A stretch of 64,000 nt of DNA, from NCBI GenBank assembly GCA_016938655.1, contig JAFGUG010000045.1, positions 62,001-126,000 of the forward strand, written 5' to 3'. Below the pieces are notes generated by a model. The model worked only from the letters and a program-made list of their open reading frames with translations, made no database searches and had not been told where the DNA came from. Positions 1 through 64,000 of the stretch are shown piece after piece. Each line of letters begins with the position of its first letter. The first letter of the stretch is position 1. This DNA is from Thiotrichales bacterium (lineage in GTDB: Bacteria > Pseudomonadota > Gammaproteobacteria > Thiomicrospirales > Thiomicrospiraceae). The position numbers and the translations under genes were made by a program.

Positions 1-565
1 GCGCCATATCGCCATCCATACTAAAAACGCCATCGGTGGTAATCATCGCTTGGCCATGGTTGACTTGGGTTAAGCGACGTTCGAGGGCGGCCATGTCTAA
101 ATGTGGGTAACGTTTTAAATCGGCTTCGCTGTGCAATGCACCGTCAATCAGCGAGGCGTGATTGAGTTTGTCGGCCAGAATGGTGTCGCCTTTTTGCATC
201 AGTGTCTGTTGTACCGCCAAGTTGGCCATATAACCGGTGGAAAATAACAACGCGCGTTCGCAACCAAGCCAATCGGCCAGTTCGTCTTCAAGCAGGTGGT
301 GGTGCAGATGGTGGCCGGTGACTAAGTGCGCAGCCCCCGAACCATAGCTGAGAGTTTTATCTTGCAAACCTTGCATAACGGCCTCACGAATAGCCGCATC
401 GTTAGCCAAGCCCAGATAGTCATTCGAGCTGAAGTTAATCACCGATAAGCCGTTAATTTGCATCTCTGCTTGTTGAGCAGTAAAGGTCAAAGGGCGTTGG
501 CGATAGAGGTGTTGGGCGGTGCGTTGTTGCAACAGCGGGTTGAAGCGCGATTCGATGGACATCAT
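1..565 (-). CDS. bioF: 8-amino-7-oxononanoate synthase, N-terminal part (runs off left edge)
   Basis: This PLP-dependent enzyme condenses pimeloyl-ACP/CoA with L-alanine in the second dedicated step of biotin synthesis. Translating the minus strand from the ATG at 565 gives MMSIESRFNPLLQQ and then family-typical stretches: NFSSNDYLGL near residue 42, SYGSGAAHLVTGHH near residue 75 and LADKLNHASLIDGA near residue 127. About 188 codons are present; the Lys that binds PLP would lie beyond the edge. Two adjacent ATG codons (565 and 562) follow a GAGG ribosome site, and either could be used. It lies downstream of bioB on the same strand, across an 85-bp gap holding a copy of the window's iterated palindrome. 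Identification is by motif and by the bioB neighbour. Confidence 0.93.
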   Translation of the reverse strand, partial: MMSIESRFNPLLQQRTAQHLYRQRPLTFTAQQAEMQINGLSVINFSSNDYLGLANDAAIREAVMQGLQDKTLSYGSGAAHLVTGHHLHHHLLEDELADWLGCERALLFSTGYMANLAVQQTLMQKGDTILADKLNHASLIDGALHSEADLKRYPHLDMAALERRLTQVNHGQAMITTDGVFSMDGDMA

Positions 566-613
566 TCGACCTCAGGAAACGGAAGAATCGTCAGCAGGCA
601 AACCTAAAAAGTC

Positions 614-625
614 AGCAGGCCTGCT
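614..625. repeat. Iterated palindrome AGCAGGCCTGCT, bioB-bioF gap
   Basis: Perfect 12-bp copy of the window-wide palindrome, preceded by AAAAAGTC and followed by AAGATT, so it carries the AAAGTN-type left flank. It lies between the bioB stop and the bioF start. A second half-copy (TCAGCAGG) sits at about 591-598. Confidence 0.9.
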
Positions 626-650
626 AAGATTGGGTTAAGCGTGTTTAATA

Positions 651-1676
651 TTAAGCGGTAAGCTCGGTTGCTTGTTCAGCCAGCTTTTGCGCGGCTTGTT
701 CGGCTTTTTTGTTTTGTTGCATCTGAATACCCAGTTTTTTAAATAACTGAATATCGTGATCGGACTCTGGGTTTTCGGTGGTGAGAAGTTTGTCACCATA
801 GAAAATGGAGTTGGCACCGGCAAAGAAACACAAGGCTTGCGCTTCATCTGTCAAACTCATGCGACCGGCCGACAAGCGCACATAGGTTTGTGGCATTAAA
901 ATACGCGCAGTGGCAATCACACGAATAAACTCAAAGGAATCGGTTTGATCTTTCATGTGTGCCAATGGCGTGCCTTCAATCGCAACCAATAGGTTAATCG
1001 GCACCGAATTTGGGTGCACACGCATGGTTGAGAAGGTGCGCAGCAGTTCGGCGCGGTCTTTGTGCTGTTCGCCCATGCCGATAATCCCACCCGAGCAGAC
1101 ATTGATGCCGGCTTGCTGGACCTTGTCGATGGTGTCTAAACGGTCTTGGTAGTTACGGGTGGTGATGACTTGTGGGTAGAACGCCTCAGAGGTATCTAGG
1201 TTGTGATTGTAATAATCTAATCCGACCTCTTTGAGTTGTCTCACTTGATCGTCATTCAGCATGCCTAAAGTTAAACAGGTTTCTAGGCCTAAATCCTTAA
1301 CAACGCGCACCATCTCTAACACCCGTGGAAAGTCTTTTTTGTTTGGATTACGCCACGCTGCGCCCATGCACAGGCGGGTTGCACCGCGCTCTTTGGCCAC
1401 CAATGCTTGCTCAATGACCTCTTGCACTTCCATCATCTGTTCTTTTTCAATGTCGGTGTAGTTTCGGGCACTTTGCGAGCAGTACGAACAATCTTCGGCA
1501 CAGCCACCGGACTTTATGTTTACCAGCGTGCTGGTTTGCACTTCGTTTGGATTGAAAAACTGGCGATGGACACTTTGCGCATGAAACATCAAATCGTTAA
1601 ATGGCAGATCCATAATGGCGCGGATTTCCTCTACCGTCCAGTCGTGTCTAATTTGTCCAATTTTTTCTAAGTTCAT
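651..1676 (-). CDS. bioB: Biotin synthase
   Basis: Radical-SAM enzyme that inserts sulfur into dethiobiotin, the last step of biotin synthesis. The radical-SAM cluster motif CxxxCxxC is visible in [13 protein letters not shown] near residue 60, and later family motifs include [18 protein letters not shown] and [17 protein letters not shown]. At 341 residues it is the usual length. The ATG at 1676 is preceded by GGAAAATCCT, a weak ribosome site. It is read toward bioF and is divergent from comF, with about 100 bp between the two starts. No BirA-type operator could be identified with confidence in that gap. Confidence 0.97.
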
Positions 1677-1775
1677 AGGATTTTCCAGTTTTTCTAAGGT
1701 AAAGGCGCCTTAGGTATCAAATTTTAATTGAGATATTATACTGTATTAGAACGATTCTGCGAAAAGGAGTCCACA

Positions 1776-2453
1776 ATGCACTGGTTAGAAAAATGGTTAA
1801 TCCCGCCACGTTGCGTCATCACAGGCCTGCCAACTTTGGAACGCGATTTATCCTTGGAATTGGTGAACGATTGGCCGGTACCGCAAGCCGTTTGTCCGCA
1901 ATGTTGTGAGCCAAGTGCGTTGGGTGAGGTGTGCGGAGCCTGTTTGACCCAACCCCCTGCTTTTGACCGAACCCAAGTTGGGTTCTATTTTGATAAGGAA
2001 TTGGTTGATTTAATTCATGGCCTAAAGTATCAAAATCACATTGCCTACGCTCAGCTGTTAGGTGAGTTGTTGGCGGAACGTGTCTCGCTTGAAGGGGTTG
2101 AGGCGTTAGTAGCCGTGCCGTTGTTTGCAAAACGCTTTCGTGATCGTGGTTACAATCAAGCCGAATTAATTGCCGAATCGGTCGCAAAAAGTTTGCAACT
2201 TCCCCTGATTAAACAGGCGACGCAACGCGTTAAAGAGGCACCGTCACAGACCCACTTGAGTGCAGAGCAACGCCGTAAAAATTTAAAGCAGGCGTTTGCG
2301 ATTCACGCTGAAAAGTTAGCAGGCCTGTCGCACATCGCTTTGATTGATGATGTGGTGACTACGGGTGCGACCATGCAGTCGTTAGCGGATGAAATTAAAC
2401 AACAAACAGACGTTCAAGTGGTTGAGGCGTGGGCGGTTGCCAAAACCAAATAA
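1776..2453 (+). CDS. comF: ComF family phosphoribosyltransferase-like protein
   Basis: ComF/GntX-type protein associated with natural transformation, thought to act on incoming single-stranded DNA; biochemical activity is poorly defined for the family. The phosphoribosyltransferase signature IDDVVTTGATM lies near residue 190, and the N-terminal part has the paired cysteines (CPQC, CGAC) of the family's zinc ribbon. The frame is open from 1728, but the ATG at 1776 is chosen because AAGGAG stands 6 bases before it and the product then starts MHWLEKWLIPPRC like other ComF proteins (225 residues). The gene contains two copies of the iterated palindrome core (1822, 2321), and with dprA at 55 kb it suggests a competent organism. 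Confidence 0.88.
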   Translation: MHWLEKWLIPPRCVITGLPTLERDLSLELVNDWPVPQAVCPQCCEPSALGEVCGACLTQPPAFDRTQVGFYFDKELVDLIHGLKYQNHIAYAQLLGELLAERVSLEGVEALVAVPLFAKRFRDRGYNQAELIAESVAKSLQLPLIKQATQRVKEAPSQTHLSAEQRRKNLKQAFAIHAEKLAGLSHIALIDDVVTTGATMQSLADEIKQQTDVQVVEAWAVAKTK

Positions 2454-2566
2454 CCCTCTAATTCATAAGATTTATCCAGCGCTTATTTTTTTGATTATTT
2501 AATTGTGTAAATTCGTGCTGTAATCTACGGCATATTTTTTGTTGCACGCAATCGTTAGGAGCGCAC

Positions 2567-3469
2567 ATGCACGTTCAACCTGTTTCACATCACCATAATC
2601 ACATTGCCAAGCCCGATCAAAAAAATCAAAAGAAAATCATCATTGCTGCCTTGGTGACCGCCAGTTATATGTTGGTTGAAATTATTGGTGGCCTCTGGGT
2701 GAATTCGATTGCGCTGGTGGCCGACGGCGTTCATATGATGACCGATGCCATGGCGCTTGGGATTGCTTGGTGGGGGTTTTATATGAGCCAAAAACCAGCG
2801 ACTGAGGTGATGACCTTTGGTTTTCAGCGTTTTCAAATTTTAACCGCGTTTGTCAATGGCATAACCTTATTGTTAATTGTGGGAGGGATTGTCTTTATGG
2901 CCATTCATCGCATGTTAGAGCCGCAAGAGGTGATGGGCAAAGAGATGTTTATTATTGCGGTGATTGGCTTATTGAATAATCTGTTTGTGTTTTGGTTATT
3001 GCACTCTGGTGATCAGACCAATATGAATATGCGTGGTGCTACCTTGCATTTTTTAGGCGATACCTTAGGGTCGGTGGCGGTGATTGCGGGGGCGATTATT
3101 ATCTTTTATACCGGTTGGATGCTGGTTGACCCACTGCTCTCGATTTTAATGGCGGCAATTATTGGGGTGGGTGCCTATCGTTTAAGCAAAGAGTCTGGGC
3201 ATATTCTGCTTGAAGGCGTGCCAGCCGGTTATGAGATTCAGTGCATTGCGAATGATTTGGAGTCGCATTTTGAGTATTTAACCGCGGTGCATCATATTCA
3301 TTTGTGGGCGATCAGTGAGGAGCAGGTGGTGATGACGTTGCACGCCAAAACCGACTTGGCGCACATTAATGATGAAACGCTGTTTGAAATTAAACAGTAT
3401 TTGTTAGAAGTGCATAAGGTGCATCATGTGACCTTGCAGTTAGAAACCGAGTGTTTGGAGACGGTTTAA
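2567..3469 (+). CDS. Cation diffusion facilitator (CDF) family metal exporter
   Basis: Inner-membrane proton-coupled exporter of divalent metals, most likely zinc. The 300-residue protein has a His-rich N-terminus (VSHHHNHIAK), six predicted helices, and the two intramembrane metal-site motifs HMMTDA (near residue 57) and HFLGDTLGS (near residue 160). The C-terminal cytoplasmic domain includes the AVHHIHLWAI element typical of CDF proteins. Length and motifs resemble ZitB/DmeF-type members, but substrate cannot be read from sequence. It is a single gene, 113 bp after comF and convergent with the zinc peptidase gene that follows. Ribosome site TAGGAGCGCAC precedes the ATG. Confidence 0.9.
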   Translation: MHVQPVSHHHNHIAKPDQKNQKKIIIAALVTASYMLVEIIGGLWVNSIALVADGVHMMTDAMALGIAWWGFYMSQKPATEVMTFGFQRFQILTAFVNGITLLLIVGGIVFMAIHRMLEPQEVMGKEMFIIAVIGLLNNLFVFWLLHSGDQTNMNMRGATLHFLGDTLGSVAVIAGAIIIFYTGWMLVDPLLSILMAAIIGVGAYRLSKESGHILLEGVPAGYEIQCIANDLESHFEYLTAVHHIHLWAISEEQVVMTLHAKTDLAHINDETLFEIKQYLLEVHKVHHVTLQLETECLETV

Positions 3470-3488
3470 ACGAGCGGGACGATAGATT

Positions 3489-4175
3489 TTAACGCTTTAA
3501 CGCTTTTAGCCATTTCCACAGATTAAATAAGCTGGATAAAGAAGCCGCGACATAGGTCATGGCACAGGCAAACAAAATCTTTTTTGCAATTCGATGGTCT
3601 TTTTTGGATAAATATTTTCCTTCCTCTAACAGTGGCAGTGCCCGTTTAAAGCTCGCATCAAACTCAACCGGCAGGGTGCTTAAATGCACCATAACCGGAA
3701 CGCCCATGGCAATAAAACCGGCACCAAACGTTAACACCGCTACCATTGGGGTGTGTGCGAGTGGAATCAAAAAAGGCGTGACCATTAACGCGACACCAGC
3801 AAATTTCTGCATCATGGCGGCACGCTCGACTAAGGCGGTTCGCTGTTTGAGCTCTGGGTAATCGGTTTTGTCTTGCAGGGCATGGCCCACTTCATGCGCC
3901 ACTGTGGTAATTGCCGTTAAGCTATTCGAGTGTGCGTTGGCGGTTGAGATACGCACCACCTTGTCAATCGGATCGTAATGATCGCCATCCGCCGTCTCTT
4001 CTAATTTAACGCCATGTAATTGATGTTTTTTAATGAGGTGTTCGGCAAATTGCAACCCAGTTCCTGGAATGTGTTCACTGGGGGTTCGGTATTTGTTGAG
4101 GATGTGTTTGGTCCACAGGCTAGGCAAGGTGGTCAAAATAAACAGAATGATAAAGCCGACTATCAGCAGTCCCAT
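3489..4175 (-). CDS. Neutral zinc metallopeptidase, YugP family
   Basis: Membrane-bound metallopeptidase of the YugP/PF04298 type; physiological substrate unknown. The zinc-binding HExxH motif is in TTVAHEVGHALQ near residue 96. A helix spans residues 2-17, and hydrophobic segments follow at about 125-165 and at the C-terminus. At 228 residues it matches the family. AAGGAAAAAC before the ATG at 4175 is a good ribosome site. It is convergent with the CDF gene, leaving only 19 bp between the two stops. Confidence 0.85.
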   Translation of the reverse strand: MGLLIVGFIILFILTTLPSLWTKHILNKYRTPSEHIPGTGLQFAEHLIKKHQLHGVKLEETADGDHYDPIDKVVRISTANAHSNSLTAITTVAHEVGHALQDKTDYPELKQRTALVERAAMMQKFAGVALMVTPFLIPLAHTPMVAVLTFGAGFIAMGVPVMVHLSTLPVEFDASFKRALPLLEEGKYLSKKDHRIAKKILFACAMTYVAASLSSLFNLWKWLKALKR

Positions 4176-4272
4176 GTTTTTCCTTTTCTCAACACAAAAA
4201 TGAACGTGAAACTATTTTAACCAATTTAAAGTCAGTGCGTAATTTGCTTGCGGTACAAAGCATGCAAGGCAC

Positions 4273-6081
4273 TTAATTGTGCGCGTTTTGGCACTTAAGA
4301 ACCTGTAGATAACTTGAATAAGTGAGCGGAGCTTGTTGCAGAGCTTCGTTAAAAAGAGGGTTTCTTGTTAGGCCTTTGTCAGCCGTTGCGCACTCTAAAA
4401 TAGCGGTTGCGCTGGGTATGTCATCGTCCATCAACGCCGCTTGGCGATTTTGCCCGGGCAATAAAAAATCTTGATTGGTTTGCCAACCTACGGCGTTTAA
4501 AAATAATCTTTGCGTGGTTTGATTAAGGGTTTGCAGGCGATCGCTGGTAAGTTGGGTGTGATCAACCGTGTTTAAGTCTTGAAGGCCACGAATAATGTAA
4601 GCGTAATCTTCAAGTGTGGCCAAGCCGATGGCCGCTTTTTTGTGGTCAATGGCACGGGGAGCATTTGGGCTGTTGATGAGTTTGCTTAATTGTTCTGCGA
4701 GGGCGTTGGCTTTTTGCAAATAGAGCGGTTCTTGAGTGGCTTGATAAGCACTGGCATAAGCGGACAGCGCCAAGCCATTCCAGCTGAGAATGTGTTTACT
4801 ATCTCTGGGGATGTTGGCAACCGGTGTTTTTAAGGCGGCTTTTATTTGTGGCCAAAACTGCTTGGTTGGTAAAGGGTGCCAACCTAAGTCATAAGGTGGA
4901 ATTTGATCTAGGCGCCAAGCCTTTTTAAGGTAATTAAAGGCTTTATTAGAGAGCTTTTTTTCAAGCTGAGCTTTACTAAATAGATAATCGCCGCCTTCTG
5001 CTCCCGATAAATCCAGTGCCGATTGGCTGCTGGCAAACAGGCCTAAATCGGCATCAAATAGATGTTCTTCCATGTAGCTTAGGGTTTGTTTGCCGGTTTG
5101 AATAAAGTCTGCACGCTCAAACTTCTGACCAGCCTGAAAGTAAATTTGTGCTAACAGAGCATTGTCGTAGCCCATCTTTTCAAAATGCGGTATTTGCCAC
5201 TCTGGGTCAACCGTGTAACGATAAAAACCACCATTAACATGGTCTTGTAAGTGTTGGTTTTGCATCTGTTCAAGCGTAAAGCGTAACCACTCTTCGATAT
5301 TTTCTGGTAGTGATGTGAAAGAGAGCAGAGCGATGAGTAGCGGACTTTCAGGGAATTTACTGGTGCCTTTTAAGCCGCCGCTTAAGTCATCCAAGTTCTG
5401 TGTAAGCGCTTGTAAAAGTTGTGTTTGAAAATCAGCAGGCCTGAGTACTGAGGTCGCTTTAGGTTGCGTGGCTTTTGTTGCTTGTTGAGCAAGTGATTCA
5501 ATGTTTTGAGATTGTGTTTGCCATGATTGTTGAATATTTTTAAGGGTAGTTAGGTAGTTTTGATTTGGCAGATAGCCAAATGCCGCAAACGGATAACCTT
5601 GTGGGGTTAATACGACGTGTTGTGGCCAACCTGCACGCCCGGTAAGTTGACGAGCAAATTCAATTAAATAACGGTCTAGGTCGGGATGCAGTTCTCGGTC
5701 GAGTTTAACGGAGATAAAACCCTGGTTCATCTGTTTGGCGGCGGCCAAATCAAGGTAGTTTTCTTGTTGCATGACATGGCACCAATGACACGCAAAATAA
5801 CCACTGGAAATCAGGATGGGTTTGTTCTTTATTTGCGCCTCTTTTAAGGCGTCTTGTGACCAGTCTAACCAATTAACCGGGTCTTGAGCGTGCATCGCAA
5901 GATATGGGCTGGGGTGATTTTTAAGTGCGTTAAATGTTGGGGTATCTGTGGCGTGGCTGATTGGGGCGTAGAAAGCAAAGCAGAGGGTTATTAAGGTGAA
6001 TGAGCGGAGCGGCTTGATTGAATTTAAGCAGGCCTGTCGACGTTTAAATAGGGCGTTTAAGCTGGAAATTAAGCGTTTCAA
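4273..6081 (-). CDS. DUF255 thioredoxin-like protein (YyaL/SSP411 family), exported; start uncertain
   Basis: Member of the DUF255 family: an N-terminal thioredoxin fold followed by an alpha/alpha-barrel resembling N-acylglucosamine epimerases. The hallmarks are HPSPYLAMHAQDPVNW and the CxxC site ACHWCHVM, then HFEKMGYDNALLAQ and LSWNGLALSAYASA. A hydrophobic stretch SFTLITLCFAFYAPISHA ending in a SHA cleavage-like site indicates export to the periplasm, unusual for a family often predicted cytoplasmic. No ATG lies between the tatC stop and the signal sequence. The first plausible codon is TTG at 6081, immediately after the palindrome at 6086-6097, with no clear ribosome site. The open frame continues upstream into the tatC tail to 6354, but that part is out-of-frame low-complexity sequence. 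Two palindrome cores (5437, 6030) lie inside. Confidence 0.8.
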   Translation of the reverse strand: MKRLISSLNALFKRRQACLNSIKPLRSFTLITLCFAFYAPISHATDTPTFNALKNHPSPYLAMHAQDPVNWLDWSQDALKEAQIKNKPILISSGYFACHWCHVMQQENYLDLAAAKQMNQGFISVKLDRELHPDLDRYLIEFARQLTGRAGWPQHVVLTPQGYPFAAFGYLPNQNYLTTLKNIQQSWQTQSQNIESLAQQATKATQPKATSVLRPADFQTQLLQALTQNLDDLSGGLKGTSKFPESPLLIALLSFTSLPENIEEWLRFTLEQMQNQHLQDHVNGGFYRYTVDPEWQIPHFEKMGYDNALLAQIYFQAGQKFERADFIQTGKQTLSYMEEHLFDADLGLFASSQSALDLSGAEGGDYLFSKAQLEKKLSNKAFNYLKKAWRLDQIPPYDLGWHPLPTKQFWPQIKAALKTPVANIPRDSKHILSWNGLALSAYASAYQATQEPLYLQKANALAEQLSKLINSPNAPRAIDHKKAAIGLATLEDYAYIIRGLQDLNTVDHTQLTSDRLQTLNQTTQRLFLNAVGWQTNQDFLLPGQNRQAALMDDDIPSATAILECATADKGLTRNPLFNEALQQAPLTYSSYLQVLKCQNAHN

Positions 6082-6113
6082 AGTTAGCAGGCCTGCTAAC
6101 TTTGAAATGCTTA
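6070..6113. repeat. 44-bp near-perfect inverted repeat containing AGCAGGCCTGCT
   Basis: The iterated palindrome core at 6086-6097 is extended on both sides to arms of 22 bases with only one mismatched pair (6075/6108). It begins about 18 bp after the tatC stop on the minus strand, so as RNA it would form a long hairpin between tatC and the DUF255 gene. It is a possible terminator or processing site, although no long T-run follows. Confidence 0.85.
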
Positions 6114-6130
6114 TTGTAAAACCAAAGGAT

Positions 6131-7324
6131 CTATTTTTCGGTTTTATTGCGGTCTGGATGCTCTGGGGTGTCTGTTTTCTGCTCAGAATCCGAGGTTGAT
6201 TCCGTTTCAGGCTTTGACTCAGAGTCTGGCTTTGACTCAGAGTCTGGCTTTGATTCAGTAGATGATGTGGTTGTAGAGTTGGCATTGTCTTCCTTCCCTT
6301 GCTTATTATCCGCATCCTTTTCAGCTGCTTTACGCTTATTGTATTCTTGTTCAAGAATATTCATTTCAGAATCAATTTTGTCAAATTCTGCATCCCAGTC
6401 CAAGTCATCGTCTACTTGATCTGCATAGCGATTATCAAACTGAATGTCGTCTTTGGCTGATTCGGTCGATGCATTCGACGAAGCGGTCTTATTAACGTGA
6501 CCTGAGTTGGCTGCGTTTTGTTTCAAATCGCCATCGCTATCTTCTGTACCGTATTCCGCTGCTTCACGCTTTTTAGCTGCGGCTTGTCTGCGTTTCAGAA
6601 CATAAGCACCCACAACCACCCCAATTTCATAGAGCAACCACATCGGAATCGCAAGTAGGGTCTGCGAAATGATATCGGGTGGGGTTAAAAGCATACCAAT
6701 AACAAAGGCACCCACAATAATATAAGGGCGACCATGTGCGAGTTTTTCTGGAGAGGCCATGCCACTTAGTATGAGTAAAACCGTGACAATTGGAACCTCA
6801 AAGGCGACCCCGAATGCAAAGAACATTTTAATGACAAAGTCGAGGTACAGTGAGATGTCTGTGGCAATGGTTACGCCATCGGGTGCGGTTGTTGATAAGA
6901 AACCGAATACCAGCGGAAAAACCACATAGTAGGCGAAGGCGCCGCCGGCATAGAACAAAAACGAACTAAAGAAAAGTAATGGCGCAACAAGTTGACGTTC
7001 GTGTTGATAGAGTGCCGGTGCAATAAAACGCCATAATTGAAAAAGTAAGAACGGCATCGCCATATAGATGGCCAGCACCAAGCTTAACTTGAAAGGGGTT
7101 AAGAAAGGGGACGCGACCCCAGTGGCAATCATGCTGGTGTCGTTCGGTAAGAAGCGCGTTAAGGGCTCAGAGATGTAAACGTAGATCTCATTAGCAAACG
7201 GAAATAAAAAGACAAATAGAATTAATACCGCAAGAATGCTGCGGGTAAGACTGGTCTTTAGATCCAGCAAGTGCTGGACTAGGGTCATCTCTTGATCTTG
7301 AGGGGGCAGCGCACTGTTGCTCAT
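6131..7324 (-). CDS. tatC: Sec-independent protein translocase TatC with long acidic C-terminal extension
   Basis: Multi-spanning core of the twin-arginine translocon that recognises signal peptides of folded cofactor proteins. The first 245 residues are a standard TatC, including HLLDLKTSLTRS, the FVLF/FPF helix region and PPDIISQTLLAIPMWLLYE. A further 150 residues follow that are highly charged and contain tandem DSESKP units encoded by an 18-bp repeat at 6210-6258. Typical TatC proteins end at about 250-260 residues. The start overlaps the tatB stop (ATGA), so the two are translationally coupled. The extension should be cytoplasmic; its role is unknown. Confidence 0.95.
   Translation of the reverse strand: MSNSALPPQDQEMTLVQHLLDLKTSLTRSILAVLILFVFLFPFANEIYVYISEPLTRFLPNDTSMIATGVASPFLTPFKLSLVLAIYMAMPFLLFQLWRFIAPALYQHERQLVAPLLFFSSFLFYAGGAFAYYVVFPLVFGFLSTTAPDGVTIATDISLYLDFVIKMFFAFGVAFEVPIVTVLLILSGMASPEKLAHGRPYIIVGAFVIGMLLTPPDIISQTLLAIPMWLLYEIGVVVGAYVLKRRQAAAKKREAAEYGTEDSDGDLKQNAANSGHVNKTASSNASTESAKDDIQFDNRYADQVDDDLDWDAEFDKIDSEMNILEQEYNKRKAAEKDADNKQGKEDNANSTTTSSTESKPDSESKPDSESKPETESTSDSEQKTDTPEHPDRNKTEK
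6210..6258. repeat. 18-bp tandem repeat in tatC tail (about 2.7 units)
   Basis: The unit GGCTTTGACTCAGAGTCT begins at 6210 and 6228, and a third partial unit (GGCTTTGATTCAG) starts at 6246. On the coding strand it encodes repeated DSESKP. Because the unit is a multiple of three, changes in copy number would keep the reading frame. Confidence 0.85.
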
Positions 7325-7845
7325 GAGTTAACTTTTGTTTCCGTCTTACTTGAATTCGTCGACTCGGAACTGGCTGATGGTTTATCCGCCGTTTGTGTTT
7401 CTGCCGCTACCGATGTTTCATCGCTCTTAGCTGGTGAGGTCGCCGCAGAAGGTACGGTCGGTGTTTCAGGCTCGGGCATTTTTGGTTGCGACGGTGCTTT
7501 AGAGAACTGACTGCCCCCCGATGTAGAGACAGGTTCAGCGCCACCAAATGTCGGACGCTTGAACGTTTCCATGTCTATTTCTTGCGTGGGTTGGTTCAAA
7601 CTTTCAAAAAGGTCATTCTCTAGGTTTTGAATGCTCTTTTTCTCTTCTTGCATATCCATTGATTTTTTGAGTTCATCAACGGTCTCTTGAAGATGCCCTT
7701 CTTGTTTGACAGATTCAATGAATCGTTTGGTTTTACCCATAAAGGCACCCAGCTTGCGTGCCACTTCGGGCATGCGCTGAGGCCCAATCACCAGTAAGGC
7801 GATGATCAGTACAATAAGGATTTCCAAAAAACCGATGTCAAACAT
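7321..7845 (-). CDS. tatB: Sec-independent protein translocase TatB
   Basis: Single-helix Tat component that forms the receptor with TatC. The N-terminus MFDIGFLEILIVLIIALLVIGP gives the membrane helix, followed by the FxxGP-type hinge (VIGPQRMPEVARKLG) and an amphipathic helix to about residue 60. The remaining 110 residues are Pro/Ser/Thr/Glu-rich and probably disordered. Length 174 is normal for TatB. It lies between tatA (49 bp upstream) and tatC (4-bp overlap). The FDIG start rather than an FG helix/hinge pattern separates it from TatA. Confidence 0.94.
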   Translation of the reverse strand: MFDIGFLEILIVLIIALLVIGPQRMPEVARKLGAFMGKTKRFIESVKQEGHLQETVDELKKSMDMQEEKKSIQNLENDLFESLNQPTQEIDMETFKRPTFGGAEPVSTSGGSQFSKAPSQPKMPEPETPTVPSAATSPAKSDETSVAAETQTADKPSASSESTNSSKTETKVNS

Positions 7846-7893
7846 CGCGCAACCTAACTAATTATCAATGGAGTAGCAAAAGTAAGCGTGTGA

Positions 7894-8148
7894 TTACGCT
7901 TTGTCTTTGTCTGTTGTAGCCGGTTTTTTCTCTTCCGCTGCTACATCAAACACATTGTTATCGTCTTTCTTTTCAAGTGTTTTGTCAGCGGTTTTTTCGT
8001 CTTTCTTCTCGTCTTCTTCTTTTACGGCGGTTTTAAAGCCTTTGATTGCGTTTCCAAGATCGCTACCGACATTTTTAAGACGCTTTGCACCGAATAGAAC
8101 TAATACGATTGCTAAGATAATAAGAAGTTGCCAAATGCTGATGCCCAT
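7894..8148 (-). CDS. tatA: Sec-independent protein translocase TatA
   Basis: Pore-forming single-helix Tat subunit. [20 protein letters not shown] is the membrane helix, then [20 protein letters not shown] is the amphipathic helix with the family FGxxRL hinge. A charged Lys/Asp/Glu-rich tail follows. The ATG at 8148 is chosen (84 residues) because the product then begins at the conserved MGIS and GGAG lies 8 bases upstream; an in-frame upstream start at 8190 would add a non-conserved leader. It is the first gene of tatABC, separated from hinT by about 210 bp that probably contains the tat promoter. Confidence 0.93.
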
Positions 8149-8362
8149 GTTTTTTACTCCGGTTTGTTGCGGCAGGAGAACGATTCTCAAGCCAAAATTT
8201 GTTCTGTTGTGCCCATAAAATCGGTAATCAAGAGATTATTTATATACCAGATAAGAGGGGTAAATATTAATGACCGCTAATAATAGCAAATAACGTCATG
8301 CCTTTACACAAAAAAAATTAGTGAGGCCTGTTCGTTTTGTTATTAGGTGACTTAATAAAGTC

Positions 8363-8683
8363 TTAGTTGCCTAAAAGATGAATGTGGATGTGAAAAACTT
8401 CTTGTCCACCGGCTTCACCAGTATTGATTTGGGTTTTAAAGCCTTCAAGGTTTTGTGCCTGTGCCAGTTGTGGAAGTAACAGCATCATGTGTCCCATAAC
8501 GTCTTTGTCTTCGGGCGTTAATTCAAATAACGTAGCGATTGGTTTTTTAGGAATGACCAAAAGGTGTACGCGTGCTTTTGGATTGATGTCATTAATGACA
8601 ATGCACTTCTCATCTTCATAGACAATGGTTGAAGGAATTTCACGGTCAATGATTTTGCTAAATAGGGTTTTTTCAGAAGTCAT
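8363..8683 (-). CDS. hinT: HIT-family purine nucleoside phosphoramidase (HinT)
   Basis: Small histidine-triad protein that hydrolyses AMP-lysine-type phosphoramidates. The triad HxHxH is in EVFHIHIHLLGN at the C-terminus, and the N-terminal DREIPSTIVYEDEKC is characteristic. The length of 106 residues fits HinT. It starts 9 bp after the hisE stop and is probably the last gene of the his transcription unit. This placement of a HIT protein after hisE is common in gammaproteobacteria and has no known histidine role. Confidence 0.93.
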   Translation of the reverse strand: MTSEKTLFSKIIDREIPSTIVYEDEKCIVINDINPKARVHLLVIPKKPIATLFELTPEDKDVMGHMMLLLPQLAQAQNLEGFKTQINTGEAGGQEVFHIHIHLLGN

Positions 8684-8692
8684 GTTGTGTCC

Positions 8693-9022
8693 TTATTTGT
8701 TGCGGTTCGCTTTTTCTTCGTGCCCAGAAAGCCCAAATCGACGTTGTAGTTCATTGGTGACGTCATCACTGGATAGCCCTTGTGAAGCGAGCAGTACCAT
8801 TGTATGGAACCATAAGTCGGCCACTTCATAGACTAAATGGTCTTTGTCACCGTTGTGTTCAATGTCTTTCGCTGCCATGACGGTTTCTACCGACTCTTCG
8901 GCGACTTTTTTTAGGATTTTTTCTAATCCTTTGTCGTAAAGACTGGCAACGTAAGATTCACTTGGGTCTTGAAGCTTACGCGCTTCTAATATTTCATCAA
9001 GTTCTTTTAATATGTTGCTCAT
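8693..9022 (-). CDS. hisE: Phosphoribosyl-ATP pyrophosphatase
   Basis: Removes pyrophosphate from phosphoribosyl-ATP, the second step of histidine synthesis. The alpha-helical MazG-like fold is marked by [13 protein letters not shown] and [13 protein letters not shown], the glutamate/aspartate metal ligands of the family. It is monofunctional (109 residues): no HisI cyclohydrolase domain is fused, and hisI is not beside it. The start overlaps the hisF stop by 4 bp. Confidence 0.95.
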
Positions 9023-9792
9023 AGACGTACCTCAATACCTTCGGCTTGCATGGCTAATTTAGCCTCTTCTACCGTGTGTTGACCAAAGTGAAAAATACTG
9101 GCGGCAAGCACCGCTTCAGCATGCCCTTCGGTAATGCCTTTTGCTAGGTGTGAGAGCTCCCCTACGCCGCCAGAGGCAATAACTGGAATCTTAATGCTAT
9201 CGCTGATTGAGCGAGTAAGTTCAATGTCGAATCCGACTTTGGTCCCATCTCGATCCATGCTAGTAAGCAGAATCTCACCAGCGCCAAGCGCTTCCATTTT
9301 GATTGCCCATTCGACTGCATCAATGCCGGTTGGTTTGCGTCCGCCATGCGTGAAGATTTCCCATTTATCTTCTTCGCCTTTTACGCTGACTTTTTTGGCA
9401 TCAATAGCAACCACGATGCATTGTGAACCAAACGCATCGCAGGCCTCTTTTACAAAACCAGGGTTAAAAATAGCCGCTGAATTTATGGCAACCTTGTCGG
9501 CACCTGCATTGAGCATGGTGCGAATGTCGTCAACGCAGCGGATTCCCCCACCCACGGTTAAGGGTATAAAAACTTGGCTGGCAACATCTTCAACCATATG
9601 AACCATGGTGCCTCGATTATCTGCGGTTGCTCTAATATCTAAAAAGGTGATTTCATCGGCGCCTTGTGCATCGTAACGTTTGGCAACTTCTACTGGGTCA
9701 CCTGCATCACGAATGTCAACAAACTGCACACCTTTAACCACACGGCCTTCGTCAACATCTAAACATGGGATAATACGTTTTGCTAAACTCAT
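9019..9792 (-). CDS. hisF: Imidazole glycerol phosphate synthase, cyclase subunit
   Basis: TIM-barrel subunit that, with HisH, makes imidazole glycerol phosphate and AICAR. The catalytic aspartate of the [14 protein letters not shown] motif lies at residue 11, and the second one is in [13 protein letters not shown] near residue 135. Phosphate-binding loops appear as TVGGGIR and IASGGVG. Length 257 is standard. The gene is spaced 9 bp from hisA and overlaps hisE. Confidence 0.97.
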
Positions 9793-9801
9793 AGTGTTTT
9801 C

Positions 9802-10545
9802 TTATTTATTTGGTGAAAGCTGGTCAGACAGTGTCTGCCCTTCTTTAAAGTCCAGAGAACCTTCGTAAATGGCACGACCAGTAATTGCCCCCGTTACGCC
9901 ATCGGCTTCGATGTCCGCTAACTTACGAATATCGTCTAGGTTGGTGATGCCGCCTGAAGCGATAATTGGAATGCTTAATGCCTTGGCAAGTGCTTGGGTG
10001 GCTTCAATATTAACGCCTTGCATCATGCCGTCGCGGCCGATGTCGGTGTAGATAATGGCTTCAACACCATCGTTCTCAAATTGTTTACCTAATTGAGTGA
10101 CTTCATGATTAGTCACTTCCGCCCAACCGTTAATTGCCACCATGCCATCTTTGGCATCTAGGCCAACCATGATGTGGCCAGGGAAGGCTTTACAGGCTTC
10201 AGCGACAAACTCTGGATTGTGGACAGCTTTGGTGCCAATAATGCAGTAACTTACGCCAGCATTTAGATACGCTTCAATGGTTTGCAGGTCACGAATTCCG
10301 CCACCGATTTGAATCGGTAGGTCAGGGTAAGCCTCACGCACTTGATAAACCGCGCCACCATTGACGGGTTTACCTTCAAAAGCCCCGTTTAAGTCAACCA
10401 TGTGTAGACGGCGTGCACCTTCATTGACCCAGCGTTCAGCCATGGCAACGATGTCGCCAGAAAATACGGTTGCATCGTCCATAATGCCTTGACGTAAGCG
10501 AACGCATTCGCCATCTTTTAAATCGATTGCTGGAATTAGAAGCAT
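9802..10545 (-). CDS. hisA: ProFAR isomerase (phosphoribosylformimino-AICAR ribotide isomerase)
   Basis: TIM-barrel isomerase paralogous to His[18 protein letters not shown] holds the catalytic Asp, [13 protein letters not shown] the substrate loop, and [12 protein letters not shown] the second Asp. GGGIRD and IASGGITN are the phosphate loops. Length 247 is typical. It lies between hisH and hisF in the usual hisBHAF order. Confidence 0.97.
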
Positions 10546-10572
10546 AGTTTTGTCCTTAAATCTTAAAGTCTT

Positions 10573-11211
10573 TTATTGGCCGTTCCATTGTAGGAAGTTC
10601 TTTAATAGCTGAAGTCCATGATCCGCACTTTTTTCTGGATGTGCTTGGATTGCGAATAGGTTTTTATGGCTCAGTGCTGCGGCAAAGGTTTCGCCGTGTG
10701 TGGTTTGGCCTGCGATATATTGAGTGTTTTCAGGTTGTACAAAGTAGCTATGAACATAATAAAAACGGCTGTCTTGTGGGATGTTTTGCCAAAGAGGGTG
10801 GTCAATGGTTTGAGTGATTTGGTTCCAACCCATGTGCGGGACTTTGAGTTCGGAATGGTCTTCAATGTCAAAGTGTTTAACGTTGCCCTTAATAATGTCA
10901 AGGCAATCAATGCCGTTGTTCTCATTGCTGTGAGACATTAATACTTGAAGCCCCATGCAAATACCTAGAAACGGTTTCTCTTGAGCGGCTTTCTGGATTG
11001 GATGGATCATGCCAGTGTCTCGCAAGGCTTGCATACAGGCCTTAGCGGCACCTTGACCTGGAAAAATGATGGCATCAGCGGATTCAATTTCATCCGGCTG
11101 GTTGGTTACTAAAATCTTGGTGTTGGTGTCTGCAACATGTTCAGCCGCTTTAGAAACCGAGCGCAGGTTTCCCATACCATAGTCAACCACGGCAACCAGT
11201 TTTTGACTCAT
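10573..11211 (-). CDS. hisH: Imidazole glycerol phosphate synthase, glutaminase subunit
   Basis: Class-I amidotransferase that supplies ammonia to HisF. The nucleophile cysteine is in FLGICMGLQVLM near residue 84, and the His-Glu pair is in IQAHPEKSADHG near the C-terminus. The oxyanion/phosphate motif appears as IIFPGQGAA. It has 212 residues. Its start and the hisB stop share one base (TAATG), implying translational coupling. Confidence 0.96.
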   Translation of the reverse strand: MSQKLVAVVDYGMGNLRSVSKAAEHVADTNTKILVTNQPDEIESADAIIFPGQGAAKACMQALRDTGMIHPIQKAAQEKPFLGICMGLQVLMSHSNENNGIDCLDIIKGNVKHFDIEDHSELKVPHMGWNQITQTIDHPLWQNIPQDSRFYYVHSYFVQPENTQYIAGQTTHGETFAAALSHKNLFAIQAHPEKSADHGLQLLKNFLQWNGQ

Positions 11212-11798
11212 TACAGCATTCCTTTAGTAGAAGGTAAGATGCCTGCCATTCTTTCATCAGGTGTTAATGCCATGCGTAAAGCTCTTCCAAAAGCCTTAAA
11301 AATGGTTTCTGCTTGGTGGTGAGCATTATATCCACGAATATTGTCTATATGCAGCGAGGCGTGAGCATGATTAACAAACCCTTGAAAAAATTCTAAGACA
11401 AGTTGAGTTTCAAATGTACCGATTTGTTCACGAGTAAAGTCACAATTAAATTCAAGACCAGGACGACCAGAAAGGTCGATGACAACTCGCGATAATGCTT
11501 CATCAAGTGGGACGTAAGCATGCCCATAACGGGTAATGCCTTTTTTGTCTCCAACAGCCTTGGTGATAGCTTGACCTAGTGCAATTCCGACATCTTCAAC
11601 AGTGTGATGGTCGTCAATGTGATTGTCGCCGTTTGCATTTATGGTAATGTCAATCATGCTATGACGCGCGATTTGATCAAGCATATGTTCAAAAAATGGT
11701 ACGCCGGTATTGAAATCAGCTTTGCCAGTGCCATCTAAGTTCACAGTAACTTGAATCTGCGTCTCTAAAGTATTGCGTTCAATGTTTGCTGTTCGCAT
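11211..11798 (-). CDS. hisB: Imidazoleglycerol-phosphate dehydratase
   Basis: Manganese enzyme catalysing the sixth step of histidine synthesis. The metal-binding motifs are [14 protein letters not shown] near residue 63 and [13 protein letters not shown] near residue 155. It is monofunctional (195 residues), without the histidinol-phosphatase domain of the E. coli protein. It is the first gene of the his-hinT array; its promoter should lie in the 475-bp gap shared with ccoN. Confidence 0.97.
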
Positions 11799-12119
11799 TG
11801 CTTTGTCCTAAGTCGATAATTAAGTGAGCAATATAATAACGTAAACTGCTTTCATTGGATATTGTTATCGATTTGAATGTATGGAGATTAGGTCGATTGG
11901 TAAGTGAAGTTTCTATCATTTAATACGCGAAATAGCCTTCTACGTTTTGGTTATAGGGCAAAAACACTTTTAAAAATGTGAGATATAAGTAACTATTGAT
12001 ATATCCTCATTAATTTTTTTAAGTACCGAATAGATTCGTTATTTGTAATAATTGCGAAGATTTATTTAAATGCCAAAGCCCTACTTTTTAAGGTTTATAG
12101 GACGAAATCTATACTTTTC

Positions 12120-12133
12120 TTGATGTAGATTAA
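12120..12133 (+). promoter_or_regulatory. FNR/Anr-type site upstream of ccoN
   Basis: TTGATGTAGATTAA matches TTGAT-N4-ATCAA with one mismatch. Its centre (12126.5) is about 62 bp upstream of the start point expected from the TATAAT at 12177, the classic class I activator distance. Oxygen-responsive activation of cbb3 operons by FNR-family proteins is established in many proteobacteria. Confidence 0.65.
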
Positions 12134-12176
12134 GTTTAGTGACCTTAATTCGGGGGTTAGCTTCTCTATTGCAATG

Positions 12177-12182
12177 TATAAT
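12177..12182 (+). promoter_or_regulatory. Putative -10 element of the cco promoter
   Basis: Perfect TATAAT, 92 bp before the ccoN start codon. The region 17 bp upstream (GGGTTA) is a poor -35, as expected for an activator-dependent promoter. Confidence 0.5.
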
Positions 12183-12273
12183 TGCACTCGATTGAGGAGC
12201 TTATTCCATAAATGAAATGAAAAATTCAAAGTGGAATGGCAAAACTTTAAGACTATAAAGGGGAATCCGACTA

Positions 12274-13704
12274 ATGGATACTACAGCAAAACCACAATAT
12301 GATAATGGCGTGGTTCAGTATTTAACAGTAGGTGCAGTTGTTTTCTTGGTGCTAGGTACTTTAATGGGTACTTATGCAGCAGCACAGCTTGCTTGGCCTG
12401 CGTTAAACTTTGATATTGCGGAAATCACTTTTGCTAGATTACGTGTTATGCATACCAACACAGTTATCTTTGCATTTGGTGGTATGACACTAATGGCAAC
12501 CGCTTTTTACACGGTTCAACGTACAAACGGCGTCAAACTATGGAGTAACTCCATGGCTTGGATTACAGCCATTTTGTTCACGATTGGGTTGCTGGCAACG
12601 GTTGTAACACTTTCCTTAGGGATGACAACGGGTAAAGAGTATCACGAACAAGAGTGGCCACTTGCGATTGCAATTGCCGTTGTTTGGACGTTATATACTT
12701 TTAACTTTGTTATGACAATTGCATCACGAAATAAAGAAACCCATCCAAACGTATACGTTTCAAACTGGTTCTTTATGGGAATGATGATTGCCATTACTTA
12801 CCTATATGTTGTAAACGGATTGGCTATCCCAGTTTCACTGTTCCGTTCTTATTCGCTGTTTGCGGGTGTTCAGGATGCAATGATTCAGTGGTGGTGGGGG
12901 CATAATGCGGTAGGTTTCTTCCTAACTGCTGGTTTCCTTGCAATTATGTACTACTTTGTACCTAAGCAAGCACAACGTCCAATTTACTCTTACCGCTTAT
13001 CGGTAATCCACTTCTGGGCCTTAATGTTTGGTTATGTATGGTTAGGTGCTCACCACCTTCAGTACACAGCATTACCTGACTGGACGGGTTCATTAGGTGC
13101 TGCGATTTCCCTTGCAATGATTATCCCTTCATGGGGTGGTGCTCTTAACGGGATGCTTACTCTATCTGGTGCTTGGGATAGACTGCGTACGGATTACATC
13201 CTACGTTTCTTAATCATCTCGTTAGCGTTCTATGCAATGTCAACGTTCGAAGGGCCTGTAATGGCAGCGAAAACGGTTAACGCACTATCTCACTACACAG
13301 ATTGGACGGTTGGTCACGTTCACTCTGGTGCGTTAGGTTGGGTTGCGATGGTTTCGATTGGTGCGATTTACCACATGGTAATGAAGCTATGGAAAACTGA
13401 AATGTACTCTATGCAGTTGATCAACTTCCACTTCTGGCTTGCAACAATCGGTACCGTTTTCTACATCGTAGCGATGTGGGTATCAGGTATCATGCAAGGT
13501 CTTATGTGGAGAGCTTATGACGAATATGGCGTATTAGCTTATACATTCGCAGAATCCGTTTCTGCAATGCACCCATATTACGCAATGCGTGCTTTAGGTG
13601 GTCTATTGTTCTTCACTGGTGCGGCAATTATGCTGTATAACATCGTGATGACAATTCGCATGGCAAAAGCTAAAGCGACAAGCGGTGTGGCAGCACACGC
13701 TTAA
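12274..13704 (+). CDS. ccoN: cbb3-type cytochrome c oxidase subunit I
   Basis: Catalytic subunit of the high-affinity cbb3 oxidase in the inner membrane, holding the low-spin haem and the haem b3-CuB centre. Metal-ligand regions are visible: LRVMHTNTVIFAF near residue 60, WWWGHNAVGFFLTAG near residue 208, GAHHLQYTALPDW near residue 260 and DWTVGHVHSGALGW near residue 345. At 476 residues with about 12 helices it has the normal size. GGGGAA precedes the ATG. Codon choice differs from many neighbours in being rich in T/A-ending codons, as expected for a highly expressed gene in an AT-leaning genome. Confidence 0.98.
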   Translation: MDTTAKPQYDNGVVQYLTVGAVVFLVLGTLMGTYAAAQLAWPALNFDIAEITFARLRVMHTNTVIFAFGGMTLMATAFYTVQRTNGVKLWSNSMAWITAILFTIGLLATVVTLSLGMTTGKEYHEQEWPLAIAIAVVWTLYTFNFVMTIASRNKETHPNVYVSNWFFMGMMIAITYLYVVNGLAIPVSLFRSYSLFAGVQDAMIQWWWGHNAVGFFLTAGFLAIMYYFVPKQAQRPIYSYRLSVIHFWALMFGYVWLGAHHLQYTALPDWTGSLGAAISLAMIIPSWGGALNGMLTLSGAWDRLRTDYILRFLIISLAFYAMSTFEGPVMAAKTVNALSHYTDWTVGHVHSGALGWVAMVSIGAIYHMVMKLWKTEMYSMQLINFHFWLATIGTVFYIVAMWVSGIMQGLMWRAYDEYGVLAYTFAESVSAMHPYYAMRALGGLLFFTGAAIMLYNIVMTIRMAKAKATSGVAAHA

Positions 13705-13720
13705 ATAAAAGAATCATGAC

Positions 13721-13745
13721 AAGTGCAGTTTTATTTACTGCACTT
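13721..13745 (+). other. Intercistronic hairpin between ccoN and ccoO
   Basis: A perfect 9-bp stem (AAGTGCAGT / ACTGCACTT) closes a 7-base loop. No T-run follows, so it is more likely an mRNA-stabilising or processing hairpin than a terminator; it could set the ccoN:ccoO ratio. Confidence 0.6.
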
Positions 13746-13779
13746 AAATTGAAACTAATGAGTTGAGGAGCACAAACTC

Positions 13780-14607
13780 ATGGCAGATAATCAAGAACCA
13801 AAAAACATCCAGGATGGTATGGAGCGTAATATATTCGCTCTGTTCCTAGCAACTGCTCTAGCAGTTTCGATTGCTGGTATTGTAGAAATCATTCCGTTGT
13901 TTTACCTTAAATCAGCAGTAGACTATACTGAGCAGACTGATAAATACGGTAACGCTAAGAATGAAAAGTTCCCTGAATTAGTTTGGGAACGTACGTTTAC
14001 AGAAGTAGACGGCAAAATTGTGTCTGACAAGGCACTTTACAAACAAGATAAAAATGGCAAATGGGTCTTAGCAGACTGGAAAGCAGGTGATGGTGTTCGT
14101 CCTTATACTCCACTAGAGCTTGCAGGTCGTGATCTATACCTTCGTGAAGGTTGTTACATTTGCCACTCTCAAATGATTCGTCCTTTCCGTGATGAGCGTG
14201 AGCGTTATGGTCACTACTCATTGGCTACGGAATCTATGTATGATCACCCTATGCAGTGGGGCTCAAAACGTACTGGTCCAGATATGGCTCGTTTAGGCGG
14301 TAAATATTCGGATGAGTGGCATGTAATGCATTTAATGCGTCCTCAAGACATGGTTCCTGAATCAGTAATGCCTGCTTACCCATGGTTAGCAGAAAACAGC
14401 ATTGAAAAAGATTTCTTTGGTACTAAGCGTGATATGACTAAACGTCTATCGGTTATGAGAACACTAGGTGTTCCATACACTGACGAAGAGATTGCTAATG
14501 CAAATGAAGCAATCAAAGGCTATTCAGAAATGGATGCAATGGTTGCGTATCTTCAAGTACTAGGAACGATGGTCAAGCTGGATGACAGCAAGACTTATCG
14601 TCAGTAA
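13780..14607 (+). CDS. ccoO: cbb3-type cytochrome c oxidase subunit II (mono-haem c)
   Basis: Membrane-anchored mono-haem cytochrome that passes electrons to CcoN. One N-terminal helix (residues about 17-40) is followed by a periplasmic domain with the haem motif in [15 protein letters not shown] near residue 128. The [13 protein letters not shown] element contains the axial Met. At 275 residues it is longer than many CcoO proteins because of a hydrophilic insert between helix and haem motif (about residues 48-105), a feature seen in some members. GAGGAG lies shortly before the ATG. It is followed after 2 bp by ccoQ. Confidence 0.97.
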
Positions 14608-14609
14608 TC

Positions 14610-14792
14610 ATGAGTAAATTTGAACAATATTTCAGCACAGACTGGTCTTCAATGACAGGTCAGGACTGGGCTGGCTTAATCATTACTGTTTTGGTTTTTC
14701 TTGGTATGTTAATTACGTTTGCTTTGGCTCTAAGACCAAGTAAGCGTAAAGAGCTTGAAGCTGAGAAATACAAAATACTTAAAGATGATTAA
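14610..14792 (+). CDS. ccoQ: cbb3-type oxidase small subunit CcoQ
   Basis: Small one-helix protein (60 residues) in the position always held by CcoQ between ccoO and ccoP. The helix is ITVLVFLGMLITFALAL, preceded by a short hydrophilic N-terminus and followed by the basic RPSKRKELEAEK tail. CcoQ stabilises the oxidase but is not catalytic. It begins two bases after the ccoO stop. Confidence 0.9.
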   Translation: MSKFEQYFSTDWSSMTGQDWAGLIITVLVFLGMLITFALALRPSKRKELEAEKYKILKDD

Positions 14793-14816
14793 ATATTTAT
14801 TCTGAGGAGAATAACT

Positions 14817-15725
14817 ATGTCACAACATAATCCATGGCCAGATGAAGGAAATACTGGACATATTTGGGATGAAGATCTGCGTGAATTAGATAATCCACCA
14901 CCGCTGTGGTGGATGCTGTCTTTTTATGCCGGTTTTATCATGATCATTTTCTACACGCTTTACTATCCAACTATTCCATTAACAGATGGAACAGGTGAGT
15001 TTACAAAAGGTGTTGCAGGATGGACTCAGGTTGAAGAGTATCATGAAGATTTTGCAGTACTTAAAGATTGGCGTAAGTCAAAATTTGCTGATAAAGAAGA
15101 GAAACTAGCTTCAATGTCAGTTGATGAAATCCTAAAGGATGAAGACTTAAAAGCTTATTCTGTTGCAACGTCTAAGCAGTTATTTGGTGACTATTGTGCC
15201 GCATGTCATGGTGCAGGTGGTCAGGGTAACCCTAACTTCCCAGTGCTTGCTGATGATGATTGGTTATTTGGCGGTAAGCCTTCACAAATTGAAGCATCGT
15301 TAATTAATGGACGTATTGGAAACATGCCCGCTAAAGGCTTAATGGGTAACCTTACTGAACAAGAGATGAATGATGTAACAGATTACGTTATAGCCTTGTC
15401 TGAAGGTAAGGCAGATGAGCCTGTTTTTGCTGCTGGTAAAGCCGTTTACGCTAAAGGTATGTGCTTAGCCTGTCATGGTCCTACTGGTAAGCCATTGGCC
15501 TACACTGGTGCGGCAAACTTAACAGACCAAATCTGGCGATTTGGTTCAGATAGAGAGACCATTTATAACGTTATTGCTAAAGGTGTTAATGTTAAGAAAG
15601 ATGGAGAGTATTTGGAAGGCACGCAAAAAGCTGTGATGCCAGCGTTTAACGAGCGTCTGCCAAATGCTGAAGTTAATATTAAACGTTTAACAGTATATGT
15701 TCATGCCTTAGGTGGCGGTCAGTAA
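14817..15725 (+). CDS. ccoP: cbb3-type cytochrome c oxidase subunit III (di-haem c)
   Basis: Di-haem cytochrome c, entry point for electrons from soluble cytochromes. The single helix lies at about residues 28-50 after an N-terminal CcoP motif (HIWDEDLRELDNPPPLWW). The haem motifs are CAACH near residue 130 and CLACH near residue 217, each with downstream Met ligands (GNMPAKGLMG, AVMPAFNERL). The total of 302 residues is normal. GAGGAG precedes the ATG. A strong terminator follows the stop. Confidence 0.98.
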   Translation: MSQHNPWPDEGNTGHIWDEDLRELDNPPPLWWMLSFYAGFIMIIFYTLYYPTIPLTDGTGEFTKGVAGWTQVEEYHEDFAVLKDWRKSKFADKEEKLASMSVDEILKDEDLKAYSVATSKQLFGDYCAACHGAGGQGNPNFPVLADDDWLFGGKPSQIEASLINGRIGNMPAKGLMGNLTEQEMNDVTDYVIALSEGKADEPVFAAGKAVYAKGMCLACHGPTGKPLAYTGAANLTDQIWRFGSDRETIYNVIAKGVNVKKDGEYLEGTQKAVMPAFNERLPNAEVNIKRLTVYVHALGGGQ

Positions 15726-15761
15726 ATGACAGTTGTATATTTACAACGATGTTATTAAAGT

Positions 15762-15790
15762 AAAGGGAGAGCATAATGTTCTCCCTTTTT
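15762..15790 (+). terminator. Rho-independent terminator after ccoP
   Basis: The stem AAAGGGAGA pairs with TCTCCCTTT around a short loop and runs into five T residues. It separates ccoNOQP from the small membrane gene and ccoG. Confidence 0.85.
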
Positions 15791-15807
15791 ACCTTTAGGA
15801 ATAAACA

Positions 15808-15827
15808 AACTTGATATAAATCAAGTT
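15808..15827 (+). promoter_or_regulatory. Perfect FNR/Anr box overlapping a probable -10
   Basis: AACTTGATATAAATCAAGTT contains an exact TTGAT-N4-ATCAA site (15811-15824) with three more paired bases on each side. It lies only 17 bp before the ATG at 15841. A TATAAA (15815-15820) inside the box could be the -10 of the small gene, so binding would more likely block than activate that promoter; this is inference. Confidence 0.75.
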
Positions 15828-15840
15828 ATTGGAGTAAGTT

Positions 15841-15987
15841 ATGAACGAATTAAATAATGATTTCGTATTGTGGATCTCTATTGGAGCTCTTGTTTTATCC
15901 ATTGTTTCTTTGATTGGTTTTGCTTGGAAAGCGACTCGAGGAATCGAAGGCCTAGAGTCTGATGAAACGACAGAAGAAAAAAAATAA
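15841..15987 (+). CDS. 48-residue single-helix membrane protein between ccoP and ccoG
   Basis: Not recognised. The reading frame begins MNELNNDFVLWISIGALVL and has one helix (residues about 8-29), then a polar tail rich in acidic residues and lysines (GLESDETTEEKK). GGAG lies 6 bases before the ATG, and the gene sits between two terminators (15762 and 16008) with a perfect FNR box directly upstream, which argues that it is real and a separate transcription unit. By location, size and topology it could be an accessory or assembly subunit comparable to CcoM of Pseudomonas stutzeri or a second CcoQ-like peptide, but no sequence motif shows this. Confidence 0.7.
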   Translation: MNELNNDFVLWISIGALVLSIVSLIGFAWKATRGIEGLESDETTEEKK

Positions 15988-16007
15988 AAACGTTACATAA
16001 GTTTTAA

Positions 16008-16036
16008 TAGGTCCACTTGACGTGGGCCTATTTTGT
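16008..16036 (+). terminator. Rho-independent terminator after the 48-residue gene
   Basis: TAGGTCCAC pairs with GTGGGCCTA (one G-T pair) around a 5-base loop, followed by TTTTGTTT. Confidence 0.8.
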
Positions 16037-16048
16037 TTATGAACCGCA

Positions 16049-16066
16049 ATAAATAAATTTATTTAT
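16049..16066. promoter_or_regulatory. 18-bp AT-only palindrome upstream of ccoG
   Basis: ATAAATAAATTTATTTAT is a perfect palindrome 65 bp before the ccoG start. It could be an operator, but its composition is simple and chance is not excluded. Confidence 0.35.
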
Positions 16067-16130
16067 GAATCAGCAAGTTATTTCTATAGAATGCCTGCAG
16101 GTTAAATAATCGTAATGCAAGGACCGCCTT

Positions 16131-17603
16131 ATGTCAGATGAAAAGAAAGACCTCTACCGTGATGATGGACGAACGGGTTCCGTTCTCAGTGACATGGATA
16201 CCAGTAACAAAAATCTGCAGAATATTGGGGTAGAGATTCTACCTGTACATACTGGCGGGACAGTGCATGCGAAAAGAATCCCAGGCTTTTTCAGAAAAGC
16301 AAAATGGATTATTGCCTCAATGTGGATTGCCCTTTTTGTAGGCCCTTATTTAAGATGGGATGGTCATCAAGCTATTTTGTTTGACCTTCCAAATCGACAG
16401 TTTCATATTTTTGGTTTGACTATTCTTCCGCAAGACATCTGGGTTTTAGCAATGATTTTATTGTTTTTCTCATTAGCTCTTGCCGCCACCACAGCCATTG
16501 CGGGTCGATTATGGTGTGGTTATGCATGTTTTCATACGGTTTGGGTGGATGTCTTTACGTGGATTGAAGAGAAGATTGAAGGGCAGCCAAATAAGCGAAT
16601 CAAGCTTGATGAAGCGCCTATGAGTTTAGATAAACTTAAAAAGAAGGTGCCTAAGCACCTGATTTGGTTGTTCATTGGTTTGGCTACCTCTTTTAGTTTT
16701 GTCGCTTATTTCGTTGATGCATTTGATCTATGGGCAAGACTTATTCGTTTTGAATGGGGTGCAACAGAAACAGCCGTGATTGTACTATTAGGTTTGGCAA
16801 CTTACTTCTTTGCAGGAATCTTACGTGAACAAGTTTGTATTGGCTTTTGTCCTTACGCACGTATTCAAGGTGCGATGTACGATACGCAAACGGTTGTTCC
16901 GACCTATGATGTTGATCGTGGTGAGCCACGTGGACGAATTAAACGCGTTAAGCCGGGTGAGGAAGCGCCAGATTTAGGAGACTGTATCGACTGTAATTTG
17001 TGTGTGGCTGTATGCCCGACGGGTGTCGATATTCGAAAAGGTCAGCAGTTTGGTTGTATTACTTGCGGTATCTGTATTGACGCTTGTGACTCTGTTATGG
17101 ACAAGATCAAAAAGCCGCGCGGATTGATTCGTTATGCTTCTCTTTATGAGTTTGCTGGTAAAGCTCTACCGCCTATTTGGCGTCGTCCTCGAGTTCTTGT
17201 CTATTCAGGAATCATGGGGTTTGCAGGTGCAATGATTCTTTGGGGGTTGTTGACCATGTCTCCAATTGACTTAAAAGCACTGCATGAGCGTGCGCCTTTA
17301 TTTGTTCAGATGAGTGATGGAACGATTCAAAATAAGTGGGTTTTGAAAATAGTAAACAAAAGCAACCAGCCTATGCAAGCACAAATCAGTGTTTCTGGAT
17401 TTGATGGTTTAACTTATGATGTTGGTAGGCAGTCACTTGAAATTCAAGCGGGTAATGTTGGTTCAACAGATCTTTTTGTACAGATAGACAGAAAGTTGTT
17501 AACAGAGGTTAATACACCTATTACGATAAAAGTGGTTGATCTAAACAACCCGTCTATTATGGAAGAGTACGAAGCGACCTTCATTGGGCCACGTCCTAGA
17601 TAG
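16131..17603 (+). CDS. ccoG: cbb3 oxidase accessory protein CcoG (polyferredoxin, FixG)
   Basis: Membrane iron-sulfur protein needed for cbb3 maturation, shown in other bacteria to act as a cupric reductase. It has about five helices and two 4Fe-4S motifs, CIDCNLCVAVCPTG near residue 286 and CITCGICIDACDS near residue 307, preceded by the GRLWCGYACFHTVW segment. The C-terminal FixG immunoglobulin-like domain follows (residues about 385-490). Length 490 is normal. It begins the maturation block and is followed by a terminator before ccoH, so the four maturation genes are not one uninterrupted message. Confidence 0.97.
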   Translation: MSDEKKDLYRDDGRTGSVLSDMDTSNKNLQNIGVEILPVHTGGTVHAKRIPGFFRKAKWIIASMWIALFVGPYLRWDGHQAILFDLPNRQFHIFGLTILPQDIWVLAMILLFFSLALAATTAIAGRLWCGYACFHTVWVDVFTWIEEKIEGQPNKRIKLDEAPMSLDKLKKKVPKHLIWLFIGLATSFSFVAYFVDAFDLWARLIRFEWGATETAVIVLLGLATYFFAGILREQVCIGFCPYARIQGAMYDTQTVVPTYDVDRGEPRGRIKRVKPGEEAPDLGDCIDCNLCVAVCPTGVDIRKGQQFGCITCGICIDACDSVMDKIKKPRGLIRYASLYEFAGKALPPIWRRPRVLVYSGIMGFAGAMILWGLLTMSPIDLKALHERAPLFVQMSDGTIQNKWVLKIVNKSNQPMQAQISVSGFDGLTYDVGRQSLEIQAGNVGSTDLFVQIDRKLLTEVNTPITIKVVDLNNPSIMEEYEATFIGPRPR

Positions 17604-17662
17604 TCATTCATGTCCATTTGTATACAGATGGTTCGCTAGACGACAAATGTTCAGTTATAATC

Positions 17663-17692
17663 AAAGGCCCTTAATTGGGCTTTTTTATTTTT
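17663..17692 (+). terminator. Terminator or attenuator between ccoG and ccoH
   Basis: AAAGGCCC pairs with GGGCTTTT (one G-T pair) around TTAATT and continues into a T-rich run. The ccoH ribosome site AGGAGGGG directly follows, so partial termination may set CcoHIS levels. Confidence 0.75.
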
Positions 17693-17705
17693 AGGAGGGG
17701 GCTTA

Positions 17706-18230
17706 ATGTCTCAGGTAAAGAAAGAAGATAAGCGTGACTGGAGTGTTGCGTGGAAAAATCCGTTTGTGATTGCATGGTTTACGATTTTAATGATTGTTTT
17801 GTCCGTTAACTTTTTCATGGTCAGTATGGCAATTGTTACGGCCCCAGGTTTGGTCATTGATGACTTTTACGAAAAAGGTAAAAACATGGATGCCATCCTC
17901 GCGGAACGAAAGCAGATGGAAGATTTAGGTTGGCAGTTAAAAATAGACTTGCCTATTCTGTCAGAAAATAAGCCTGATAATGTCACGCTCAAAGTCGTTG
18001 ATAAAGATGGCAAGCCATTTGATGTTGATTCGGCTGTTTTATATTACTATCGCCCCTCTTCTAAAGCCCTAGACGGCGAACAACCATTATCAAAAAGTGA
18101 GGGTGTTGGAGAGTATGCCACCGCCTTTAGTTTACCTTTAAAGGGTAAGTGGGACATTATTATGGAGATACATAAAGGTGATCTTCGTTATAACGTGGGT
18201 AGAAGCATCATGGTGAGAGATCCTGAATAG
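17706..18230 (+). CDS. ccoH: cbb3 oxidase assembly protein CcoH (FixH)
   Basis: One-helix protein that associates with the oxidase and its copper delivery. The helix is at residues about 18-44 ([20 protein letters not shown]), followed by the FixH motif [11 protein letters not shown] and a periplasmic beta domain. It has 174 residues. A strong ribosome site (AGGAGGGG) precedes the ATG, and the ccoI ATG follows its stop without a gap. Confidence 0.94.
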
Positions 18231-20717
18231 ATGAGTTTAAATACCTGCTTTCACTGTGGTCAGGCAATTCCTGAGGGTGACTTAATACTAAAGCCAATAC
18301 AGGGTGAGCAACAAAAATTCTGTTGTCATGGCTGTGCTTCGGTTTGTGAAGTTATCTATGAAGCAGGCATGCAAAGTTTTTATCAGCGAACGCCAGACGG
18401 TGAGCTTCTATCACCGCCACCGCCTCCTAATCGGGATATTGAATTTTACGATTACGATGAGGTTCAATCACAGTTTGTGTCTGAATTATCAGACCGTCGC
18501 GAAATTACATTGATGTCAGAAGCGATTCATTGTGCAGCTTGTGTTTGGTTGATTGAACATACAATGGCAAAGATGGATGGTATTAACTTAACCGCCGTTA
18601 ATTTTACCAATAAGCAGATTAAAGTTCGCTGGGACAACAGTGTCGTAAAACTCTCCGATATTATCAAAAAACTCAACTCCATTGGTTACGACGCTACGCC
18701 TTATGATCCCTCTGCCAGTGAGCAAGCTTTCCGTAAAGCCAATCGTGACCTGCTTTATCGATTAGGGTTTGCTGGCTTTGCCATGATGAACGTGATGTGG
18801 TTCTCGATTGCACTTTACAGCGGTGCTGCTGAGGACATGGAATACCGCAGTTATTTTCATTGGCTACAGTTTATTATTGCGACCGTAACCTTAGGTTATT
18901 CAGGGATGCCTTTCTTTAAAGGCGCATGGACATCCATTAAATCTAAATCAGTGGGTATGGATGTCTCTATCAGTTTAGGTATGTTAACCACGTATGCCTA
19001 TTCAACTTGGGTCACCATGCATCCAGAGATAGTCGGTGAAGTCTATTTCGATACCTTAATCGACTTTATGTTTTTATTGCTAATTGGCCGGTACCTAGAG
19101 GCAATTTCCAAAAACAAAGCAATTGATGCCTCCAGAAGATTAATGGATCTTCAGCCAAAAGTTGCGCGCTTAATCAAAGATAATGAGCCGCAAGTCGTGC
19201 CTGTAAGAACGCTTTTAAAAGGGAATCACATTCTTGTAAAACCCGGTGATCAATTTCCAGTTGACGGACTCGTGGTTTCTGGACAGAGCATGGTGAACGA
19301 GTCTATGCTTAGTGGTGAATCTAGAGAGATTACCAAACACGAAGGGGATTCTGTATCGGCAGGAACCATTAATGTAGATGGCACATTAACGATTGAAGTA
19401 AAAGCGATTCTTCAAGACACCAAGCTCGGTAAGATTGTTAACTTGGTTGAAGAGGCACAAGGTTCAAAAGCCCCTATCCAATGTACCGCTGATAAAATTA
19501 TGCCATGGTTTGTCACCGTTACGATTACGTTAGCCGTTGCGAGTTTTGTGTACTGGTTTTTTAATGCGGGAATCGAGTTCGCCATTATGACCGGAACGGC
19601 AGTGCTTATCATTACCTGCCCATGTGCATTTGGCTTAGCGACTCCAATGGCCATTGCGGTGGCCTCTGGCGTTTCAGCAAGGCATGGCATTTTGGTTAAA
19701 AACGGCGCTGTACTAGAGACGCTTAATGAAGTAGAACATTTTGTGTTTGATAAAACGGGTACCTTAACAAAAGGCCAAATGAAGGTTGTAGATTCAAAGT
19801 GGGTTGACGGTCTGGATGAACAGCAAGCTTTACTGGAAGTGGCCAGTTTAGAGAGCAAGTCTGAACACAGTTTAGGCGTTGCCGTAACAGAGTCAGTTAA
19901 AACGCAATATGGTTTAACAGCCAAAAACTGGCTAGAAGTTAGTCAATTTAAAGCGCAACCAGGTAAAGGTATTTCTGGAGAGTTGGCAGGCCTGCCAATG
20001 TTAATTGGAACTGCAAAATGGTTAGAAGAACAAAATGTTGAGCTGCCAGAGAGTATGAAGGCCATCGCCGAAGAGCACGCACAGCTTGCTCAGACTGCAA
20101 TTTGGGTGGCTAAAAACAAACAAGTTCAAGGCGTGTTGTTCTTAGAAGATGAGATTCGTCCAGAGGCGAAGATTTTGATTAGCCGCTTAAAAGCCAAAGG
20201 CAAACAAGTGACGCTGTTAAGTGGTGACCAAACGGTGGTAGCGAATCAGGTTGCCCAACGTTTGGGTGGTATGCAGGTAATTGCAGAAGTTCTGCCAGAA
20301 GATAAAAATCAAGTCATTCGCGATTTGCAAAGTCAGGGGCAGCAAGTGGCTATGATTGGTGACGGTGTGAATGATGCCCCTGCATTGGTGCGTGCGAATG
20401 TTGGTATTGCCCTGGGTTCGGGAACCGATGTATCTATGGACAGCGCAGACATTGTTTTAATCAACGATAATATTATTGCTGTCGATACCGCAGTAGAATT
20501 GTCTGCACGTACGTTACGTACGGTTAAGCAAAATATCGCCAGCTCTATTGCCTACAACATGATTATGGTGCCACTGGCGATGTCGGGGATGTTAACTCCT
20601 TTAATTGCCGCTATAACCATGCCATTAAGCAGTTTAGTGGTCATTGGTAATGCCGCAAGAATTCGTAACTTCTTCAGCGAAAAAGCCATGGCCAAACGTT
20701 CAAGAGAGATAAAGTAA
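18231..20717 (+). CDS. ccoI: Copper-transporting P-type ATPase CcoI (FixI)
   Basis: P1B-type ATPase that exports copper for the CuB site of cbb3 oxidase. It has an N-terminal cysteine cluster (CFHCGQ, CCHGCASVC), a heavy-metal-associated domain with AIHCAACVWLIE near residue 100, the transmembrane TCPCAFGLATP motif, the phosphorylation site DKTGTLTKG and the hinge GDGVNDAPAL. At 828 residues with about 8 helices it is full length. An iterated-palindrome copy (TTGGCAGGCCTGCCAA, 19983-19998) encodes ELAGLPML; it is the first copy after a 14-kb gap. The gene overlaps ccoS by 1 bp. Confidence 0.96.
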   Translation: MSLNTCFHCGQAIPEGDLILKPIQGEQQKFCCHGCASVCEVIYEAGMQSFYQRTPDGELLSPPPPPNRDIEFYDYDEVQSQFVSELSDRREITLMSEAIHCAACVWLIEHTMAKMDGINLTAVNFTNKQIKVRWDNSVVKLSDIIKKLNSIGYDATPYDPSASEQAFRKANRDLLYRLGFAGFAMMNVMWFSIALYSGAAEDMEYRSYFHWLQFIIATVTLGYSGMPFFKGAWTSIKSKSVGMDVSISLGMLTTYAYSTWVTMHPEIVGEVYFDTLIDFMFLLLIGRYLEAISKNKAIDASRRLMDLQPKVARLIKDNEPQVVPVRTLLKGNHILVKPGDQFPVDGLVVSGQSMVNESMLSGESREITKHEGDSVSAGTINVDGTLTIEVKAILQDTKLGKIVNLVEEAQGSKAPIQCTADKIMPWFVTVTITLAVASFVYWFFNAGIEFAIMTGTAVLIITCPCAFGLATPMAIAVASGVSARHGILVKNGAVLETLNEVEHFVFDKTGTLTKGQMKVVDSKWVDGLDEQQALLEVASLESKSEHSLGVAVTESVKTQYGLTAKNWLEVSQFKAQPGKGISGELAGLPMLIGTAKWLEEQNVELPESMKAIAEEHAQLAQTAIWVAKNKQVQGVLFLEDEIRPEAKILISRLKAKGKQVTLLSGDQTVVANQVAQRLGGMQVIAEVLPEDKNQVIRDLQSQGQQVAMIGDGVNDAPALVRANVGIALGSGTDVSMDSADIVLINDNIIAVDTAVELSARTLRTVKQNIASSIAYNMIMVPLAMSGMLTPLIAAITMPLSSLVVIGNAARIRNFFSEKAMAKRSREIK

Positions 20718-20998
20718 TGGAAGTAATTTATGCACTGATTCCGATGATGCTTATCTTCGGGTTTTTGGTTGTGATCGTGTTTATTTGGATGGCTAAAAGT
20801 GGCCAGTTTGATGATATGGACGGTGCTGCAAATCGTATTTTTATGGACGACGAATACCCAGAGGACATTGCGCCTAGAAAGTCGGCGGAGAGTGCATCAA
20901 ATGCTGTTCAAGAAGATAATCAACAGGCCTCTAATGAGCAGGGCACAGGAAAGGTGGAAGAGCGTTCGAATAAGGACAGTAACGATTTTAAACGTTAG
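20717..20998 (+). CDS. ccoS: cbb3 oxidase assembly protein CcoS
   Basis: Small membrane protein needed for cofactor insertion into cbb3 oxidase. MEVIYALIPMMLIFGFLVVI is the helix and WMAKSGQFDDMDGAANRIFMDDE is the conserved CcoS segment. A longer polar tail of about 40 residues brings it to 93 residues; many CcoS proteins have 50-70. It is the last gene of the maturation block. Confidence 0.94.
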   Translation: MEVIYALIPMMLIFGFLVVIVFIWMAKSGQFDDMDGAANRIFMDDEYPEDIAPRKSAESASNAVQEDNQQASNEQGTGKVEERSNKDSNDFKR

Positions 20999-21013
20999 GT
21001 TTTAAGTAATATC

Positions 21014-21039
21014 AAAAGTGAGCAGGCCTGCTCAATTTT
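21014..21039. repeat. Iterated palindrome with extended flanks after ccoS
   Basis: The perfect core AGCAGGCCTGCT (21021-21032) is flanked by AAAAGTG and CAATTTT; only one flanking pair mismatches. It lies between the ccoS stop and the terminator at 21072. Confidence 0.9.
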
Positions 21040-21071
21040 ATAAAGAGATTGTCTCGTTCTATTTTGCTTAT

Positions 21072-21105
21072 AAAAAAGCCCTGAGCGTATTGCCAGGGCT
21101 TTTTT
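21072..21105. terminator. Bidirectional terminator between ccoS and the convergent gene
   Basis: AAAAAAGCCCTG pairs perfectly with CAGGGCTTTTTT around a 10-base loop. T-runs on both strands suit the convergent arrangement. Confidence 0.9.
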
Positions 21106-21167
21106 ATTGGTAGGATGTTAGGAATTGTGTTTGAATCAGTTAACGTCCCATTTTGAGTTGGTTTCGA

Positions 21168-21815
21168 TTAATGCACAATGTATTGCAAGGCTTCTGGACC
21201 ATTGGGATCGAATATCATCTCTAACCCAAGTTTGTTAAAGAATAGTCGCTCTAACCCATCCTCGTCAAACGCCTTTTTGTCCGGTTCGCCAAAGCGCATT
21301 TTAATCGCGCGTTCATCCAGGTTTTTACGTGGAATTAGGGTAATGCTCTCAATCTTTTTGTCTAAAAAGTTGAGGTTGTCGTCGGAAGACAGTTTCACTT
21401 CACGACCACCGGAGGTGATTGGGCTAATTTTGGCACCGCGCTTATAAACGGTTTCAAGCTCTTCTGCAGAAACTTGTAAATTCACTGCGGCAGCCGCTTT
21501 AATCGAGCCAATGTACATAGCGGGAAAGTAAGCTTCCGCTTTTTTATGGCCGCCGTCTTTGTCAGTAAACATTCTAATCTCAACGTCTTTACCGTAAATG
21601 TCCATTGCTTCACGCAGTGTCGTCTGTTTTAAGGTGATGCCGAGGGCGTGTAAGTTGCCTTGCCCATCAAAATGGGCATTCCAAGGCAGGATGGATTGAT
21701 CCATACTCTCTCTTTCGGGCTGGACTAAAACAAATACAGCCAACAGGATTAAAGAGCCGACAGTCACAATAATAGAAGGGCGAACCCCGCCTATTTTGGC
21801 CTTAGCACCACTCAT
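21168..21815 (-). CDS. Membrane-anchored periplasmic protein of unknown function
   Basis: Not recognised. The 215-residue product has one helix at about residues 14-32 (IIVTVGSLILLAVFVLV) and a soluble remainder that should be periplasmic. The segment DERAIKMRFGEPDKKAFDED resembles the start of a small-outer-membrane/BamE-like lipoprotein fold, but this is only an impression. It overlaps the upstream gene by 4 bp (ATGA), so the two are coupled and likely act together. It is convergent with the cco maturation genes. Confidence 0.8.
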   Translation of the reverse strand: MSGAKAKIGGVRPSIIVTVGSLILLAVFVLVQPERESMDQSILPWNAHFDGQGNLHALGITLKQTTLREAMDIYGKDVEIRMFTDKDGGHKKAEAYFPAMYIGSIKAAAAVNLQVSAEELETVYKRGAKISPITSGGREVKLSSDDNLNFLDKKIESITLIPRKNLDERAIKMRFGEPDKKAFDEDGLERLFFNKLGLEMIFDPNGPEALQYIVH

Positions 21816-22408
21816 GTGTTGTCGGTCTCTTTTTTACCTTCATCACTTCCTACACCCAGTTCAGGGTTGGCATTTTCATCACGCGGTAAAAACTTTTCTA
21901 GGGCAGGGTTGCTGATACCGTTACCAGCGTCATAAACCGCAATACCGGTCTGCATAAAGGTAATTAAGATCGCGACAAAGATAACAACGGCTGCAAATCG
22001 CAGGGTAATCACTTCACCCAGATTAGTTTGTGTGCCTTCTGTAGAAAAGTCATTCATAGAGAAACCACCCGGAAACACCATATCAATCAGCATATAGAGC
22101 GCAACCATGGCGATCGCAATGGCATAACTAAATAGTAAAACACGACCCCGACGCCAAGCTTGAATCCAGTGTGAAGCCACAAACCAAGTGTCATGAAGTT
22201 TCTTAGATTGCATTTTGTTGTAAAGGTAGAAGATGACTAAGCTGGAAACAACCGGAACTAATAACAGTTCGAATGTTTCGCCAATTTCTAGAATAATCAT
22301 CGCCCCAAACAGGTGGGTAATGATGACGTTAATGTTAAAAATGTGATGCGGCGTTTTAGCGCGTCTTTTTTCGTCTTCAGTAACTTGGTAATGCATGGAG
22401 GGATTCAC
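21812..22408 (-). CDS. Three-helix inner-membrane protein of unknown function
   Basis: Not recognised. It has 198 residues with hydrophobic spans at about 28-60, 92-114 and 140-166 and a charged, probably cytoplasmic C-terminus (PRDENANPELGVGSDEGKK). It forms a two-gene unit with the gene at 21168. Located next to the cbb3 genes, but on the opposite strand, so a link to respiration is only a possibility. Confidence 0.78.
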   Translation of the reverse strand: MNPSMHYQVTEDEKRRAKTPHHIFNINVIITHLFGAMIILEIGETFELLLVPVVSSLVIFYLYNKMQSKKLHDTWFVASHWIQAWRRGRVLLFSYAIAIAMVALYMLIDMVFPGGFSMNDFSTEGTQTNLGEVITLRFAAVVIFVAILITFMQTGIAVYDAGNGISNPALEKFLPRDENANPELGVGSDEGKKETDNT

Positions 22409-22509
22409 CTGAGATAATCTAAAATTTAATTAGTTATTATCGCTGATTTTTGATTTTTATTCATCAAACCATGGCCAGTTAGTTCATTGAATTTATTTAA
22501 GATTAGCCA

Positions 22510-22947
22510 TTAAATTTCTAGCCAGAAGGTCACAGGGCCGTTATTGGTTAAAGATACTTGCATATCGGCACCAAATTGTCCGGTTTGAGGTTTGTTGTAA
22601 ACCTGTTCAACGTGATTGGCAAAGTCCTCAAACCACTGTGATGCTTGCTCTGGGGGGGCGCAGGTGCTAAAGGAGGGGCGTAAGCCGCTTTTAGTGTCTG
22701 CCGCTAAGGTAAATTGCGGCACTAAGAGCAGTTCACCGTCTACTTGTTGCACATTCAAGTTCATTTTGTCATTTTCATCAGCAAACACGCGGTAGTGTAA
22801 AAGTTTGTGGGTCATCTTTTTAAGGGTTTCAGGGGTATCGTCAGCTTGAAAGGCGGTCAAAACCAACAGGCCTGCTCCAATTTGACCGATGGTTTGACCG
22901 GCTACTTCAACTTTGCTCTGGCTGACACGCTGTATCAAACAGATCAT
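22510..22947 (-). CDS. dtd: D-aminoacyl-tRNA deacylase
   Basis: Proofreading enzyme that frees D-amino acids mischarged on tRNA. The two family motifs are present: LLVPQFTLAAD (normally SQFTL; here Pro replaces Ser) near residue 75, and the Gly-cisPro motif NNGPVTFWLE at the C-terminus. Its 145 residues are standard. The start overlaps the iminopeptidase stop by 4 bp. Confidence 0.94.
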   Translation of the reverse strand: MICLIQRVSQSKVEVAGQTIGQIGAGLLVLTAFQADDTPETLKKMTHKLLHYRVFADENDKMNLNVQQVDGELLLVPQFTLAADTKSGLRPSFSTCAPPEQASQWFEDFANHVEQVYNKPQTGQFGADMQVSLTNNGPVTFWLEI

Positions 22948-23909
22948 AAACTAAAACCCAGTTCGCAATATTCGTCGGTAGCAATCACCAACGCTTTGGT
23001 AATTTCCGGTTCAAAAGCGGAGTGTCCGGACTGGTTGGCAATGATTAAGTTAGCCTGTGGCAGTTGATTGGCCAATTCAATGGCCTGATTAACCGGGCAA
23101 ACCATGTCATAGCGACCATGAATAATGGTGATGGGTAGGTCTTTAATAATCGAGGCATTATTTAGAATTTGGTTGGGCTCAATAAAGGACTCGTGTTTAA
23201 AATAGTGGCACTCAATACGTGCCATCGCTAATGCGTGATAAGGGTCTGCAAAGTGATTGACTAAATCTGGGTTGGTTTTAAGTGTCGATGTTCTGCCCTC
23301 CCAAATTGACCAAGCCTCAGCGGCACGCATTCGCAATATCTCATTATTGCTTGTCAGGATTTCATGGTAGGCACTGACCATATCATGGCGTTTTTCGGGC
23401 TCAATTGGGGCAATAAAATCGTTCCAAAAGTCTGGAAAGAAACGATCTGCGCCCTTTTGATAAAACCACTGAACATCTTCGTTTCGACACAAAAAGATAC
23501 CGCGTAATATTAAACCCAATACCCGTTCAGGATAGGTTTGAGCATAGAGTAAGCTTAAGGTTGAACCCCAAGAACCACCAAATAAAATCCATTTCTCAAT
23601 TTTTAACAGGCGACGGATTTTTTCGATGTCTTCAATTAAGTGTGCGGTGCTGTTATTGGTTAAGCAGGCATGGGGTCGCGATTTACCGCATCCGCGTTGG
23701 TCAAACAAGACGATACGGTACTCATTAGGATCAAAGAATTGACGGTGGATTGGGCTGCAACCTCCACCGGGCCCACCATGCACAAATAAGACAGGCGTGC
23801 CTTCAGGGTTGCCGCTTTCTTCAATATACAGAGTGTGCTGTTGATCGACTTGTAAGCTGTGTTGTGCGTAGGGTTCAATCGGTGCATAAAGAATTTCGTG
23901 GTAACTCAT
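22944..23909 (-). CDS. pip: Prolyl aminopeptidase (proline iminopeptidase)
   Basis: Alpha/beta-hydrolase that removes N-terminal proline from peptides. HGGPGGGCSPIHRQFFDP holds the oxyanion region, GGSWGSTLSLLYA the nucleophile Ser near residue 112, and GRYDMVCPV and SGHSAFEPE the acid and base. Length 321 is normal. It is upstream of and coupled to dtd. Confidence 0.94.
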   Translation of the reverse strand: MSYHEILYAPIEPYAQHSLQVDQQHTLYIEESGNPEGTPVLFVHGGPGGGCSPIHRQFFDPNEYRIVLFDQRGCGKSRPHACLTNNSTAHLIEDIEKIRRLLKIEKWILFGGSWGSTLSLLYAQTYPERVLGLILRGIFLCRNEDVQWFYQKGADRFFPDFWNDFIAPIEPEKRHDMVSAYHEILTSNNEILRMRAAEAWSIWEGRTSTLKTNPDLVNHFADPYHALAMARIECHYFKHESFIEPNQILNNASIIKDLPITIIHGRYDMVCPVNQAIELANQLPQANLIIANQSGHSAFEPEITKALVIATDEYCELGFSL

Positions 23910-23972
23910 GAGCCATCCTTTAAATTAAGATAGCACACAGTTTACAGAAAAATACTGAAATTTGGGTATAAA

Positions 23973-23996
23973 AAAACCGGCGATAGAGCCGGTTTT
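23973..23996 (-). terminator. Rho-independent terminator after typA
   Basis: AAAACCGGC pairs with GCCGGTTTT around a 6-base loop. Read on the minus strand it ends in seven T residues, so it serves typA. Confidence 0.88.
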
Positions 23997-24025
23997 AAGT
24001 CGTAGCATTTAAGTTCTTATAAAAC

Positions 24026-25846
24026 TTACTTGCCTTTACGTGACGCTTGTTTACGTTCGTTTTCAGTCAGTAGTTTTTTACGGATACGAACGCTCACAGG
24101 GGTAACTTCAACGAGCTCATCATCATCAATGAACTCAAGTGCTTGTTCAAGCGAGAAGCGAATGGGTGGTACCAATGTCAACGCTTCATCCGTACCTGAA
24201 GCACGCATGTTCGTTAACTGCTTACCTTTAATAGGGTTAACGGTTAAGTCGTTTGCACGGCTGTGAAGGCCGATAATCATCCCTTCGTACACTTCTTCAG
24301 CGTGACCGATGTATAAACGTCCACGATCTTGTAAGTTGAACAGGCCGAAAGCCGCAGCCTTACCGGTTGCGATTGAGATTAATACGCCGTTGTTACGCTC
24401 ACCTAAGCTACCTGAGAATTTAGGGCCGTAGTGCGAGAAACTTGAGAACAGTAAACCATTACCTTGAGTGGCGGTCATGAACTCAGTACGGAAGCCGATT
24501 AATCCTCGTGACGGGATGATAAAGTCGATACGCACACGACCGTGACCATCTGGGATCATGTCTTGCATTTCTGCTTTACGCATACCTAGTTTTTCCATAA
24601 CGGTACCTTGTGATTCTTCAGGCACGTCAACGGTTAGGTTTTCGTATGGTTCTTGAATTTCTCCATCCACTTCCTTGAAGATAACTTCTGGACGAGAAAT
24701 ACCCATCTCAAAACCTTCACGACGCATGTTTTCGATTAGTACTGAAAGGTGAAGTTCACCACGACCTGAAACACGGAACTTGTTGGCGTCATCGGTGTCT
24801 TCAACACGCAATGCTACGTTAGTTAGAAGCTCTTTGTCTAGACGCTCACGGATTTGACGAGAAGTCAGTAATTTACCCTCTTTACCAACAAACGGAGAGT
24901 TGTTAACTTGGAACGTCATGCTCACAGTTGGCTCATCGATGGTTAATGTTGGTAGTGGCTCTGGGTGGTTAGGGTCACAAATTGTTTCAGAGATGTTTAG
25001 TGGATCAAAACCGGCAAACGCGATGATATCACCGGCGTGCGCTTCGTCAACGCTGATACGCTCAAGGCCGTGATAACCAAAGATTTCACCCATCTTACCG
25101 TTACGGATATTGCCTTTTTCATCACAGATACGTACTTGCATACCAGTTTGAACCGAACCACGTTTAATACGTCCAGTCCCGATAACCCCTTTATAAGTAT
25201 CGTAATCTAACGAGATACACTGAACTTGGAAAGGCCCGCCTAAATCAACGTCAGGAGGGGAAACCTTATCAACGATAGTTTGGAAAACAGGTTGCATGTC
25301 GCCTTCACGAACGGTTTCATCAAAACCAGCAAAACCATTTAGACCTGAGGCATAAAGAACGTTAAAGTCCATCTGCTCATCGGTTGCACCTAAACGGTCG
25401 AAAAGATCGAAAGTTTGGTCTAGTACCCAGTCAGGACGAGCGCCCGGACGGTCGATTTTGTTGATAACAACAATCGGCTTTAAGCCTTGCTTTAGCGCTT
25501 TTTCAGTTACAAAACGGGTTTGTGGCATTGGGCCTTCAACCGCGTCAACCAATAGTAAAACCGAGTCAACCATCGATAAGATACGTTCTACTTCACCACC
25601 AAAGTCGGCGTGACCGGGGGTGTCTACGATGTTGATACGGTAGCCATTCCACATAACAGCGGTGTTTTTTGACAGGATGGTGATTCCACGCTCTTTTTCA
25701 AGATCGTTAGAATCCATCATGCGCTCACCCATATCTTTACGTTCGTCCAACGTTCCAGATTGCTTTAAAAGTTGGTCTACCAAGGTTGTTTTACCATGGT
25801 CAACGTGGGCAATAATTGCGATATTGCGAATATGTTGAGTTGTCAT
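24026..25846 (-). CDS. typA: Ribosome-associated GTPase TypA/BipA
   Basis: Translational GTPase related to EF-G that helps 50S assembly and stress adaptation. The GTP-binding motifs are AHVDHGKTT (G1), [11 protein letters not shown] (G3) and NKIDRPGAR (G4), and ERGITI is the G2 region. Domain II, III and the TypA-specific C-terminal domain ([16 protein letters not shown]) follow. Length 606 is typical. It is monocistronic, with its own terminator. Confidence 0.98.
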
Positions 25847-26059
25847 GCGGGGCTCTCTATTTTACGAGTGGTTTCTTACACTTAGCAAACGCTTAGCAGC
25901 GTTTTGCAGGGAATAAGAAATTGAAAAAGAAGGTATTATAATGAAATCTAATTAATTAGTTTGATTAAAACACATTTTTTTAGTAAGGAGCCTGATTGGT
26001 TTGACGTCGTGTTTGGGGGGAATAGAGTAAACATGATGGGTAGCCGGCTTTTTAAAATT

Positions 26060-26071
26060 AGCAGGCCTGCT
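26060..26071. repeat. Iterated palindrome abutting the stop of the YeeE-like gene
   Basis: Perfect core AGCAGGCCTGCT whose last base is also the last base of the stop codon of the minus-strand gene at 26071. Flanks are TTAAAATT and CACTTTTTA, so the right side carries the extended NACTTT form. Confidence 0.9.
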
Positions 26072-26610
26072 CACTTTTTAATGGTTTTTTTAGTTTGGTT
26101 TTCATCCCAGCTACAGCTTTGTTGTGCAATGCTGTCTTGTGCAATGTAGGTTTGTAAAACACCAAATGCCATGGTGCCAATCAACAGGCCTGCTAAGACA
26201 AATATTGCGCCAATTTTCCCTTCACCAATCATAGCCGGAACGGTTCCCGGGCAAGAAGCAGTCATCGCCCAACCAATCCCAAACAAAAATGCACCGGTAA
26301 TCAGGCCTTGGGTGTAGGGCTTTTTAACAAAGTCGACTTCAGCGCCGGTGGTAATGGAGCGAACTTGATACTTCTTTAATAAAAATACGCCAATCATCGC
26401 CACGACCACGGCGGTGCCGATGACTTGCATGAGCTGAAAATCAATCAACAAAAACATTTTGGCGTGATAATCATAGGTGGTTGCACCTGCACGACTCATT
26501 AAAAAACCAAATAGCACGCCCATGACGAGTGCAAAAAAGTTTGAACGATAGACGAACACAAATGAGATTAAAAACAGTTTAATGCTTTGCTGAATAGGGA
26601 GTTTATGCAT
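26071..26610 (-). CDS. YeeE/YedE-family (DUF6691-type) transporter half, C-terminal partner
   Basis: Half-length member of the YeeE/YedE family; full-length relatives take up thiosulfate or sulfur species. It has about four helices, and the signature GIGWAMTASCPGTVPAMIGEG near residue 100 carries the conserved cysteine. It has 179 residues and follows the other half 21 bp downstream, the usual split-gene arrangement (PmpB-like second subunit). The ATG at 26610 has only a weak ribosome site. Both this product and its partner carry conserved Cys residues implicated in persulfide relay in homologues. Confidence 0.85.
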   Translation of the reverse strand: MHKLPIQQSIKLFLISFVFVYRSNFFALVMGVLFGFLMSRAGATTYDYHAKMFLLIDFQLMQVIGTAVVVAMIGVFLLKKYQVRSITTGAEVDFVKKPYTQGLITGAFLFGIGWAMTASCPGTVPAMIGEGKIGAIFVLAGLLIGTMAFGVLQTYIAQDSIAQQSCSWDENQTKKTIKK

Positions 26611-26631
26611 GATCTTGCTCGATGAATAACA

Positions 26632-27120
26632 TTAAAAGGCAAATAAGGCTTGGGTCGTTAGCATGGCGCTGATAAAAAAGACAGCGGCTGCCAGTAAGCT
26701 CGGTGGATTCATCATTGCGCCACCCACTAACGCATGACCCGTGGTGCAAGCGCCTGCTAATCGAGCGCCAAAACCAATTAACATCCCCCCAAACACCAGC
26801 CAAATCGCTTTGGCCGCATCCGATTGAGGCAATACTGCATCGTACATGCCCATGTCAAAGCTCAGGTGCCATTCGCCTGGTGAAGTAAAGGCACTCAACA
26901 CACCACCCAGTGGAATGCCGATCAAAAACCACAACTTGGTATTGTTGAGATCACGGTATTCGCCTTCACGGTAATATTTGAGTTTTTTGCAAAGTAAACC
27001 GCAAACATTGCCATACCCGGTTGAACAACCTGCAGGCTTGCCGATGAGCCAGAAGTGCAAAATAACAAATAGTCCAATCGCTAGGCCCCCCAGCCAACCA
27101 GACCAAACTTGTATGTCCAT
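26632..27120 (-). CDS. YeeE/YedE-family transporter half, N-terminal partner
   Basis: First half of the split YeeE/YedE pair (162 residues, about four helices). LIGFGARLAGACTTGHALVGG near residue 112 is the family motif with its conserved cysteine, and a Cys pair GCSTGYGNVCG lies near residue 31. The pair probably moves a reduced-sulfur species into the cytoplasm, which suits a sulfur oxidiser; substrate is inferred only. Confidence 0.86.
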   Translation of the reverse strand: MDIQVWSGWLGGLAIGLFVILHFWLIGKPAGCSTGYGNVCGLLCKKLKYYREGEYRDLNNTKLWFLIGIPLGGVLSAFTSPGEWHLSFDMGMYDAVLPQSDAAKAIWLVFGGMLIGFGARLAGACTTGHALVGGAMMNPPSLLAAAVFFISAMLTTQALFAF

Positions 27121-27346
27121 ATCAGTGTTCTCTTATAAATATTTTTTATGCGTTATAAGGATTTAATCGATTTTTATATAAAGTGTCAAAACAGGGTTTT
27201 TATTAGGTCAATAAGAAAGACTTATTAAACAGGGGGTAGCTGTCTTTAGTTGCGATTAAGAGTGGGTAAAAAGGCGATCAATAGCGTGCGTCAGTCGGAA
27301 TGATTGTTGGTTGATTAGACACGGATTAAAACGTAAGCTTGAGGCT

Positions 27347-28246
27347 TTATGAAAGGGATAGATGTTTGTTTTTTTTAAAAAGGTGAACCAATCCGACAGC
27401 AAGGATTCCAGCTATTAAGCCAGCACTAAAGTCCATTAATAAACTGGGCATAAAATCTAATAAGTGGTGAATGGCTGCAATATTGTGAACAAACATACCA
27501 CCGCCAACCAGTAACATTGCAACGGTACCAATAAAAGTCAGTAAGCGAATCAGTTTTGGTAAAGAGGCGACCAAAGCGACCCCTGTAAAATGGACGGCCT
27601 TTGAAAACAAGCCTGGTTTATTAAGAGCATGTTTTTGTAAACGAAACCCCGTATCATCCATCCGTATCATTAACGCCACTAAACCGTAAACAGCAACCGT
27701 GGCGATGAATGCAATTAAGCTCACCACCATGACCTGAATTAAAAATGACTGTTCAATAACGGTTTCTAATGCAATGACAATAATCTCTATCGATAGAATA
27801 AAGTCCGTACGTATGGCATTTTTAATTTTGGCGGCTTCAAGTTCAACGAGGTTGTTTGGTTCGGTGATGCTTAACGCAATCGGAGCCTCTATCTTCAACG
27901 GTTTATGAGTAAAGCGATGTCGCCACTCTAATATCTTTTCTGCGCCTTCATAGCTTAGGTAGATTCCACCTAATAACAGAATGGGAACAATTAACCAAGG
28001 TGCATAGGCGCTGAGCAAAAAAGCCAGCGGTAGGATGATGATTTTATTTAACAAAGCCCCTTTTGCAACTGCCCAAATAACAGGCAACTCACGAGAGGCG
28101 TGAAACCCCGTTGCTTTTTCAGCATTTACGGCCAAATCATCCCCAAGCAGGCCTGCTGTTTTTTTAGCCGCGATTTTACTCATGGCTGCGGTATCGTCCA
28201 TCAATAGAGCGATGTCATCAAGAATGGTTAAAATTCCGCTGGCCAT
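27347..28246 (-). CDS. DUF808 family inner-membrane protein (YedI-like)
   Basis: Conserved membrane protein of unknown function. MASGILTILDDIALLMDD and AKKTAGLLGDDLAVNAEKATGF at the N-terminus, then the ILLLGGIYLSYEGAEKI segment, are characteristic of DUF808. It has 299 residues and about five to six helices. A perfect iterated palindrome (28146-28157) encodes TAGLLGDD. Monocistronic. Confidence 0.9.
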   Translation of the reverse strand: MASGILTILDDIALLMDDTAAMSKIAAKKTAGLLGDDLAVNAEKATGFHASRELPVIWAVAKGALLNKIIILPLAFLLSAYAPWLIVPILLLGGIYLSYEGAEKILEWRHRFTHKPLKIEAPIALSITEPNNLVELEAAKIKNAIRTDFILSIEIIVIALETVIEQSFLIQVMVVSLIAFIATVAVYGLVALMIRMDDTGFRLQKHALNKPGLFSKAVHFTGVALVASLPKLIRLLTFIGTVAMLLVGGGMFVHNIAAIHHLLDFMPSLLMDFSAGLIAGILAVGLVHLFKKNKHLSLS

Positions 28247-28428
28247 TTATTTTCCAAATTTATTGAACATAAGCGTTCAATATAAATGAACGGGTTCTTT
28301 TTTATACGGCTATTTTATAAATAGTGAACTTTAATTAGGCTTTGAATACATCGAGTCAGAAGGGAGTTGGAATGAGTAAAGTTCATACCGGCTAAGGCGC
28401 GGCGAGTTCTATAAAAGCCGATTATAGG

Positions 28429-28475
28429 CCTGCCAACATCAGACATAAGGTAAGCTTTGAAATTGTGTTGGCAGG
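28429..28475. repeat. Inverted repeat downstream of the metH-tail copy
   Basis: CCTGCCAACA (28429-28438) and TGTTGGCAGG (28466-28475) are perfect 10-base arms 27 bp apart. The left arm continues an AGGCCTGCC, a partial copy of the iterated palindrome. It stands just beyond the duplicated metH end and may be the original transcription-end hairpin of metH. Confidence 0.65.
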
Positions 28476-28484
28476 GGGTTGCTT

Positions 28485-28511
28485 TTAGTTCGCAAAATCT
28501 TCAGGGTCGTA
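28485..28511 (-). repeat. Near-exact copy of the metH 3' end
   Basis: These 27 bases match 29305-29331, the last nine codons of metH including the stop, with a single mismatch (28503 versus 29323). Weaker similarity continues for about 35 more bases into the end of the PEP-CTERM reading frame. The two copies bracket the PEP-CTERM gene. Confidence 0.85.
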
Positions 28512-28519
28512 TTATTAAG

Positions 28520-29122
28520 TTAGGCACTAACCGAATTTTTGGCTTTTCGACGAGTAGTTACAAAGCCTAATATCGCTAAACCACCTATAAACAAAAACAT
28601 ATTGGAAGGTTCGGGTACGGCTGAAACGGGTCCGGTGATCGCAAAACTACCTCTAGCTTGCCCCAATATATTGTTATCTTCATCTCTTATGCTTGTGTAC
28701 CAAAAGGGATTATCGCTTCCCAGTACAGAAGCTTTAAAAATGGAAGGAAGGCTCTTTTCATTAGAGGCTTGGAAAAAAACATCATTAAACAATTCGTCGT
28801 TGTAGGTAAAGGGCGTAGTGGTTGTTTTTTCGGTGTCGTTCCAAAATTTAGCCGCTTGTATTGCTGTCCAATAGCTTGAACTAGAGCCTAAATTTTGTCC
28901 ATTTAACATAAATTCGAAACTGGTAATGTTCATTTCTTCAGCGGTATTTTGTCCGTAACTGTCATCAACAAAAAATGTCGCAGAAACATTGTTTTCCGCG
29001 CCATTGAAAAAACCTGAAGTCGCCTCGACGGTGAATGTCGCATTGAATTCAATTATTTTCGCGTTGGCGACGGTGGAGATGGATAGAAGTGTGGCCAATA
29101 CAGTAGCCTTAAAAAGTGACAT
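28520..29122 (-). CDS. PEP-CTERM sorting-domain exported protein
   Basis: Secreted protein with an N-terminal signal peptide (MSLFKATVLATLLSISTVANA) and a C-terminal PEP-CTERM tail: VPEPSNMFLFIGGLAILGF followed by TTRRKAKN. Such tails are recognised by exosortase EpsH, and the proteins usually go to the surface or biofilm matrix. The middle (about 150 residues) is Asn/Ser/Thr/Phe-rich and not recognised. No exosortase is in this window. The last codons (KAKNSVSA) overlap sequence related to the end of metH, so the current stop may derive from the duplicated metH tail. Confidence 0.88.
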   Translation of the reverse strand: MSLFKATVLATLLSISTVANAKIIEFNATFTVEATSGFFNGAENNVSATFFVDDSYGQNTAEEMNITSFEFMLNGQNLGSSSSYWTAIQAAKFWNDTEKTTTTPFTYNDELFNDVFFQASNEKSLPSIFKASVLGSDNPFWYTSIRDEDNNILGQARGSFAITGPVSAVPEPSNMFLFIGGLAILGFVTTRRKAKNSVSA

Positions 29123-29247
29123 ATAAAACCCTTGTTTAATGAGGTATTGAAAAAAATAATAGTATGAATTATATATAGGGTACGTATTTTTTCAATAAAA
29201 ATGAATGGAATAGAGTGTTTTAATTTTGGAGGGGGCTTATTCTAAAA

Positions 29248-29282
29248 AAACCATAGATTCTGTGAATTCGAATCTATGGTTT
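29248..29282 (-). terminator. Rho-independent terminator after metH
   Basis: AAACCATAGATTC and GAATCTATGGTTT form a perfect 13-bp stem with a 9-base loop. On the minus strand it ends in a T-run. It lies 22 bp after the metH stop. Confidence 0.88.
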
Positions 29283-29304
29283 GTTGAAGGGGTTGTTAGT
29301 TGAC

Positions 29305-32300
29305 TTAGTTCGCAAAATCTTCTGGGTCGTAACCTAGGTTTGGTGCTAGCCACGTTTCGGCTTTTTCAATGCTCCAACCTTTGCGTTTTGCATAGTCCTC
29401 AACTTGGTCACGGCCTAACGAACCAACACCAAAGTAGCGTGACTCTGGGTGGGCAAAGTAGGTTCCTGATACCGCCGCGGTTGGATACATCGCATAACTA
29501 GAGGTAATCTCTAAGCCAATTTTTTCATCTGGCTTAATCAGTTCCCAAAGCGTGCCTTTCTCAGTGTGGTCAGGGCAGGCAGGGTAGCCAGCGGCAGGAC
29601 GAATGCCTTGGTAACGTTCACGAATCAGATCTTCGTTATCTAGGGCTTCTTCTGGCGCATACCCCCAGTCCTCTTTACGCACAATCTCATGCAAGGTTTC
29701 GGCAAACGCTTCTGCAAAACGGTCCGCCAGTGCTTTAATCATAATGGAGTTGTAGTCATCATGATTGGCTTCAAAACGATCGGTGTGTTCATCAATGCCA
29801 ATCCCTGCGGTTACCGCGAAGACACCTATGTAGTCTTCTACACCAGACTCTTTAGAGGCGACAAAGTCGGATAAACAGTTGTTGGCGCCGCCGCGTTTTT
29901 TCTCGGCCTGTTGACGAATGTGGTGGAAGGTTTGAATGACTTCGGTTCTCGACTCATCGGCATAAACTTCAATATCATCGCCCACTCGGTTAGCCGGATA
30001 GAAGCCATAAACGGCTTTGGCGGTTAGCCATTTTTCGTCCACAATCTTTTTCAGCATGGCTTGTGCGTCGGCAAAGACTTTTCTAGCCTCTACGCCCACA
30101 ACATGATCATCAAGAATGCGCGGATACAAGCCGTGCAATTCCCATGACTGGAAGAAGGGCGACCAGTCAAAACGTTCTACCAATTTCTCTAGCGGGAAGT
30201 CCTCGAGCACTTTGGTACCTATGAATTTCGGTTTAACTGGAGTGTAATCTGACCAGGCCTGCTCAGTTAACGCTGGGTTTTCGCGCGCTTTATTGATTGG
30301 AATACGACGCACTTGTTTGGCACGGGCTTTACGCTCTTCGCGAAGCTGTTCATATTCGGTGCGGATATTTGCGGCAAACCCCGCTTTTTTGTCGGCAGAA
30401 ATTAAGCTTTGTGCCACGCCCACTGCTCGAGAAGCATCTTTAACATACACCACAGGATGATCGTATTGCGGTTCAATTTTAACCGCTGTATGTGCTTTTG
30501 AGGTGGTTGCCCCACCAATGAGAAGTGGTAAATCCATGCCACGCTCTTTCATGAGTTTGGCGACATTCACCATCTCTTCAAGTGATGGCGTAATCAGGCC
30601 AGAAAGACCGATGACATTGGCGCCTTGTTCAATGGCGGTGTCTAAGATTTTTTCAGCGGGCACCATCACGCCAAGATCGATGACTTCAAAGTTATTACAC
30701 TGCAGAACCACGCCGACAATGTTTTTACCGATATCGTGTACGTCACCCTTTACGGTGGCCATGACGATTTTACCTTGCACGCGAGTTGAGGATTTTTCAG
30801 CCAATAAAAATGGGTCAAGGTAGGCCACGGCACGTTTCATAACACGCGCCGATTTGACCACTTGCGGTAGGAACATTTTACCCGAGCCAAACAGGTCGCC
30901 GACCACGTTCATGCCGTCCATTAAGGGGCCTTCAATGACGTTAATCGGCGCACCTAATTTAACGCGGGCTTCTTCGGTGTCTTCTTCAATAAAATCCGTA
31001 ATCCCTTTTACCAAGGCGTGTTCTAGGCGTTTTTCAACCTCCGCTTCACGCCAGCTTAAGTCACTTTCGCGACCCGCGGTTGAGCCGTCACCACGGAACT
31101 CAGAGGCCACATCCAACAAACGCTCTCCGGCTTCTGGGTCGGTGTTGTGGATGACGTCTTCGACCGCTAAACGCAGTTTTTCTGGCAGGTCGTCGTAAAT
31201 CGCCATTTGTCCGGCGTTGACAATCCCCATATCCATACCTTCACGAATAGCGTGGTACAAAAAGACGGAGTGAATGGCTTCACGAACCGGGTTGTTTCCA
31301 CGGAACGAGAAGGAGACGTTAGAGACACCGCCCGAAATTTTAGCGTAAGGCAGGTTGGCTTTAATCCAAGTGACGGCGTTAATAAAGTCTGCGCCATAAT
31401 TGTTGTGCTCTTCAATCCCCGTAGCCACCGCAAAGATGTTCGGATCAAAGATAATGTCTTGCGGTAAGAAACCTACTTTTTGCGTTAAGACGTCATAAGA
31501 ACGTTTACAAATTTCGATTTTACGCTCAAGCGTGTCCGCTTGACCGTCTTCATCAAATGCCATAATAATCGCCGCTGCACCGTATTTTTTTACCAGTGTG
31601 GCGTGCTTGATAAAGGCTTCTTCGCCCTCTTTAAGCGAGATTGAGTTAACGATCCCTTTACCTTGAATACATTTCAGACCCGCTTCAATGACTTCAAATT
31701 TAGAGGAGTCAATCATAATCGGTACACGTGACGCTTCCGGCTCTGAAGCCAGTAAGTTCAGGAAGCGAACCATACAGGCTTTGGCATCCAGCATCCCTTC
31801 ATCCATGTTTACATCGATAATTTGCGCGCCATCTTCTACCTGTTTAACGGCAATATCAATGGCATCGTCGTAGTTCTCTTCAATGATTAAACGTTTAAAC
31901 AGGGCAGAACCGGTGACGTTGTTACGTTCACCGACGTTCACAAATAGCGTGCTTTCATCAATGTTCAACGGTTCCAAGCCCGATAAACGGCACGCGGGTT
32001 TTACGTCAGGGAGTTTGCGGGCAGGGTGCGCTAAAGCGGCTTCGGCCATGGCGTTAACATGCGCCGGGGTGGTTCCACAACAACCCCCTATAATGTTAAT
32101 CCAACCACGTTTTGCCCAAACCGCGATCTCTTCCGCCATCTCTTCAGGGGATTCATCATATTCACCAAACTCATTTGGCAGGCCTGCATTGGGGTGAATG
32201 GACACATAAGTTTCACAAACGCGACTTAACTCTTCTACGTAGGGACGCAATTCGTGCGGCCCTAAGGCGCAGTTAAGACCAACGGAAAGCGGTTCTGCGT

Positions 32301-33015
32301 GCGCAATCGCGTTATAAAAGGCTTCGGTGGTTTGCCCTGAGAGCGTGCGACCAGAGGCGTCGGTAATGGTGCCCGAAAGCATAATCGGCACTTCATACCC
32401 CACTTCGTCTTCCACCTCTTTAACCGCAAAAATCGCCGCTTTGGCGTTAAGTGTGTCAAAGACCGTTTCAATTAAGATGGTATCCACACCGCCTTCAAGT
32501 AAGGCGTGCGTGGCTTGTTTGTATGCGCCTACTAATTCGTCAAACGAGGTGTTGCGGTAGCCGGGGTCGTTGACGTCCGGTGAAATGGACGCGGTGCGGT
32601 TGGTTGGCCCTAGAACCCCCGCCACATAACGCGGTTTACCATCTTCTTGTTCGGCAATATCACACGCTTCACGCGCGACTTTGGCAGCCGCTAAGTTGAT
32701 ATCTACAACGTGCGCTTGCATATCGTAGTCGGCCTGCGCAATGGTGGTGGCGTTAAATGAGTTGGTTTCGAGAATGTCCGCACCTTGTCGCAAAAACGAT
32801 AGGTGAATTTCACGGATGACGTCCGGTTTGGTCATCACCAAAATATCGTTATTGCCTTTGATGTCCATGTGGTAGTCAATGAACTGTGTGCCACGAAAGT
32901 CTTCTTCGCTTAGATTCAGGTTTTGAATCATGGTGCCCATCGCACCATCTAATACGACAACGCGTTCTTTAAGGAGGGATTTAAGGTGTTGAAGACGTTC
33001 TGTGCGACTGCTCAT
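29305..33015 (-). CDS. metH: Cobalamin-dependent methionine synthase
   Basis: Transfers methyl from methyltetrahydrofolate to homocysteine through cobalamin. All four modules are present: the homocysteine domain with zinc cysteines [11 protein letters not shown] near residue 310, the pterin-binding domain ([23 protein letters not shown]-type segment), the B12 domain with [14 protein letters not shown] near residue 760, and the C-terminal AdoMet reactivation domain ([17 protein letters not shown]). The open frame extends to 33162, but ATG 33015 is chosen since the product then begins [11 protein letters not shown] like other MetH (1236 residues) and GGAAACC precedes it. Palindrome cores lie at 30254 and 32180. 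No cobalamin riboswitch was identified upstream. Confidence 0.97.
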
Positions 33016-33248
33016 TAAGGTTTCCAAATAACGAATTAAGGGGTTTAAAATTTTAGCTAGCCATTTTAACCGATTTGAAGTGTAATCACTATCAATTGCG
33101 GTTATCGATTTTGAGTTTATAACCCTATTTATGGCCAGGTAAACGCTTGAAATGTCATGCATTTAGTTTGTGTTTTGTCATACGGTTATTGAACAAGCAG
33201 CACGTAAATACACTATAATCACCAGAAATTAATTGAGGAATATCAACG

Positions 33249-34154
33249 ATGATGCGTGCTTACCAGTCTATTGCCTTGGTTGCTTTGTTGGGCAGCTATT
33301 CACTTCATGCGCAAGCCGGTGAGTTTGCTTTTGGATCGGGTACTTTAAATATTCAGGGAGGCCTGTTGGGTTTAGAAACAGAGATTAATGCCCCTGTGAC
33401 GACTTATACGGTCAAGGAGCATCATGCCGATATTTTTTCAAGTAACTGGTTTTACAACTACCAAATAGCCTATTATTCAGCGCCTAATTTATCTTCAGCA
33501 GGTGGAACCACCGTTACAAGTTTTGGAACAGATTCATTACTCTCATCCATTGACTATGAGTTTGCTGGTTTTGATGGCCAAGTAACGTTAGGCTACGATG
33601 TTTATAAACGCGGACCTTTTGATTATGTTGGTTTTGGGGTTTCGTTAGGAATTGCGACTCCGTACTTAAAAAACAGTGAAGAAGCGGCCGATGATGATGG
33701 CGAAGATAGCGGTGATTCTGATGGCTCAACTGGGGGCGATACCGGCTCGGTCACCGATGTGATTGCTTCCACAACCGAGCTGTTTGGTTATAAGGTTGGC
33801 CCAAAAATCATGGTGAGTAAAAGTTTTGGTGAGTATGCGTCGCTCTTCGCAGAAGCCAGTTATGCTTGGCAAACTATGAACGTGAGCAATAGCGCAATTG
33901 ATTTGGATACCACGGTCAACGGCACCTATTTTTCATATGGCATCGGAATGCGTTATCAACCTATTTCAACTAAAACAAAGATCGGCTTTATTACCTTAGA
34001 GCCTGCTCTGTACATGACCTTTGGAGTGAATTATGCACGGCTATTGTTGGACGATTTGCAAGTGGATTTAAGTGGCAACAACTTTGCCCTTGAAGATTCA
34101 AAATTGGATATGTCATCCACAACGCTGTATCTAGGGCTGGGCTACGCGTTTTAA
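33249..34154 (+). CDS. Outer-membrane beta-barrel protein of unknown function
   Basis: A signal peptide (MMRAYQSIALVALLGSYSLHAQAGE) is followed by alternating hydrophobic strands, and the protein ends YLGLGYAF; a terminal Phe is typical of BAM-inserted barrels. A Asp/Ser/Gly-rich loop near residues 141-168 (EAADDDGEDSGDSDGSTGG) is probably an exposed extracellular or calcium-binding-like loop. No specific family was recognised. GAGGAA lies 10 bases before the first of two adjacent ATG codons. It is divergent from metH and is followed by its own terminator. Confidence 0.85.
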   Translation: MMRAYQSIALVALLGSYSLHAQAGEFAFGSGTLNIQGGLLGLETEINAPVTTYTVKEHHADIFSSNWFYNYQIAYYSAPNLSSAGGTTVTSFGTDSLLSSIDYEFAGFDGQVTLGYDVYKRGPFDYVGFGVSLGIATPYLKNSEEAADDDGEDSGDSDGSTGGDTGSVTDVIASTTELFGYKVGPKIMVSKSFGEYASLFAEASYAWQTMNVSNSAIDLDTTVNGTYFSYGIGMRYQPISTKTKIGFITLEPALYMTFGVNYARLLLDDLQVDLSGNNFALEDSKLDMSSTTLYLGLGYAF

Positions 34155-34201
34155 TTTTTGCGCACTCTCTTTTACCGATTTTCCGTGGGGTTAAAATTTT
34201 T

Positions 34202-34230
34202 AAGACCTCTGCATTCAGCAGGGGTCTTTT
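34202..34230 (+). terminator. Terminator after the outer-membrane protein gene
   Basis: AAGACC-TCTGC pairs with GCAGG-GGTCTT (one T-G pair) around ATTCA and is followed by TTTT. Confidence 0.8.
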
Positions 34231-34232
34231 AG

Positions 34233-34238
34233 TATAAT
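34233..34238 (+). promoter_or_regulatory. Possible -10 for trmA
   Basis: Perfect TATAAT 80 bp before the trmA start, directly after the preceding terminator. No good -35 is visible. Confidence 0.3.
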
Positions 34239-34317
34239 TAGAAGATTATGTTAACCCCTTGCAGGTATAACTCGCAGTTAGGTGAGTTCAGCCGCTTAAT
34301 AATTGAGTTAAACCTTC

Positions 34318-35433
34318 ATGCTCTGTCAAGTCTTTCCAGAAAACTATGCCGCTCAACTGGCGGACAAAGTCGCCCGCCTTCAAAGTTTAATTGCCGAAAC
34401 CCCAAATTTACAAGTATTTGAGTCGCCGGATTCACACTATCGTGCACGAGCTGAATTTCGTATTTGGCATGAAGGCGATGAGAGCGACTACATCATGTTT
34501 AACAGTGAAACGCATGAAAAGGTCAAAATAAAAGCCTGCCCGATGGCGATTGAAGCGATTGACGATCTCATGCCCAAACTGATGGCAGAGATTGTTAAAA
34601 ACCCGGATTTGCGCTTTAAATTGTTTCAGGTCGATTTTTTAGCAACCCTCAGCGGTGAAATGTTGGTGACGTTGATTTATCGCAGACAAATTGCCGAAGA
34701 TGCGGCTTGGTTAGCTGCGGCGAATCAATTAAAACAGACCTTACCGATTACCCACTTAATTGGTCGTGCGCGTAAGCAAAAAATTCTGTTAGACCAAGAT
34801 TACGTCATTGAAAAGCTAGAGGTTGACGATAAAACGTTTATCTACCAGCAGATTGAGAACAGCTTTACGCAGCCAAACGCCCAAGTCGCTCAAAAAATGC
34901 TCGGCTGGGCGCGTCAGATGTGTGACAAACACATTGAACCTACCGCGGATTTAATTGAGTTGTATTGCGGTAACGGTAATTTTTCAATTGCCTTAGCCGA
35001 TAAATTTCGTCGAGTGTTAGCTACCGAAATTTCCAAAACCTCGGTCCATTCGGCGCAATTTAATATTGCCGAAAACGGCGTGCAAAATCTAAAAATTATT
35101 AAGTTGGCCGCGGAAGAGATTTCGCAAGCGTTGCAAGGCACACGAGAATTTACCCGTCTAAAAGAGGTTGACTTAAACGCCTACGATTTTAAAACGATTT
35201 TTGTCGACCCACCGCGTTCTGGGCTGGACGATTTAACGCGCAAAATGGTCACCGAGTTTGACAATATTCTGTACATCTCCTGTCACCCAGAAACCCTCGC
35301 GTTTGACTTAGAGTCGATTAAGCAAACCCACGAAGTGATTGAAACCGCGCTGTTTGATCAGTTTCCGTATACCCATCACATTGAAAGCGGTGTGTTTTTA
35401 CAGCGCAAATCTAACCTTGGAGAAACCGCATGA
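34318..35433 (+). CDS. trmA: tRNA (uracil-54-C5)-methyltransferase
   Basis: Makes ribothymidine-54 in tRNA (and 341 in tmRNA) using AdoMet. [21 protein letters not shown] at the N-terminus is TrmA-specific; AdoMet motifs include [17 protein letters not shown] near residue 211; [10 protein letters not shown] and the nucleophile Cys in [12 protein letters not shown] lie near residues 299 and 325. Length 371 is typical. It overlaps the TSUP permease by 4 bp. Confidence 0.96.
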
Positions 35434-36194
35434 TTTTCGCTTGGATTGGCGCGCTGTTTATTGGTGTTACCTTAGGCTTACTCGGTTCGGGTGGCTCAAT
35501 CTTAACCGTACCCGTTTTAACCTATTTAGTGGGACAAGAGACCAAGGTCGCCATTGCCGGCTCGTTAATGATTGTGGCGATTATCAGTCTGTTTGCGGTC
35601 ATTCCATATGCACTGCAAAAACAGGTTAAGTGGCGTACTGTGGTCATTTTTGGTGTACCCGGGATGATGGGGGCAGGCTTGGGGGCTTGGGGGGCGCACT
35701 TTGTTAGCGACGCTGTGCAAATGCTGATTTTTACCGGGCTGCTGTTATCCGCATCGTACCTTATGTTTAAGCCGATGAAGCTCGACGCCGAAACCGAACA
35801 TGAAGAGCGAGCGATGTATAAAATTGCCATTGACGGTTTAATGGTTGGCGCCATTACCGGTTTGGTGGGGGTTGGCGGCGGCTTTTTAATTATTCCCGCC
35901 TTGGTGATTTTAGGCGGTTTATCAATGCGTTTGGCGGTGGGCACCAGTTTGGTGATTATTGCTATTAAATCCCTAGCCGGCTTTGTCGGGTATCTACCGG
36001 TTTTGGAAGCCCTTAACTTGAGTATCGACTGGCATATCATTTGGATCTTTTCAGCAATCGGTGTTGTTGGCGGTTGGTTAGGCCATAGAATCAGTGCCAA
36101 AGTGAATCAAGAAGTGCTTAAAAAAGGCTTTGCGGTGTTTTTAGTGTTAATGGGCTTGTTTATTCTCTATAAAAACTTACCAGGCCTGCTGTAA
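35430..36194 (+). CDS. TauE/SafE (TSUP) family anion permease
   Basis: Inner-membrane permease of a family that moves sulfite, sulfoacetate, taurine breakdown products and similar anions. Two internally related halves each contain a GxGGG-type loop ([19 protein letters not shown] near residue 13, [15 protein letters not shown] near residue 147). It has 254 residues and 7-8 helices. Its substrate cannot be told. The last codons (PGLL-stop) are encoded by a palindrome core (36181-36190). Coupled to trmA by overlap. Confidence 0.9.
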
Positions 36195-36232
36195 TTTAAA
36201 TAGGTTTTTTCTCGCTTTCAGAGGTGTCATTA

Positions 36233-36898
36233 ATGCGTTTAGAGTCGGTTAATGTCGGTAAAATTCAAATCCAGCCTTGGCGTTCTGGAACACCCAGTGG
36301 ACTGCATAAACATCCGGTTGATGGTTTGATTGAAGTTGGCATGATGGGCTTGGCTGGCGATGAGCAGGCCGATACCAAAAATCACGGTGGTGCCGATAAA
36401 GCGGTGTTTGTGATGCCGATGGGCAATTATGCACGCTTTAACATTAACCGACCTTTCGGGTTTTTAGGTGAAAACCTCACCATTAGCGGTGTGGATGAAA
36501 CCCAAATAAGTGTCGGTGACCACTTGCAAATTGGCAGTGTGTTGCTTGAAGTCACGCAACCCCGCTCTCCTTGTTGGAAGCTCGGTGAGCAGGCAATCTC
36601 GTTAGATTCATGGGATTCGGCAAGTGAATTTTTGAATGTTTACTCAGATAGCGGGCGTGTTGGCTTTTATTGCCGCGTATTGCAAGAGGGGGGGGTACAA
36701 AAAGGTCACACCCTTGACTGGCGACCGATGAACGCTGAACAAGCAGGTGGCTTGTTTTCCATTCACGACTTGTATCTGGCAAGATATTATCACCGCACCG
36801 AAGCCCACTGGTCGTTGTTAAAAAAGGTGGTGAGTCATCCCGCACTCTCTGTTGCTTGGCAAACGGCCATTCAAACGTTACTCGATAATCGAAAATAG
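36233..36898 (+). CDS. MOSC domain protein (YiiM-like)
   Basis: MOSC-domain protein of the YiiM type; relatives use molybdenum cofactor to reduce N-hydroxylated base analogues. GLAGDEQADTKNHGGADKAVFV and LGENLTISGVDE are the conserved segments, and PRSPCWKLG carries the conserved cysteine that ligates molybdenum near residue 114. The ATG at 36233 is chosen because GAGG lies 6 bases before it (221 residues). Confidence 0.9.
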   Translation: MRLESVNVGKIQIQPWRSGTPSGLHKHPVDGLIEVGMMGLAGDEQADTKNHGGADKAVFVMPMGNYARFNINRPFGFLGENLTISGVDETQISVGDHLQIGSVLLEVTQPRSPCWKLGEQAISLDSWDSASEFLNVYSDSGRVGFYCRVLQEGGVQKGHTLDWRPMNAEQAGGLFSIHDLYLARYYHRTEAHWSLLKKVVSHPALSVAWQTAIQTLLDNRK

Positions 36899-36932
36899 TC
36901 TTTATCAATCAATCGGGATAGTGCAGTACAAA

Positions 36933-36960
36933 AAAACGGCCAACATGTGTTGGCCGTTTT
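36933..36960. terminator. Bidirectional terminator between the MOSC gene and the convergent membrane gene
   Basis: AAAACGGCCAACA and TGTTGGCCGTTTT are perfect 13-base arms with almost no loop; T-tracts exist on both strands. Confidence 0.85.
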
Positions 36961-36993
36961 AGTTTGCGTGATGCAATTTTTTTAGCTTTAGTG

Positions 36994-38250
36994 TTAAGCG
37001 TTAACCGCGTTTGTTGGTTGAACCATTCCCCATTTAGGTAGGGTTTTAAGCTGTTGAATATCAAAGTTTAAAAAGTGGTTCTGTTTCAGCAGTTTAAAGA
37101 ATAGGTAAATCGTTAACCATTGCAGAATCAACATGGGTGTCCACATCATAAAGTAACCAACACTGCCGTGAGTAATGATGCCGCTATGCACCAGGCCTGC
37201 TGATAACCAAAGTACCATCTGCACCTCTAGGGCGAACCCCGGGCAAACCATCGCTAAGGCACCGGCATCGGTTTTGTTCTCTTTTAGGTTTTTAAAGAAG
37301 CCTTTTCTGCGCATCGCCGTTAAGGCAAACAGACCAATCAAGAAACTCACGCCTAACCCAACGGTAAACAGAATTAAGTGGTAAGTGCTATTACGCTCGC
37401 CACCTAACGCATTCATGGTGCCAATGTCTGCTCTAAACGCGCCGACCATAATCATTGCAATGACGGTAATTGGAATCAACAACGTCACAGTCGCATTGGC
37501 GTTAATACCGTGTTCAAACATCGATTTAAAGCCCAGTACAAACTTCAAAATTGACAGCATGACGGTCAAGCCAATAACGGTATAAGCCAATGAAGTACCA
37601 ATAAAAGCGATGGCTGGAATGTTTGAGAAACCTAATGCACCGAACCCCACGCCAATCATTCCGAATGAGAAGATAGCCAATAGCTGAGAGAGGTTAGCGT
37701 TTTGTAAAAAATCTAACTCCCCATCAATTAGACGTAAGAAGTAGTTGCTGAAGATTTTTAAGGCTAAAGCAAAGACCGCTGCAAAGTAGACGCCCGCCGC
37801 CATAAACAGTGGGTCAATTAACTGCATGGTAAAGCCAAAAACGCTGATTTGTTCGAATAACCCCGGGATAAACAACGCGCCCAAAATAAAGAACACATTC
37901 ATGGTCATGGTTAAGGTCAGCGGAATGGCCATTAATTGCACTTCGCGGTTACTGTTAACCAGTTCTTGGTAATCTTGGCTCTTTTTAAAGATGCTAAACC
38001 CTTTAAACCAACGCGCCAAAAGCACAAAGTGCAGGGTGGCCGCACCGACCGCACCAATCATATAAAACTGAATGAGCAGCGATAACGCATCCGTTTGCCC
38101 AATGTGATTCGCCATTAAGGTGTTGTAATCCACAAACACCTTGCCCGGATGCACCGTCATATAGTTAATAACAAAAAAGAAAGAAGCCGTCATTCCGGCC
38201 GCACCGAGCGCCGCCAAAATATGCAGTATTTCGAATTTTTTAGATTTCAT
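36994..38250 (-). CDS. Ten-helix inner-membrane protein of unknown function
   Basis: Not recognised. The 418-residue product has about ten hydrophobic helices, short loops and no obvious soluble domain. Distinctive stretches include DALSLLIQFYMIGAVGAATLH near residue 57 and GALAMVCPGFALEVQMVLWLS near residue 335, with scattered His residues (VHPGK, ANHIG, THGSVGYF) that could bind metal or haem. The ATG at 38250 follows GGAGAACAGC; a GTG at 38262 is in frame but overlaps this ribosome site. The promoter has a TATAAT overlapped by a palindromic operator-like site (38313-38329), implying regulated expression. One palindrome core (37192) encodes SAGLVHSG. Confidence 0.8.
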   Translation of the reverse strand: MKSKKFEILHILAALGAAGMTASFFFVINYMTVHPGKVFVDYNTLMANHIGQTDALSLLIQFYMIGAVGAATLHFVLLARWFKGFSIFKKSQDYQELVNSNREVQLMAIPLTLTMTMNVFFILGALFIPGLFEQISVFGFTMQLIDPLFMAAGVYFAAVFALALKIFSNYFLRLIDGELDFLQNANLSQLLAIFSFGMIGVGFGALGFSNIPAIAFIGTSLAYTVIGLTVMLSILKFVLGFKSMFEHGINANATVTLLIPITVIAMIMVGAFRADIGTMNALGGERNSTYHLILFTVGLGVSFLIGLFALTAMRRKGFFKNLKENKTDAGALAMVCPGFALEVQMVLWLSAGLVHSGIITHGSVGYFMMWTPMLILQWLTIYLFFKLLKQNHFLNFDIQQLKTLPKWGMVQPTNAVNA

Positions 38251-38312
38251 GCTGTTCTCCACAACGTTAAATATTCATTAAGTTGAGAGAATCATAACGT
38301 AAATTTTAATAA

Positions 38313-38336
38313 ATGTAAAATGTTTACATATTATAT
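38313..38336 (-). promoter_or_regulatory. Operator-like palindrome at a leftward promoter
   Basis: ATGTAAA-ATG-TTTACAT (38313-38329) is a perfect 7-3-7 inverted repeat. On the minus strand TATAAT (38331-38336) immediately precedes it, so the palindrome would cover the start point, the classic position for a repressor. It is 63 bp before the ATG of the ten-helix membrane gene. Confidence 0.55.
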
Positions 38337-38362
38337 TTTTATGTACCCTTAAACTGATCTCG

Positions 38363-39373
38363 TTAAGGAAGAGGACATTGGTAGGAAGCCGGTTGGCCAT
38401 TGGTTAAACCGTCTTCTACAATCACAAATTCGATGGTCTGCTGTGTTTGTTTTAAAAACTGGATGCCTTCTGGCTTGCCATTTGAGTTGGGTAAGTCGCA
38501 CAGGTAGGTGAATTCAACACCTTTTGCATCACTGCCCACTAGCGCATTTTTGCCATTCCAACGAGCCACTTGATAGCTCATAGGTTGGTCACCGACCGCA
38601 CCCGTTAACACCAAAAAACCGTCTGGCGTTTCAGTCAGTCCGCGCACGCCACGACCGTTAGCGTCAAAATAAAGCCACTTACTTTTTTTGATTTCAAAGC
38701 GTTTTTTCTTGGTTTCAATGCGTAAAACGGTACCGATATTGCCTCTTAACACTGGGCCTCTAAAGCCAATGAACAGCCGGCCTTTATCATCAATGGCGAG
38801 TCCTTCCAGATCAATGCCGTTCTCTTTACTGGGTAAACCGATAAACGCTTTGAGAATGGGATCGGCCTCTAACAGGGGTTGCAAAGAGAGCGATTGAATA
38901 TCAACCGCTTCGAACTGGGGATTCAGTTCAACCCGAAACAGCTGTTGTCTGGCGACTTCAGGAGACGTTTCTTGAAGACGTTTTAAATTCTCTTTTTGAG
39001 TGGCACTGTCTTTTATTTTTTTGCGTTTGGCGCTGTGCGAGCCTAACGCATATAAGTAGGGTGCTTGCCACGCCACGCCTTCAATATCAATTTCATCCAG
39101 GGATTTTGTGAGGTTAATCACTTGCAGCGATTGCCAACCCTTTGCCGAAGGTGTAAACAGCTCCAGTTGATTGCCCTCGTCGGTCACCAGCGCCATAAAT
39201 TGTTCTGTCACGACAATGCCACTGATGTTTAACGGATCGATTTGGATCGGGTTTGTAAATGACCAGGCCTGCTTATTTTGTGATTGAGCGATTTCGTTTT
39301 TGGCGTGCGCAACGCCATTTATACTCAATAGTAAAAGTAGGCTTGAAAGGGCGTAAAAAGAGCATCGAATCAT
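38363..39373 (-). CDS. Exported DUF3616 / phytase-like beta-propeller protein
   Basis: Periplasmic or secreted protein of 336 residues with a signal peptide (CSFYALSSLLLLLSINGVAHA). GIDLEGLAIDDKGRLFIGFRGPVL and DIEGVAWQAPYLYALGSHS are typical of the DUF3616 / esterase-like-phytase propeller group; no catalytic activity is assured. The ATG at 39373 has GGAAA 7 bases upstream; an in-frame TTG at 39385 is less likely. A palindrome core (39264) encodes KQAWSFT just after the signal peptide. Confidence 0.82.
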   Translation of the reverse strand: MIRCSFYALSSLLLLLSINGVAHAKNEIAQSQNKQAWSFTNPIQIDPLNISGIVVTEQFMALVTDEGNQLELFTPSAKGWQSLQVINLTKSLDEIDIEGVAWQAPYLYALGSHSAKRKKIKDSATQKENLKRLQETSPEVARQQLFRVELNPQFEAVDIQSLSLQPLLEADPILKAFIGLPSKENGIDLEGLAIDDKGRLFIGFRGPVLRGNIGTVLRIETKKKRFEIKKSKWLYFDANGRGVRGLTETPDGFLVLTGAVGDQPMSYQVARWNGKNALVGSDAKGVEFTYLCDLPNSNGKPEGIQFLKQTQQTIEFVIVEDGLTNGQPASYQCPLP

Positions 39374-39480
39374 AAAAATTTCCAACGATAACAGGTAAAT
39401 AAAAGGGGAAGAGGTCGCTTGAATGTCACGCTATTGTAGCGGATTGTGTAAAATAGTCGCACTCAAATGAATAACAAAGC

Positions 39481-40332
39481 ATGGCACAGATGGAAAACAC
39501 GCAAACGCGAGCAAGCACCGACAAACTCACTAAAAAAGAGCGCACCAAAGACTGGATTAAACCGCCTAAAGCGATTATGAAACCGGTGGGTAGAGCGATG
39601 GCGCAATTTAAGATGTTGCGTGATGGTGACCGCGTGTTATTGGGACTGTCCGGTGGCAAGGACTCGATGGCGTTGCTTGTGATTTTGAAACACATTCAAC
39701 GGCATGCGCCAGTTAAGTTTGAGTTGGCCGCTTGCACGATTGACCCAGAAATCCCAGGGTTTGATCCGTCGCCGTTAAAAGCGTGGTGCGCCCAGATGGA
39801 CGTGCCTTATTTTTATGAAACCGAAGATATGGTGGGCATGGCCGACCAGTACATGAGAGGCGACTCGTTTTGCAGTTTTTGTGCCCGACAAAAGCGCGGT
39901 ATTTTGTATTCAACTTGCCGTCGCGAAGGTTATAACGTCTTGGCGTTGGCGCAACATTTAGATGATTTAGCGGAAAGTTTTATCATGTCGGCGTTTAACG
40001 CTGGGCAGTTACGTACCATGAAAGCGCACTATGTGAATGACGATGGCGATATCCGCATTATTCGTCCGTTGGTTCGTGTGCGAGAGAACCAAACCCGTGA
40101 TTTTGCAACGTCAGCAGGCCTGCCGGTTATTGAAGACAACTGTCCGGCGTGTTACGCCAAGCCGCAAGCGCGTGCTGAGACCAAGCAACTGTTATTGGAG
40201 CAAGAGCGCAAAAACAAACACCTGTATGCGAATTTGTGGACGGCGATGCAACCGTTGATTGCCGACGATAACCATGAAGGGCAAAGTGAATTGAGTCCGC
40301 TGTCTGGTCATGGTTCAAAGGCCGAAGCGTGA
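39481..40332 (+). CDS. ttcA: tRNA 2-thiocytidine biosynthesis protein TtcA
   Basis: 4Fe-4S enzyme that thiolates C32 of certain tRNAs. The PP-loop SGGKDSMALL lies near residue 57, and the Cys pair SFCSFCARQKRG near residue 132 plus the later Cys (DNCPACYAKPQ) bind the cluster. Length 283. The first ATG has no strong ribosome site; Met4 is an alternative. A palindrome copy at 40113 encodes SAGLPVI. The stop overlaps the acyltransferase start (GTGA). Confidence 0.95.
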   Translation: MAQMENTQTRASTDKLTKKERTKDWIKPPKAIMKPVGRAMAQFKMLRDGDRVLLGLSGGKDSMALLVILKHIQRHAPVKFELAACTIDPEIPGFDPSPLKAWCAQMDVPYFYETEDMVGMADQYMRGDSFCSFCARQKRGILYSTCRREGYNVLALAQHLDDLAESFIMSAFNAGQLRTMKAHYVNDDGDIRIIRPLVRVRENQTRDFATSAGLPVIEDNCPACYAKPQARAETKQLLLEQERKNKHLYANLWTAMQPLIADDNHEGQSELSPLSGHGSKAEA

Positions 40333-41237
40333 GCGTTAAAAACGCGCTAAAGCAAACCATCGTGGTCGGTTTGGCAAAAGGGTTTATTACCTTTTTTAGT
40401 TGGTTGCCCCTTTGGTTAAACCAGAGTATAGGTCGCTTTATTGGTCGGTTATTGTGGTGGCTACCCAATGAAAACAGGCGGATTACCCTAGTTAATCTGC
40501 GATTAGCGTTTCCGGAGTACTCTGAACAGGAGCGGAGTCGAATTGCCAAGCAGAGTTTATTGCATTTAGGCATGATGGCCACCGAGCTGGGGCCAGCTTG
40601 GTTGTGGTCAGATAAAAAGATTATGCCGTTAATTAAAGAGATTAAAGGTCAGTCCTTTCTTGATGAGGCGTTAGCCGCCAAAAAAGGCATCATCTTTTTA
40701 GCTCCGCACATTGGCGCATGGGAGCTTATTGGGCCTTTTTTATCGACCCAATATCCCTCGACGTTTTTATATCGCCCGCCTAATATTAGTGGCTTAGAAG
40801 ACTTTATGGTCGCCTCAAGAGGCCGCTTTGGTGCCGCTTTGGCTACCACCGATGTGCGCGGTGTGCGCACTTTAATAAAGGCCTTAAAACAGCAGCAAGT
40901 GTCGGTGATTTTACCCGACCAAGATGCGGGTGAAAAAGGCGGCATTCATGCGCCTTTTTTTGAGCACCCAGCTCGCACCATGACGTTGGCCTCTAAACTG
41001 GTTCAAAAAACCGACTGTGCTTTTTTGTTTGTTGCGATGGAACGTTTGCCCAAAGCGCAAGGTTATCGAGTGCACTTTCTGCCGGCAGAACCCGAGGTGG
41101 CCAGTCAAGATGAAGTGGTGGCAACGCACGCTCTAAATCGCGGGGTTGAGCAGTGTGTTCGGCTTCTTCCAGAGCAGTATTTATGGTCATATCGCCGCTT
41201 TCGTAAACCGCCTAAAGGCACGCCCGGTCCTTATTAA
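40329..41237 (+). CDS. LpxL/HtrB-family lipid A acyltransferase
   Basis: Inner-membrane late acyltransferase that adds a secondary acyl chain to Kdo2-lipid IV-A. An N-terminal helix is followed by the catalytic HxxxxE-type motif FLAPHIGAWELIG near residue 125, and later ILPDQDAGEKGG and WSYRRFRKPPKG, all typical. It has 302 residues and a GTG start overlapping the ttcA stop. Whether it is lauroyl- or myristoyl-specific cannot be decided. Confidence 0.92.
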   Translation: MSVKNALKQTIVVGLAKGFITFFSWLPLWLNQSIGRFIGRLLWWLPNENRRITLVNLRLAFPEYSEQERSRIAKQSLLHLGMMATELGPAWLWSDKKIMPLIKEIKGQSFLDEALAAKKGIIFLAPHIGAWELIGPFLSTQYPSTFLYRPPNISGLEDFMVASRGRFGAALATTDVRGVRTLIKALKQQQVSVILPDQDAGEKGGIHAPFFEHPARTMTLASKLVQKTDCAFLFVAMERLPKAQGYRVHFLPAEPEVASQDEVVATHALNRGVEQCVRLLPEQYLWSYRRFRKPPKGTPGPY

Positions 41238-41312
41238 AATGAACGTTCAGTCGGTAACCGCTGACATTTCGATTTTCAAGATACGGTTTTATCTAATTCA
41301 AAGTAAGGCATT

Positions 41313-42236
41313 ATGACTCGCCAATCGCTTATCCAAGTCTCTCTGTTTACGTTTCTTTCGATTGCCGCATTTTCAGCCAATGCGGTAATTTGTCGCTGGG
41401 CGCTTGACCACCAGTTAATTGACCCCATGAGCTTTACCAGTTTGCGTTTGGGGTCGGCGGCGGTTGTGCTGTTTGCCGTGATGGCTTGGTTTCATCTGCG
41501 TAAAGCAAAACAGGGTCAACCGTTAGCAACAAGTGAACAACCAATAAGTCGTGGCAGTTGGCGAGCGGCCATGGTACTGTTTGTGTATGCCATAACCTTT
41601 TCGTATGGGTATGTGGCGATTAGCACCGCAACGGGCGCTTTGTTACTGGCGGGTGTGGTGCAACTGACGATTCTAAGTTATGCAGTGCGTAACGGTGAAA
41701 AACTGCATTTAGCCGAGTGGATTGGCGTGGCGGTGGCGCTAGTGGGTTTGCTGTATCTGGTCTACCCAAAATTGAGTACACCCTCTTGGTGGGGCTTGGT
41801 GATGATGACCATCTCGTCGTATGCATGGGGCTTATACACCATTAATGGGCGTAAATCGCTTAATCCACTGTCGGACACCGCGTTTAATTTCTATCGAACC
41901 TTACCGATGATTGCGGTTGCCAGTTTGTTAGGGCTTTGGTTAACCGAAGACACCTACCTAACCCAACAAGGCATATTGCTTGCCGTGGTGTCCGGTGGGG
42001 TGACCACCGGCTTAGGCTACATTCTGTGGTATTCGGCACTGCCAAAACTCTCTTCCAGTATGGCCTCTGGCTCGCAGTTATTGGTGCCCTTAATGGCGGC
42101 CTTTGGGGCAACGTGGCTAATTGACGAGCCGATTACTTTAACCTTTGTGATTTCAGCGATTTTAATGTTGGGCGGTTTAGGTTTGGTGTTGCATGGTCGA
42201 AATCAACACCGCAAAACCAACCTTAAAACGCCTTAA
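41313..42236 (+). CDS. EamA/DMT-superfamily permease
   Basis: Ten-helix metabolite exporter-type protein (307 residues) built of two EamA repeats. FSANAVICRWALDHQLIDPMSFTSLRLGSAA at the N-terminal repeat is divided here as FSANAVICRWAL and SFTSLRLG; the second repeat includes YAWGLYTINGR. Substrate unknown. A potential partner or regulator is not evident nearby. Confidence 0.86.
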   Translation: MTRQSLIQVSLFTFLSIAAFSANAVICRWALDHQLIDPMSFTSLRLGSAAVVLFAVMAWFHLRKAKQGQPLATSEQPISRGSWRAAMVLFVYAITFSYGYVAISTATGALLLAGVVQLTILSYAVRNGEKLHLAEWIGVAVALVGLLYLVYPKLSTPSWWGLVMMTISSYAWGLYTINGRKSLNPLSDTAFNFYRTLPMIAVASLLGLWLTEDTYLTQQGILLAVVSGGVTTGLGYILWYSALPKLSSSMASGSQLLVPLMAAFGATWLIDEPITLTFVISAILMLGGLGLVLHGRNQHRKTNLKTP

Positions 42237-42256
42237 ATATTATTGAATGGAAAGTG

Positions 42257-42268
42257 AGCAGGCCTGTT
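42257..42268. repeat. Iterated palindrome (one mismatch) after the DMT gene
   Basis: AGCAGGCCTGTT, preceded by GAAAGTG and followed by CATTTTTA, i.e. the extended form with one changed base in the core. It lies 20 bp after the permease stop. Confidence 0.85.
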
Positions 42269-42383
42269 CATTTTTAAAGCTGGGTGTTTACAGCCTATCA
42301 AATCAATTGTATTTATGTTGTCACGTTATCAGCAAGTGGACTTTTGTATATAATTAATTCAACGCTATTAGGGTGTGTTGGTT

Positions 42384-43661
42384 ATGTCTTTTTATAGAAG
42401 TTACGTTGCTCACTTAAATTTCATGCAGGTTTTAAAGCCGCTCCTTGTGGTTGGGTTGCTGTTGGTTTCGTTTAGCGTTTGGGCAGCCGAAGGCTTATGG
42501 CCGAACAGTGCATTTAGCGAGCCTAAGCAAACCGCTCAAAATTTAGTGCAAACTGTACCGCCACAACTGACCTTTCGTGCCAAGCAAAATCGTTTGCAAG
42601 GCTATTCAATACCCAATGACCAAGCTTTTTATGTGTTAAGTACGGGCGGCAAAGACTTTCCGGTTGCCAAGTTGCATCTCTATCAACTTACCCCCTTTAA
42701 GCTTGCTAAAACGGTTGAATTACCGCAATTGCCTTCGCCGTTTGGTCGTTATGAAGATGCCAGTGTTCTGCCCATTCCCCAAACCAATCATGTGCTCATT
42801 TACAACGTAAAAAGCCTCATTTTATTCGACTATGAACAAGGCCAAATCATTCGCAAGCGTGAATTTAAAGACTACTCAAAAGGCGTGGTTTTACAAGATA
42901 ATCAAGTGGTGGTGTTTTTTAAAAACCCAATGAAACCCTCTGAAATTGGGTTTAAGGTGTACAGCACAAGTAACCTAAATTTAGTGGCAAAAAGCCAGTT
43001 TGAGGGGCAAACCTTTGGTTCGGATTATCGAGGCAACCGGTACAGTTGGTTTAGTGCGCTGGCCGGCAATATGATAGAAATCCCTAGGGACATGGCGGTT
43101 GATCCACAGGTGGTGTTTTACGATCCGCAAACCCTTAAACCCAGACTGATTATTAACCACCGAGACAAACAACGTTACAGCATCAATAACCAAACGTTTT
43201 ATCATGTGGCGCCCGACTTCTCCAAACTCTACATCACCACGGTGTATGAGCAACACGGCGGCTATGATTTTACCGAGTTGGAAGAGCCTGAGAGCGCCAT
43301 TGCGATGGATAATACTCAGCACATTGAAGTGAACTTAAAGACCCAAGTCATTAACTTTGACCTGACACAAGTACCAGAAAACGCCATAGAAATGCCGCTG
43401 GGTCACATTTACTTTCAAGGGCTTTCAGAAAGTGAACGGTTTGTGTGGATTGACGGCGTGTTTTTAATTGATAAAAAGCAAAACAAAACCTATCAGTTTC
43501 ACCAGTTCCCCGATGGTGAAGCGCTGTTTACCGACTTTAACTCTGACAAAATCATGACCACCCCAAACGCCATAAAGCATTTAAGTCTGAAAGATCAATA
43601 TGGCAAAATAACCCCGCTTGATCAAACAACCTTAGAAGCCAATCAAGTCACCATTGAATAA
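42384..43661 (+). CDS. Exported protein of unknown function
   Basis: Not recognised. The protein of about 425 residues has a signal sequence (MQVLKPLLVVGLLLVSFSVWA, cut before AEG) and a remainder rich in beta-strand-forming stretches, perhaps a propeller (repeated FxxYDPQTLK-like segments). The start may be ATG 42384, which adds a short N-terminal extension, or ATG 42423, which begins directly at the signal sequence; neither has a strong ribosome site. Few cysteines, many Gln/Lys. Single gene. Confidence 0.75.
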   Translation: MSFYRSYVAHLNFMQVLKPLLVVGLLLVSFSVWAAEGLWPNSAFSEPKQTAQNLVQTVPPQLTFRAKQNRLQGYSIPNDQAFYVLSTGGKDFPVAKLHLYQLTPFKLAKTVELPQLPSPFGRYEDASVLPIPQTNHVLIYNVKSLILFDYEQGQIIRKREFKDYSKGVVLQDNQVVVFFKNPMKPSEIGFKVYSTSNLNLVAKSQFEGQTFGSDYRGNRYSWFSALAGNMIEIPRDMAVDPQVVFYDPQTLKPRLIINHRDKQRYSINNQTFYHVAPDFSKLYITTVYEQHGGYDFTELEEPESAIAMDNTQHIEVNLKTQVINFDLTQVPENAIEMPLGHIYFQGLSESERFVWIDGVFLIDKKQNKTYQFHQFPDGEALFTDFNSDKIMTTPNAIKHLSLKDQYGKITPLDQTTLEANQVTIE

Positions 43662-43713
43662 GCTTACGTGGGATGCTTTTGTATAAATGAAAAGGGTACC
43701 GGATCACCTGTTT

Positions 43714-44628
43714 TTAAGGCGTTTTGTGACCCCGATAACTCAAGAACGAAACCCCACCCACGACCAATAACATGCCGGTTGCATGCCAGGCGGTAAAGGG
43801 TTCATTTAGAATCCAGATGGCTAAGCCCATAGTCATAATAGGGCCAAGTGAGCCGACAATGCCGGTTTGCGCAGGGCCAATTCGATGAATCGCCTCGCTG
43901 ATCATAAAGCTTGGGATGACGGTGCTGAATATCGCTAACAGTGCTAGCCAAAGCCACGCCATTGAGGTGACGTTTAAATCGGTGAAGTGGTTAAAGATTG
44001 AGAAGTGAATCAGTACAAAAATACTTGAGATACTCATTGCTAAGCCGGTAAACCAAACGCTCCCCATACTTTGAATCTCTTTTTTACCAAACAGCACATA
44101 AAACGAAAATGACAGCGCGGCGAGTGCAACCAGTAGAGTTCCAAGAATAACGTTATCGCCTTCCAGTGACAGTTCTTTGTAAAACACAATCCACAGGCCT
44201 GCGTAAGTGATAATCAGCGAGAAGAGGGTTTTACGGGTAAGCGGGGTTTTAAAGAACAGCGCACCGAGTAATGCCACCATAATCGGATAGGTGAATAGGG
44301 TTAAGCGCTCCAGTTGCGCACTAATCAGCTCTAGGCCTTTCAAGTCAAACCACGACGACAGGTAGTACCCAATAAAACCTAAAAAGGTGATTTTTAGCCA
44401 TTTTGACGATAGGTTTTCTGGGGTGGTTTTTTGTTTAGCCAGCCAGACAAGAACCGCTAAATAAATGGGCAGAGCAATGGCCATGCGTAGCATTAAAACG
44501 CTGTCGGTATCCAGCCCTTCGGCGTAGGCAAGTTTGATGAAAATGGATTTTAGTGAGAACAGTCCTGTGCCAATAATGGCAAGTAGCAAACCAATGTTAA
44601 ACGCCGACAATGGGAGTCTGTTAATCAT
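43714..44628 (-). CDS. EamA/DMT-superfamily permease
   Basis: Second DMT-type ten-helix permease (304 residues), only distantly like the one at 41313. IIGTGLFSLKSIFIKLAYAEG and GIVGSLGPIMTMGLAIWILNE are typical EamA segments. The ATG at 44628 overlaps the methyltransferase stop (ATGA), so the two are coupled. A palindrome core at 44194 encodes YAGLWIV. Confidence 0.86.
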   Translation of the reverse strand: MINRLPLSAFNIGLLLAIIGTGLFSLKSIFIKLAYAEGLDTDSVLMLRMAIALPIYLAVLVWLAKQKTTPENLSSKWLKITFLGFIGYYLSSWFDLKGLELISAQLERLTLFTYPIMVALLGALFFKTPLTRKTLFSLIITYAGLWIVFYKELSLEGDNVILGTLLVALAALSFSFYVLFGKKEIQSMGSVWFTGLAMSISSIFVLIHFSIFNHFTDLNVTSMAWLWLALLAIFSTVIPSFMISEAIHRIGPAQTGIVGSLGPIMTMGLAIWILNEPFTAWHATGMLLVVGGVSFLSYRGHKTP

Positions 44629-45248
44629 GATTTGCGGCCAACGAACCATGCATAACGGTGTGCAGTGTCGCTGGGTGCGTCTGATTGAAGCGTCTTTTCG
44701 TTGGTGTTTTCAACGATATTTTCATTGTGTAACCAGCCCTCGCCGTAAACCAGTGTGGTCAGTTGTGGCCAAGCTTGACTGAGTTCATTCGATTGCACAT
44801 AAAACGCGGGGTTGCTGGGTGCATTTTCTTGCACGGGGGCGAGAAAGGTTTGATAAAACAACAAGCCGTTTGGTTTCAATGCACTGGCGATTTCTGGAAA
44901 CAGGGTTCGATCTAAGTAACGACTGACCACAATGACATCAAACTGTTGGTAGGGTAGAAGCATCTGCTCAAGGTCGGTAATCAAAGGTTCGATCGGTAGT
45001 TGGCTTAGGCTGGCCCAGTTATTGAGTATGGTAAGTGCACTATCGGAGATATCCCACGCTTGAGTTTTTAAACCACATTGCGCCAAAAAACGCGCGTTGC
45101 CGCCCAATCCGCAGGCCAACTCTAGGGCTTTGCCATTAAACGGCAGTAAGCGGCTGTGTTGTTTGAGCACAAAGCAAGGATTAGCGGGCGTTTGTAACGT
45201 GGCGTCGGCGTATTTTTGATCCCACTTCTGGGCAAGGGTTTGACTCAT
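44625..45248 (-). CDS. Class I SAM-dependent methyltransferase
   Basis: AdoMet-binding Rossmann protein of 207 residues. Motif I is ALELACGLGGNARFLA near residue 37, with the acidic AWDISDSAL after strand 2 and FDVIVVSRYLDR as motif IV. It resembles TehB-like or small-molecule methyltransferases, but no substrate is shown. It precedes and overlaps a DMT permease, suggesting modification plus export of one compound (inference). Confidence 0.84.
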   Translation of the reverse strand: MSQTLAQKWDQKYADATLQTPANPCFVLKQHSRLLPFNGKALELACGLGGNARFLAQCGLKTQAWDISDSALTILNNWASLSQLPIEPLITDLEQMLLPYQQFDVIVVSRYLDRTLFPEIASALKPNGLLFYQTFLAPVQENAPSNPAFYVQSNELSQAWPQLTTLVYGEGWLHNENIVENTNEKTLQSDAPSDTAHRYAWFVGRKS

Positions 45249-45257
45249 CTAAAAACC

Positions 45258-46709
45258 CTATTTGCGCCAGAATGCGGCGGTAAACAACACCAGTAAGGTG
45301 AAGATTTCTAAACGCCCCAATAACATGGCAAACGCCAGTACCCACTTAACCGGGTCACTCATGGTTTCGTAGTTAGAGGCAACGTCACCCAACCCTGGCC
45401 CCAGATTATTCATCATGGCGGCAATCGCTGAGAAAGCGGTGAGTTCATCGACGCCCAAGGCCATGATAATCAGCATTAAAACGGCAAAGGTAAAGGCGTA
45501 AACAGAGAAAAACCCCCATACAGCGGTCATGACTTTTTCTGGAATGGGTTTGCCATTGAGCTTAACCGGCATAATGGCGTTTGGGTGAAGTAGACCACGA
45601 ATTTCGCGTGAACCTTGTTTGAAAAGCAGGACAAAACGAATCATTTTCATCCCACCGGCGGTGGAGCCGGCACTGCCGCCGATAAAACTCATCATGATCA
45701 GCAAAATAGGAATAAACGCTGGCCAAACTGAGAAGTCGGCATTAGCAAACCCCGTGGTGGTGGCCAGCGATACGGTTTGGAAAATACCGTAACGGAACGA
45801 CTCTTGCCAAGTTGGGTAGACTTGATTGAAGTACAAGTAAGTCGTCACCACCAGAATCCCAAGCAGCAATAAGCTGGCGTAGGCTTTAAATTCTGGGTCT
45901 CTAAAGTACGGAAACACCGTAAAATTTCTGAAAGCGGTAAAGTGCAACGCGAAGTTAATACCGGATAAAAACATAAAGAAGATGGCAACGCTTTCTATGG
46001 CAATGCTATCAAAATAGCCAATACTGGCATCATGGGTCGAGAAGCCACCAATCGCCACGGTTGAGAAGCTGTGTCCAAACGCATCAAACCAGTTCATACC
46101 CGCTAACCAATACCCGATGGCGCAGGCGACCGTTAAGCCTAAATACAGGTACCAAAGGGTTTTGGCCGTCTCAGAGATACGCGGTGCAATTTTAGAGTCT
46201 TTAACTGGGCCAGGGGTTTCAGCACGATACAGCTGCATGCCTCCAATACCGAGCATAGGCAGAATAGCGACCGCTAAAACGATGATACCCATACCACCTA
46301 ACCACTGTAACTGCTGGCGATACCAAAGAATGGCGTGCGGCATATTGTCCAAGCCACTCATGACCGTGGCACCGGTAGTGGTTAAACCAGAGAAGGATTC
46401 AAATACCGAGTCGGTGAGTGTTAAGGGGGCTTGCGGCTCGAAATAGAAAGGCAGAGCGCCCACCAATCCAAGAACCGTCCAGAAGAGGACAACGACTAAA
46501 AAACCATCACGAATTTTGAGGTCTTGTTTGTGGTTACGAATCGGATACCAAAGTAGCAGGCCTGCAACTAATACGCCAATCATGACGATAATAAAACTGC
46601 TGGTCGCACCATCTTGGTAGTAAAGAGAAATTAAAATCGGCGGAACTAGGCTAATGCTGTAGACCATTAATAAAATGCCGATAACTTTGGTGATGATTTT
46701 TGAATGCAT
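45258..46709 (-). CDS. trkH: Trk potassium uptake system membrane protein
   Basis: Potassium channel-like subunit with four pore repeats. Selectivity-filter regions include SGLTTTGATVMSG near residue 110, TVAIGGFSTHDASIG near residue 218, SLATTTGFANADF near residue 315 and NNLGPGLGDV near residue 432. It has 483 residues. It lies 21 bp after trkA and forms the Trk system with it. A palindrome copy at 46555 encodes VAGLLLW. Confidence 0.95.
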   Translation of the reverse strand: MHSKIITKVIGILLMVYSISLVPPILISLYYQDGATSSFIIVMIGVLVAGLLLWYPIRNHKQDLKIRDGFLVVVLFWTVLGLVGALPFYFEPQAPLTLTDSVFESFSGLTTTGATVMSGLDNMPHAILWYRQQLQWLGGMGIIVLAVAILPMLGIGGMQLYRAETPGPVKDSKIAPRISETAKTLWYLYLGLTVACAIGYWLAGMNWFDAFGHSFSTVAIGGFSTHDASIGYFDSIAIESVAIFFMFLSGINFALHFTAFRNFTVFPYFRDPEFKAYASLLLLGILVVTTYLYFNQVYPTWQESFRYGIFQTVSLATTTGFANADFSVWPAFIPILLIMMSFIGGSAGSTAGGMKMIRFVLLFKQGSREIRGLLHPNAIMPVKLNGKPIPEKVMTAVWGFFSVYAFTFAVLMLIIMALGVDELTAFSAIAAMMNNLGPGLGDVASNYETMSDPVKWVLAFAMLLGRLEIFTLLVLFTAAFWRK

Positions 46710-46730
46710 AATTATTTGACGGGGCTAGCC

Positions 46731-48131
46731 TTAGCTTAACCAGCTGCTGGTTTCTGTTGGTGAGAACATCTTGGCAACTAAAGGCCCAAAACTGGGGTCT
46801 GACAAGAAAAGAATGACGTGATCTTCGGGTTCTATGGTTAAGGTTCGGTGTGAAATGTGCACCACCCCGTCGCGAATGATACAGCCAACCGTAATTTCAT
46901 CTGGCCATTTAATGTCACCAATTTCACGGCCAATAACCATGCTGGTTTCCATCGTGCCATGCGCAATTACTTCCATGGTTTCAGCAGCCCCTCGTCTTAA
47001 AGAGGCGGCCTGAACCGTGTCGCCTTGGCGCATATAGTGTAATAAATGACTGGTGGTGATTTGGTCGGCAGAGATGGCGATATCAATACTGTTGCGTTGA
47101 ATGAGCTCAATATAAGATTGATTATTCACCAAGGCAATCACGCGGTGCACGCCCAGTTTTTTGGCTAACATGCCCGAGATAATGTTGGCTTCATCGGAGT
47201 TGGTAACCGCCACAAACAGATCGATTTCATCGATATTTTCTTCGAGTAATAAATCTTTATCCGAGACGTCTCCGTGAATAATAATGGTTTTGTCTAAGGC
47301 TTCAGCCACTTCACGCGCCTGCTTGATATTGTGATCAATCAGCTTTACTTGGTGGGCGTTTTCTAAGGCTTGTGCTAATCGAAAGCCTACGTTACCCCCA
47401 CCGGCAATCATAATGTTTCGAGAAGGGCGTTGTTTTTGGCGGCGCAGGTCTTCCACAATCACCGGAATACTTTTCGGTTCGGCTAGAAAAAAGACTTCAT
47501 CCTCTGCGCGAATGGTAACTTCTCCGGTGGGCATGACCACTTCGTCTTTACGATAGAGTGCAACAATGCGGGTGGTGACGTTTTTTGGAAGGTAGTTTTT
47601 AATCTCTTTGATTTTCTTATCCGCGAGGATACTGCCCGGATAAGCGCGTACCGCAATCAAACGCACTTTACCGCCGGCAAAGTCAATGACTTGCAGCGCA
47701 CCTGGGTATTGAATCAATTGCAAAATGTAGTCGGTGACTAAGGCCTCTGGGCTAATCATGACATCAATCGGCAGGCTGTTGGCATTTTGTTCACGGTCGA
47801 ACAGTTCTGGGCGGTCAAGGTAAGAGCGGCTTCGAACACGGGCAATTTTAGTGCCCGTTTTATAGAGAATATGCGCAATTTGGCAGGCGAGAATATTCGT
47901 TTCATCATCTTGCGTGGCAGCAATCAGCATGTCGGCATCTTCTAAACCGGCCTGCTCTAGAATGTCTGGGTGTGAGGCGTGCCCACTGACCGTACGAATA
48001 TCCAAGCGATCTTGAAGGCGCTGTAAGTGCGCAGTGTCAAGGTCGACCACGGTGACATCATTGTTTTCATTGGCAAGTAACTCAGCCAGAGAAGAACCGA
48101 CTTGGCCGGCACCTAAAATCATGATATTCAT
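46731..48131 (-). CDS. trkA: Trk potassium uptake regulatory protein TrkA
   Basis: Cytoplasmic NAD(H)/ATP-sensing ring protein gating TrkH. Two tandem RCK units are visible: IMILGAGQVGSSLAELLA at residue 3 and IMIAGGGNVGFRLAQALE near residue 235, each followed by a TrkA-C domain. Length 466 is typical. Upstream of trkH; starts 75 bp after ntrX. Confidence 0.96.
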   Translation of the reverse strand: MNIMILGAGQVGSSLAELLANENNDVTVVDLDTAHLQRLQDRLDIRTVSGHASHPDILEQAGLEDADMLIAATQDDETNILACQIAHILYKTGTKIARVRSRSYLDRPELFDREQNANSLPIDVMISPEALVTDYILQLIQYPGALQVIDFAGGKVRLIAVRAYPGSILADKKIKEIKNYLPKNVTTRIVALYRKDEVVMPTGEVTIRAEDEVFFLAEPKSIPVIVEDLRRQKQRPSRNIMIAGGGNVGFRLAQALENAHQVKLIDHNIKQAREVAEALDKTIIIHGDVSDKDLLLEENIDEIDLFVAVTNSDEANIISGMLAKKLGVHRVIALVNNQSYIELIQRNSIDIAISADQITTSHLLHYMRQGDTVQAASLRRGAAETMEVIAHGTMETSMVIGREIGDIKWPDEITVGCIIRDGVVHISHRTLTIEPEDHVILFLSDPSFGPLVAKMFSPTETSSWLS

Positions 48132-48206
48132 AGTTTGAAAAGGCTTCTTTTATTTTTTTGTAAATAATAAAGTGTCATTTTACGCTAAAAAAAACGTTTA
48201 AAAGGG

Positions 48207-49556
48207 TTAAACCGGGTTTTTCGGGTCGATGTCTAAGGTTTTGAGTTTGCGATACAGGTTGGTTCGGTCGACACCAGAGCGTTTGGCTGTTTCCGATACA
48301 TTGCCTCCGGTCTCTCTTAACAGTTGGCTTAAATAGGCTTTTTCATATTGGTCTTTAGCCTGTTTTAAGTTGATTGAGGTGTCAACGCCGGTATTGCTGG
48401 TTTCAGTGTGCGTGGGTTGCACCAGAGCCGATTTTACTTCACTGTCGGTGATGTCGCCGGTGCCTAAAATCAGTAGCTTTTGGATCAGGTTTTCCAGTTC
48501 GCGTAAATTACCTGGCCAGCTGTATTGGCGTAAAATGTTTTGAGCTGAAACACTGAAATGGCGGTAGTTCAAACCGTCGTGAGAAACCAGGTGGTTGATG
48601 AAGTATTCAATGAGCTCCGGAATATCTTCACTGTGTTGGCGTAAAGCGGGGATCTGAATCGGCATCACTTGCAGGCGTTGTAACAGGTCATCCCGGAATT
48701 GTCCGCTGTGCGCAAGCTCTTCTAAACTGTGTTTACTGAGGACAATTATACGAATGTCTAATTGAACGGTATTTTGAATGGTCTGGCACTCAAAGCACTG
48801 CTTGTTGAGCAAGTTGGCTAATATCTTTTGGCTCAATTCGTTTAGGTTATTGGCGTTGGTTAAGACTAAGGTGCCACCATCAATGGCCCGCAGTTGGGTC
48901 AGTAAATCTTGATTTTCGTTTACAAGGGAATTTTCAGCCAAGGTATTAAAATCGTTGGCGTACAAAACCAGCAGGCCTGCCTCTTTTCGGTCACTGGTTT
49001 TGTGCAGGGCTTTGGCAAAGTGTTTTTTACCACTGCCTGTTTCACCGGTGACCAGAATGGGCATGCTGTATTTGGCAAGGCGCTCAATGGTTTCACGCAG
49101 GGCCATAATTAATTTACTTTTACCAATCGGCAATATCTGTTCGGGCAAGGTCTGTTTAAGTTGGCGATTCTCTTGATTCAGGCGCGTATGCTGTAAGGCG
49201 CGTTCTGCAATGACAATCAGTTTTGCCAAAGAGAGGGGTTTTTCTAGAAAATCGTAAGCGCCGAGTTTGGTGGCTTCAATGGCGGTTTCAATGGTGCCAT
49301 GTCCAGACATCATGACAATACTAGTTTGCTGTAGGATAGGGTCGGTTTGCATCTCTTTAAGCAATGAAATACCGTCAATATCAGGCATCCACACGTCTAA
49401 AAATATAACTTCCGGGACTTGGGTGCGCCAGGCCTCTTTGGCTTGTGTGCCATTGGCAGCCGTGGAGGTAATATAGCCCTCCTCATCAAAAATTTCTTGC
49501 ATCAAGCTTCGGATGTCTTTTTCATCATCCACGATTAAGATTTTGCCTGGTTTCAT
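48207..49556 (-). CDS. ntrX: NtrX-like response regulator with degenerate AAA+ domain
   Basis: Response regulator partner of the overlapping NtrY kinase. The receiver domain (residues 1-120) has the acidic pair DDEKD and the phospho-acceptor in FLDVWMPDIDG. The central AAA+ domain keeps a Walker A (GETGSGKKHFAKALH) but Walker B reads GGTLVLTNANNL in place of GGTLFLDEI, so the Asp-Glu pair is absent, and the GAFTGA loop that contacts sigma-54 is missing, with the segment about 20 residues shorter than usual. RDDLLQRLQVMPIQIPALRQ remains. The C-terminus is a Fis-type helix-turn-helix (SGVDRTNLYRKLKTL). It probably regulates without sigma-54 or ATP hydrolysis. A palindrome copy at 48970 encodes EAGLLVLY. 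Confidence 0.9.
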   Translation of the reverse strand: MKPGKILIVDDEKDIRSLMQEIFDEEGYITSTAANGTQAKEAWRTQVPEVIFLDVWMPDIDGISLLKEMQTDPILQQTSIVMMSGHGTIETAIEATKLGAYDFLEKPLSLAKLIVIAERALQHTRLNQENRQLKQTLPEQILPIGKSKLIMALRETIERLAKYSMPILVTGETGSGKKHFAKALHKTSDRKEAGLLVLYANDFNTLAENSLVNENQDLLTQLRAIDGGTLVLTNANNLNELSQKILANLLNKQCFECQTIQNTVQLDIRIIVLSKHSLEELAHSGQFRDDLLQRLQVMPIQIPALRQHSEDIPELIEYFINHLVSHDGLNYRHFSVSAQNILRQYSWPGNLRELENLIQKLLILGTGDITDSEVKSALVQPTHTETSNTGVDTSINLKQAKDQYEKAYLSQLLRETGGNVSETAKRSGVDRTNLYRKLKTLDIDPKNPV

Positions 49557-51742
49557 GCGTTCTCGGTGCTCAAAATAATAGGAATTTCAATTATAAAACA
49601 GGTTCCGCCCTCTGGGGGCGACTCAAGGCGAATTTGTCCGCTGTGCTCTTCAACAATTTTGCGCACAATGGCCAACCCTAAGCCGCTGCCTTTTGGTTTG
49701 TCGGTGGCGTAGGGTTCAAAAATCCAGTTTTGCGCGTCTTCGCCAATACCCGGGCCATTATCACAGAGGGTAATAACGAGTTCCGAACGATCTTTTGAGC
49801 ACTCGGTGGTGACAATTATCCGTGCTTTTTCGGTGTCCTCTGAGGCTTCAATGGCGTTTTTAATGAGGTTGTGGAACAGCTGACGAAGACGGGAAGCATC
49901 CGCCATGATGCTCGGGCAGGTTTCATCTAATTGGTGTTTAATAGACCAATTGGATTCGCGACTTTGATACATCAAGACAATGTCTTCAATGAGGGTGTTA
50001 ATGTTGAGTTTTCGGGTTTGTACTTCTGGTGTGTTGGCGTAATCTGAGAAGGCTTCAACCAAGGATTGCATGGCACTGACTTGGTCAGTAATGGTGCTGG
50101 TTAAGCGCGCCAGTAGTGCTTGATCCTCACTGTCTAATTTGGCAGAGAGTTTGTAGTTTAAACGCTCGGCAGACAACTGAATTGGGGTAAGGGGGTTTTT
50201 AATTTCGTGCGCTAAACGTCTGGCCACATCGCTCCAAGCGGCATTGAGTTGGGCTTGTACCAGAGCGGTAATGTCATCAATTACGATAACAAATCCGCCA
50301 ATCTTTTGATCAATGCTGGGTAGGGTTGAACCGTGTAAAAAGAGGATTTTTTGTCCCTCTTTGCAGGTGAATTTATATTGCAAATTCCAGTTGGCGTCGT
50401 TGCGTTCAAACAGCGGTTGAATTTGCTCGAATAAGTTTTGCAAGTGACGATTCTCTTCATGCTCAATGATATCGATAAATTTACGGCTGATGTGATGACT
50501 CAGTTGGGTATTGAGAATGGTCGCAGCCGCATCATTACTGGTACGTAACCGTTTATTCATATCAAAGGTTAACACCCCGGTTGAGAGGTTTTGAATAATC
50601 GCTTGCAGGTAGAGTTTTTGTACTTCGGTCTGTTGATGCCCAAATTTAATGTCGTTTCGTGCTTGGGCAATTTTTTGAATCATATCGTTAAACGACTGAA
50701 TTAAGATGCCAAAATCATCATCACGATCGACGGGCATTTTAATGCTGTAATCGCCACGGGATACGGCGGCTGTTCCGCGTGCTAAGGTGCGAATGGGGCG
50801 GGTTAAATTTTGCACCACTTGCACGGTAAAAAGCAAAGTCGTGACTAAGGTAAGCAACAAAACCATCGATAAAATAAGCGTAAAACTCGCGGTTAGTGGA
50901 CCTTTTAAATAGGAGAGTTCTTTGTATTGTCCAGCCGCCACTTTAACCGATTCGGACAGTTCAGTCATACCGGTTGGAATGTCAAAAATAACCTGTAGCG
51001 CAAAATTACCGCTGAGCTGAAGGTCGGAAAACGGGATGATCACGCGAATAAACTCTTGTGGCTGTGTGGTGCCCGGTATGGATTCAATGGCGGCGTAGGT
51101 TTTCTTCTGGCGAATTTGTTGGAACAGGTTGTCGCCTGGCGGCGATGGCAAAATATCTAAGTCGTTTAAACTGCTGAAGGCAATTAACTGTTGGTTAGAG
51201 TGATAGAGCGCGACCTCTTGTGCATTGAGTTTAGCGCGAATCGTGCTAACCCCGACAAATGGCGAGGATGCCAGCAGAGAGCTGTTGTCTTTGGCTACCG
51301 TGAGGGTTAAGTTTAGACTGTCGATGGTTTTGTTATCGAGCGTTGAACGAACTAAGGTGGTGGCGTTTTGCAGGGCCACTTCGGTTTTTACATCAAACCA
51401 TTGATGAATGCCTTGCTGAATAAAAATTAAGGCAAAGTAGAAAATGGTGGCAACTGGCAGACCTAATAACAGGGTAAAAACAGCGGTAATGCGGACGGTG
51501 ATTTTGGCACCGGGTACCCGGTGCACGTAGCGTTTACGCAGTTTGAAAATGGTGCGTGCCAGCATGAACAGCAAGCCCAACGTGCCAATAAGCGTAAAAA
51601 TCAACAGACTGGAATAAGCATCGGCAAATTCAGAGGCGTTTTGCAGAATCTGGCTCATCATAATCAGCGCAATCAGCAAGGTGCTTGAGAGCAAGGCTAA
51701 CCAGCCGTATTGTCGAATGTTTTTTAAGCGTGTTGTCTTCAT
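49553..51742 (-). CDS. ntrY: NtrY-like sensor histidine kinase
   Basis: Membrane histidine kinase of 729 residues. It has about three N-terminal helices, a long periplasmic region (residues about 120-275), another helix, a HAMP domain (VQNLTRPIRTLARGTAAVSRG), a PAS region, the H-box ARRLAHEIKNPLTPIQLSAE near residue 500, N-box NLIKNAIEAS and G-box DNGPGIGED. The ATG at 51742 follows AAGAG and overlaps the stop of the DUF4390 gene (ATGA). It is coupled to ntrX by a second overlap. Confidence 0.94.
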   Translation of the reverse strand: MKTTRLKNIRQYGWLALLSSTLLIALIMMSQILQNASEFADAYSSLLIFTLIGTLGLLFMLARTIFKLRKRYVHRVPGAKITVRITAVFTLLLGLPVATIFYFALIFIQQGIHQWFDVKTEVALQNATTLVRSTLDNKTIDSLNLTLTVAKDNSSLLASSPFVGVSTIRAKLNAQEVALYHSNQQLIAFSSLNDLDILPSPPGDNLFQQIRQKKTYAAIESIPGTTQPQEFIRVIIPFSDLQLSGNFALQVIFDIPTGMTELSESVKVAAGQYKELSYLKGPLTASFTLILSMVLLLTLVTTLLFTVQVVQNLTRPIRTLARGTAAVSRGDYSIKMPVDRDDDFGILIQSFNDMIQKIAQARNDIKFGHQQTEVQKLYLQAIIQNLSTGVLTFDMNKRLRTSNDAAATILNTQLSHHISRKFIDIIEHEENRHLQNLFEQIQPLFERNDANWNLQYKFTCKEGQKILFLHGSTLPSIDQKIGGFVIVIDDITALVQAQLNAAWSDVARRLAHEIKNPLTPIQLSAERLNYKLSAKLDSEDQALLARLTSTITDQVSAMQSLVEAFSDYANTPEVQTRKLNINTLIEDIVLMYQSRESNWSIKHQLDETCPSIMADASRLRQLFHNLIKNAIEASEDTEKARIIVTTECSKDRSELVITLCDNGPGIGEDAQNWIFEPYATDKPKGSGLGLAIVRKIVEEHSGQIRLESPPEGGTCFIIEIPIILSTENA

Positions 51743-52389
51743 AACCAACTCTTGGGCGTGTAAATGCGGGTTTCAAACCAGCCACTGTTTAAATTCCAAT
51801 CGGAATCCAGTAACGAATTTAACACGAGCGGCGCAGGCAAGCGCCAACGATTTAAGTTTATGTTGAGCTTGAGGGTATATTTTTGGGCTGGGTGCAACTC
51901 AGAGAGCCCTAAAATCGGAAAGGCCGATAGGGTTCCGAGGGTTTTAAGGGCTTCATCCAGTGAGCTAAAGCTCTGAACTTTGTTGTTGCGTTCATTCACT
52001 AAGGTGTAACGACCACTAAAGTCCGAGTAGTGCAGTTGTGTGTTGTAGGACACATGCATGCGCTCTCGTCGATACTTAATGCCAGCGAATCGCTGGTGCT
52101 CTTGAAATACGATCTCCGTTTTAAAAGTTAAGGTTATCTCATTGTAAATGGCTTCAATGACCGCTTTAGGCAGATGAAATTGAACTTGAGAGTCAAACAG
52201 GAGCTGTTGATCTTCTTGATAGTCGGTCATCTGAATAATACGAATTTGATCAGATGCGAAGGTAAATGCGCTTTGAAAAGTGAGCAGGCCTGCTAACAAT
52301 AGGCGTAAAACTTGGGTGTTGAGTTGTGTAAAAAGCCGACACACCGAATTAAAGCAGGCTTGGATAAATCGAGTTTTAGCCAGCCCCAT
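51739..52389 (-). CDS. DUF4390 exported protein
   Basis: Periplasmic protein of about 216 residues often found between rsmB and ntrY in gammaproteobacteria. The signal sequence LLLAGLLTFQSAFTFASDQ, then a beta-rich domain with LLFDSQVQFHLPKAVIEAI and RERMHVSYNTQLHYSDFSGRY, matches that family. The ATG at 52389 lies 4 bp beyond the rsmB stop; the open frame extends upstream into rsmB but has no better start. A perfect palindrome (52283-52294) encodes LLAGLL in the signal peptide. Function unknown; a role as an envelope input to NtrYX is a guess from context. Confidence 0.86.
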   Translation of the reverse strand: MGLAKTRFIQACFNSVCRLFTQLNTQVLRLLLAGLLTFQSAFTFASDQIRIIQMTDYQEDQQLLFDSQVQFHLPKAVIEAIYNEITLTFKTEIVFQEHQRFAGIKYRRERMHVSYNTQLHYSDFSGRYTLVNERNNKVQSFSSLDEALKTLGTLSAFPILGLSELHPAQKYTLKLNINLNRWRLPAPLVLNSLLDSDWNLNSGWFETRIYTPKSWL

Positions 52390-52393
52390 TTGA

Positions 52394-53719
52394 TTACAAC
52401 TCTTTTTCGAGTAAGCAGTAGAAGAAGCCATCCATGCCATTGCTGCCCGGCAATATTTGACGACCAGGCGTGGTTGCAAACGTCACTCCCCAGTCGGCTT
52501 CGATGGGGATCACTTTGGCGGTGGGTTCCGATTCAATAAAGTGTTGCATCTGCAAGGTGTTCTCTTGTGGCAACACAGAGCAGGTGGCATATAACAAGCG
52601 ACCACCAGGCTTTAGGGTCGGCCATAAGGCTTGAAGAATGGCATTTTGTGTTTCCACCAATTGTTCAATGTCTTCTAAAGTACGGTGCCACTTTATGTCG
52701 GGATGACGGCGGATAATGCCGGTCGCAGAGCAGGGGGCATCGAGTAAGATTTTGTCGAATAGTTCTCCATTCCACCAGTCTGCCGGTTGTGAGGCGTCCC
52801 CAACCGCATACTCCGCCTCTAAATCCAAGCGATAGAGGTTTTCTGCCAAACGGTCTAACCGCTCAGGTTCTTTTTCAAGCGCGAAGACCTTGGCCTCGTT
52901 ATTTGACATTTCAAGCAGGTGAGAGGTTTTACCACCCGGTGCCGCACACGCGTCTAAGATGGATTCGCCGGCTTGAGGTTTTAAAATTAACGCGGCTTGT
53001 TGTGCGGCGGGGTCTTGAACGCTAAACCCCCCCTCTTCGTAAGTGGGTAACTTAGCAATATCGGTACTTTTGGTGAGCACAATTGCTTGCGGTGTATTAG
53101 GGTGGGCAATCGCTTCAACTTCGGCGTTTGCCAATTTTTCGAGTAGATCGTCGCGGGTTTGCTGAAGGGTATTGACTCTCAGCGTTAACGAGGCCTGCTC
53201 ATTATTGGCTTGTAACATCGCTTGCCAATGCTCTGGATAAGCGGTGCGCAGTTGTTTAACAATCCACTGAGGGTGCGAAAACTTATAGGCAGGTTTTAAG
53301 TCGACTTCGGCACAAATGGCCTCTTTTTCACGTAAAAAACGACGTAAAACGCCATTTAATAAGGCTTTTGCCCACGGTTTTTTAAGCGATTTGGTGACGC
53401 TCACCGTTTCAGAAACTGCGGCGTGTTCCGGGGTGTCCATATATAAAATTTGGTATAAACCGAGCAGAATCAGTTGATTAACGTCTTCGTCTTTCTCTTT
53501 CATTGGTTTTTTGAGCAGATGCGTACGAATCGCTTCTAAACGGTCTTGCCAGCGCAAAGTACCGAGCACCAAGTTTTGGGTAAAATTACGTTCACGACGG
53601 TCGCTAAACTGCGCCAACCCTTCTGGAAGGCTTTGGCTTAACGAACGGCCATGCTCAATAACCGTTAGGCAAATTTTAAGCGCCACAAAACGGCTGTTGA
53701 TGGCTCTGGGTTCAGACAT
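52394..53719 (-). CDS. rsmB: 16S rRNA (cytosine-967-C5)-methyltransferase
   Basis: Methylates C967 of 16S rRNA. An N-terminal NusB-like RNA-binding domain (residues 1-140) precedes the Rossmann methyltransferase domain with DACAAPGGKTSHLLEM near residue 248, LDAPCSATGIIRRHPD near residue 317 and YATCSVLPQENTLQM near residue 370, which hold the two catalytic cysteines. Length 441 fits. Its start overlaps the fmt stop by one base. Confidence 0.96.
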   Translation of the reverse strand: MSEPRAINSRFVALKICLTVIEHGRSLSQSLPEGLAQFSDRRERNFTQNLVLGTLRWQDRLEAIRTHLLKKPMKEKDEDVNQLILLGLYQILYMDTPEHAAVSETVSVTKSLKKPWAKALLNGVLRRFLREKEAICAEVDLKPAYKFSHPQWIVKQLRTAYPEHWQAMLQANNEQASLTLRVNTLQQTRDDLLEKLANAEVEAIAHPNTPQAIVLTKSTDIAKLPTYEEGGFSVQDPAAQQAALILKPQAGESILDACAAPGGKTSHLLEMSNNEAKVFALEKEPERLDRLAENLYRLDLEAEYAVGDASQPADWWNGELFDKILLDAPCSATGIIRRHPDIKWHRTLEDIEQLVETQNAILQALWPTLKPGGRLLYATCSVLPQENTLQMQHFIESEPTAKVIPIEADWGVTFATTPGRQILPGSNGMDGFFYCLLEKEL

Positions 53720-54666
53720 TAAAATTGGTGTCCTTCAAGCTTTCTGGATTGGGCAAAGTCGTAAGCGGCCATTGGTTTTTTTCCGGCAGGCTGTACTTGC
53801 GTTAGCCAAATAGAGTCACTGCCCGTAGTGATTAACATACCTTGCTTGCTAACGTTTAACACCAGGCCTGCTGATTTTTCAGAAGATTGGTTTTCAGGTT
53901 CTTGGGCAATATGGGCTTTTAAAATGCGCAGTGGTTGATCTTGATAAGTTGTAAAGGCGACTGGCCATGGGTTAAACGCTTGAATTTTACGCACAATGGT
54001 GTGTGCGGGTTGTGACCAGTTAATCTCTGCTTCGGCCTTGTGCATTTTTTCAGCGTAGGTGACTAAGCTTTCATCTTGTTTTTCAGGGATAAGCTGGTTG
54101 GTTTGCAGTTGCGCTAGGGTTTCTATAAGCGCCTCGCACCCCAACATGCTCAAGCGGTCGTGCAATGTTTGCGCAGTGTCGTCTGTTTGAATGGGAGTGG
54201 TTTTTTTAATCAGCATGTCACCGGTATCTAACCCAATATCCATCTGCATAATGGTCACGCCCGTTTCAGCATCGCCGGATTCAATGGCGCGCTGAATCGG
54301 GGCAGCACCACGCCAACGCGGCAGTAACGAGGCGTGAATGTTTAAACAGCCAAATTTAGGCATGTCCAGTACCACTTTTGGCAAAATCAGACCGTACGCG
54401 ACCACAATCATTAGGTCGGAATTCAATGCAGCTAACTCGTTTTGAGCGGTTTCATCACGCAGCGTTTCAGGTTGATAAACCGGAATATTGTGTTCAAGTG
54501 CTAAGTTTTTTACTGGGGTTGCGGTAAGTTTGCGGCCGCGACCAGCAGGGCGGTCGGGTTGGGTGTAAACCGCAATCACGTTGTGCTCAGAATTTAGTAG
54601 GGCTTGCAAGGGGGCCACTGAAAATTCGGGCGTACCAGCAAAAATGATGTTTAAAGGTTGGGTCAT
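53719..54666 (-). CDS. fmt: Methionyl-tRNA formyltransferase
   Basis: Formylates initiator Met-tRNA. IIFAGTPEFSVAPLQALL at the start, the catalytic SLLPRWRGAAPIQRAIESGD with Asn-His-Asp residues (CLNIHASLLP, GVTIMQMDIGLDTGDML) and the C-terminal RNA-binding domain are present. The ATG at 54666 is chosen over an upstream in-frame GTG since it begins at the conserved MTQPLNIIF (315 residues). It is between def and rsmB. A palindrome core at 53863 encodes SAGLVLN. Confidence 0.97.
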   Translation of the reverse strand: MTQPLNIIFAGTPEFSVAPLQALLNSEHNVIAVYTQPDRPAGRGRKLTATPVKNLALEHNIPVYQPETLRDETAQNELAALNSDLMIVVAYGLILPKVVLDMPKFGCLNIHASLLPRWRGAAPIQRAIESGDAETGVTIMQMDIGLDTGDMLIKKTTPIQTDDTAQTLHDRLSMLGCEALIETLAQLQTNQLIPEKQDESLVTYAEKMHKAEAEINWSQPAHTIVRKIQAFNPWPVAFTTYQDQPLRILKAHIAQEPENQSSEKSAGLVLNVSKQGMLITTGSDSIWLTQVQPAGKKPMAAYDFAQSRKLEGHQF

Positions 54667-54713
54667 TAGGGTCTCTTTGGTGTGCAATTTACAAGGGCGA
54701 TTAAAGATCGACG

Positions 54714-55220
54714 TTACGATTGCTCTTCGTTCATCAGTTTACGAAATTGCTGCAAAGCGCGAGTGCGTTTTAAACCGGATAGGTGGTCAATAAACATTTT
54801 GCCATTTAGGTGGTCAATTTCATGTTGCAAGCAAACAGCCAGCAAATCGTGGGCTTCAATCTCCACCATTTTGCCATCGCGATTCATGCCTTTGACGATA
54901 ATGTCGCTTGGACGGTTCACTTTACCGTAGATGCCGGGCAGTGATAAACAGCCCTCTTCCCAAGTGATTTTGCCGGCTGTGCGAATGATTTCAGGGTTGA
55001 TGAGAGCAATAGGTTGGTCTTTGCTCTCTGAAACATCCACCACAATAATGCGTTCTTGCACCGCAATTTGTGGTGCCGCCAAGCCAATACCGGGCGCGTC
55101 ATACATGGTGTAGAACATATCATCAATGAGCTTGTCTATTTGGTCGGTCATCTCTTTGACCGGTTTGCAGACTTCTCTAAGGCCTTGCTCTGGGTAGAGA
55201 ACGATATCGAGTTTTTCCAT
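54714..55220 (-). CDS. def: Peptide deformylase
   Basis: Iron metalloenzyme removing the formyl group from nascent proteins. The three motifs are GIGLAAPQIAV near residue 44, EEGCLSLPG with the metal Cys near residue 90, and CLQHEIDHLNGKMF with HExxH near residue 132. Length 168. It is the first gene of def-fmt-rsmB and is divergent from dprA with only 49 bp between starts. Confidence 0.97.
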   Translation of the reverse strand: MEKLDIVLYPEQGLREVCKPVKEMTDQIDKLIDDMFYTMYDAPGIGLAAPQIAVQERIIVVDVSESKDQPIALINPEIIRTAGKITWEEGCLSLPGIYGKVNRPSDIIVKGMNRDGKMVEIEAHDLLAVCLQHEIDHLNGKMFIDHLSGLKRTRALQQFRKLMNEEQS

Positions 55221-55269
55221 AGCGTTATTTATACTTAATTCTGTTGTAATTCCTTTATTATATCGAACT

Positions 55270-56403
55270 ATGTCAAGTTTTTCTGATTTACCCAGCCTAT
55301 TGCCATTTCATTTGGCCTATTTTTCTGCAGAGCAATTGCGGAATGTGTTTCAGCACTTTGGGTCTCTAAAGCAGGCGTTGCAAGCCAGTCAAGGTGAACT
55401 GCGAGCGAGTGGCTTAGTTAAAGACAAGCAAATAGACGCCTTGTTTGCTGCCGATTTAACGCAACGGGTTGACGAAGCTTTAGCGTGGGCAGAGCAAGAA
55501 AACCAAAGTTTATTGGGTTTGGGAGCGATGGGTTTTCCTGAGCAGTTAAATGAGATTAGCGATGCACCGATTTTACTTTATGTGAAAGGGTCGGTCTCAC
55601 TGCTCAGCGATCCACAACTCGCCATTGTGGGGAGCCGCCATGCCTCAAAGCTGGGTACGAGTTCAGCGAAAGACTTTGCGCATTATTTGTCTGATCAAGG
55701 CTTGGGCATTACCAGTGGATTAGCCTTGGGAATCGACACGGCGGCGCATCAAGGTGGCTTGTTGGGAATCGGCAAAACCATTGCGGTGGTGGCGACCGGA
55801 TTAGATCGAATTTATCCAGCACGTAATAAAGAGCTGGGGCATGAGATAGTAGAGCAGGGTGCAATGGTCTCAGAGTTTCCATTAGGCACCAAACCGTTAG
55901 CGCATCACTTTCCCAAGCGTAATCGAATTATCAGTGGTTTGAGTGTCGGTACTTTGGTGGTAGAAGCGGCTTTAAAAAGTGGCTCCTTAATTACCGCACG
56001 CATGGCTTTAGAGCAGGGGCGTGAGGTGTTTGCAATTCCGGGTTCGATTAATAATCCGCAGGCCAAAGGGTGTCATCAACTGATTAAACAAGGTGCAAAA
56101 TTAGTGGAGTCTGGGCAAGATGTTTTAGAAGAGTTAGTCGGTCTGATTGAGCTCACTAAAACCAAGCCGATGAATCAGCAAGATTGGCTGCAAGAGACCG
56201 AGCGTGGCTCGAATGCGTCGCCCTCTTCAACCGTGGAAGCTAGCCGTATTTTAAACTACCTTGCTTACGAGCCGATGGGGTTAGACGAGTTAGTGGTCCT
56301 CTCTAAAATGCCAGTATCGGATATTTTAAGTCAGATGATGTTATTGGAGTTATCGGGCGAGGTAGAGGCGATGTCGGCTGGCCGTTGGCGCCGAATTAAG
56401 TAA
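55270..56403 (+). CDS. dprA: DNA processing protein DprA (Smf)
   Basis: Loads RecA on single-stranded DNA taken up during transformation. The Rossmann DprA domain is marked by LAIVGSRHASKLGT near residue 117, ITSGLALGIDTAAHQGGL near residue 154, FPKRNRIISGLS and EAALKSGSLITARMAL. A C-terminal winged-helix-like domain (LAYEPMGLDELVVLSKM) follows. Length 377 is normal. Together with comF it suggests competence, though no type IV pilus or comEA/comEC gene is in this window. Confidence 0.95.
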   Translation: MSSFSDLPSLLPFHLAYFSAEQLRNVFQHFGSLKQALQASQGELRASGLVKDKQIDALFAADLTQRVDEALAWAEQENQSLLGLGAMGFPEQLNEISDAPILLYVKGSVSLLSDPQLAIVGSRHASKLGTSSAKDFAHYLSDQGLGITSGLALGIDTAAHQGGLLGIGKTIAVVATGLDRIYPARNKELGHEIVEQGAMVSEFPLGTKPLAHHFPKRNRIISGLSVGTLVVEAALKSGSLITARMALEQGREVFAIPGSINNPQAKGCHQLIKQGAKLVESGQDVLEELVGLIELTKTKPMNQQDWLQETERGSNASPSSTVEASRILNYLAYEPMGLDELVVLSKMPVSDILSQMMLLELSGEVEAMSAGRWRRIK

Positions 56404-56429
56404 AGAGTATTCGGGGTTCGGCGGACGTT

Positions 56430-57332
56430 TTAATCGAAATGAATGGTACAGAAAACCACGTTGCCTTTTTCAGAGTAACGCAAGTTATCAAAACTGAGCT
56501 TGTTGGCCATCATAATCCCTCGACCATGATTGTCCATGGCGCGCTCAATTGAAAAATCCAGATAGGGTTGGCTATCAAAACCGTTACCCATATCGGTTAT
56601 GGTAATTAATAACGATTGGCCTTTTCGTTCAATTAAGACATCAACAAATCGGTCTTTGTAAGCGGTCATCTTCAGGCGTTTTTGTATTTCGGCCTGCAAT
56701 TGATCATGATGGATGAGCATGGTCTTTTCTTGATAGCCAATTTCTAAATTACCATGTTCGACGGCGTTGACCAGCAGTTCAAAGAGGCCGATGGCCACTT
56801 TTTGCGGTTTAGGAGTCAGGAAGGCGAGGATGTTTGATAGGTTTTTGGCCTGCTCAATCGTTTTGTAGGTAAAGTGCCCGCTTTTGAGTAGTTGCGCACT
56901 CTCAACTTGGTTATAGGTTTTGTTGATGATTTGCTGGTGATTGGTAAACCCTTTAACCGCGGCTTCAACAATCGACAGCAAGTGGGTTTTAGAAAACGGT
57001 TTGAGCAAATAATAGAATGCGCCGGATTGAATGCCTCGGTTAATGTCTTCATGGCTATCGGCCGAGGTTTGCAAAATAGCGGGCACCATTTCATAGCGCA
57101 CATCTGACTTTAGCTCTTGTAATAAGGTGATGCCATCCTTATTGGGCATTCGGTAGTCAAACAGATAAGCACTGAAATAATCATTTGGATGGCTTTGAAT
57201 GATGTCTAATGCTTGTACACCATCATTTGCTTGGATTAGTTGGTAGTCGGTTTCATCAAAATAGGCACTCAATAACGCCAAGCTAATTGGGTCGTCATCA
57301 ACCAGAAGTAAACGATGAATACGTTTCTGCAT
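56430..57332 (-). CDS. Response regulator with RsbW-like ATPase output domain
   Basis: A receiver domain (residues 1-125: LLLVDDDPIS, phospho-acceptor in YLFDYRMPNKDG, LLKPFSK) is joined to a GHKL ATPase of the anti-sigma/serine-kinase type (FELLVNAVEHGNLEIGY, DMGNGFDSQPY, NHGRGIMMANKLSFD). The N-box Asn and the G-box are present, so ATP binding is likely. The fusion implies phosphorylation control of an anti-sigma-type partner switch, but no partner STAS, PP2C or kinase gene is adjacent. The ATG at 57332 is chosen for its ribosome site (GGAGAGCCCC); upstream in-frame starts lack one. It has 300 residues. Confidence 0.88.
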   Translation of the reverse strand: MQKRIHRLLLVDDDPISLALLSAYFDETDYQLIQANDGVQALDIIQSHPNDYFSAYLFDYRMPNKDGITLLQELKSDVRYEMVPAILQTSADSHEDINRGIQSGAFYYLLKPFSKTHLLSIVEAAVKGFTNHQQIINKTYNQVESAQLLKSGHFTYKTIEQAKNLSNILAFLTPKPQKVAIGLFELLVNAVEHGNLEIGYQEKTMLIHHDQLQAEIQKRLKMTAYKDRFVDVLIERKGQSLLITITDMGNGFDSQPYLDFSIERAMDNHGRGIMMANKLSFDNLRYSEKGNVVFCTIHFD

Positions 57333-57578
57333 GGGGCTCTCCAAGGTGGTCATGATGAATGGGTTGGCCTTCAAGTCCAATTAGATAAAGGTAACGTCTG
57401 ATTATAAGTAATTAGTTGTATTTTTTGGGGTTAAATTACAAGAAAAATCCCTTTTTGTTATTAGATTTAAGATAGAAACTTCAATTAATTTGCATATTTA
57501 GTTTGCAAAACCGTGTAATTTTTTGCACCCTTTAAAAAAGGTTATGCAGACATTAAATTTTATTAGAGCTGGGAATAG

Positions 57579-60131
57579 ATGACAAATTTGGTAATAGTGG
57601 AGTCTCCTGCAAAGGCGAAGACCATAGAGAAATATCTGGGTAGTGGGTTTACTGTTCGTTCAAGTTACGGACATATTCGAGACATTCAGAAAAAAGGCAT
57701 GGGCATCGACTTAGAAAATGGATTTATTCCAAGTTATGAAATTTCAGCTGACAAACGCAAGAATGTCACCGAGCTGCGAAAGCTCGCCAAGGCCTCTGAA
57801 ACGGTCTGGCTCGCAACCGATGAGGACCGCGAAGGGGAAGCCATTGCTTGGCACTTAGCGGAAGCCTTAAAGTTAGACATTAATGAAACCAAACGCATTG
57901 TGTTTCATGAAATTACCAAACCCGCTATTCAAAAAGCGATTGCCGAACCACGCAGAGTGGATATGGATTTGGTTGAAGCGCAACAAGCCCGCCGTATTCT
58001 TGACCGTATTGTGGGCTTTGAGCTGTCACCTATTTTGTGGAAAAAAATTCGCACAGGCCTGTCAGCAGGTCGCGTTCAATCGGTGGCGGTACGATTAATT
58101 GTTGAGCGTGAGCGCGAAGTTGAAAGTTTCGAATCTACGTCGGTGTTTCGAGTACAAGGCACGCTTAATTTACTGGATGAAAGCGGCAAAGAAGTCGGCG
58201 TGTTAGACGTTAAACGTACCGCGGCATTTGATTCTGAAGCCGAGGCCTCAACGTTTTTGGAAGCTGTATCAAAAGCCAATTTAAGTGTGTTGTCTTTAGA
58301 AGAGAAGCCGGCAAAACGTTCACCAAAAGCACCGTTTACCACCTCCACGCTCCAGCAAGAAGCGTCCTCTAAATTAGGTTTCTCGGTAAAACAAACCATG
58401 ATGGTTGCACAACGCTTATATGAGTCTGGAAAGATTACTTATATGCGTACCGACTCGGTGAATTTGTCTGAACTGGCGATTGAACAAGCCAAAGAGGTCA
58501 TTACCGCTGACTTTGGTTCAAAGTACTCAAACCCAAAACGTTACAAAACCAAAAATGCCGATGCGCAAGAGGCGCACGAAGCGATTCGCCCGACTGATTT
58601 CAATATGAAAACAGTGGACGGTGAACGCAACGAACAGCGTTTATATCAACTTATTTGGCGCAGAACCATGGCTTCGCAGATGAGCGATGCACAATTAAAG
58701 CGGACGACTGTGGATATCGGCATCGACCTGTTACCGGGTGATAAATTCACGGCTAAAGGCGAAGTCATTGTGTTTGACGGTTTCTTAAAAGCCTACGATT
58801 TAGACGACAAAAACGAAGACGGCTTGTTGCCTCCAATGAAAGTTGGGCAAGCTTTGAGTGTCGCAGAAATTGTCGGGCGTGAGAGCTTTAGTCGTGCACC
58901 AGCGCGTTATAACGAAGCCAGCTTGGTGCGTACCCTAGAGGAGATGGGGATTGGCCGTCCATCGACCTATGCACCCACCATTGATACTGTTCAGCAGCGT
59001 GGTTACGTGGTGAAAGAGGATCGTGAAGGTAAAGAACGTCAGTATCGCCAAATTACTTTAAATGCCCAAGAAATGGTGGCAGAAACGCTGACAGAGATGG
59101 CGGGTACGGAGAAGAATAAACTGTTTCCAACCGACATTGCCGGCATCGTCAATGACTTTTTAGTAAAGCATTTTGGTGAGGTATTAGATTTTCAATTCAC
59201 CGCTAAAGTGGAAGATAAGTTTGACACGATTGCGAAAGGCAATATTCAGTGGCAAGTGATGTTAGAAGAGTTTTACTCGCAATTTCATCCCAAGGTGGTT
59301 GCCGCTGAAGATGTGTCTCGCGAAGAGGCTGGCCAAGCACGTTTATTGGGGGCGCACCCTAAAAATGGCAAGCCAATGTTTGTTAAGATCGGTCGTTTTG
59401 GTCCTTATGTTCAATTGGGTGACGGTGAGAATGACGAAAAGCCAACCTTTGCCAGTTTAATGCCGGGTCAAAAGATGGATCTACTTACCTTAGACCAAGC
59501 ATTAGAACTGTTTAAATTGCCACGTGAAGTCGGTGAAATGCCTGAAGCCTATCATGCAAAAGCGGTTGATGGTTCGGAGTTTGGTGTTGAGAAAGGGCAA
59601 AAAATTATTGCCAAACAAGGACCGTTTGGTCCTTACTTAGAGTACGGCGAGAAGATGTATGCGCCGATTAAAGGTTATGACCCACTTAGCATTGAGTTAG
59701 AAGATGCCATTATTTTAATTGAAGCTAAAATTCAGGCGGATGCCGATAAAATTGTCAGAACCTTCCCGGGGACGGATGTCAAAATCTTAAAAGGACGTTG
59801 GGGACCCTATATTACCGATGTCACCACCAAGAAAAATGCCAAGATTGCGAAAGATGAAGATCCGTTAGCTTTGTCATTTGAAGAGTGTGAAAAACGGTTA
59901 GAAGAAGCGCCTGAGCCTAAAAAACGTGGGCGTGCGGCGACCAAAAAAGCACCTGCTAAGACAGCGGTAGCTAAAAAGCCCGCTGCCAAGAAGGCGCCAG
60001 TTAAGAAGCCAGCGGTAAAAAAGACACCGGCAAAAAAACCGGCCGCTAGGAAAGCACCGGCTAAAAAGCCAGCCACCAAAAAGACGGTTGCTAAAAAAAC
60101 AGCTTCAAAGCCAACTTCACCTGAAGAGTAA
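57579..60131 (+). CDS. topA: DNA topoisomerase I with H1-like basic tail
   Basis: Type IA topoisomerase that relaxes negative supercoils. TOPRIM motifs (IVESPAKAKTIEKYLG, TDEDREGEAIAWHL) and the catalytic Tyr in KITYMRTDSVNLS near residue 288 are intact. In place of the Cys4 zinc fingers usual in gammaproteobacterial TopA it has basic repeats (FVKIGRFGPYVQLGDG, AKQGPFGPYLEYGE, LKGRWGPYITDV), and the last 60 residues are Lys/Ala/Pro repeats (KKAPAKKPAAKK-like) resembling histone H1. Length 850. A palindrome ACAGGCCTGT (58053-58062) encodes RTGLSAGR. Confidence 0.95.
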   Translation: MTNLVIVESPAKAKTIEKYLGSGFTVRSSYGHIRDIQKKGMGIDLENGFIPSYEISADKRKNVTELRKLAKASETVWLATDEDREGEAIAWHLAEALKLDINETKRIVFHEITKPAIQKAIAEPRRVDMDLVEAQQARRILDRIVGFELSPILWKKIRTGLSAGRVQSVAVRLIVEREREVESFESTSVFRVQGTLNLLDESGKEVGVLDVKRTAAFDSEAEASTFLEAVSKANLSVLSLEEKPAKRSPKAPFTTSTLQQEASSKLGFSVKQTMMVAQRLYESGKITYMRTDSVNLSELAIEQAKEVITADFGSKYSNPKRYKTKNADAQEAHEAIRPTDFNMKTVDGERNEQRLYQLIWRRTMASQMSDAQLKRTTVDIGIDLLPGDKFTAKGEVIVFDGFLKAYDLDDKNEDGLLPPMKVGQALSVAEIVGRESFSRAPARYNEASLVRTLEEMGIGRPSTYAPTIDTVQQRGYVVKEDREGKERQYRQITLNAQEMVAETLTEMAGTEKNKLFPTDIAGIVNDFLVKHFGEVLDFQFTAKVEDKFDTIAKGNIQWQVMLEEFYSQFHPKVVAAEDVSREEAGQARLLGAHPKNGKPMFVKIGRFGPYVQLGDGENDEKPTFASLMPGQKMDLLTLDQALELFKLPREVGEMPEAYHAKAVDGSEFGVEKGQKIIAKQGPFGPYLEYGEKMYAPIKGYDPLSIELEDAIILIEAKIQADADKIVRTFPGTDVKILKGRWGPYITDVTTKKNAKIAKDEDPLALSFEECEKRLEEAPEPKKRGRAATKKAPAKTAVAKKPAAKKAPVKKPAVKKTPAKKPAARKAPAKKPATKKTVAKKTASKPTSPEE

Positions 60132-60185
60132 ACGCGCTTAAGCGCATTAAGTTAGCTACTTTTCTAAAACCAAGTAGCCCTTTTC

Positions 60186-60215
60186 TTGAAAGTCAGCAGG
60201 CCTGCTGATTTTCAA
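60186..60215. repeat. Extended iterated palindrome after topA
   Basis: The perfect core (60195-60206) is flanked by TTGAAAGTC and GATTTTCAA, giving a 30-bp inverted repeat with one G-T position. It precedes a separate strong terminator by 18 bp. Confidence 0.9.
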
Positions 60216-60232
60216 AATGGCCCGACGCTTAA

Positions 60233-60266
60233 AGCCAGATACACACGGTTGTATCTGGCTTTTTTT
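60233..60266 (+). terminator. Rho-independent terminator after topA
   Basis: AGCCAGATACA pairs perfectly with TGTATCTGGCT around CACGGT and runs into seven T residues. Confidence 0.92.
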
Positions 60267-60308
60267 GTTTCGACTTACCTAGGCTAGAACGGTAAAAGAG
60301 TGAGTGTG

Positions 60309-61865
60309 TTAGGCAGCAACACTCTGTTTGGTTGCCTTTTGTTGGCTGGAAACGTAAAAGCAAAACTGCCCTTTTCCTGCATTTTTTGCTGCATACATGG
60401 CGGTGTCGGCGGCTTTTAGGAGGGTGTACCGGTCGTTTGCTTGCAGTGGAAACTGAGCGATGCCAATACTCGAACTGATTTCAATGGCATGATGATTTAT
60501 CTCAAAGGGGGTCGCCAGTTGCTTGGTGATTTGTTGGGCTAATTCGTGCGCTTGGTTCTCATCCGCCGATTGTGGGTAGTAAAGCACAAACTCGTCACCA
60601 CCGACTCTGGCAAGTAAGGCTTCTTCACCTAACAGTGCGCGGATTCTCTGCCCCACCGCGTGCAGCAGTAAATCACCGGTATCGTGCCCTAGCGTGTCAT
60701 TGACGGATTTGAAGTTATCTAAATCCAGAAACATTAAGGTAATGGAATGACCGCTTTTGAGGCTTTTTTCCAGGGAGTGGTAGAGGCGGTGTCGGTTTGC
60801 TAACCCCGTGACACTGTCGACATTTGCTAAATTATCTAATGCGGCCTGTGTTTGTTTTAGATCGGTTATATCGGTGTGAATAAAGCTGTAGTGCAGGCTT
60901 TGCGTGGTTTCGTGAAAGATTTTTTGCAGGCTGACTCGGCTGGCTTGTCTAAGTTCTCCTTGCGCATTATTTAAGCTCAACTCTCCACGCCAACGCCCCT
61001 CTTGGTGTAATGCGGTCAGTATCTCGCTATCTGGGATAGATTGCAGGCTTGTGAGTAGACTTGGTAGGTTGGTTATTTGCGTTGGCGTCGAAAGTTGATT
61101 GAGTGTGGCTTTTAAACCTTCATTGCAACGCGTTATGTTCATATTTGAATCAAAGATGGCAATGCCCTCTGAAGCGTGTTCAATAATGGTGGCATCGACT
61201 TCTAATTCGGCCTCAATCCATTTTTGTTCGCTCACATCGAGGCGAATCGCACACAGTTTATCTATCTCACCGCTGTCCGTATAAAACACTTGCCCTTTAT
61301 CGTGTACCCAAAGATAACGGCCATCTTCGTGCAGAATGCGATGTGTGCATTCAAAAAACGGCTGTTCGCCGCCTAATATTTTAAAAAAGGTCTGTTGCAC
61401 CGCCTCTTTATCTTTAGGGTGGATACGGTTTTGTAAATCGTGCAGATTGCCTAATGGAGCGTCACTGGGTAAGCCAACCATTTTTTTCCACTGAGCCGAG
61501 AACTGCGCAGTATTGTTTTTAATGTGCCACTCCCAGTAAGCAAATTGTTCATTGCCCATTAAGGTTTGTATTTGATGGGTCTCTTTTTGGTGCTGTTGCT
61601 TTAGCTGCTTGATGGTTTGTTTATAACTTTGAGCCTGATGTTGAAGGATGCTATCGGAGCGTTGGTTGCGAAAAGCCGTGAATAGCGATAGCCCAGCCAA
61701 GCTAAGCAGTGTCATCATCATGAGTTGTTCAGCGTTGATGATAGGGCTGCCGAACGATGCTAAGAGGGATTGCAGACTTTGAGGATTCCAAAGAGTGCTG
61801 GCAACGATTAACCAGAGAATGATTAGCACAAAGGGTTTGGTTAGGATAAAAAGAGAAGGGTTCAT
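60309..61865 (-). CDS. Membrane-bound PAS-GGDEF diguanylate cyclase
   Basis: Likely makes cyclic di-GMP. Two N-terminal helices (residues about 8-24 and 42-58) are followed by a coiled-coil-like Gln-rich stretch, two PAS regions (YWEWHIKNNTAQFSAQW near residue 107 and a second near residue 230), and a GGDEF domain with LARVGGDEFVLYYPQ near residue 425, where the active GGDEF is intact. No EAL domain follows. The ATG at 61865 (MNPSLFILTKPF, 518 residues) is preferred; the frame is open to 62009 but the added part is not membrane-topology-consistent. Confidence 0.9.
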   Translation of the reverse strand: MNPSLFILTKPFVLIILWLIVASTLWNPQSLQSLLASFGSPIINAEQLMMMTLLSLAGLSLFTAFRNQRSDSILQHQAQSYKQTIKQLKQQHQKETHQIQTLMGNEQFAYWEWHIKNNTAQFSAQWKKMVGLPSDAPLGNLHDLQNRIHPKDKEAVQQTFFKILGGEQPFFECTHRILHEDGRYLWVHDKGQVFYTDSGEIDKLCAIRLDVSEQKWIEAELEVDATIIEHASEGIAIFDSNMNITRCNEGLKATLNQLSTPTQITNLPSLLTSLQSIPDSEILTALHQEGRWRGELSLNNAQGELRQASRVSLQKIFHETTQSLHYSFIHTDITDLKQTQAALDNLANVDSVTGLANRHRLYHSLEKSLKSGHSITLMFLDLDNFKSVNDTLGHDTGDLLLHAVGQRIRALLGEEALLARVGGDEFVLYYPQSADENQAHELAQQITKQLATPFEINHHAIEISSSIGIAQFPLQANDRYTLLKAADTAMYAAKNAGKGQFCFYVSSQQKATKQSVAA

Positions 61866-62256
61866 TGGGATCAAATTAAGTATTAAAACGAACCTAATTA
61901 TAGCGTCACATTTTTTGAAAACTAATGGATTAAAACTAGCCGTGCATAAGAAAAACTTGGGATAAACACCGCAGATGACGCCTCCTATTTTTGCTGAATT
62001 TAATGACATGACTGATTTTCAAATGCTACGTCCAGTCATTGAATCATGCTCTGGTGCTTAGCCTCTTTTGTTCGCGGTTTTAGCAGGCCTGCTGACTTTG
62101 AATACGTTAAAATCCTAAAAAAACTCATAACAGACGAATCCATTTTCCATCTGCTGCGGTATTTTAGTAAAATACTCGTTTTACTTTTTCGGCTTAACTT
62201 GATCCGAGTGAGCCTGGTATCGTTTTTTCGATGTCACTGATTTAAGAGAGAACCCC
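61866..62256. other. 390-bp divergent intergenic region between the GGDEF gene and argS
   Basis: Should hold the leftward promoter of the GGDEF gene and the rightward argS promoter. It contains one perfect iterated palindrome (62082-62093) and short AT-rich tracts. No other gene or clear operator was found. Confidence 0.6.
62082..62093. repeat. Iterated palindrome upstream of argS
   Basis: Perfect AGCAGGCCTGCT with right flank GACTTTGA, the extended form; 164 bp before the argS start. Confidence 0.9.
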
Positions 62257-64000
62257 ATGAAGCAACAAGTTGTGCACATTTTGACCCACGTCGTTCAGCA
62301 GTTAAAAACGCAAGGTGTCTTACCAGAAGACGCTAATCCGCGTATTAATGTTGAAAATACCCGTGATAAGTCACATGGCGACTTAGCAACTAACCTAGCT
62401 ATGATGACAACAAAATTGGCAGGTATTCCACCCCGCGCTTTGGCTGAGAAAATTGTGGACATTATTGAGCGCATGGAAGACCGCGGTGCGCTTGAGAAAG
62501 TTGAAATTGCCGGCCCAGGGTTTATTAACTTCTTTATGAAAGATGACGCAAAATTTGCCATTGTTGAGCAAGTGTTTGCCCAAGTCGAAAACTTTGGACG
62601 CTGTAATGTGGGGCAGGGTAAGTCGGTGATGGTGGAGTTTGTGTCTGCTAACCCAACCGGCCCTTTGCATGTTGGTCATGGTCGAGGTGCCGCTTATGGC
62701 GCCAGCGTTGCTAACTTATTGGCAGAAGCCGGCTTTAATGTGGCGCGTGAATACTATGTTAACGACGCGGGTCGCCAGATGGATATTTTGGCGACCTCAG
62801 TCTGGCTTCGCTACCTAGCAATTTGCGGTGAAGCATTTACCTTTCCAAGCAATGGCTACAAAGGCGAGTACGTTTTTGAAATCAGCGAACAGCTAAAAGC
62901 AGAATTTGGTGAAACCTTAAAGAAACCGGTTTTTGAAGTGTTTGCCGGTGTGCATGCGGATGAAGGTGAGCCAGAAGGCGACAAAGAGAAGCACATAGAC
63001 GATTTGATTATAAAAGCGAAAAACTTGCTGGGTACACAGCACTATGACTTGGTTTTTAATGCGGCTCTAAATTCGATTTTAAGTGATATTAAAGCCGACT
63101 TAGCTGGGTTTAATGTGACCTTTGATAACTGGTTTTCAGAGCGTTCACTTATGGAGTCCGGTGTGATTGATGCCGCGCTTGAGAAGTTACAGCAAGCGGG
63201 TAAGATTTATGAAAAAAATGGTGCGCTTTGGTTCCGTTCAACCGAATACGGTGATGAAAAAGATCGTGTTGTTGTAAGAGATAATGGCGTTAAAACCTAT
63301 TTTGCCTCTGATATTGCTTACCACTTTAACAAGTTAGAGCGTGGCTTTGATGTTTTGATTGATGTGTGGGGCTCCGATCATCACGGTTATGTGCCACGTG
63401 TACGTGCCGCTATGGAAGCCATGGGGACGAACCCCGATGCATTAGAAGTGCTGTTAGTACAATTTGCCGTGTTGTATCGTGGGGGCGAAAAACTCGCTAT
63501 GTCGACCCGTAGTGGTCAGTTTGTGACCCTACGTGAGTTGCGTGAAGAGGTAGGGGTGGATGCCGCTCGATTCTTCTATGTTCAGCGTAAGTCAGAACAG
63601 CATATGGACTTTGATTTGGATTTGGCTAAATCGCAATCAAACGAAAACCCTGTGTACTACATTCAATATGCGCATGCGCGTATTGCTGGCGTCATTCAGC
63701 AGGCCGCAGATAAAGGCTACATGGTGGATACTCAAGCAGGATTGGCGGCATTAGATAAGTTGGAGTTGGAGCAAGAGACGGATTTGGCGGTGTTATTAGC
63801 CAAATACCCAGAGATGATCGCGCGTGCGGCGGTGGCTTATGAGCCACATCAAATTGCGTATTATCTTAAAGACTTGGCTCAAGGGTTGCATACTTACTAT
63901 AACGCTTGCCACTTTGTGGTGGAAGATGATGCGATTCGTAATGCTCGCTTAACGCTTGTTTTGGCGGTTCAGCAAGTCATTAAGAATGGTTTAGCCATAT
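62257..64000 (+). CDS. argS: Arginyl-tRNA synthetase, N-terminal part (runs off right edge)
   Basis: Class I synthetase. The start MKQQVVHILTHVVQQLKTQG is followed by the ArgS additional domain 1, the HIGH-type motif SANPTGPLHVGHGRGAAYG near residue 132 and the downstream segment GGEKLAMSTRSGQFVTL near residue 410, equivalent to KMSKS. About 581 codons lie in the window with no stop. AGAGAG stands 7 bases before the ATG at 62257. Confidence 0.96.
   Translation, partial: MKQQVVHILTHVVQQLKTQGVLPEDANPRINVENTRDKSHGDLATNLAMMTTKLAGIPPRALAEKIVDIIERMEDRGALEKVEIAGPGFINFFMKDDAKFAIVEQVFAQVENFGRCNVGQGKSVMVEFVSANPTGPLHVGHGRGAAYGASVANLLAEAGFNVAREYYVNDAGRQMDILATSVWLRYLAICGEAFTFPSNGYKGEYVFEISEQLKAEFGETLKKPVFEVFAGVHADEGEPEGDKEKHIDDLIIKAKNLLGTQHYDLVFNAALNSILSDIKADLAGFNVTFDNWFSERSLMESGVIDAALEKLQQAGKIYEKNGALWFRSTEYGDEKDRVVVRDNGVKTYFASDIAYHFNKLERGFDVLIDVWGSDHHGYVPRVRAAMEAMGTNPDALEVLLVQFAVLYRGGEKLAMSTRSGQFVTLRELREEVGVDAARFFYVQRKSEQHMDFDLDLAKSQSNENPVYYIQYAHARIAGVIQQAADKGYMVDTQAGLAALDKLELEQETDLAVLLAKYPEMIARAAVAYEPHQIAYYLKDLAQGLHTYYNACHFVVEDDAIRNARLTLVLAVQQVIKNGLAI

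Follow-up and report, generated by a model that had tools for sequence, protein, structure and literature searches.

A GC-rich word flanked by A/T-tracts occurs at hundreds of copies in the genome of a Thiomicrorhabdus-like bacterium, and in other spellings in its relatives. It is best read as a new, in part palindromic lineage of uptake-signal-like sequences that resembles the DUS of Neisseria and the USS of Haemophilus.

With modest confidence, we propose that the Thiomicrospira-Hydrogenovibrio-Thiomicrorhabdus family has a sequence like an uptake signal, and that self DNA is marked in it by the GC-rich inner core and an A/T-tract some ten base pairs away from the core centre. We infer that DNA with the local version is favoured by a receptor on the cell surface that belongs to the type IV pilus or competence machinery, and that preferred uptake followed by recombination has spread and kept the hundreds of copies. 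Since the copies would be maintained in this way, a change in the receptor's taste could make the whole genome drift to a new dialect. Such a drive process, we argue, explains the coordinated change of hundreds of sites more easily than site-by-site change does. The palindromic core of many species, this one included, reads alike in both directions and could thus double as a terminator hairpin. Some relatives use a non-palindromic version of the same plan, with copies often in facing inverted pairs.

Pasteurellaceae and Neisseriaceae are both host-associated. Abundant uptake sequences have been described for these two bacterial families (passages in PMC7811141). If the uptake reading is true, environmental autotrophs, of which many species are sequenced, have a further family of such sequences. 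This family would provide a natural series of dialect changes, in which receptor-genome coevolution could be tested, as well as whether biased uptake alone rewrites hundreds of sites, and an uptake signal could become palindromic or lose its palindromy with the core-plus-A/T-tract plan intact. That sulfur-oxidising free-living chemoautotrophs independently evolved a further self-DNA uptake code, with at least six spellings, palindromes and non-palindromes, perhaps a G-run version, and one core-plus-A/T-tract plan kept throughout, is plausible from the sequences, though we lean slightly against it. If the motif does not serve uptake, it is a family-specific genome mark, abundant and fast-changing, that still lacks an explanation.

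Copy number and anatomy

The analysed stretch of 64 kb (the window) contains 27 copies of CAGGCCTG, whereas 100 dinucleotide shuffles gave a mean of 0.65 and at most 3. The 12-mer AGCAGGCCTGCT occurs eight times (shuffle mean 0.01, largest 1). An earlier note on this DNA had listed 27 and eight copies and expected less than one 8-mer per 64 kb; all copies were recovered, the 27 at positions differing by at most one base. It had also considered that genome counts might lie near the Markov expectation, or the excess be restricted to the window. Neither is the case. A 344-kb sample of the genome (the window and 14 stretches of 20 kb each) contains 167 copies of CAGGCCTG against 4.0, 4.2 and 13.4 expected under Markov models of order 2, 3 and 4, respectively, which extrapolates to about 1,400 per genome. 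The whole 2.93-Mb genome contains 411 copies of AGCAGGCCTGCT and 596 of GCAGGCCTGC, with none of either reversed control. Among palindromic 8-mers of the sample, CAGGCCTG ranks first by far, the runner-up being TTTTAAAA with 63 copies.

The core in this genome is GGCC-centred, and A/T-tracts flank it at a fixed spacing, about one helical turn off (AAAnTnAGCAGG and CCTGCTnAnTTT). The A-tract is present in all five dialects taken into the profile (this genome, G020, G023, G025, G064): A is the top base at positions -8 to -6 from the C of CAGG (or CCGG), with 50-100% per position. The unit is therefore longer than the 8- or 12-mer core first proposed, as it includes A/T-tracts at a set distance. 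Its description as a palindrome holds for this genome and fails as a requirement, because relatives have non-palindromic versions with the same plan. The half-site AAANTNAGCAGG is followed by CCTG in 83 of 88 cases in this genome, so that one half alone does not make up the unit here; lone half-sites show no enrichment in this genome.

Both flanks of the core are constrained, with little coupling between the two sides. Together with the nearly two-fold symmetric anatomy and the bending suggested by tracts located one helical turn off centre, this would suit two half-sites bound by a dimeric protein that organises the nucleoid or chromosome, or by a global regulator. However, half-sites are rarely alone, the non-palindromic dialects carry the tract on one side, hundreds of sites have changed together between species of one genus, and there are long motif deserts. 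We give this possibility a small, though not negligible, chance.

Dialects among relatives

The motif is a family trait with dialects, both between genera and within a genus. The word CCAGGCCTGG has 106-856 copies per genome in 27 of 62 family genomes, and 44 in the genome studied. In 80 kb of G023 there are 45 copies of CCGGCCGG and 38 of ACCGGCCGGT, and in 80 kb of G025 the top palindromic 10-mer is ACAGGCCTGT (10 copies). The non-palindromic AAACTSAACAGGCCGGG is found 314 times in G020 and 163 times in G004, with at most five copies in the remaining 58 of 60 genomes, and the non-palindromic AAATCTRCCAGGTTGGG 273 times in G064 and 330 times in G068, with at most four in the remaining 58. Some related MAGs contain G7-12 with an AT-tract.

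Among 274 class genomes, ACCAGGCCTGGT is confined to the family; it has at most five copies in any of the 271 class genomes outside it. No iterated word stood out in samples of 60-100 kb from G003, G012, G013, G024, G026 and G031, and the top-word lists of G019 and G064 were dominated by other repeats. Several draft genomes represented by less than 10 kb were given no motif call. As motif-rich we counted 33 genomes: those in which a 10-mer or 17-mer reaches at least 100 copies, together with G023 and G025, which were admitted on the density in their samples; G006 (106 copies of CCAGGCCTGG) is outside this set, and the methyltransferase searches did not cover it.

Placement in genes and at gene ends

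Selection or drive acts on codons: coding copies number 98, whereas 200 synonymous shuffles gave a mean of 8.8 and a maximum of 17. Coding DNA holds 100 of 166 classified copies, and one reading phase holds 67 of these 100. Moreover, the conserved sequence mostly ends about 12 bases out from the core on each side. Both observations speak against a small mobile palindrome (REP- or MITE-like) that has spread, and this origin is barely credible, even though the motif is palindromic and in many cases intergenic.

The copies show no even, ruler-like spacing, the coefficient of variation being 1.08 over 165 gaps between them. Their coverage is uneven, and the stretch of the window from 6.1 to 20.0 kb has none. 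One locus of 20 kb (L091, C3:160001-180000) has a single copy; it was considered as a genomic island and found to contain carboxysome and RuBisCO genes instead. Copies are few in these and in the cco/his regions, which are core genes, and this scarcity tells against the uptake reading. The copies in the window are listed in Table 1. We assigned comF, metH, his, cco and P-type ATPase by eye from the translated window ORFs, and the naming of dprA and comF is that of the earlier note, in neither case from a family search.

Table 1. Motif copies in the window, none with an assigned strand. Flank scores are consensus positions matched; z refers to RNA folding.
Word	Position	Context
12-mer AGCAGGCCTGCT	614..625	intergenic; A-tract flanks both sides, 6/6 + 5/6
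CAGGCCTG	1822..1829	within ORF 1728-2453 (comF-like by reading)
CAGGCCTG	2320..2327	within ORF 1728-2453 (comF-like by reading); left flank strong, 6/6
CAGGCCTG	5436..5443	within ORF 4273-6354; left flank strong, 6/6
CAGGCCTG	6029..6036	within long TTG-start form of ORF 4273-6354; may be intergenic
12-mer AGCAGGCCTGCT	6086..6097	34 bp past stop of ORF 6131-7324; flanks 6/6 both sides
CAGGCCTG	19987..19994	within ORF 18231-20717 (P-type ATPase-like by reading)
12-mer AGCAGGCCTGCT	21021..21032	intergenic; flanks 6/6 both sides; z -2.12
CAGGCCTG	22867..22874	no covering ORF of at least 150 aa, yet not classed intergenic (short ORF)
12-mer AGCAGGCCTGCT	26060..26071	overlaps final stop-codon base of ORF 26071-26610 (-); flanks 6/6 both sides
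CAGGCCTG	26185..26192	within ORF 26071-26610
12-mer AGCAGGCCTGCT	28146..28157	within ORF 27347-28246
CAGGCCTG	30254..30261	within ORF 29305-33162 (metH-like by reading)
CAGGCCTG	32179..32186	within ORF 29305-33162 (metH-like by reading)
CAGGCCTG	36181..36188	end of ORF 35430-36194
CAGGCCTG	37192..37199	within ORF 36994-38262
CAGGCCTG	39264..39271	within ORF 38363-39385
CAGGCCTG	40115..40122	within ORF 39481-40332
CAGGCCTG	42259..42266	intergenic
CAGGCCTG	44194..44201	within ORF 43714-44649
CAGGCCTG	46557..46564	within ORF 45258-46709
CAGGCCTG	48972..48979	within ORF 48207-49556
12-mer AGCAGGCCTGCT	52283..52294	about 100 bp 3' of 52394-53719 gene
CAGGCCTG	53863..53870	within ORF 53719-54687
CAGGCCTG	58054..58061	within ORF 57579-60131 (topA); weak flanks 2/6 + 0/6; possibly a chance codon match
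12-mer AGCAGGCCTGCT	60195..60206	3' of topA; flanks 6/6 both sides; z -2.42
12-mer AGCAGGCCTGCT	62082..62093	intergenic; z +1.08, no strong hairpin

Convergent gene ends are preferred, the motif being present in 21 of 39 convergent, 26 of 137 tandem and 7 of 35 divergent gaps. Three of five window copies folded as RNA beat most shuffles (z -5.65, -2.42, -2.12), the first of them, at 6086..6097, with a 14-bp hairpin. In 66 intergenic copies, cross-centre pairing exceeds shuffles at position -3 (26 vs 17.1; p=0.0065); the excess at -8 (p=0.026) and at -9 (p=0.033) is nominal. All this would be consistent with a motif that consists mainly of intrinsic transcription terminators. However, the other two folded copies form no strong hairpin (26060, z -0.97; 62082, z +1.08), the remaining nine of the 12 flank positions tested in these 66 copies have no pairing excess at p<0.05, and the share of copies in coding DNA opposes a terminator as the sole role. 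This explanation is very unlikely; a terminator role can be secondary to another one, as for DUS.

Gene ends are also occupied in relatives. Downstream of topA the spelling differs between species, some relatives carrying their own version there, and of 26 orthologous ends of the gene at 52394-53719, 6 have a dialect word within 200 bp of the stop.

The non-palindromic dialect of G020 is strand-neutral. Among the 66 copies listed for its contig C1, 35 are on the plus and 31 on the minus strand, intermixed without blocks; over 660 kb there are 43 strand runs vs 33.9 expected. Being short, abundant, coding and taxon-specific, the motif might act, like Chi or KOPS, as a polar signal for recombination or segregation, but palindromes have no polarity and the strands of G020 are mixed, which makes such a role most improbable. 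The same 66 copies include six plus/minus inverted pairs 23-33 bp apart, compared with 0.65 expected.

Known systems and candidate partners

The earlier note knew of no described element with this core, and our literature searches gave no report among the matches listed, nor any paper on transformation in these bacteria. None of six passages of PMC6501319, on Hydrogenovibrio, concerns the motif. The likeness to HIP1 and uptake sequences suggested at that time holds. Like uptake signals as a class, the motif is a word typical of its species that recurs hundreds of times and varies in dialect between relatives; it is coding as well as intergenic, with gene-end preference (this genome) and inverted pairs (G020).

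Neisseriaceae DUS, in passages of PMC3630211, comprise eight dialects with a short inner core in common, coding and intergenic, and terminator-linked inverted pairs. Abundant species-typical words, dialects, coding plus intergenic copies and inverted pairs are thus shared, whereas the sequence is different, the core is mostly palindromic here, and the A/T-tract is part of the signal. DUS are 10-12-mers with a CTG core. The DUS 12-mer is absent from the CAGGCCTG dialects though CTG is present; ACCGGCCGGT, unlike the DUS core, lacks CTG. One DUS form, GCCGTCTGAA, is given in passages of PMC1852404. According to the same passages, DUS and USS often sit in terminators.

The USS of H. influenzae has an inner core and AT-tracts, with 1,465 nine-base cores or 2,206 copies by motif search (passages in PMC7811141); in Pasteurellaceae it has Hin and Apl dialects and is not palindromic (passages in PMC12616744), the latter being a point against the uptake reading of our motif. 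Dialects and use at terminators, as far as these passages describe them, are common to both, as is a core with AT-tracts near (A at -8 to -6, five dialects), a likeness of plan and not membership. The inner core is GCGG there vs CAGG or CCGG here, and dialects are more numerous here. The predicted USS receptor is PpdA/ComN. The consensus differs from the USS core type ACAAGCGGT. It also differs from the core type AAGTGCGGT (passages in PMC1852404).

The earlier note had drawn a possible uptake role from comF and dprA. Uptake is indeed the best-supported candidate role, but the presence of these genes is weak evidence, because ComEC (PF03772) also occurs in five of six sampled genomes without detected motif; it was found in 56 of 60 genomes, motif detected or not, and not in G004, a motif-bearing draft genome. 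Against the uptake reading, no receptor was found among the families searched in 60 genomes, none of which tracks the motif. Unlike in the DUS system, ComP_DUS (PF16732) was above cut-off in 0 of 60 genomes, with 14 control genomes also at 0 and sensitivity thus unproven. GspH/FimT (PF12019) was found in three of 60, none with detected motif. Prepilin clusters occur in genomes with and without the motif; the 49 extracted prepilins formed one cluster with orthologues unseparated, because they share the N-terminus.

The cyanobacterial HIP1 (GCGATCGC), in passages of PMC4390886, is a GC-rich palindrome with very many copies, whose place other palindromes take in some lineages; HIP extensions add between one and three bases, GC or T/A, and every abundant HIP has a candidate methyltransferase. 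Iteration, palindrome replacement among relatives and palindromic extensions, together with the GGCC common to the palindromic dialects, would fit a HIP-type site, in which, following the proposal for HIP1, a methyltransferase modifies the core and copies arise and persist through methylation-guided repair. We regard this as unlikely. The dialect CCAGGTTGGG lacks GGCC, and the constraint extends 8 bases out, A-tract included, which exceeds the usual length of a methyltransferase site. From HIP1 the motif also differs in its core, which is GGCC-centred and not GCGATCGC or a GATC-based palindrome, in its non-palindromic relatives, and in A/T-tracts that lie at a distance, in contrast to the short HIP extensions. 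The methylation alternative of the earlier note loses ground: of 33 motif-rich genomes, 14 (two of them less than 90% complete) match neither PF00145 nor PF01555 (E <= 1e-3), and the presence of these two families does not track the motif. It retains some support from the other 19, which match at least one of them, and from the genome studied, with four PF00145 and two PF01555 matches.

Abundance and anatomy of the motif

All copies of the palindromic 8-mer core CAGGCCTG and of the full 12-mer AGCAGGCCTGCT reported for the window in the earlier note were recovered at the same positions (see table). Shuffled sequences contained 0.65 and 0.01 copies, respectively. The excess claimed there extends to the whole 2.93-Mb source genome, with 411 copies of AGCAGGCCTGCT and 596 of GCAGGCCTGC, and none of either reversed word. 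In 344 kb of this genome (the window and pieces L083-L096), CAGGCCTG was observed 167 times against 4-13 expected under Markov models of order 2-4. The topA sequence of the window falls among Thiomicrorhabdus records in the tree, and its protein is at most 85% identical to the named ones.

Coordinates of motif copies and related features
Feature	Sequence	Positions
Core CAGGCCTG, 27 copies	window	about 617, 1822, 2321, 5437, 6030, 6089, 19988, 21024, 22867, 26063, 26185, 28149, 30254, 32180, 36181, 37192, 39264, 40116, 42260, 44194, 46558, 48973, 52286, 53863, 58054, 60198, 62085
Full 12-mer AGCAGGCCTGCT, eight copies	window	614, 6086, 21021, 26060, 28146, 52283, 60195, 62082
Motif-free stretch	window	6097-19986 (about 6.1-20.0 kb)
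Stretch with one motif copy, carboxysome/RuBisCO region (genes by Pfam)	L091	
Hairpin-like inverted repeat ACCGGCC/GGCCGGT after topA	T. marina topA locus (L038)	12479 onward

The eight core bases are extended symmetrically. With both strands pooled and positions counted outward from the core, G occurs at -1 (72%), A at -2 (74%), T at -4 (67%) and A at -8 to -6 (62-66%). This extension is more marked in intergenic copies (A 80-88%) than in coding ones, where it is still present (50-53%). Five or six of the six consensus positions are matched on at least one side of the core in 62 of 67 intergenic copies and in 49 of 100 coding ones, a level that single random flanks reach in 0.8% of cases. The core centre is nearly invariant: one of the two central bases is changed in eight copies, and the next pair out in 28, against 167 perfect copies.

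In 66 intergenic copies, pairing across the centre exceeded shuffles at -3 (26 vs 17.1, p=0.0065) and nominally at -8 and -9 (p=0.026 and 0.033), and did not exceed them at the other nine positions tested. Since the excess is confined to few positions, the symmetry mostly resides in each half separately, at the DNA level. Some of the intergenic copies in addition resemble hairpins; three of five window copies folded as RNA better than most shuffles, and two did not.

The 166 classified copies comprise 100 coding and 66 intergenic ones, coding sequence making up 86% of the sample; genes were called simply as longest ORFs, and a few of the copies counted as coding (e.g. 6029, 6088) may be intergenic. 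Convergent gaps are the richest, 21 of 39 containing a copy, compared to 26 of 137 tandem and seven of 35 divergent gaps. ORFs of at least 120 aa contain 98 copies, whereas 200 synonymous shuffles yielded 8.8 on average and 17 at most. Thus codon choice is bent towards the motif. Apart from deserts, spacing is random-like (CV 1.08, 165 gaps). The deserts may reflect constraint on codons where genes are highly expressed, or else recent acquisition. By reading, the window desert carries core genes of the his and cco types.

Dialects among relatives

Related genomes contain species-typical spellings of the motif. CCAGGCCTGG has 106-856 copies in 27 of 62 family genomes and 44 in the source genome (reversed control at most two). 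Samples of 80 kb yielded 45 copies of CCGGCCGG in G023 and 34 of CAGGCCTG in G025, where the commonest palindromic 10-mer is ACAGGCCTGT. Two dialects are non-palindromic. AAACTSAACAGGCCGGG has 148+166 copies in G020 and 80+83 in G004, five in G058, one in G005 and none in the remaining 56 of 60 genomes; AAATCTRCCAGGTTGGG has 120+153 in G064 and 153+177 in G068, four in G063, one in G020 and again none in the remaining 56 of 60. CCAGGGGTGG, drawn also from the flanks of CAGGGGTG matches, is a possible further dialect (four copies in 22 kb of locus L017). In all five dialects profiled, an A-tract spans -8 to -6 ahead of CAGG or CCGG.

On one G020 contig with 66 copies listed, strands alternate without blocks, and six facing pairs lie 23-33 bp apart (0.65 expected). 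In the topA tree, where dialects rest on 4-22 kb per locus, T. cannonii (L009), whose form is non-palindromic, branches from within records that have palindromic forms. A dimeric chromosome-binding protein may recognise the motif, but the change of hundreds of sites between dialects and the existence of non-palindromic forms speak against it.

Outside the family, counts cover ACCAGGCCTGGT and GCAGGCCTGC. The former has at most five copies in 271 genomes of the class, with any copy in 58; within the family, the source genome has 38 and G035 181. The latter reaches 41 in 21 genomes of other families (reversed control 14).

The same gene ends carry different spellings. A dialect word lies within 330 bp 3' of topA at eight of 30 loci, window included, two of the 30 having no sequence past the stop. 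Among these words are the 12-mer of the source genome and the T. cannonii form, the latter as an inverted pair. Where a window gene has a copy less than 200 bp from its stop, a dialect word is also present at 11 of 43 orthologous ends, compared to two of 131 where it has none; these observations are not independent of each other, and one of the 11 may be due to chance (CCGGCCGG in a GC-rich locus). The T. marina repeat resembles half of the G023 dialect.

Candidate function

Family-specific words, dialects, a core with an AT-tract, location at gene ends and bent codons together lead us to favour, on balance, an uptake-signal-like role. The uptake machinery would recognise the motif, and biased uptake with recombination would spread its copies. 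As described in PMC3630211, PMC1852404 and PMC7811141, the uptake sequences of Neisseriaceae (DUS) and Pasteurellaceae (USS) are similar: taxon-typical words in hundreds of copies, with dialects, a core plus AT-tract, and location at gene ends, here as single palindromes or inverted pairs. The likeness in codon bending is our own point.

The best-known alternative is the methylation model of the iterated cyanobacterial palindrome HIP1 (PMC4390886). However, 14 of the 33 motif-rich genomes have no match to either PF00145 or PF01555, the two methyltransferase families searched, and some dialects lack GGCC. The uptake role has weak points of its own: searches of family genomes for ComP_DUS, GspH/FimT and prepilins found no receptor, and no report of transformation in these bacteria was found among the first papers listed in a literature search. 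ComEC, moreover, was detected in genomes of both kinds, motif-bearing or not, and escaped detection in one draft genome that has the motif.

G-run form and other repeats

In 114 kb (topA loci L011-L013 and L015 from Thiomicrorhabdus MAGs without CAGGCCTG, and pieces of G001, G016 and G029) there are 62 runs of 7-12 G with AAAAWTTTT after them and mostly an A in front, compared to 0-1 in each of five 20-kb control pieces. Their density is 0.42-0.80 per kb in L011, L012, L013, L126, L129 and L130, and 0.24 in L015, all of them sequences lacking CAGGCCTG. In coding DNA the runs occur on both strands, 24 sense and 28 antisense; 10 are intergenic (120-aa ORF cut-off). In these samples they may represent a further dialect whose tract lies on the opposite side of the core. 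Part of them are ordinary conservation, e.g. G7 at the same place of one gene in four loci. The T. arctica locus (L036) groups with the G-run MAGs on the tree; its 22 kb contain fewer than three such runs. Long coding G-runs would be slippery, and phase variation is another thought.

In some samples, strong local repeats dominate the word counts (L102 and L110-L112 of G019, L121 of G063, L122 and L155-L158 of G064), an example being AGGCAGCTAAG with 96 copies in 80 kb of G019. These are perhaps CRISPR arrays or repetitive genes.
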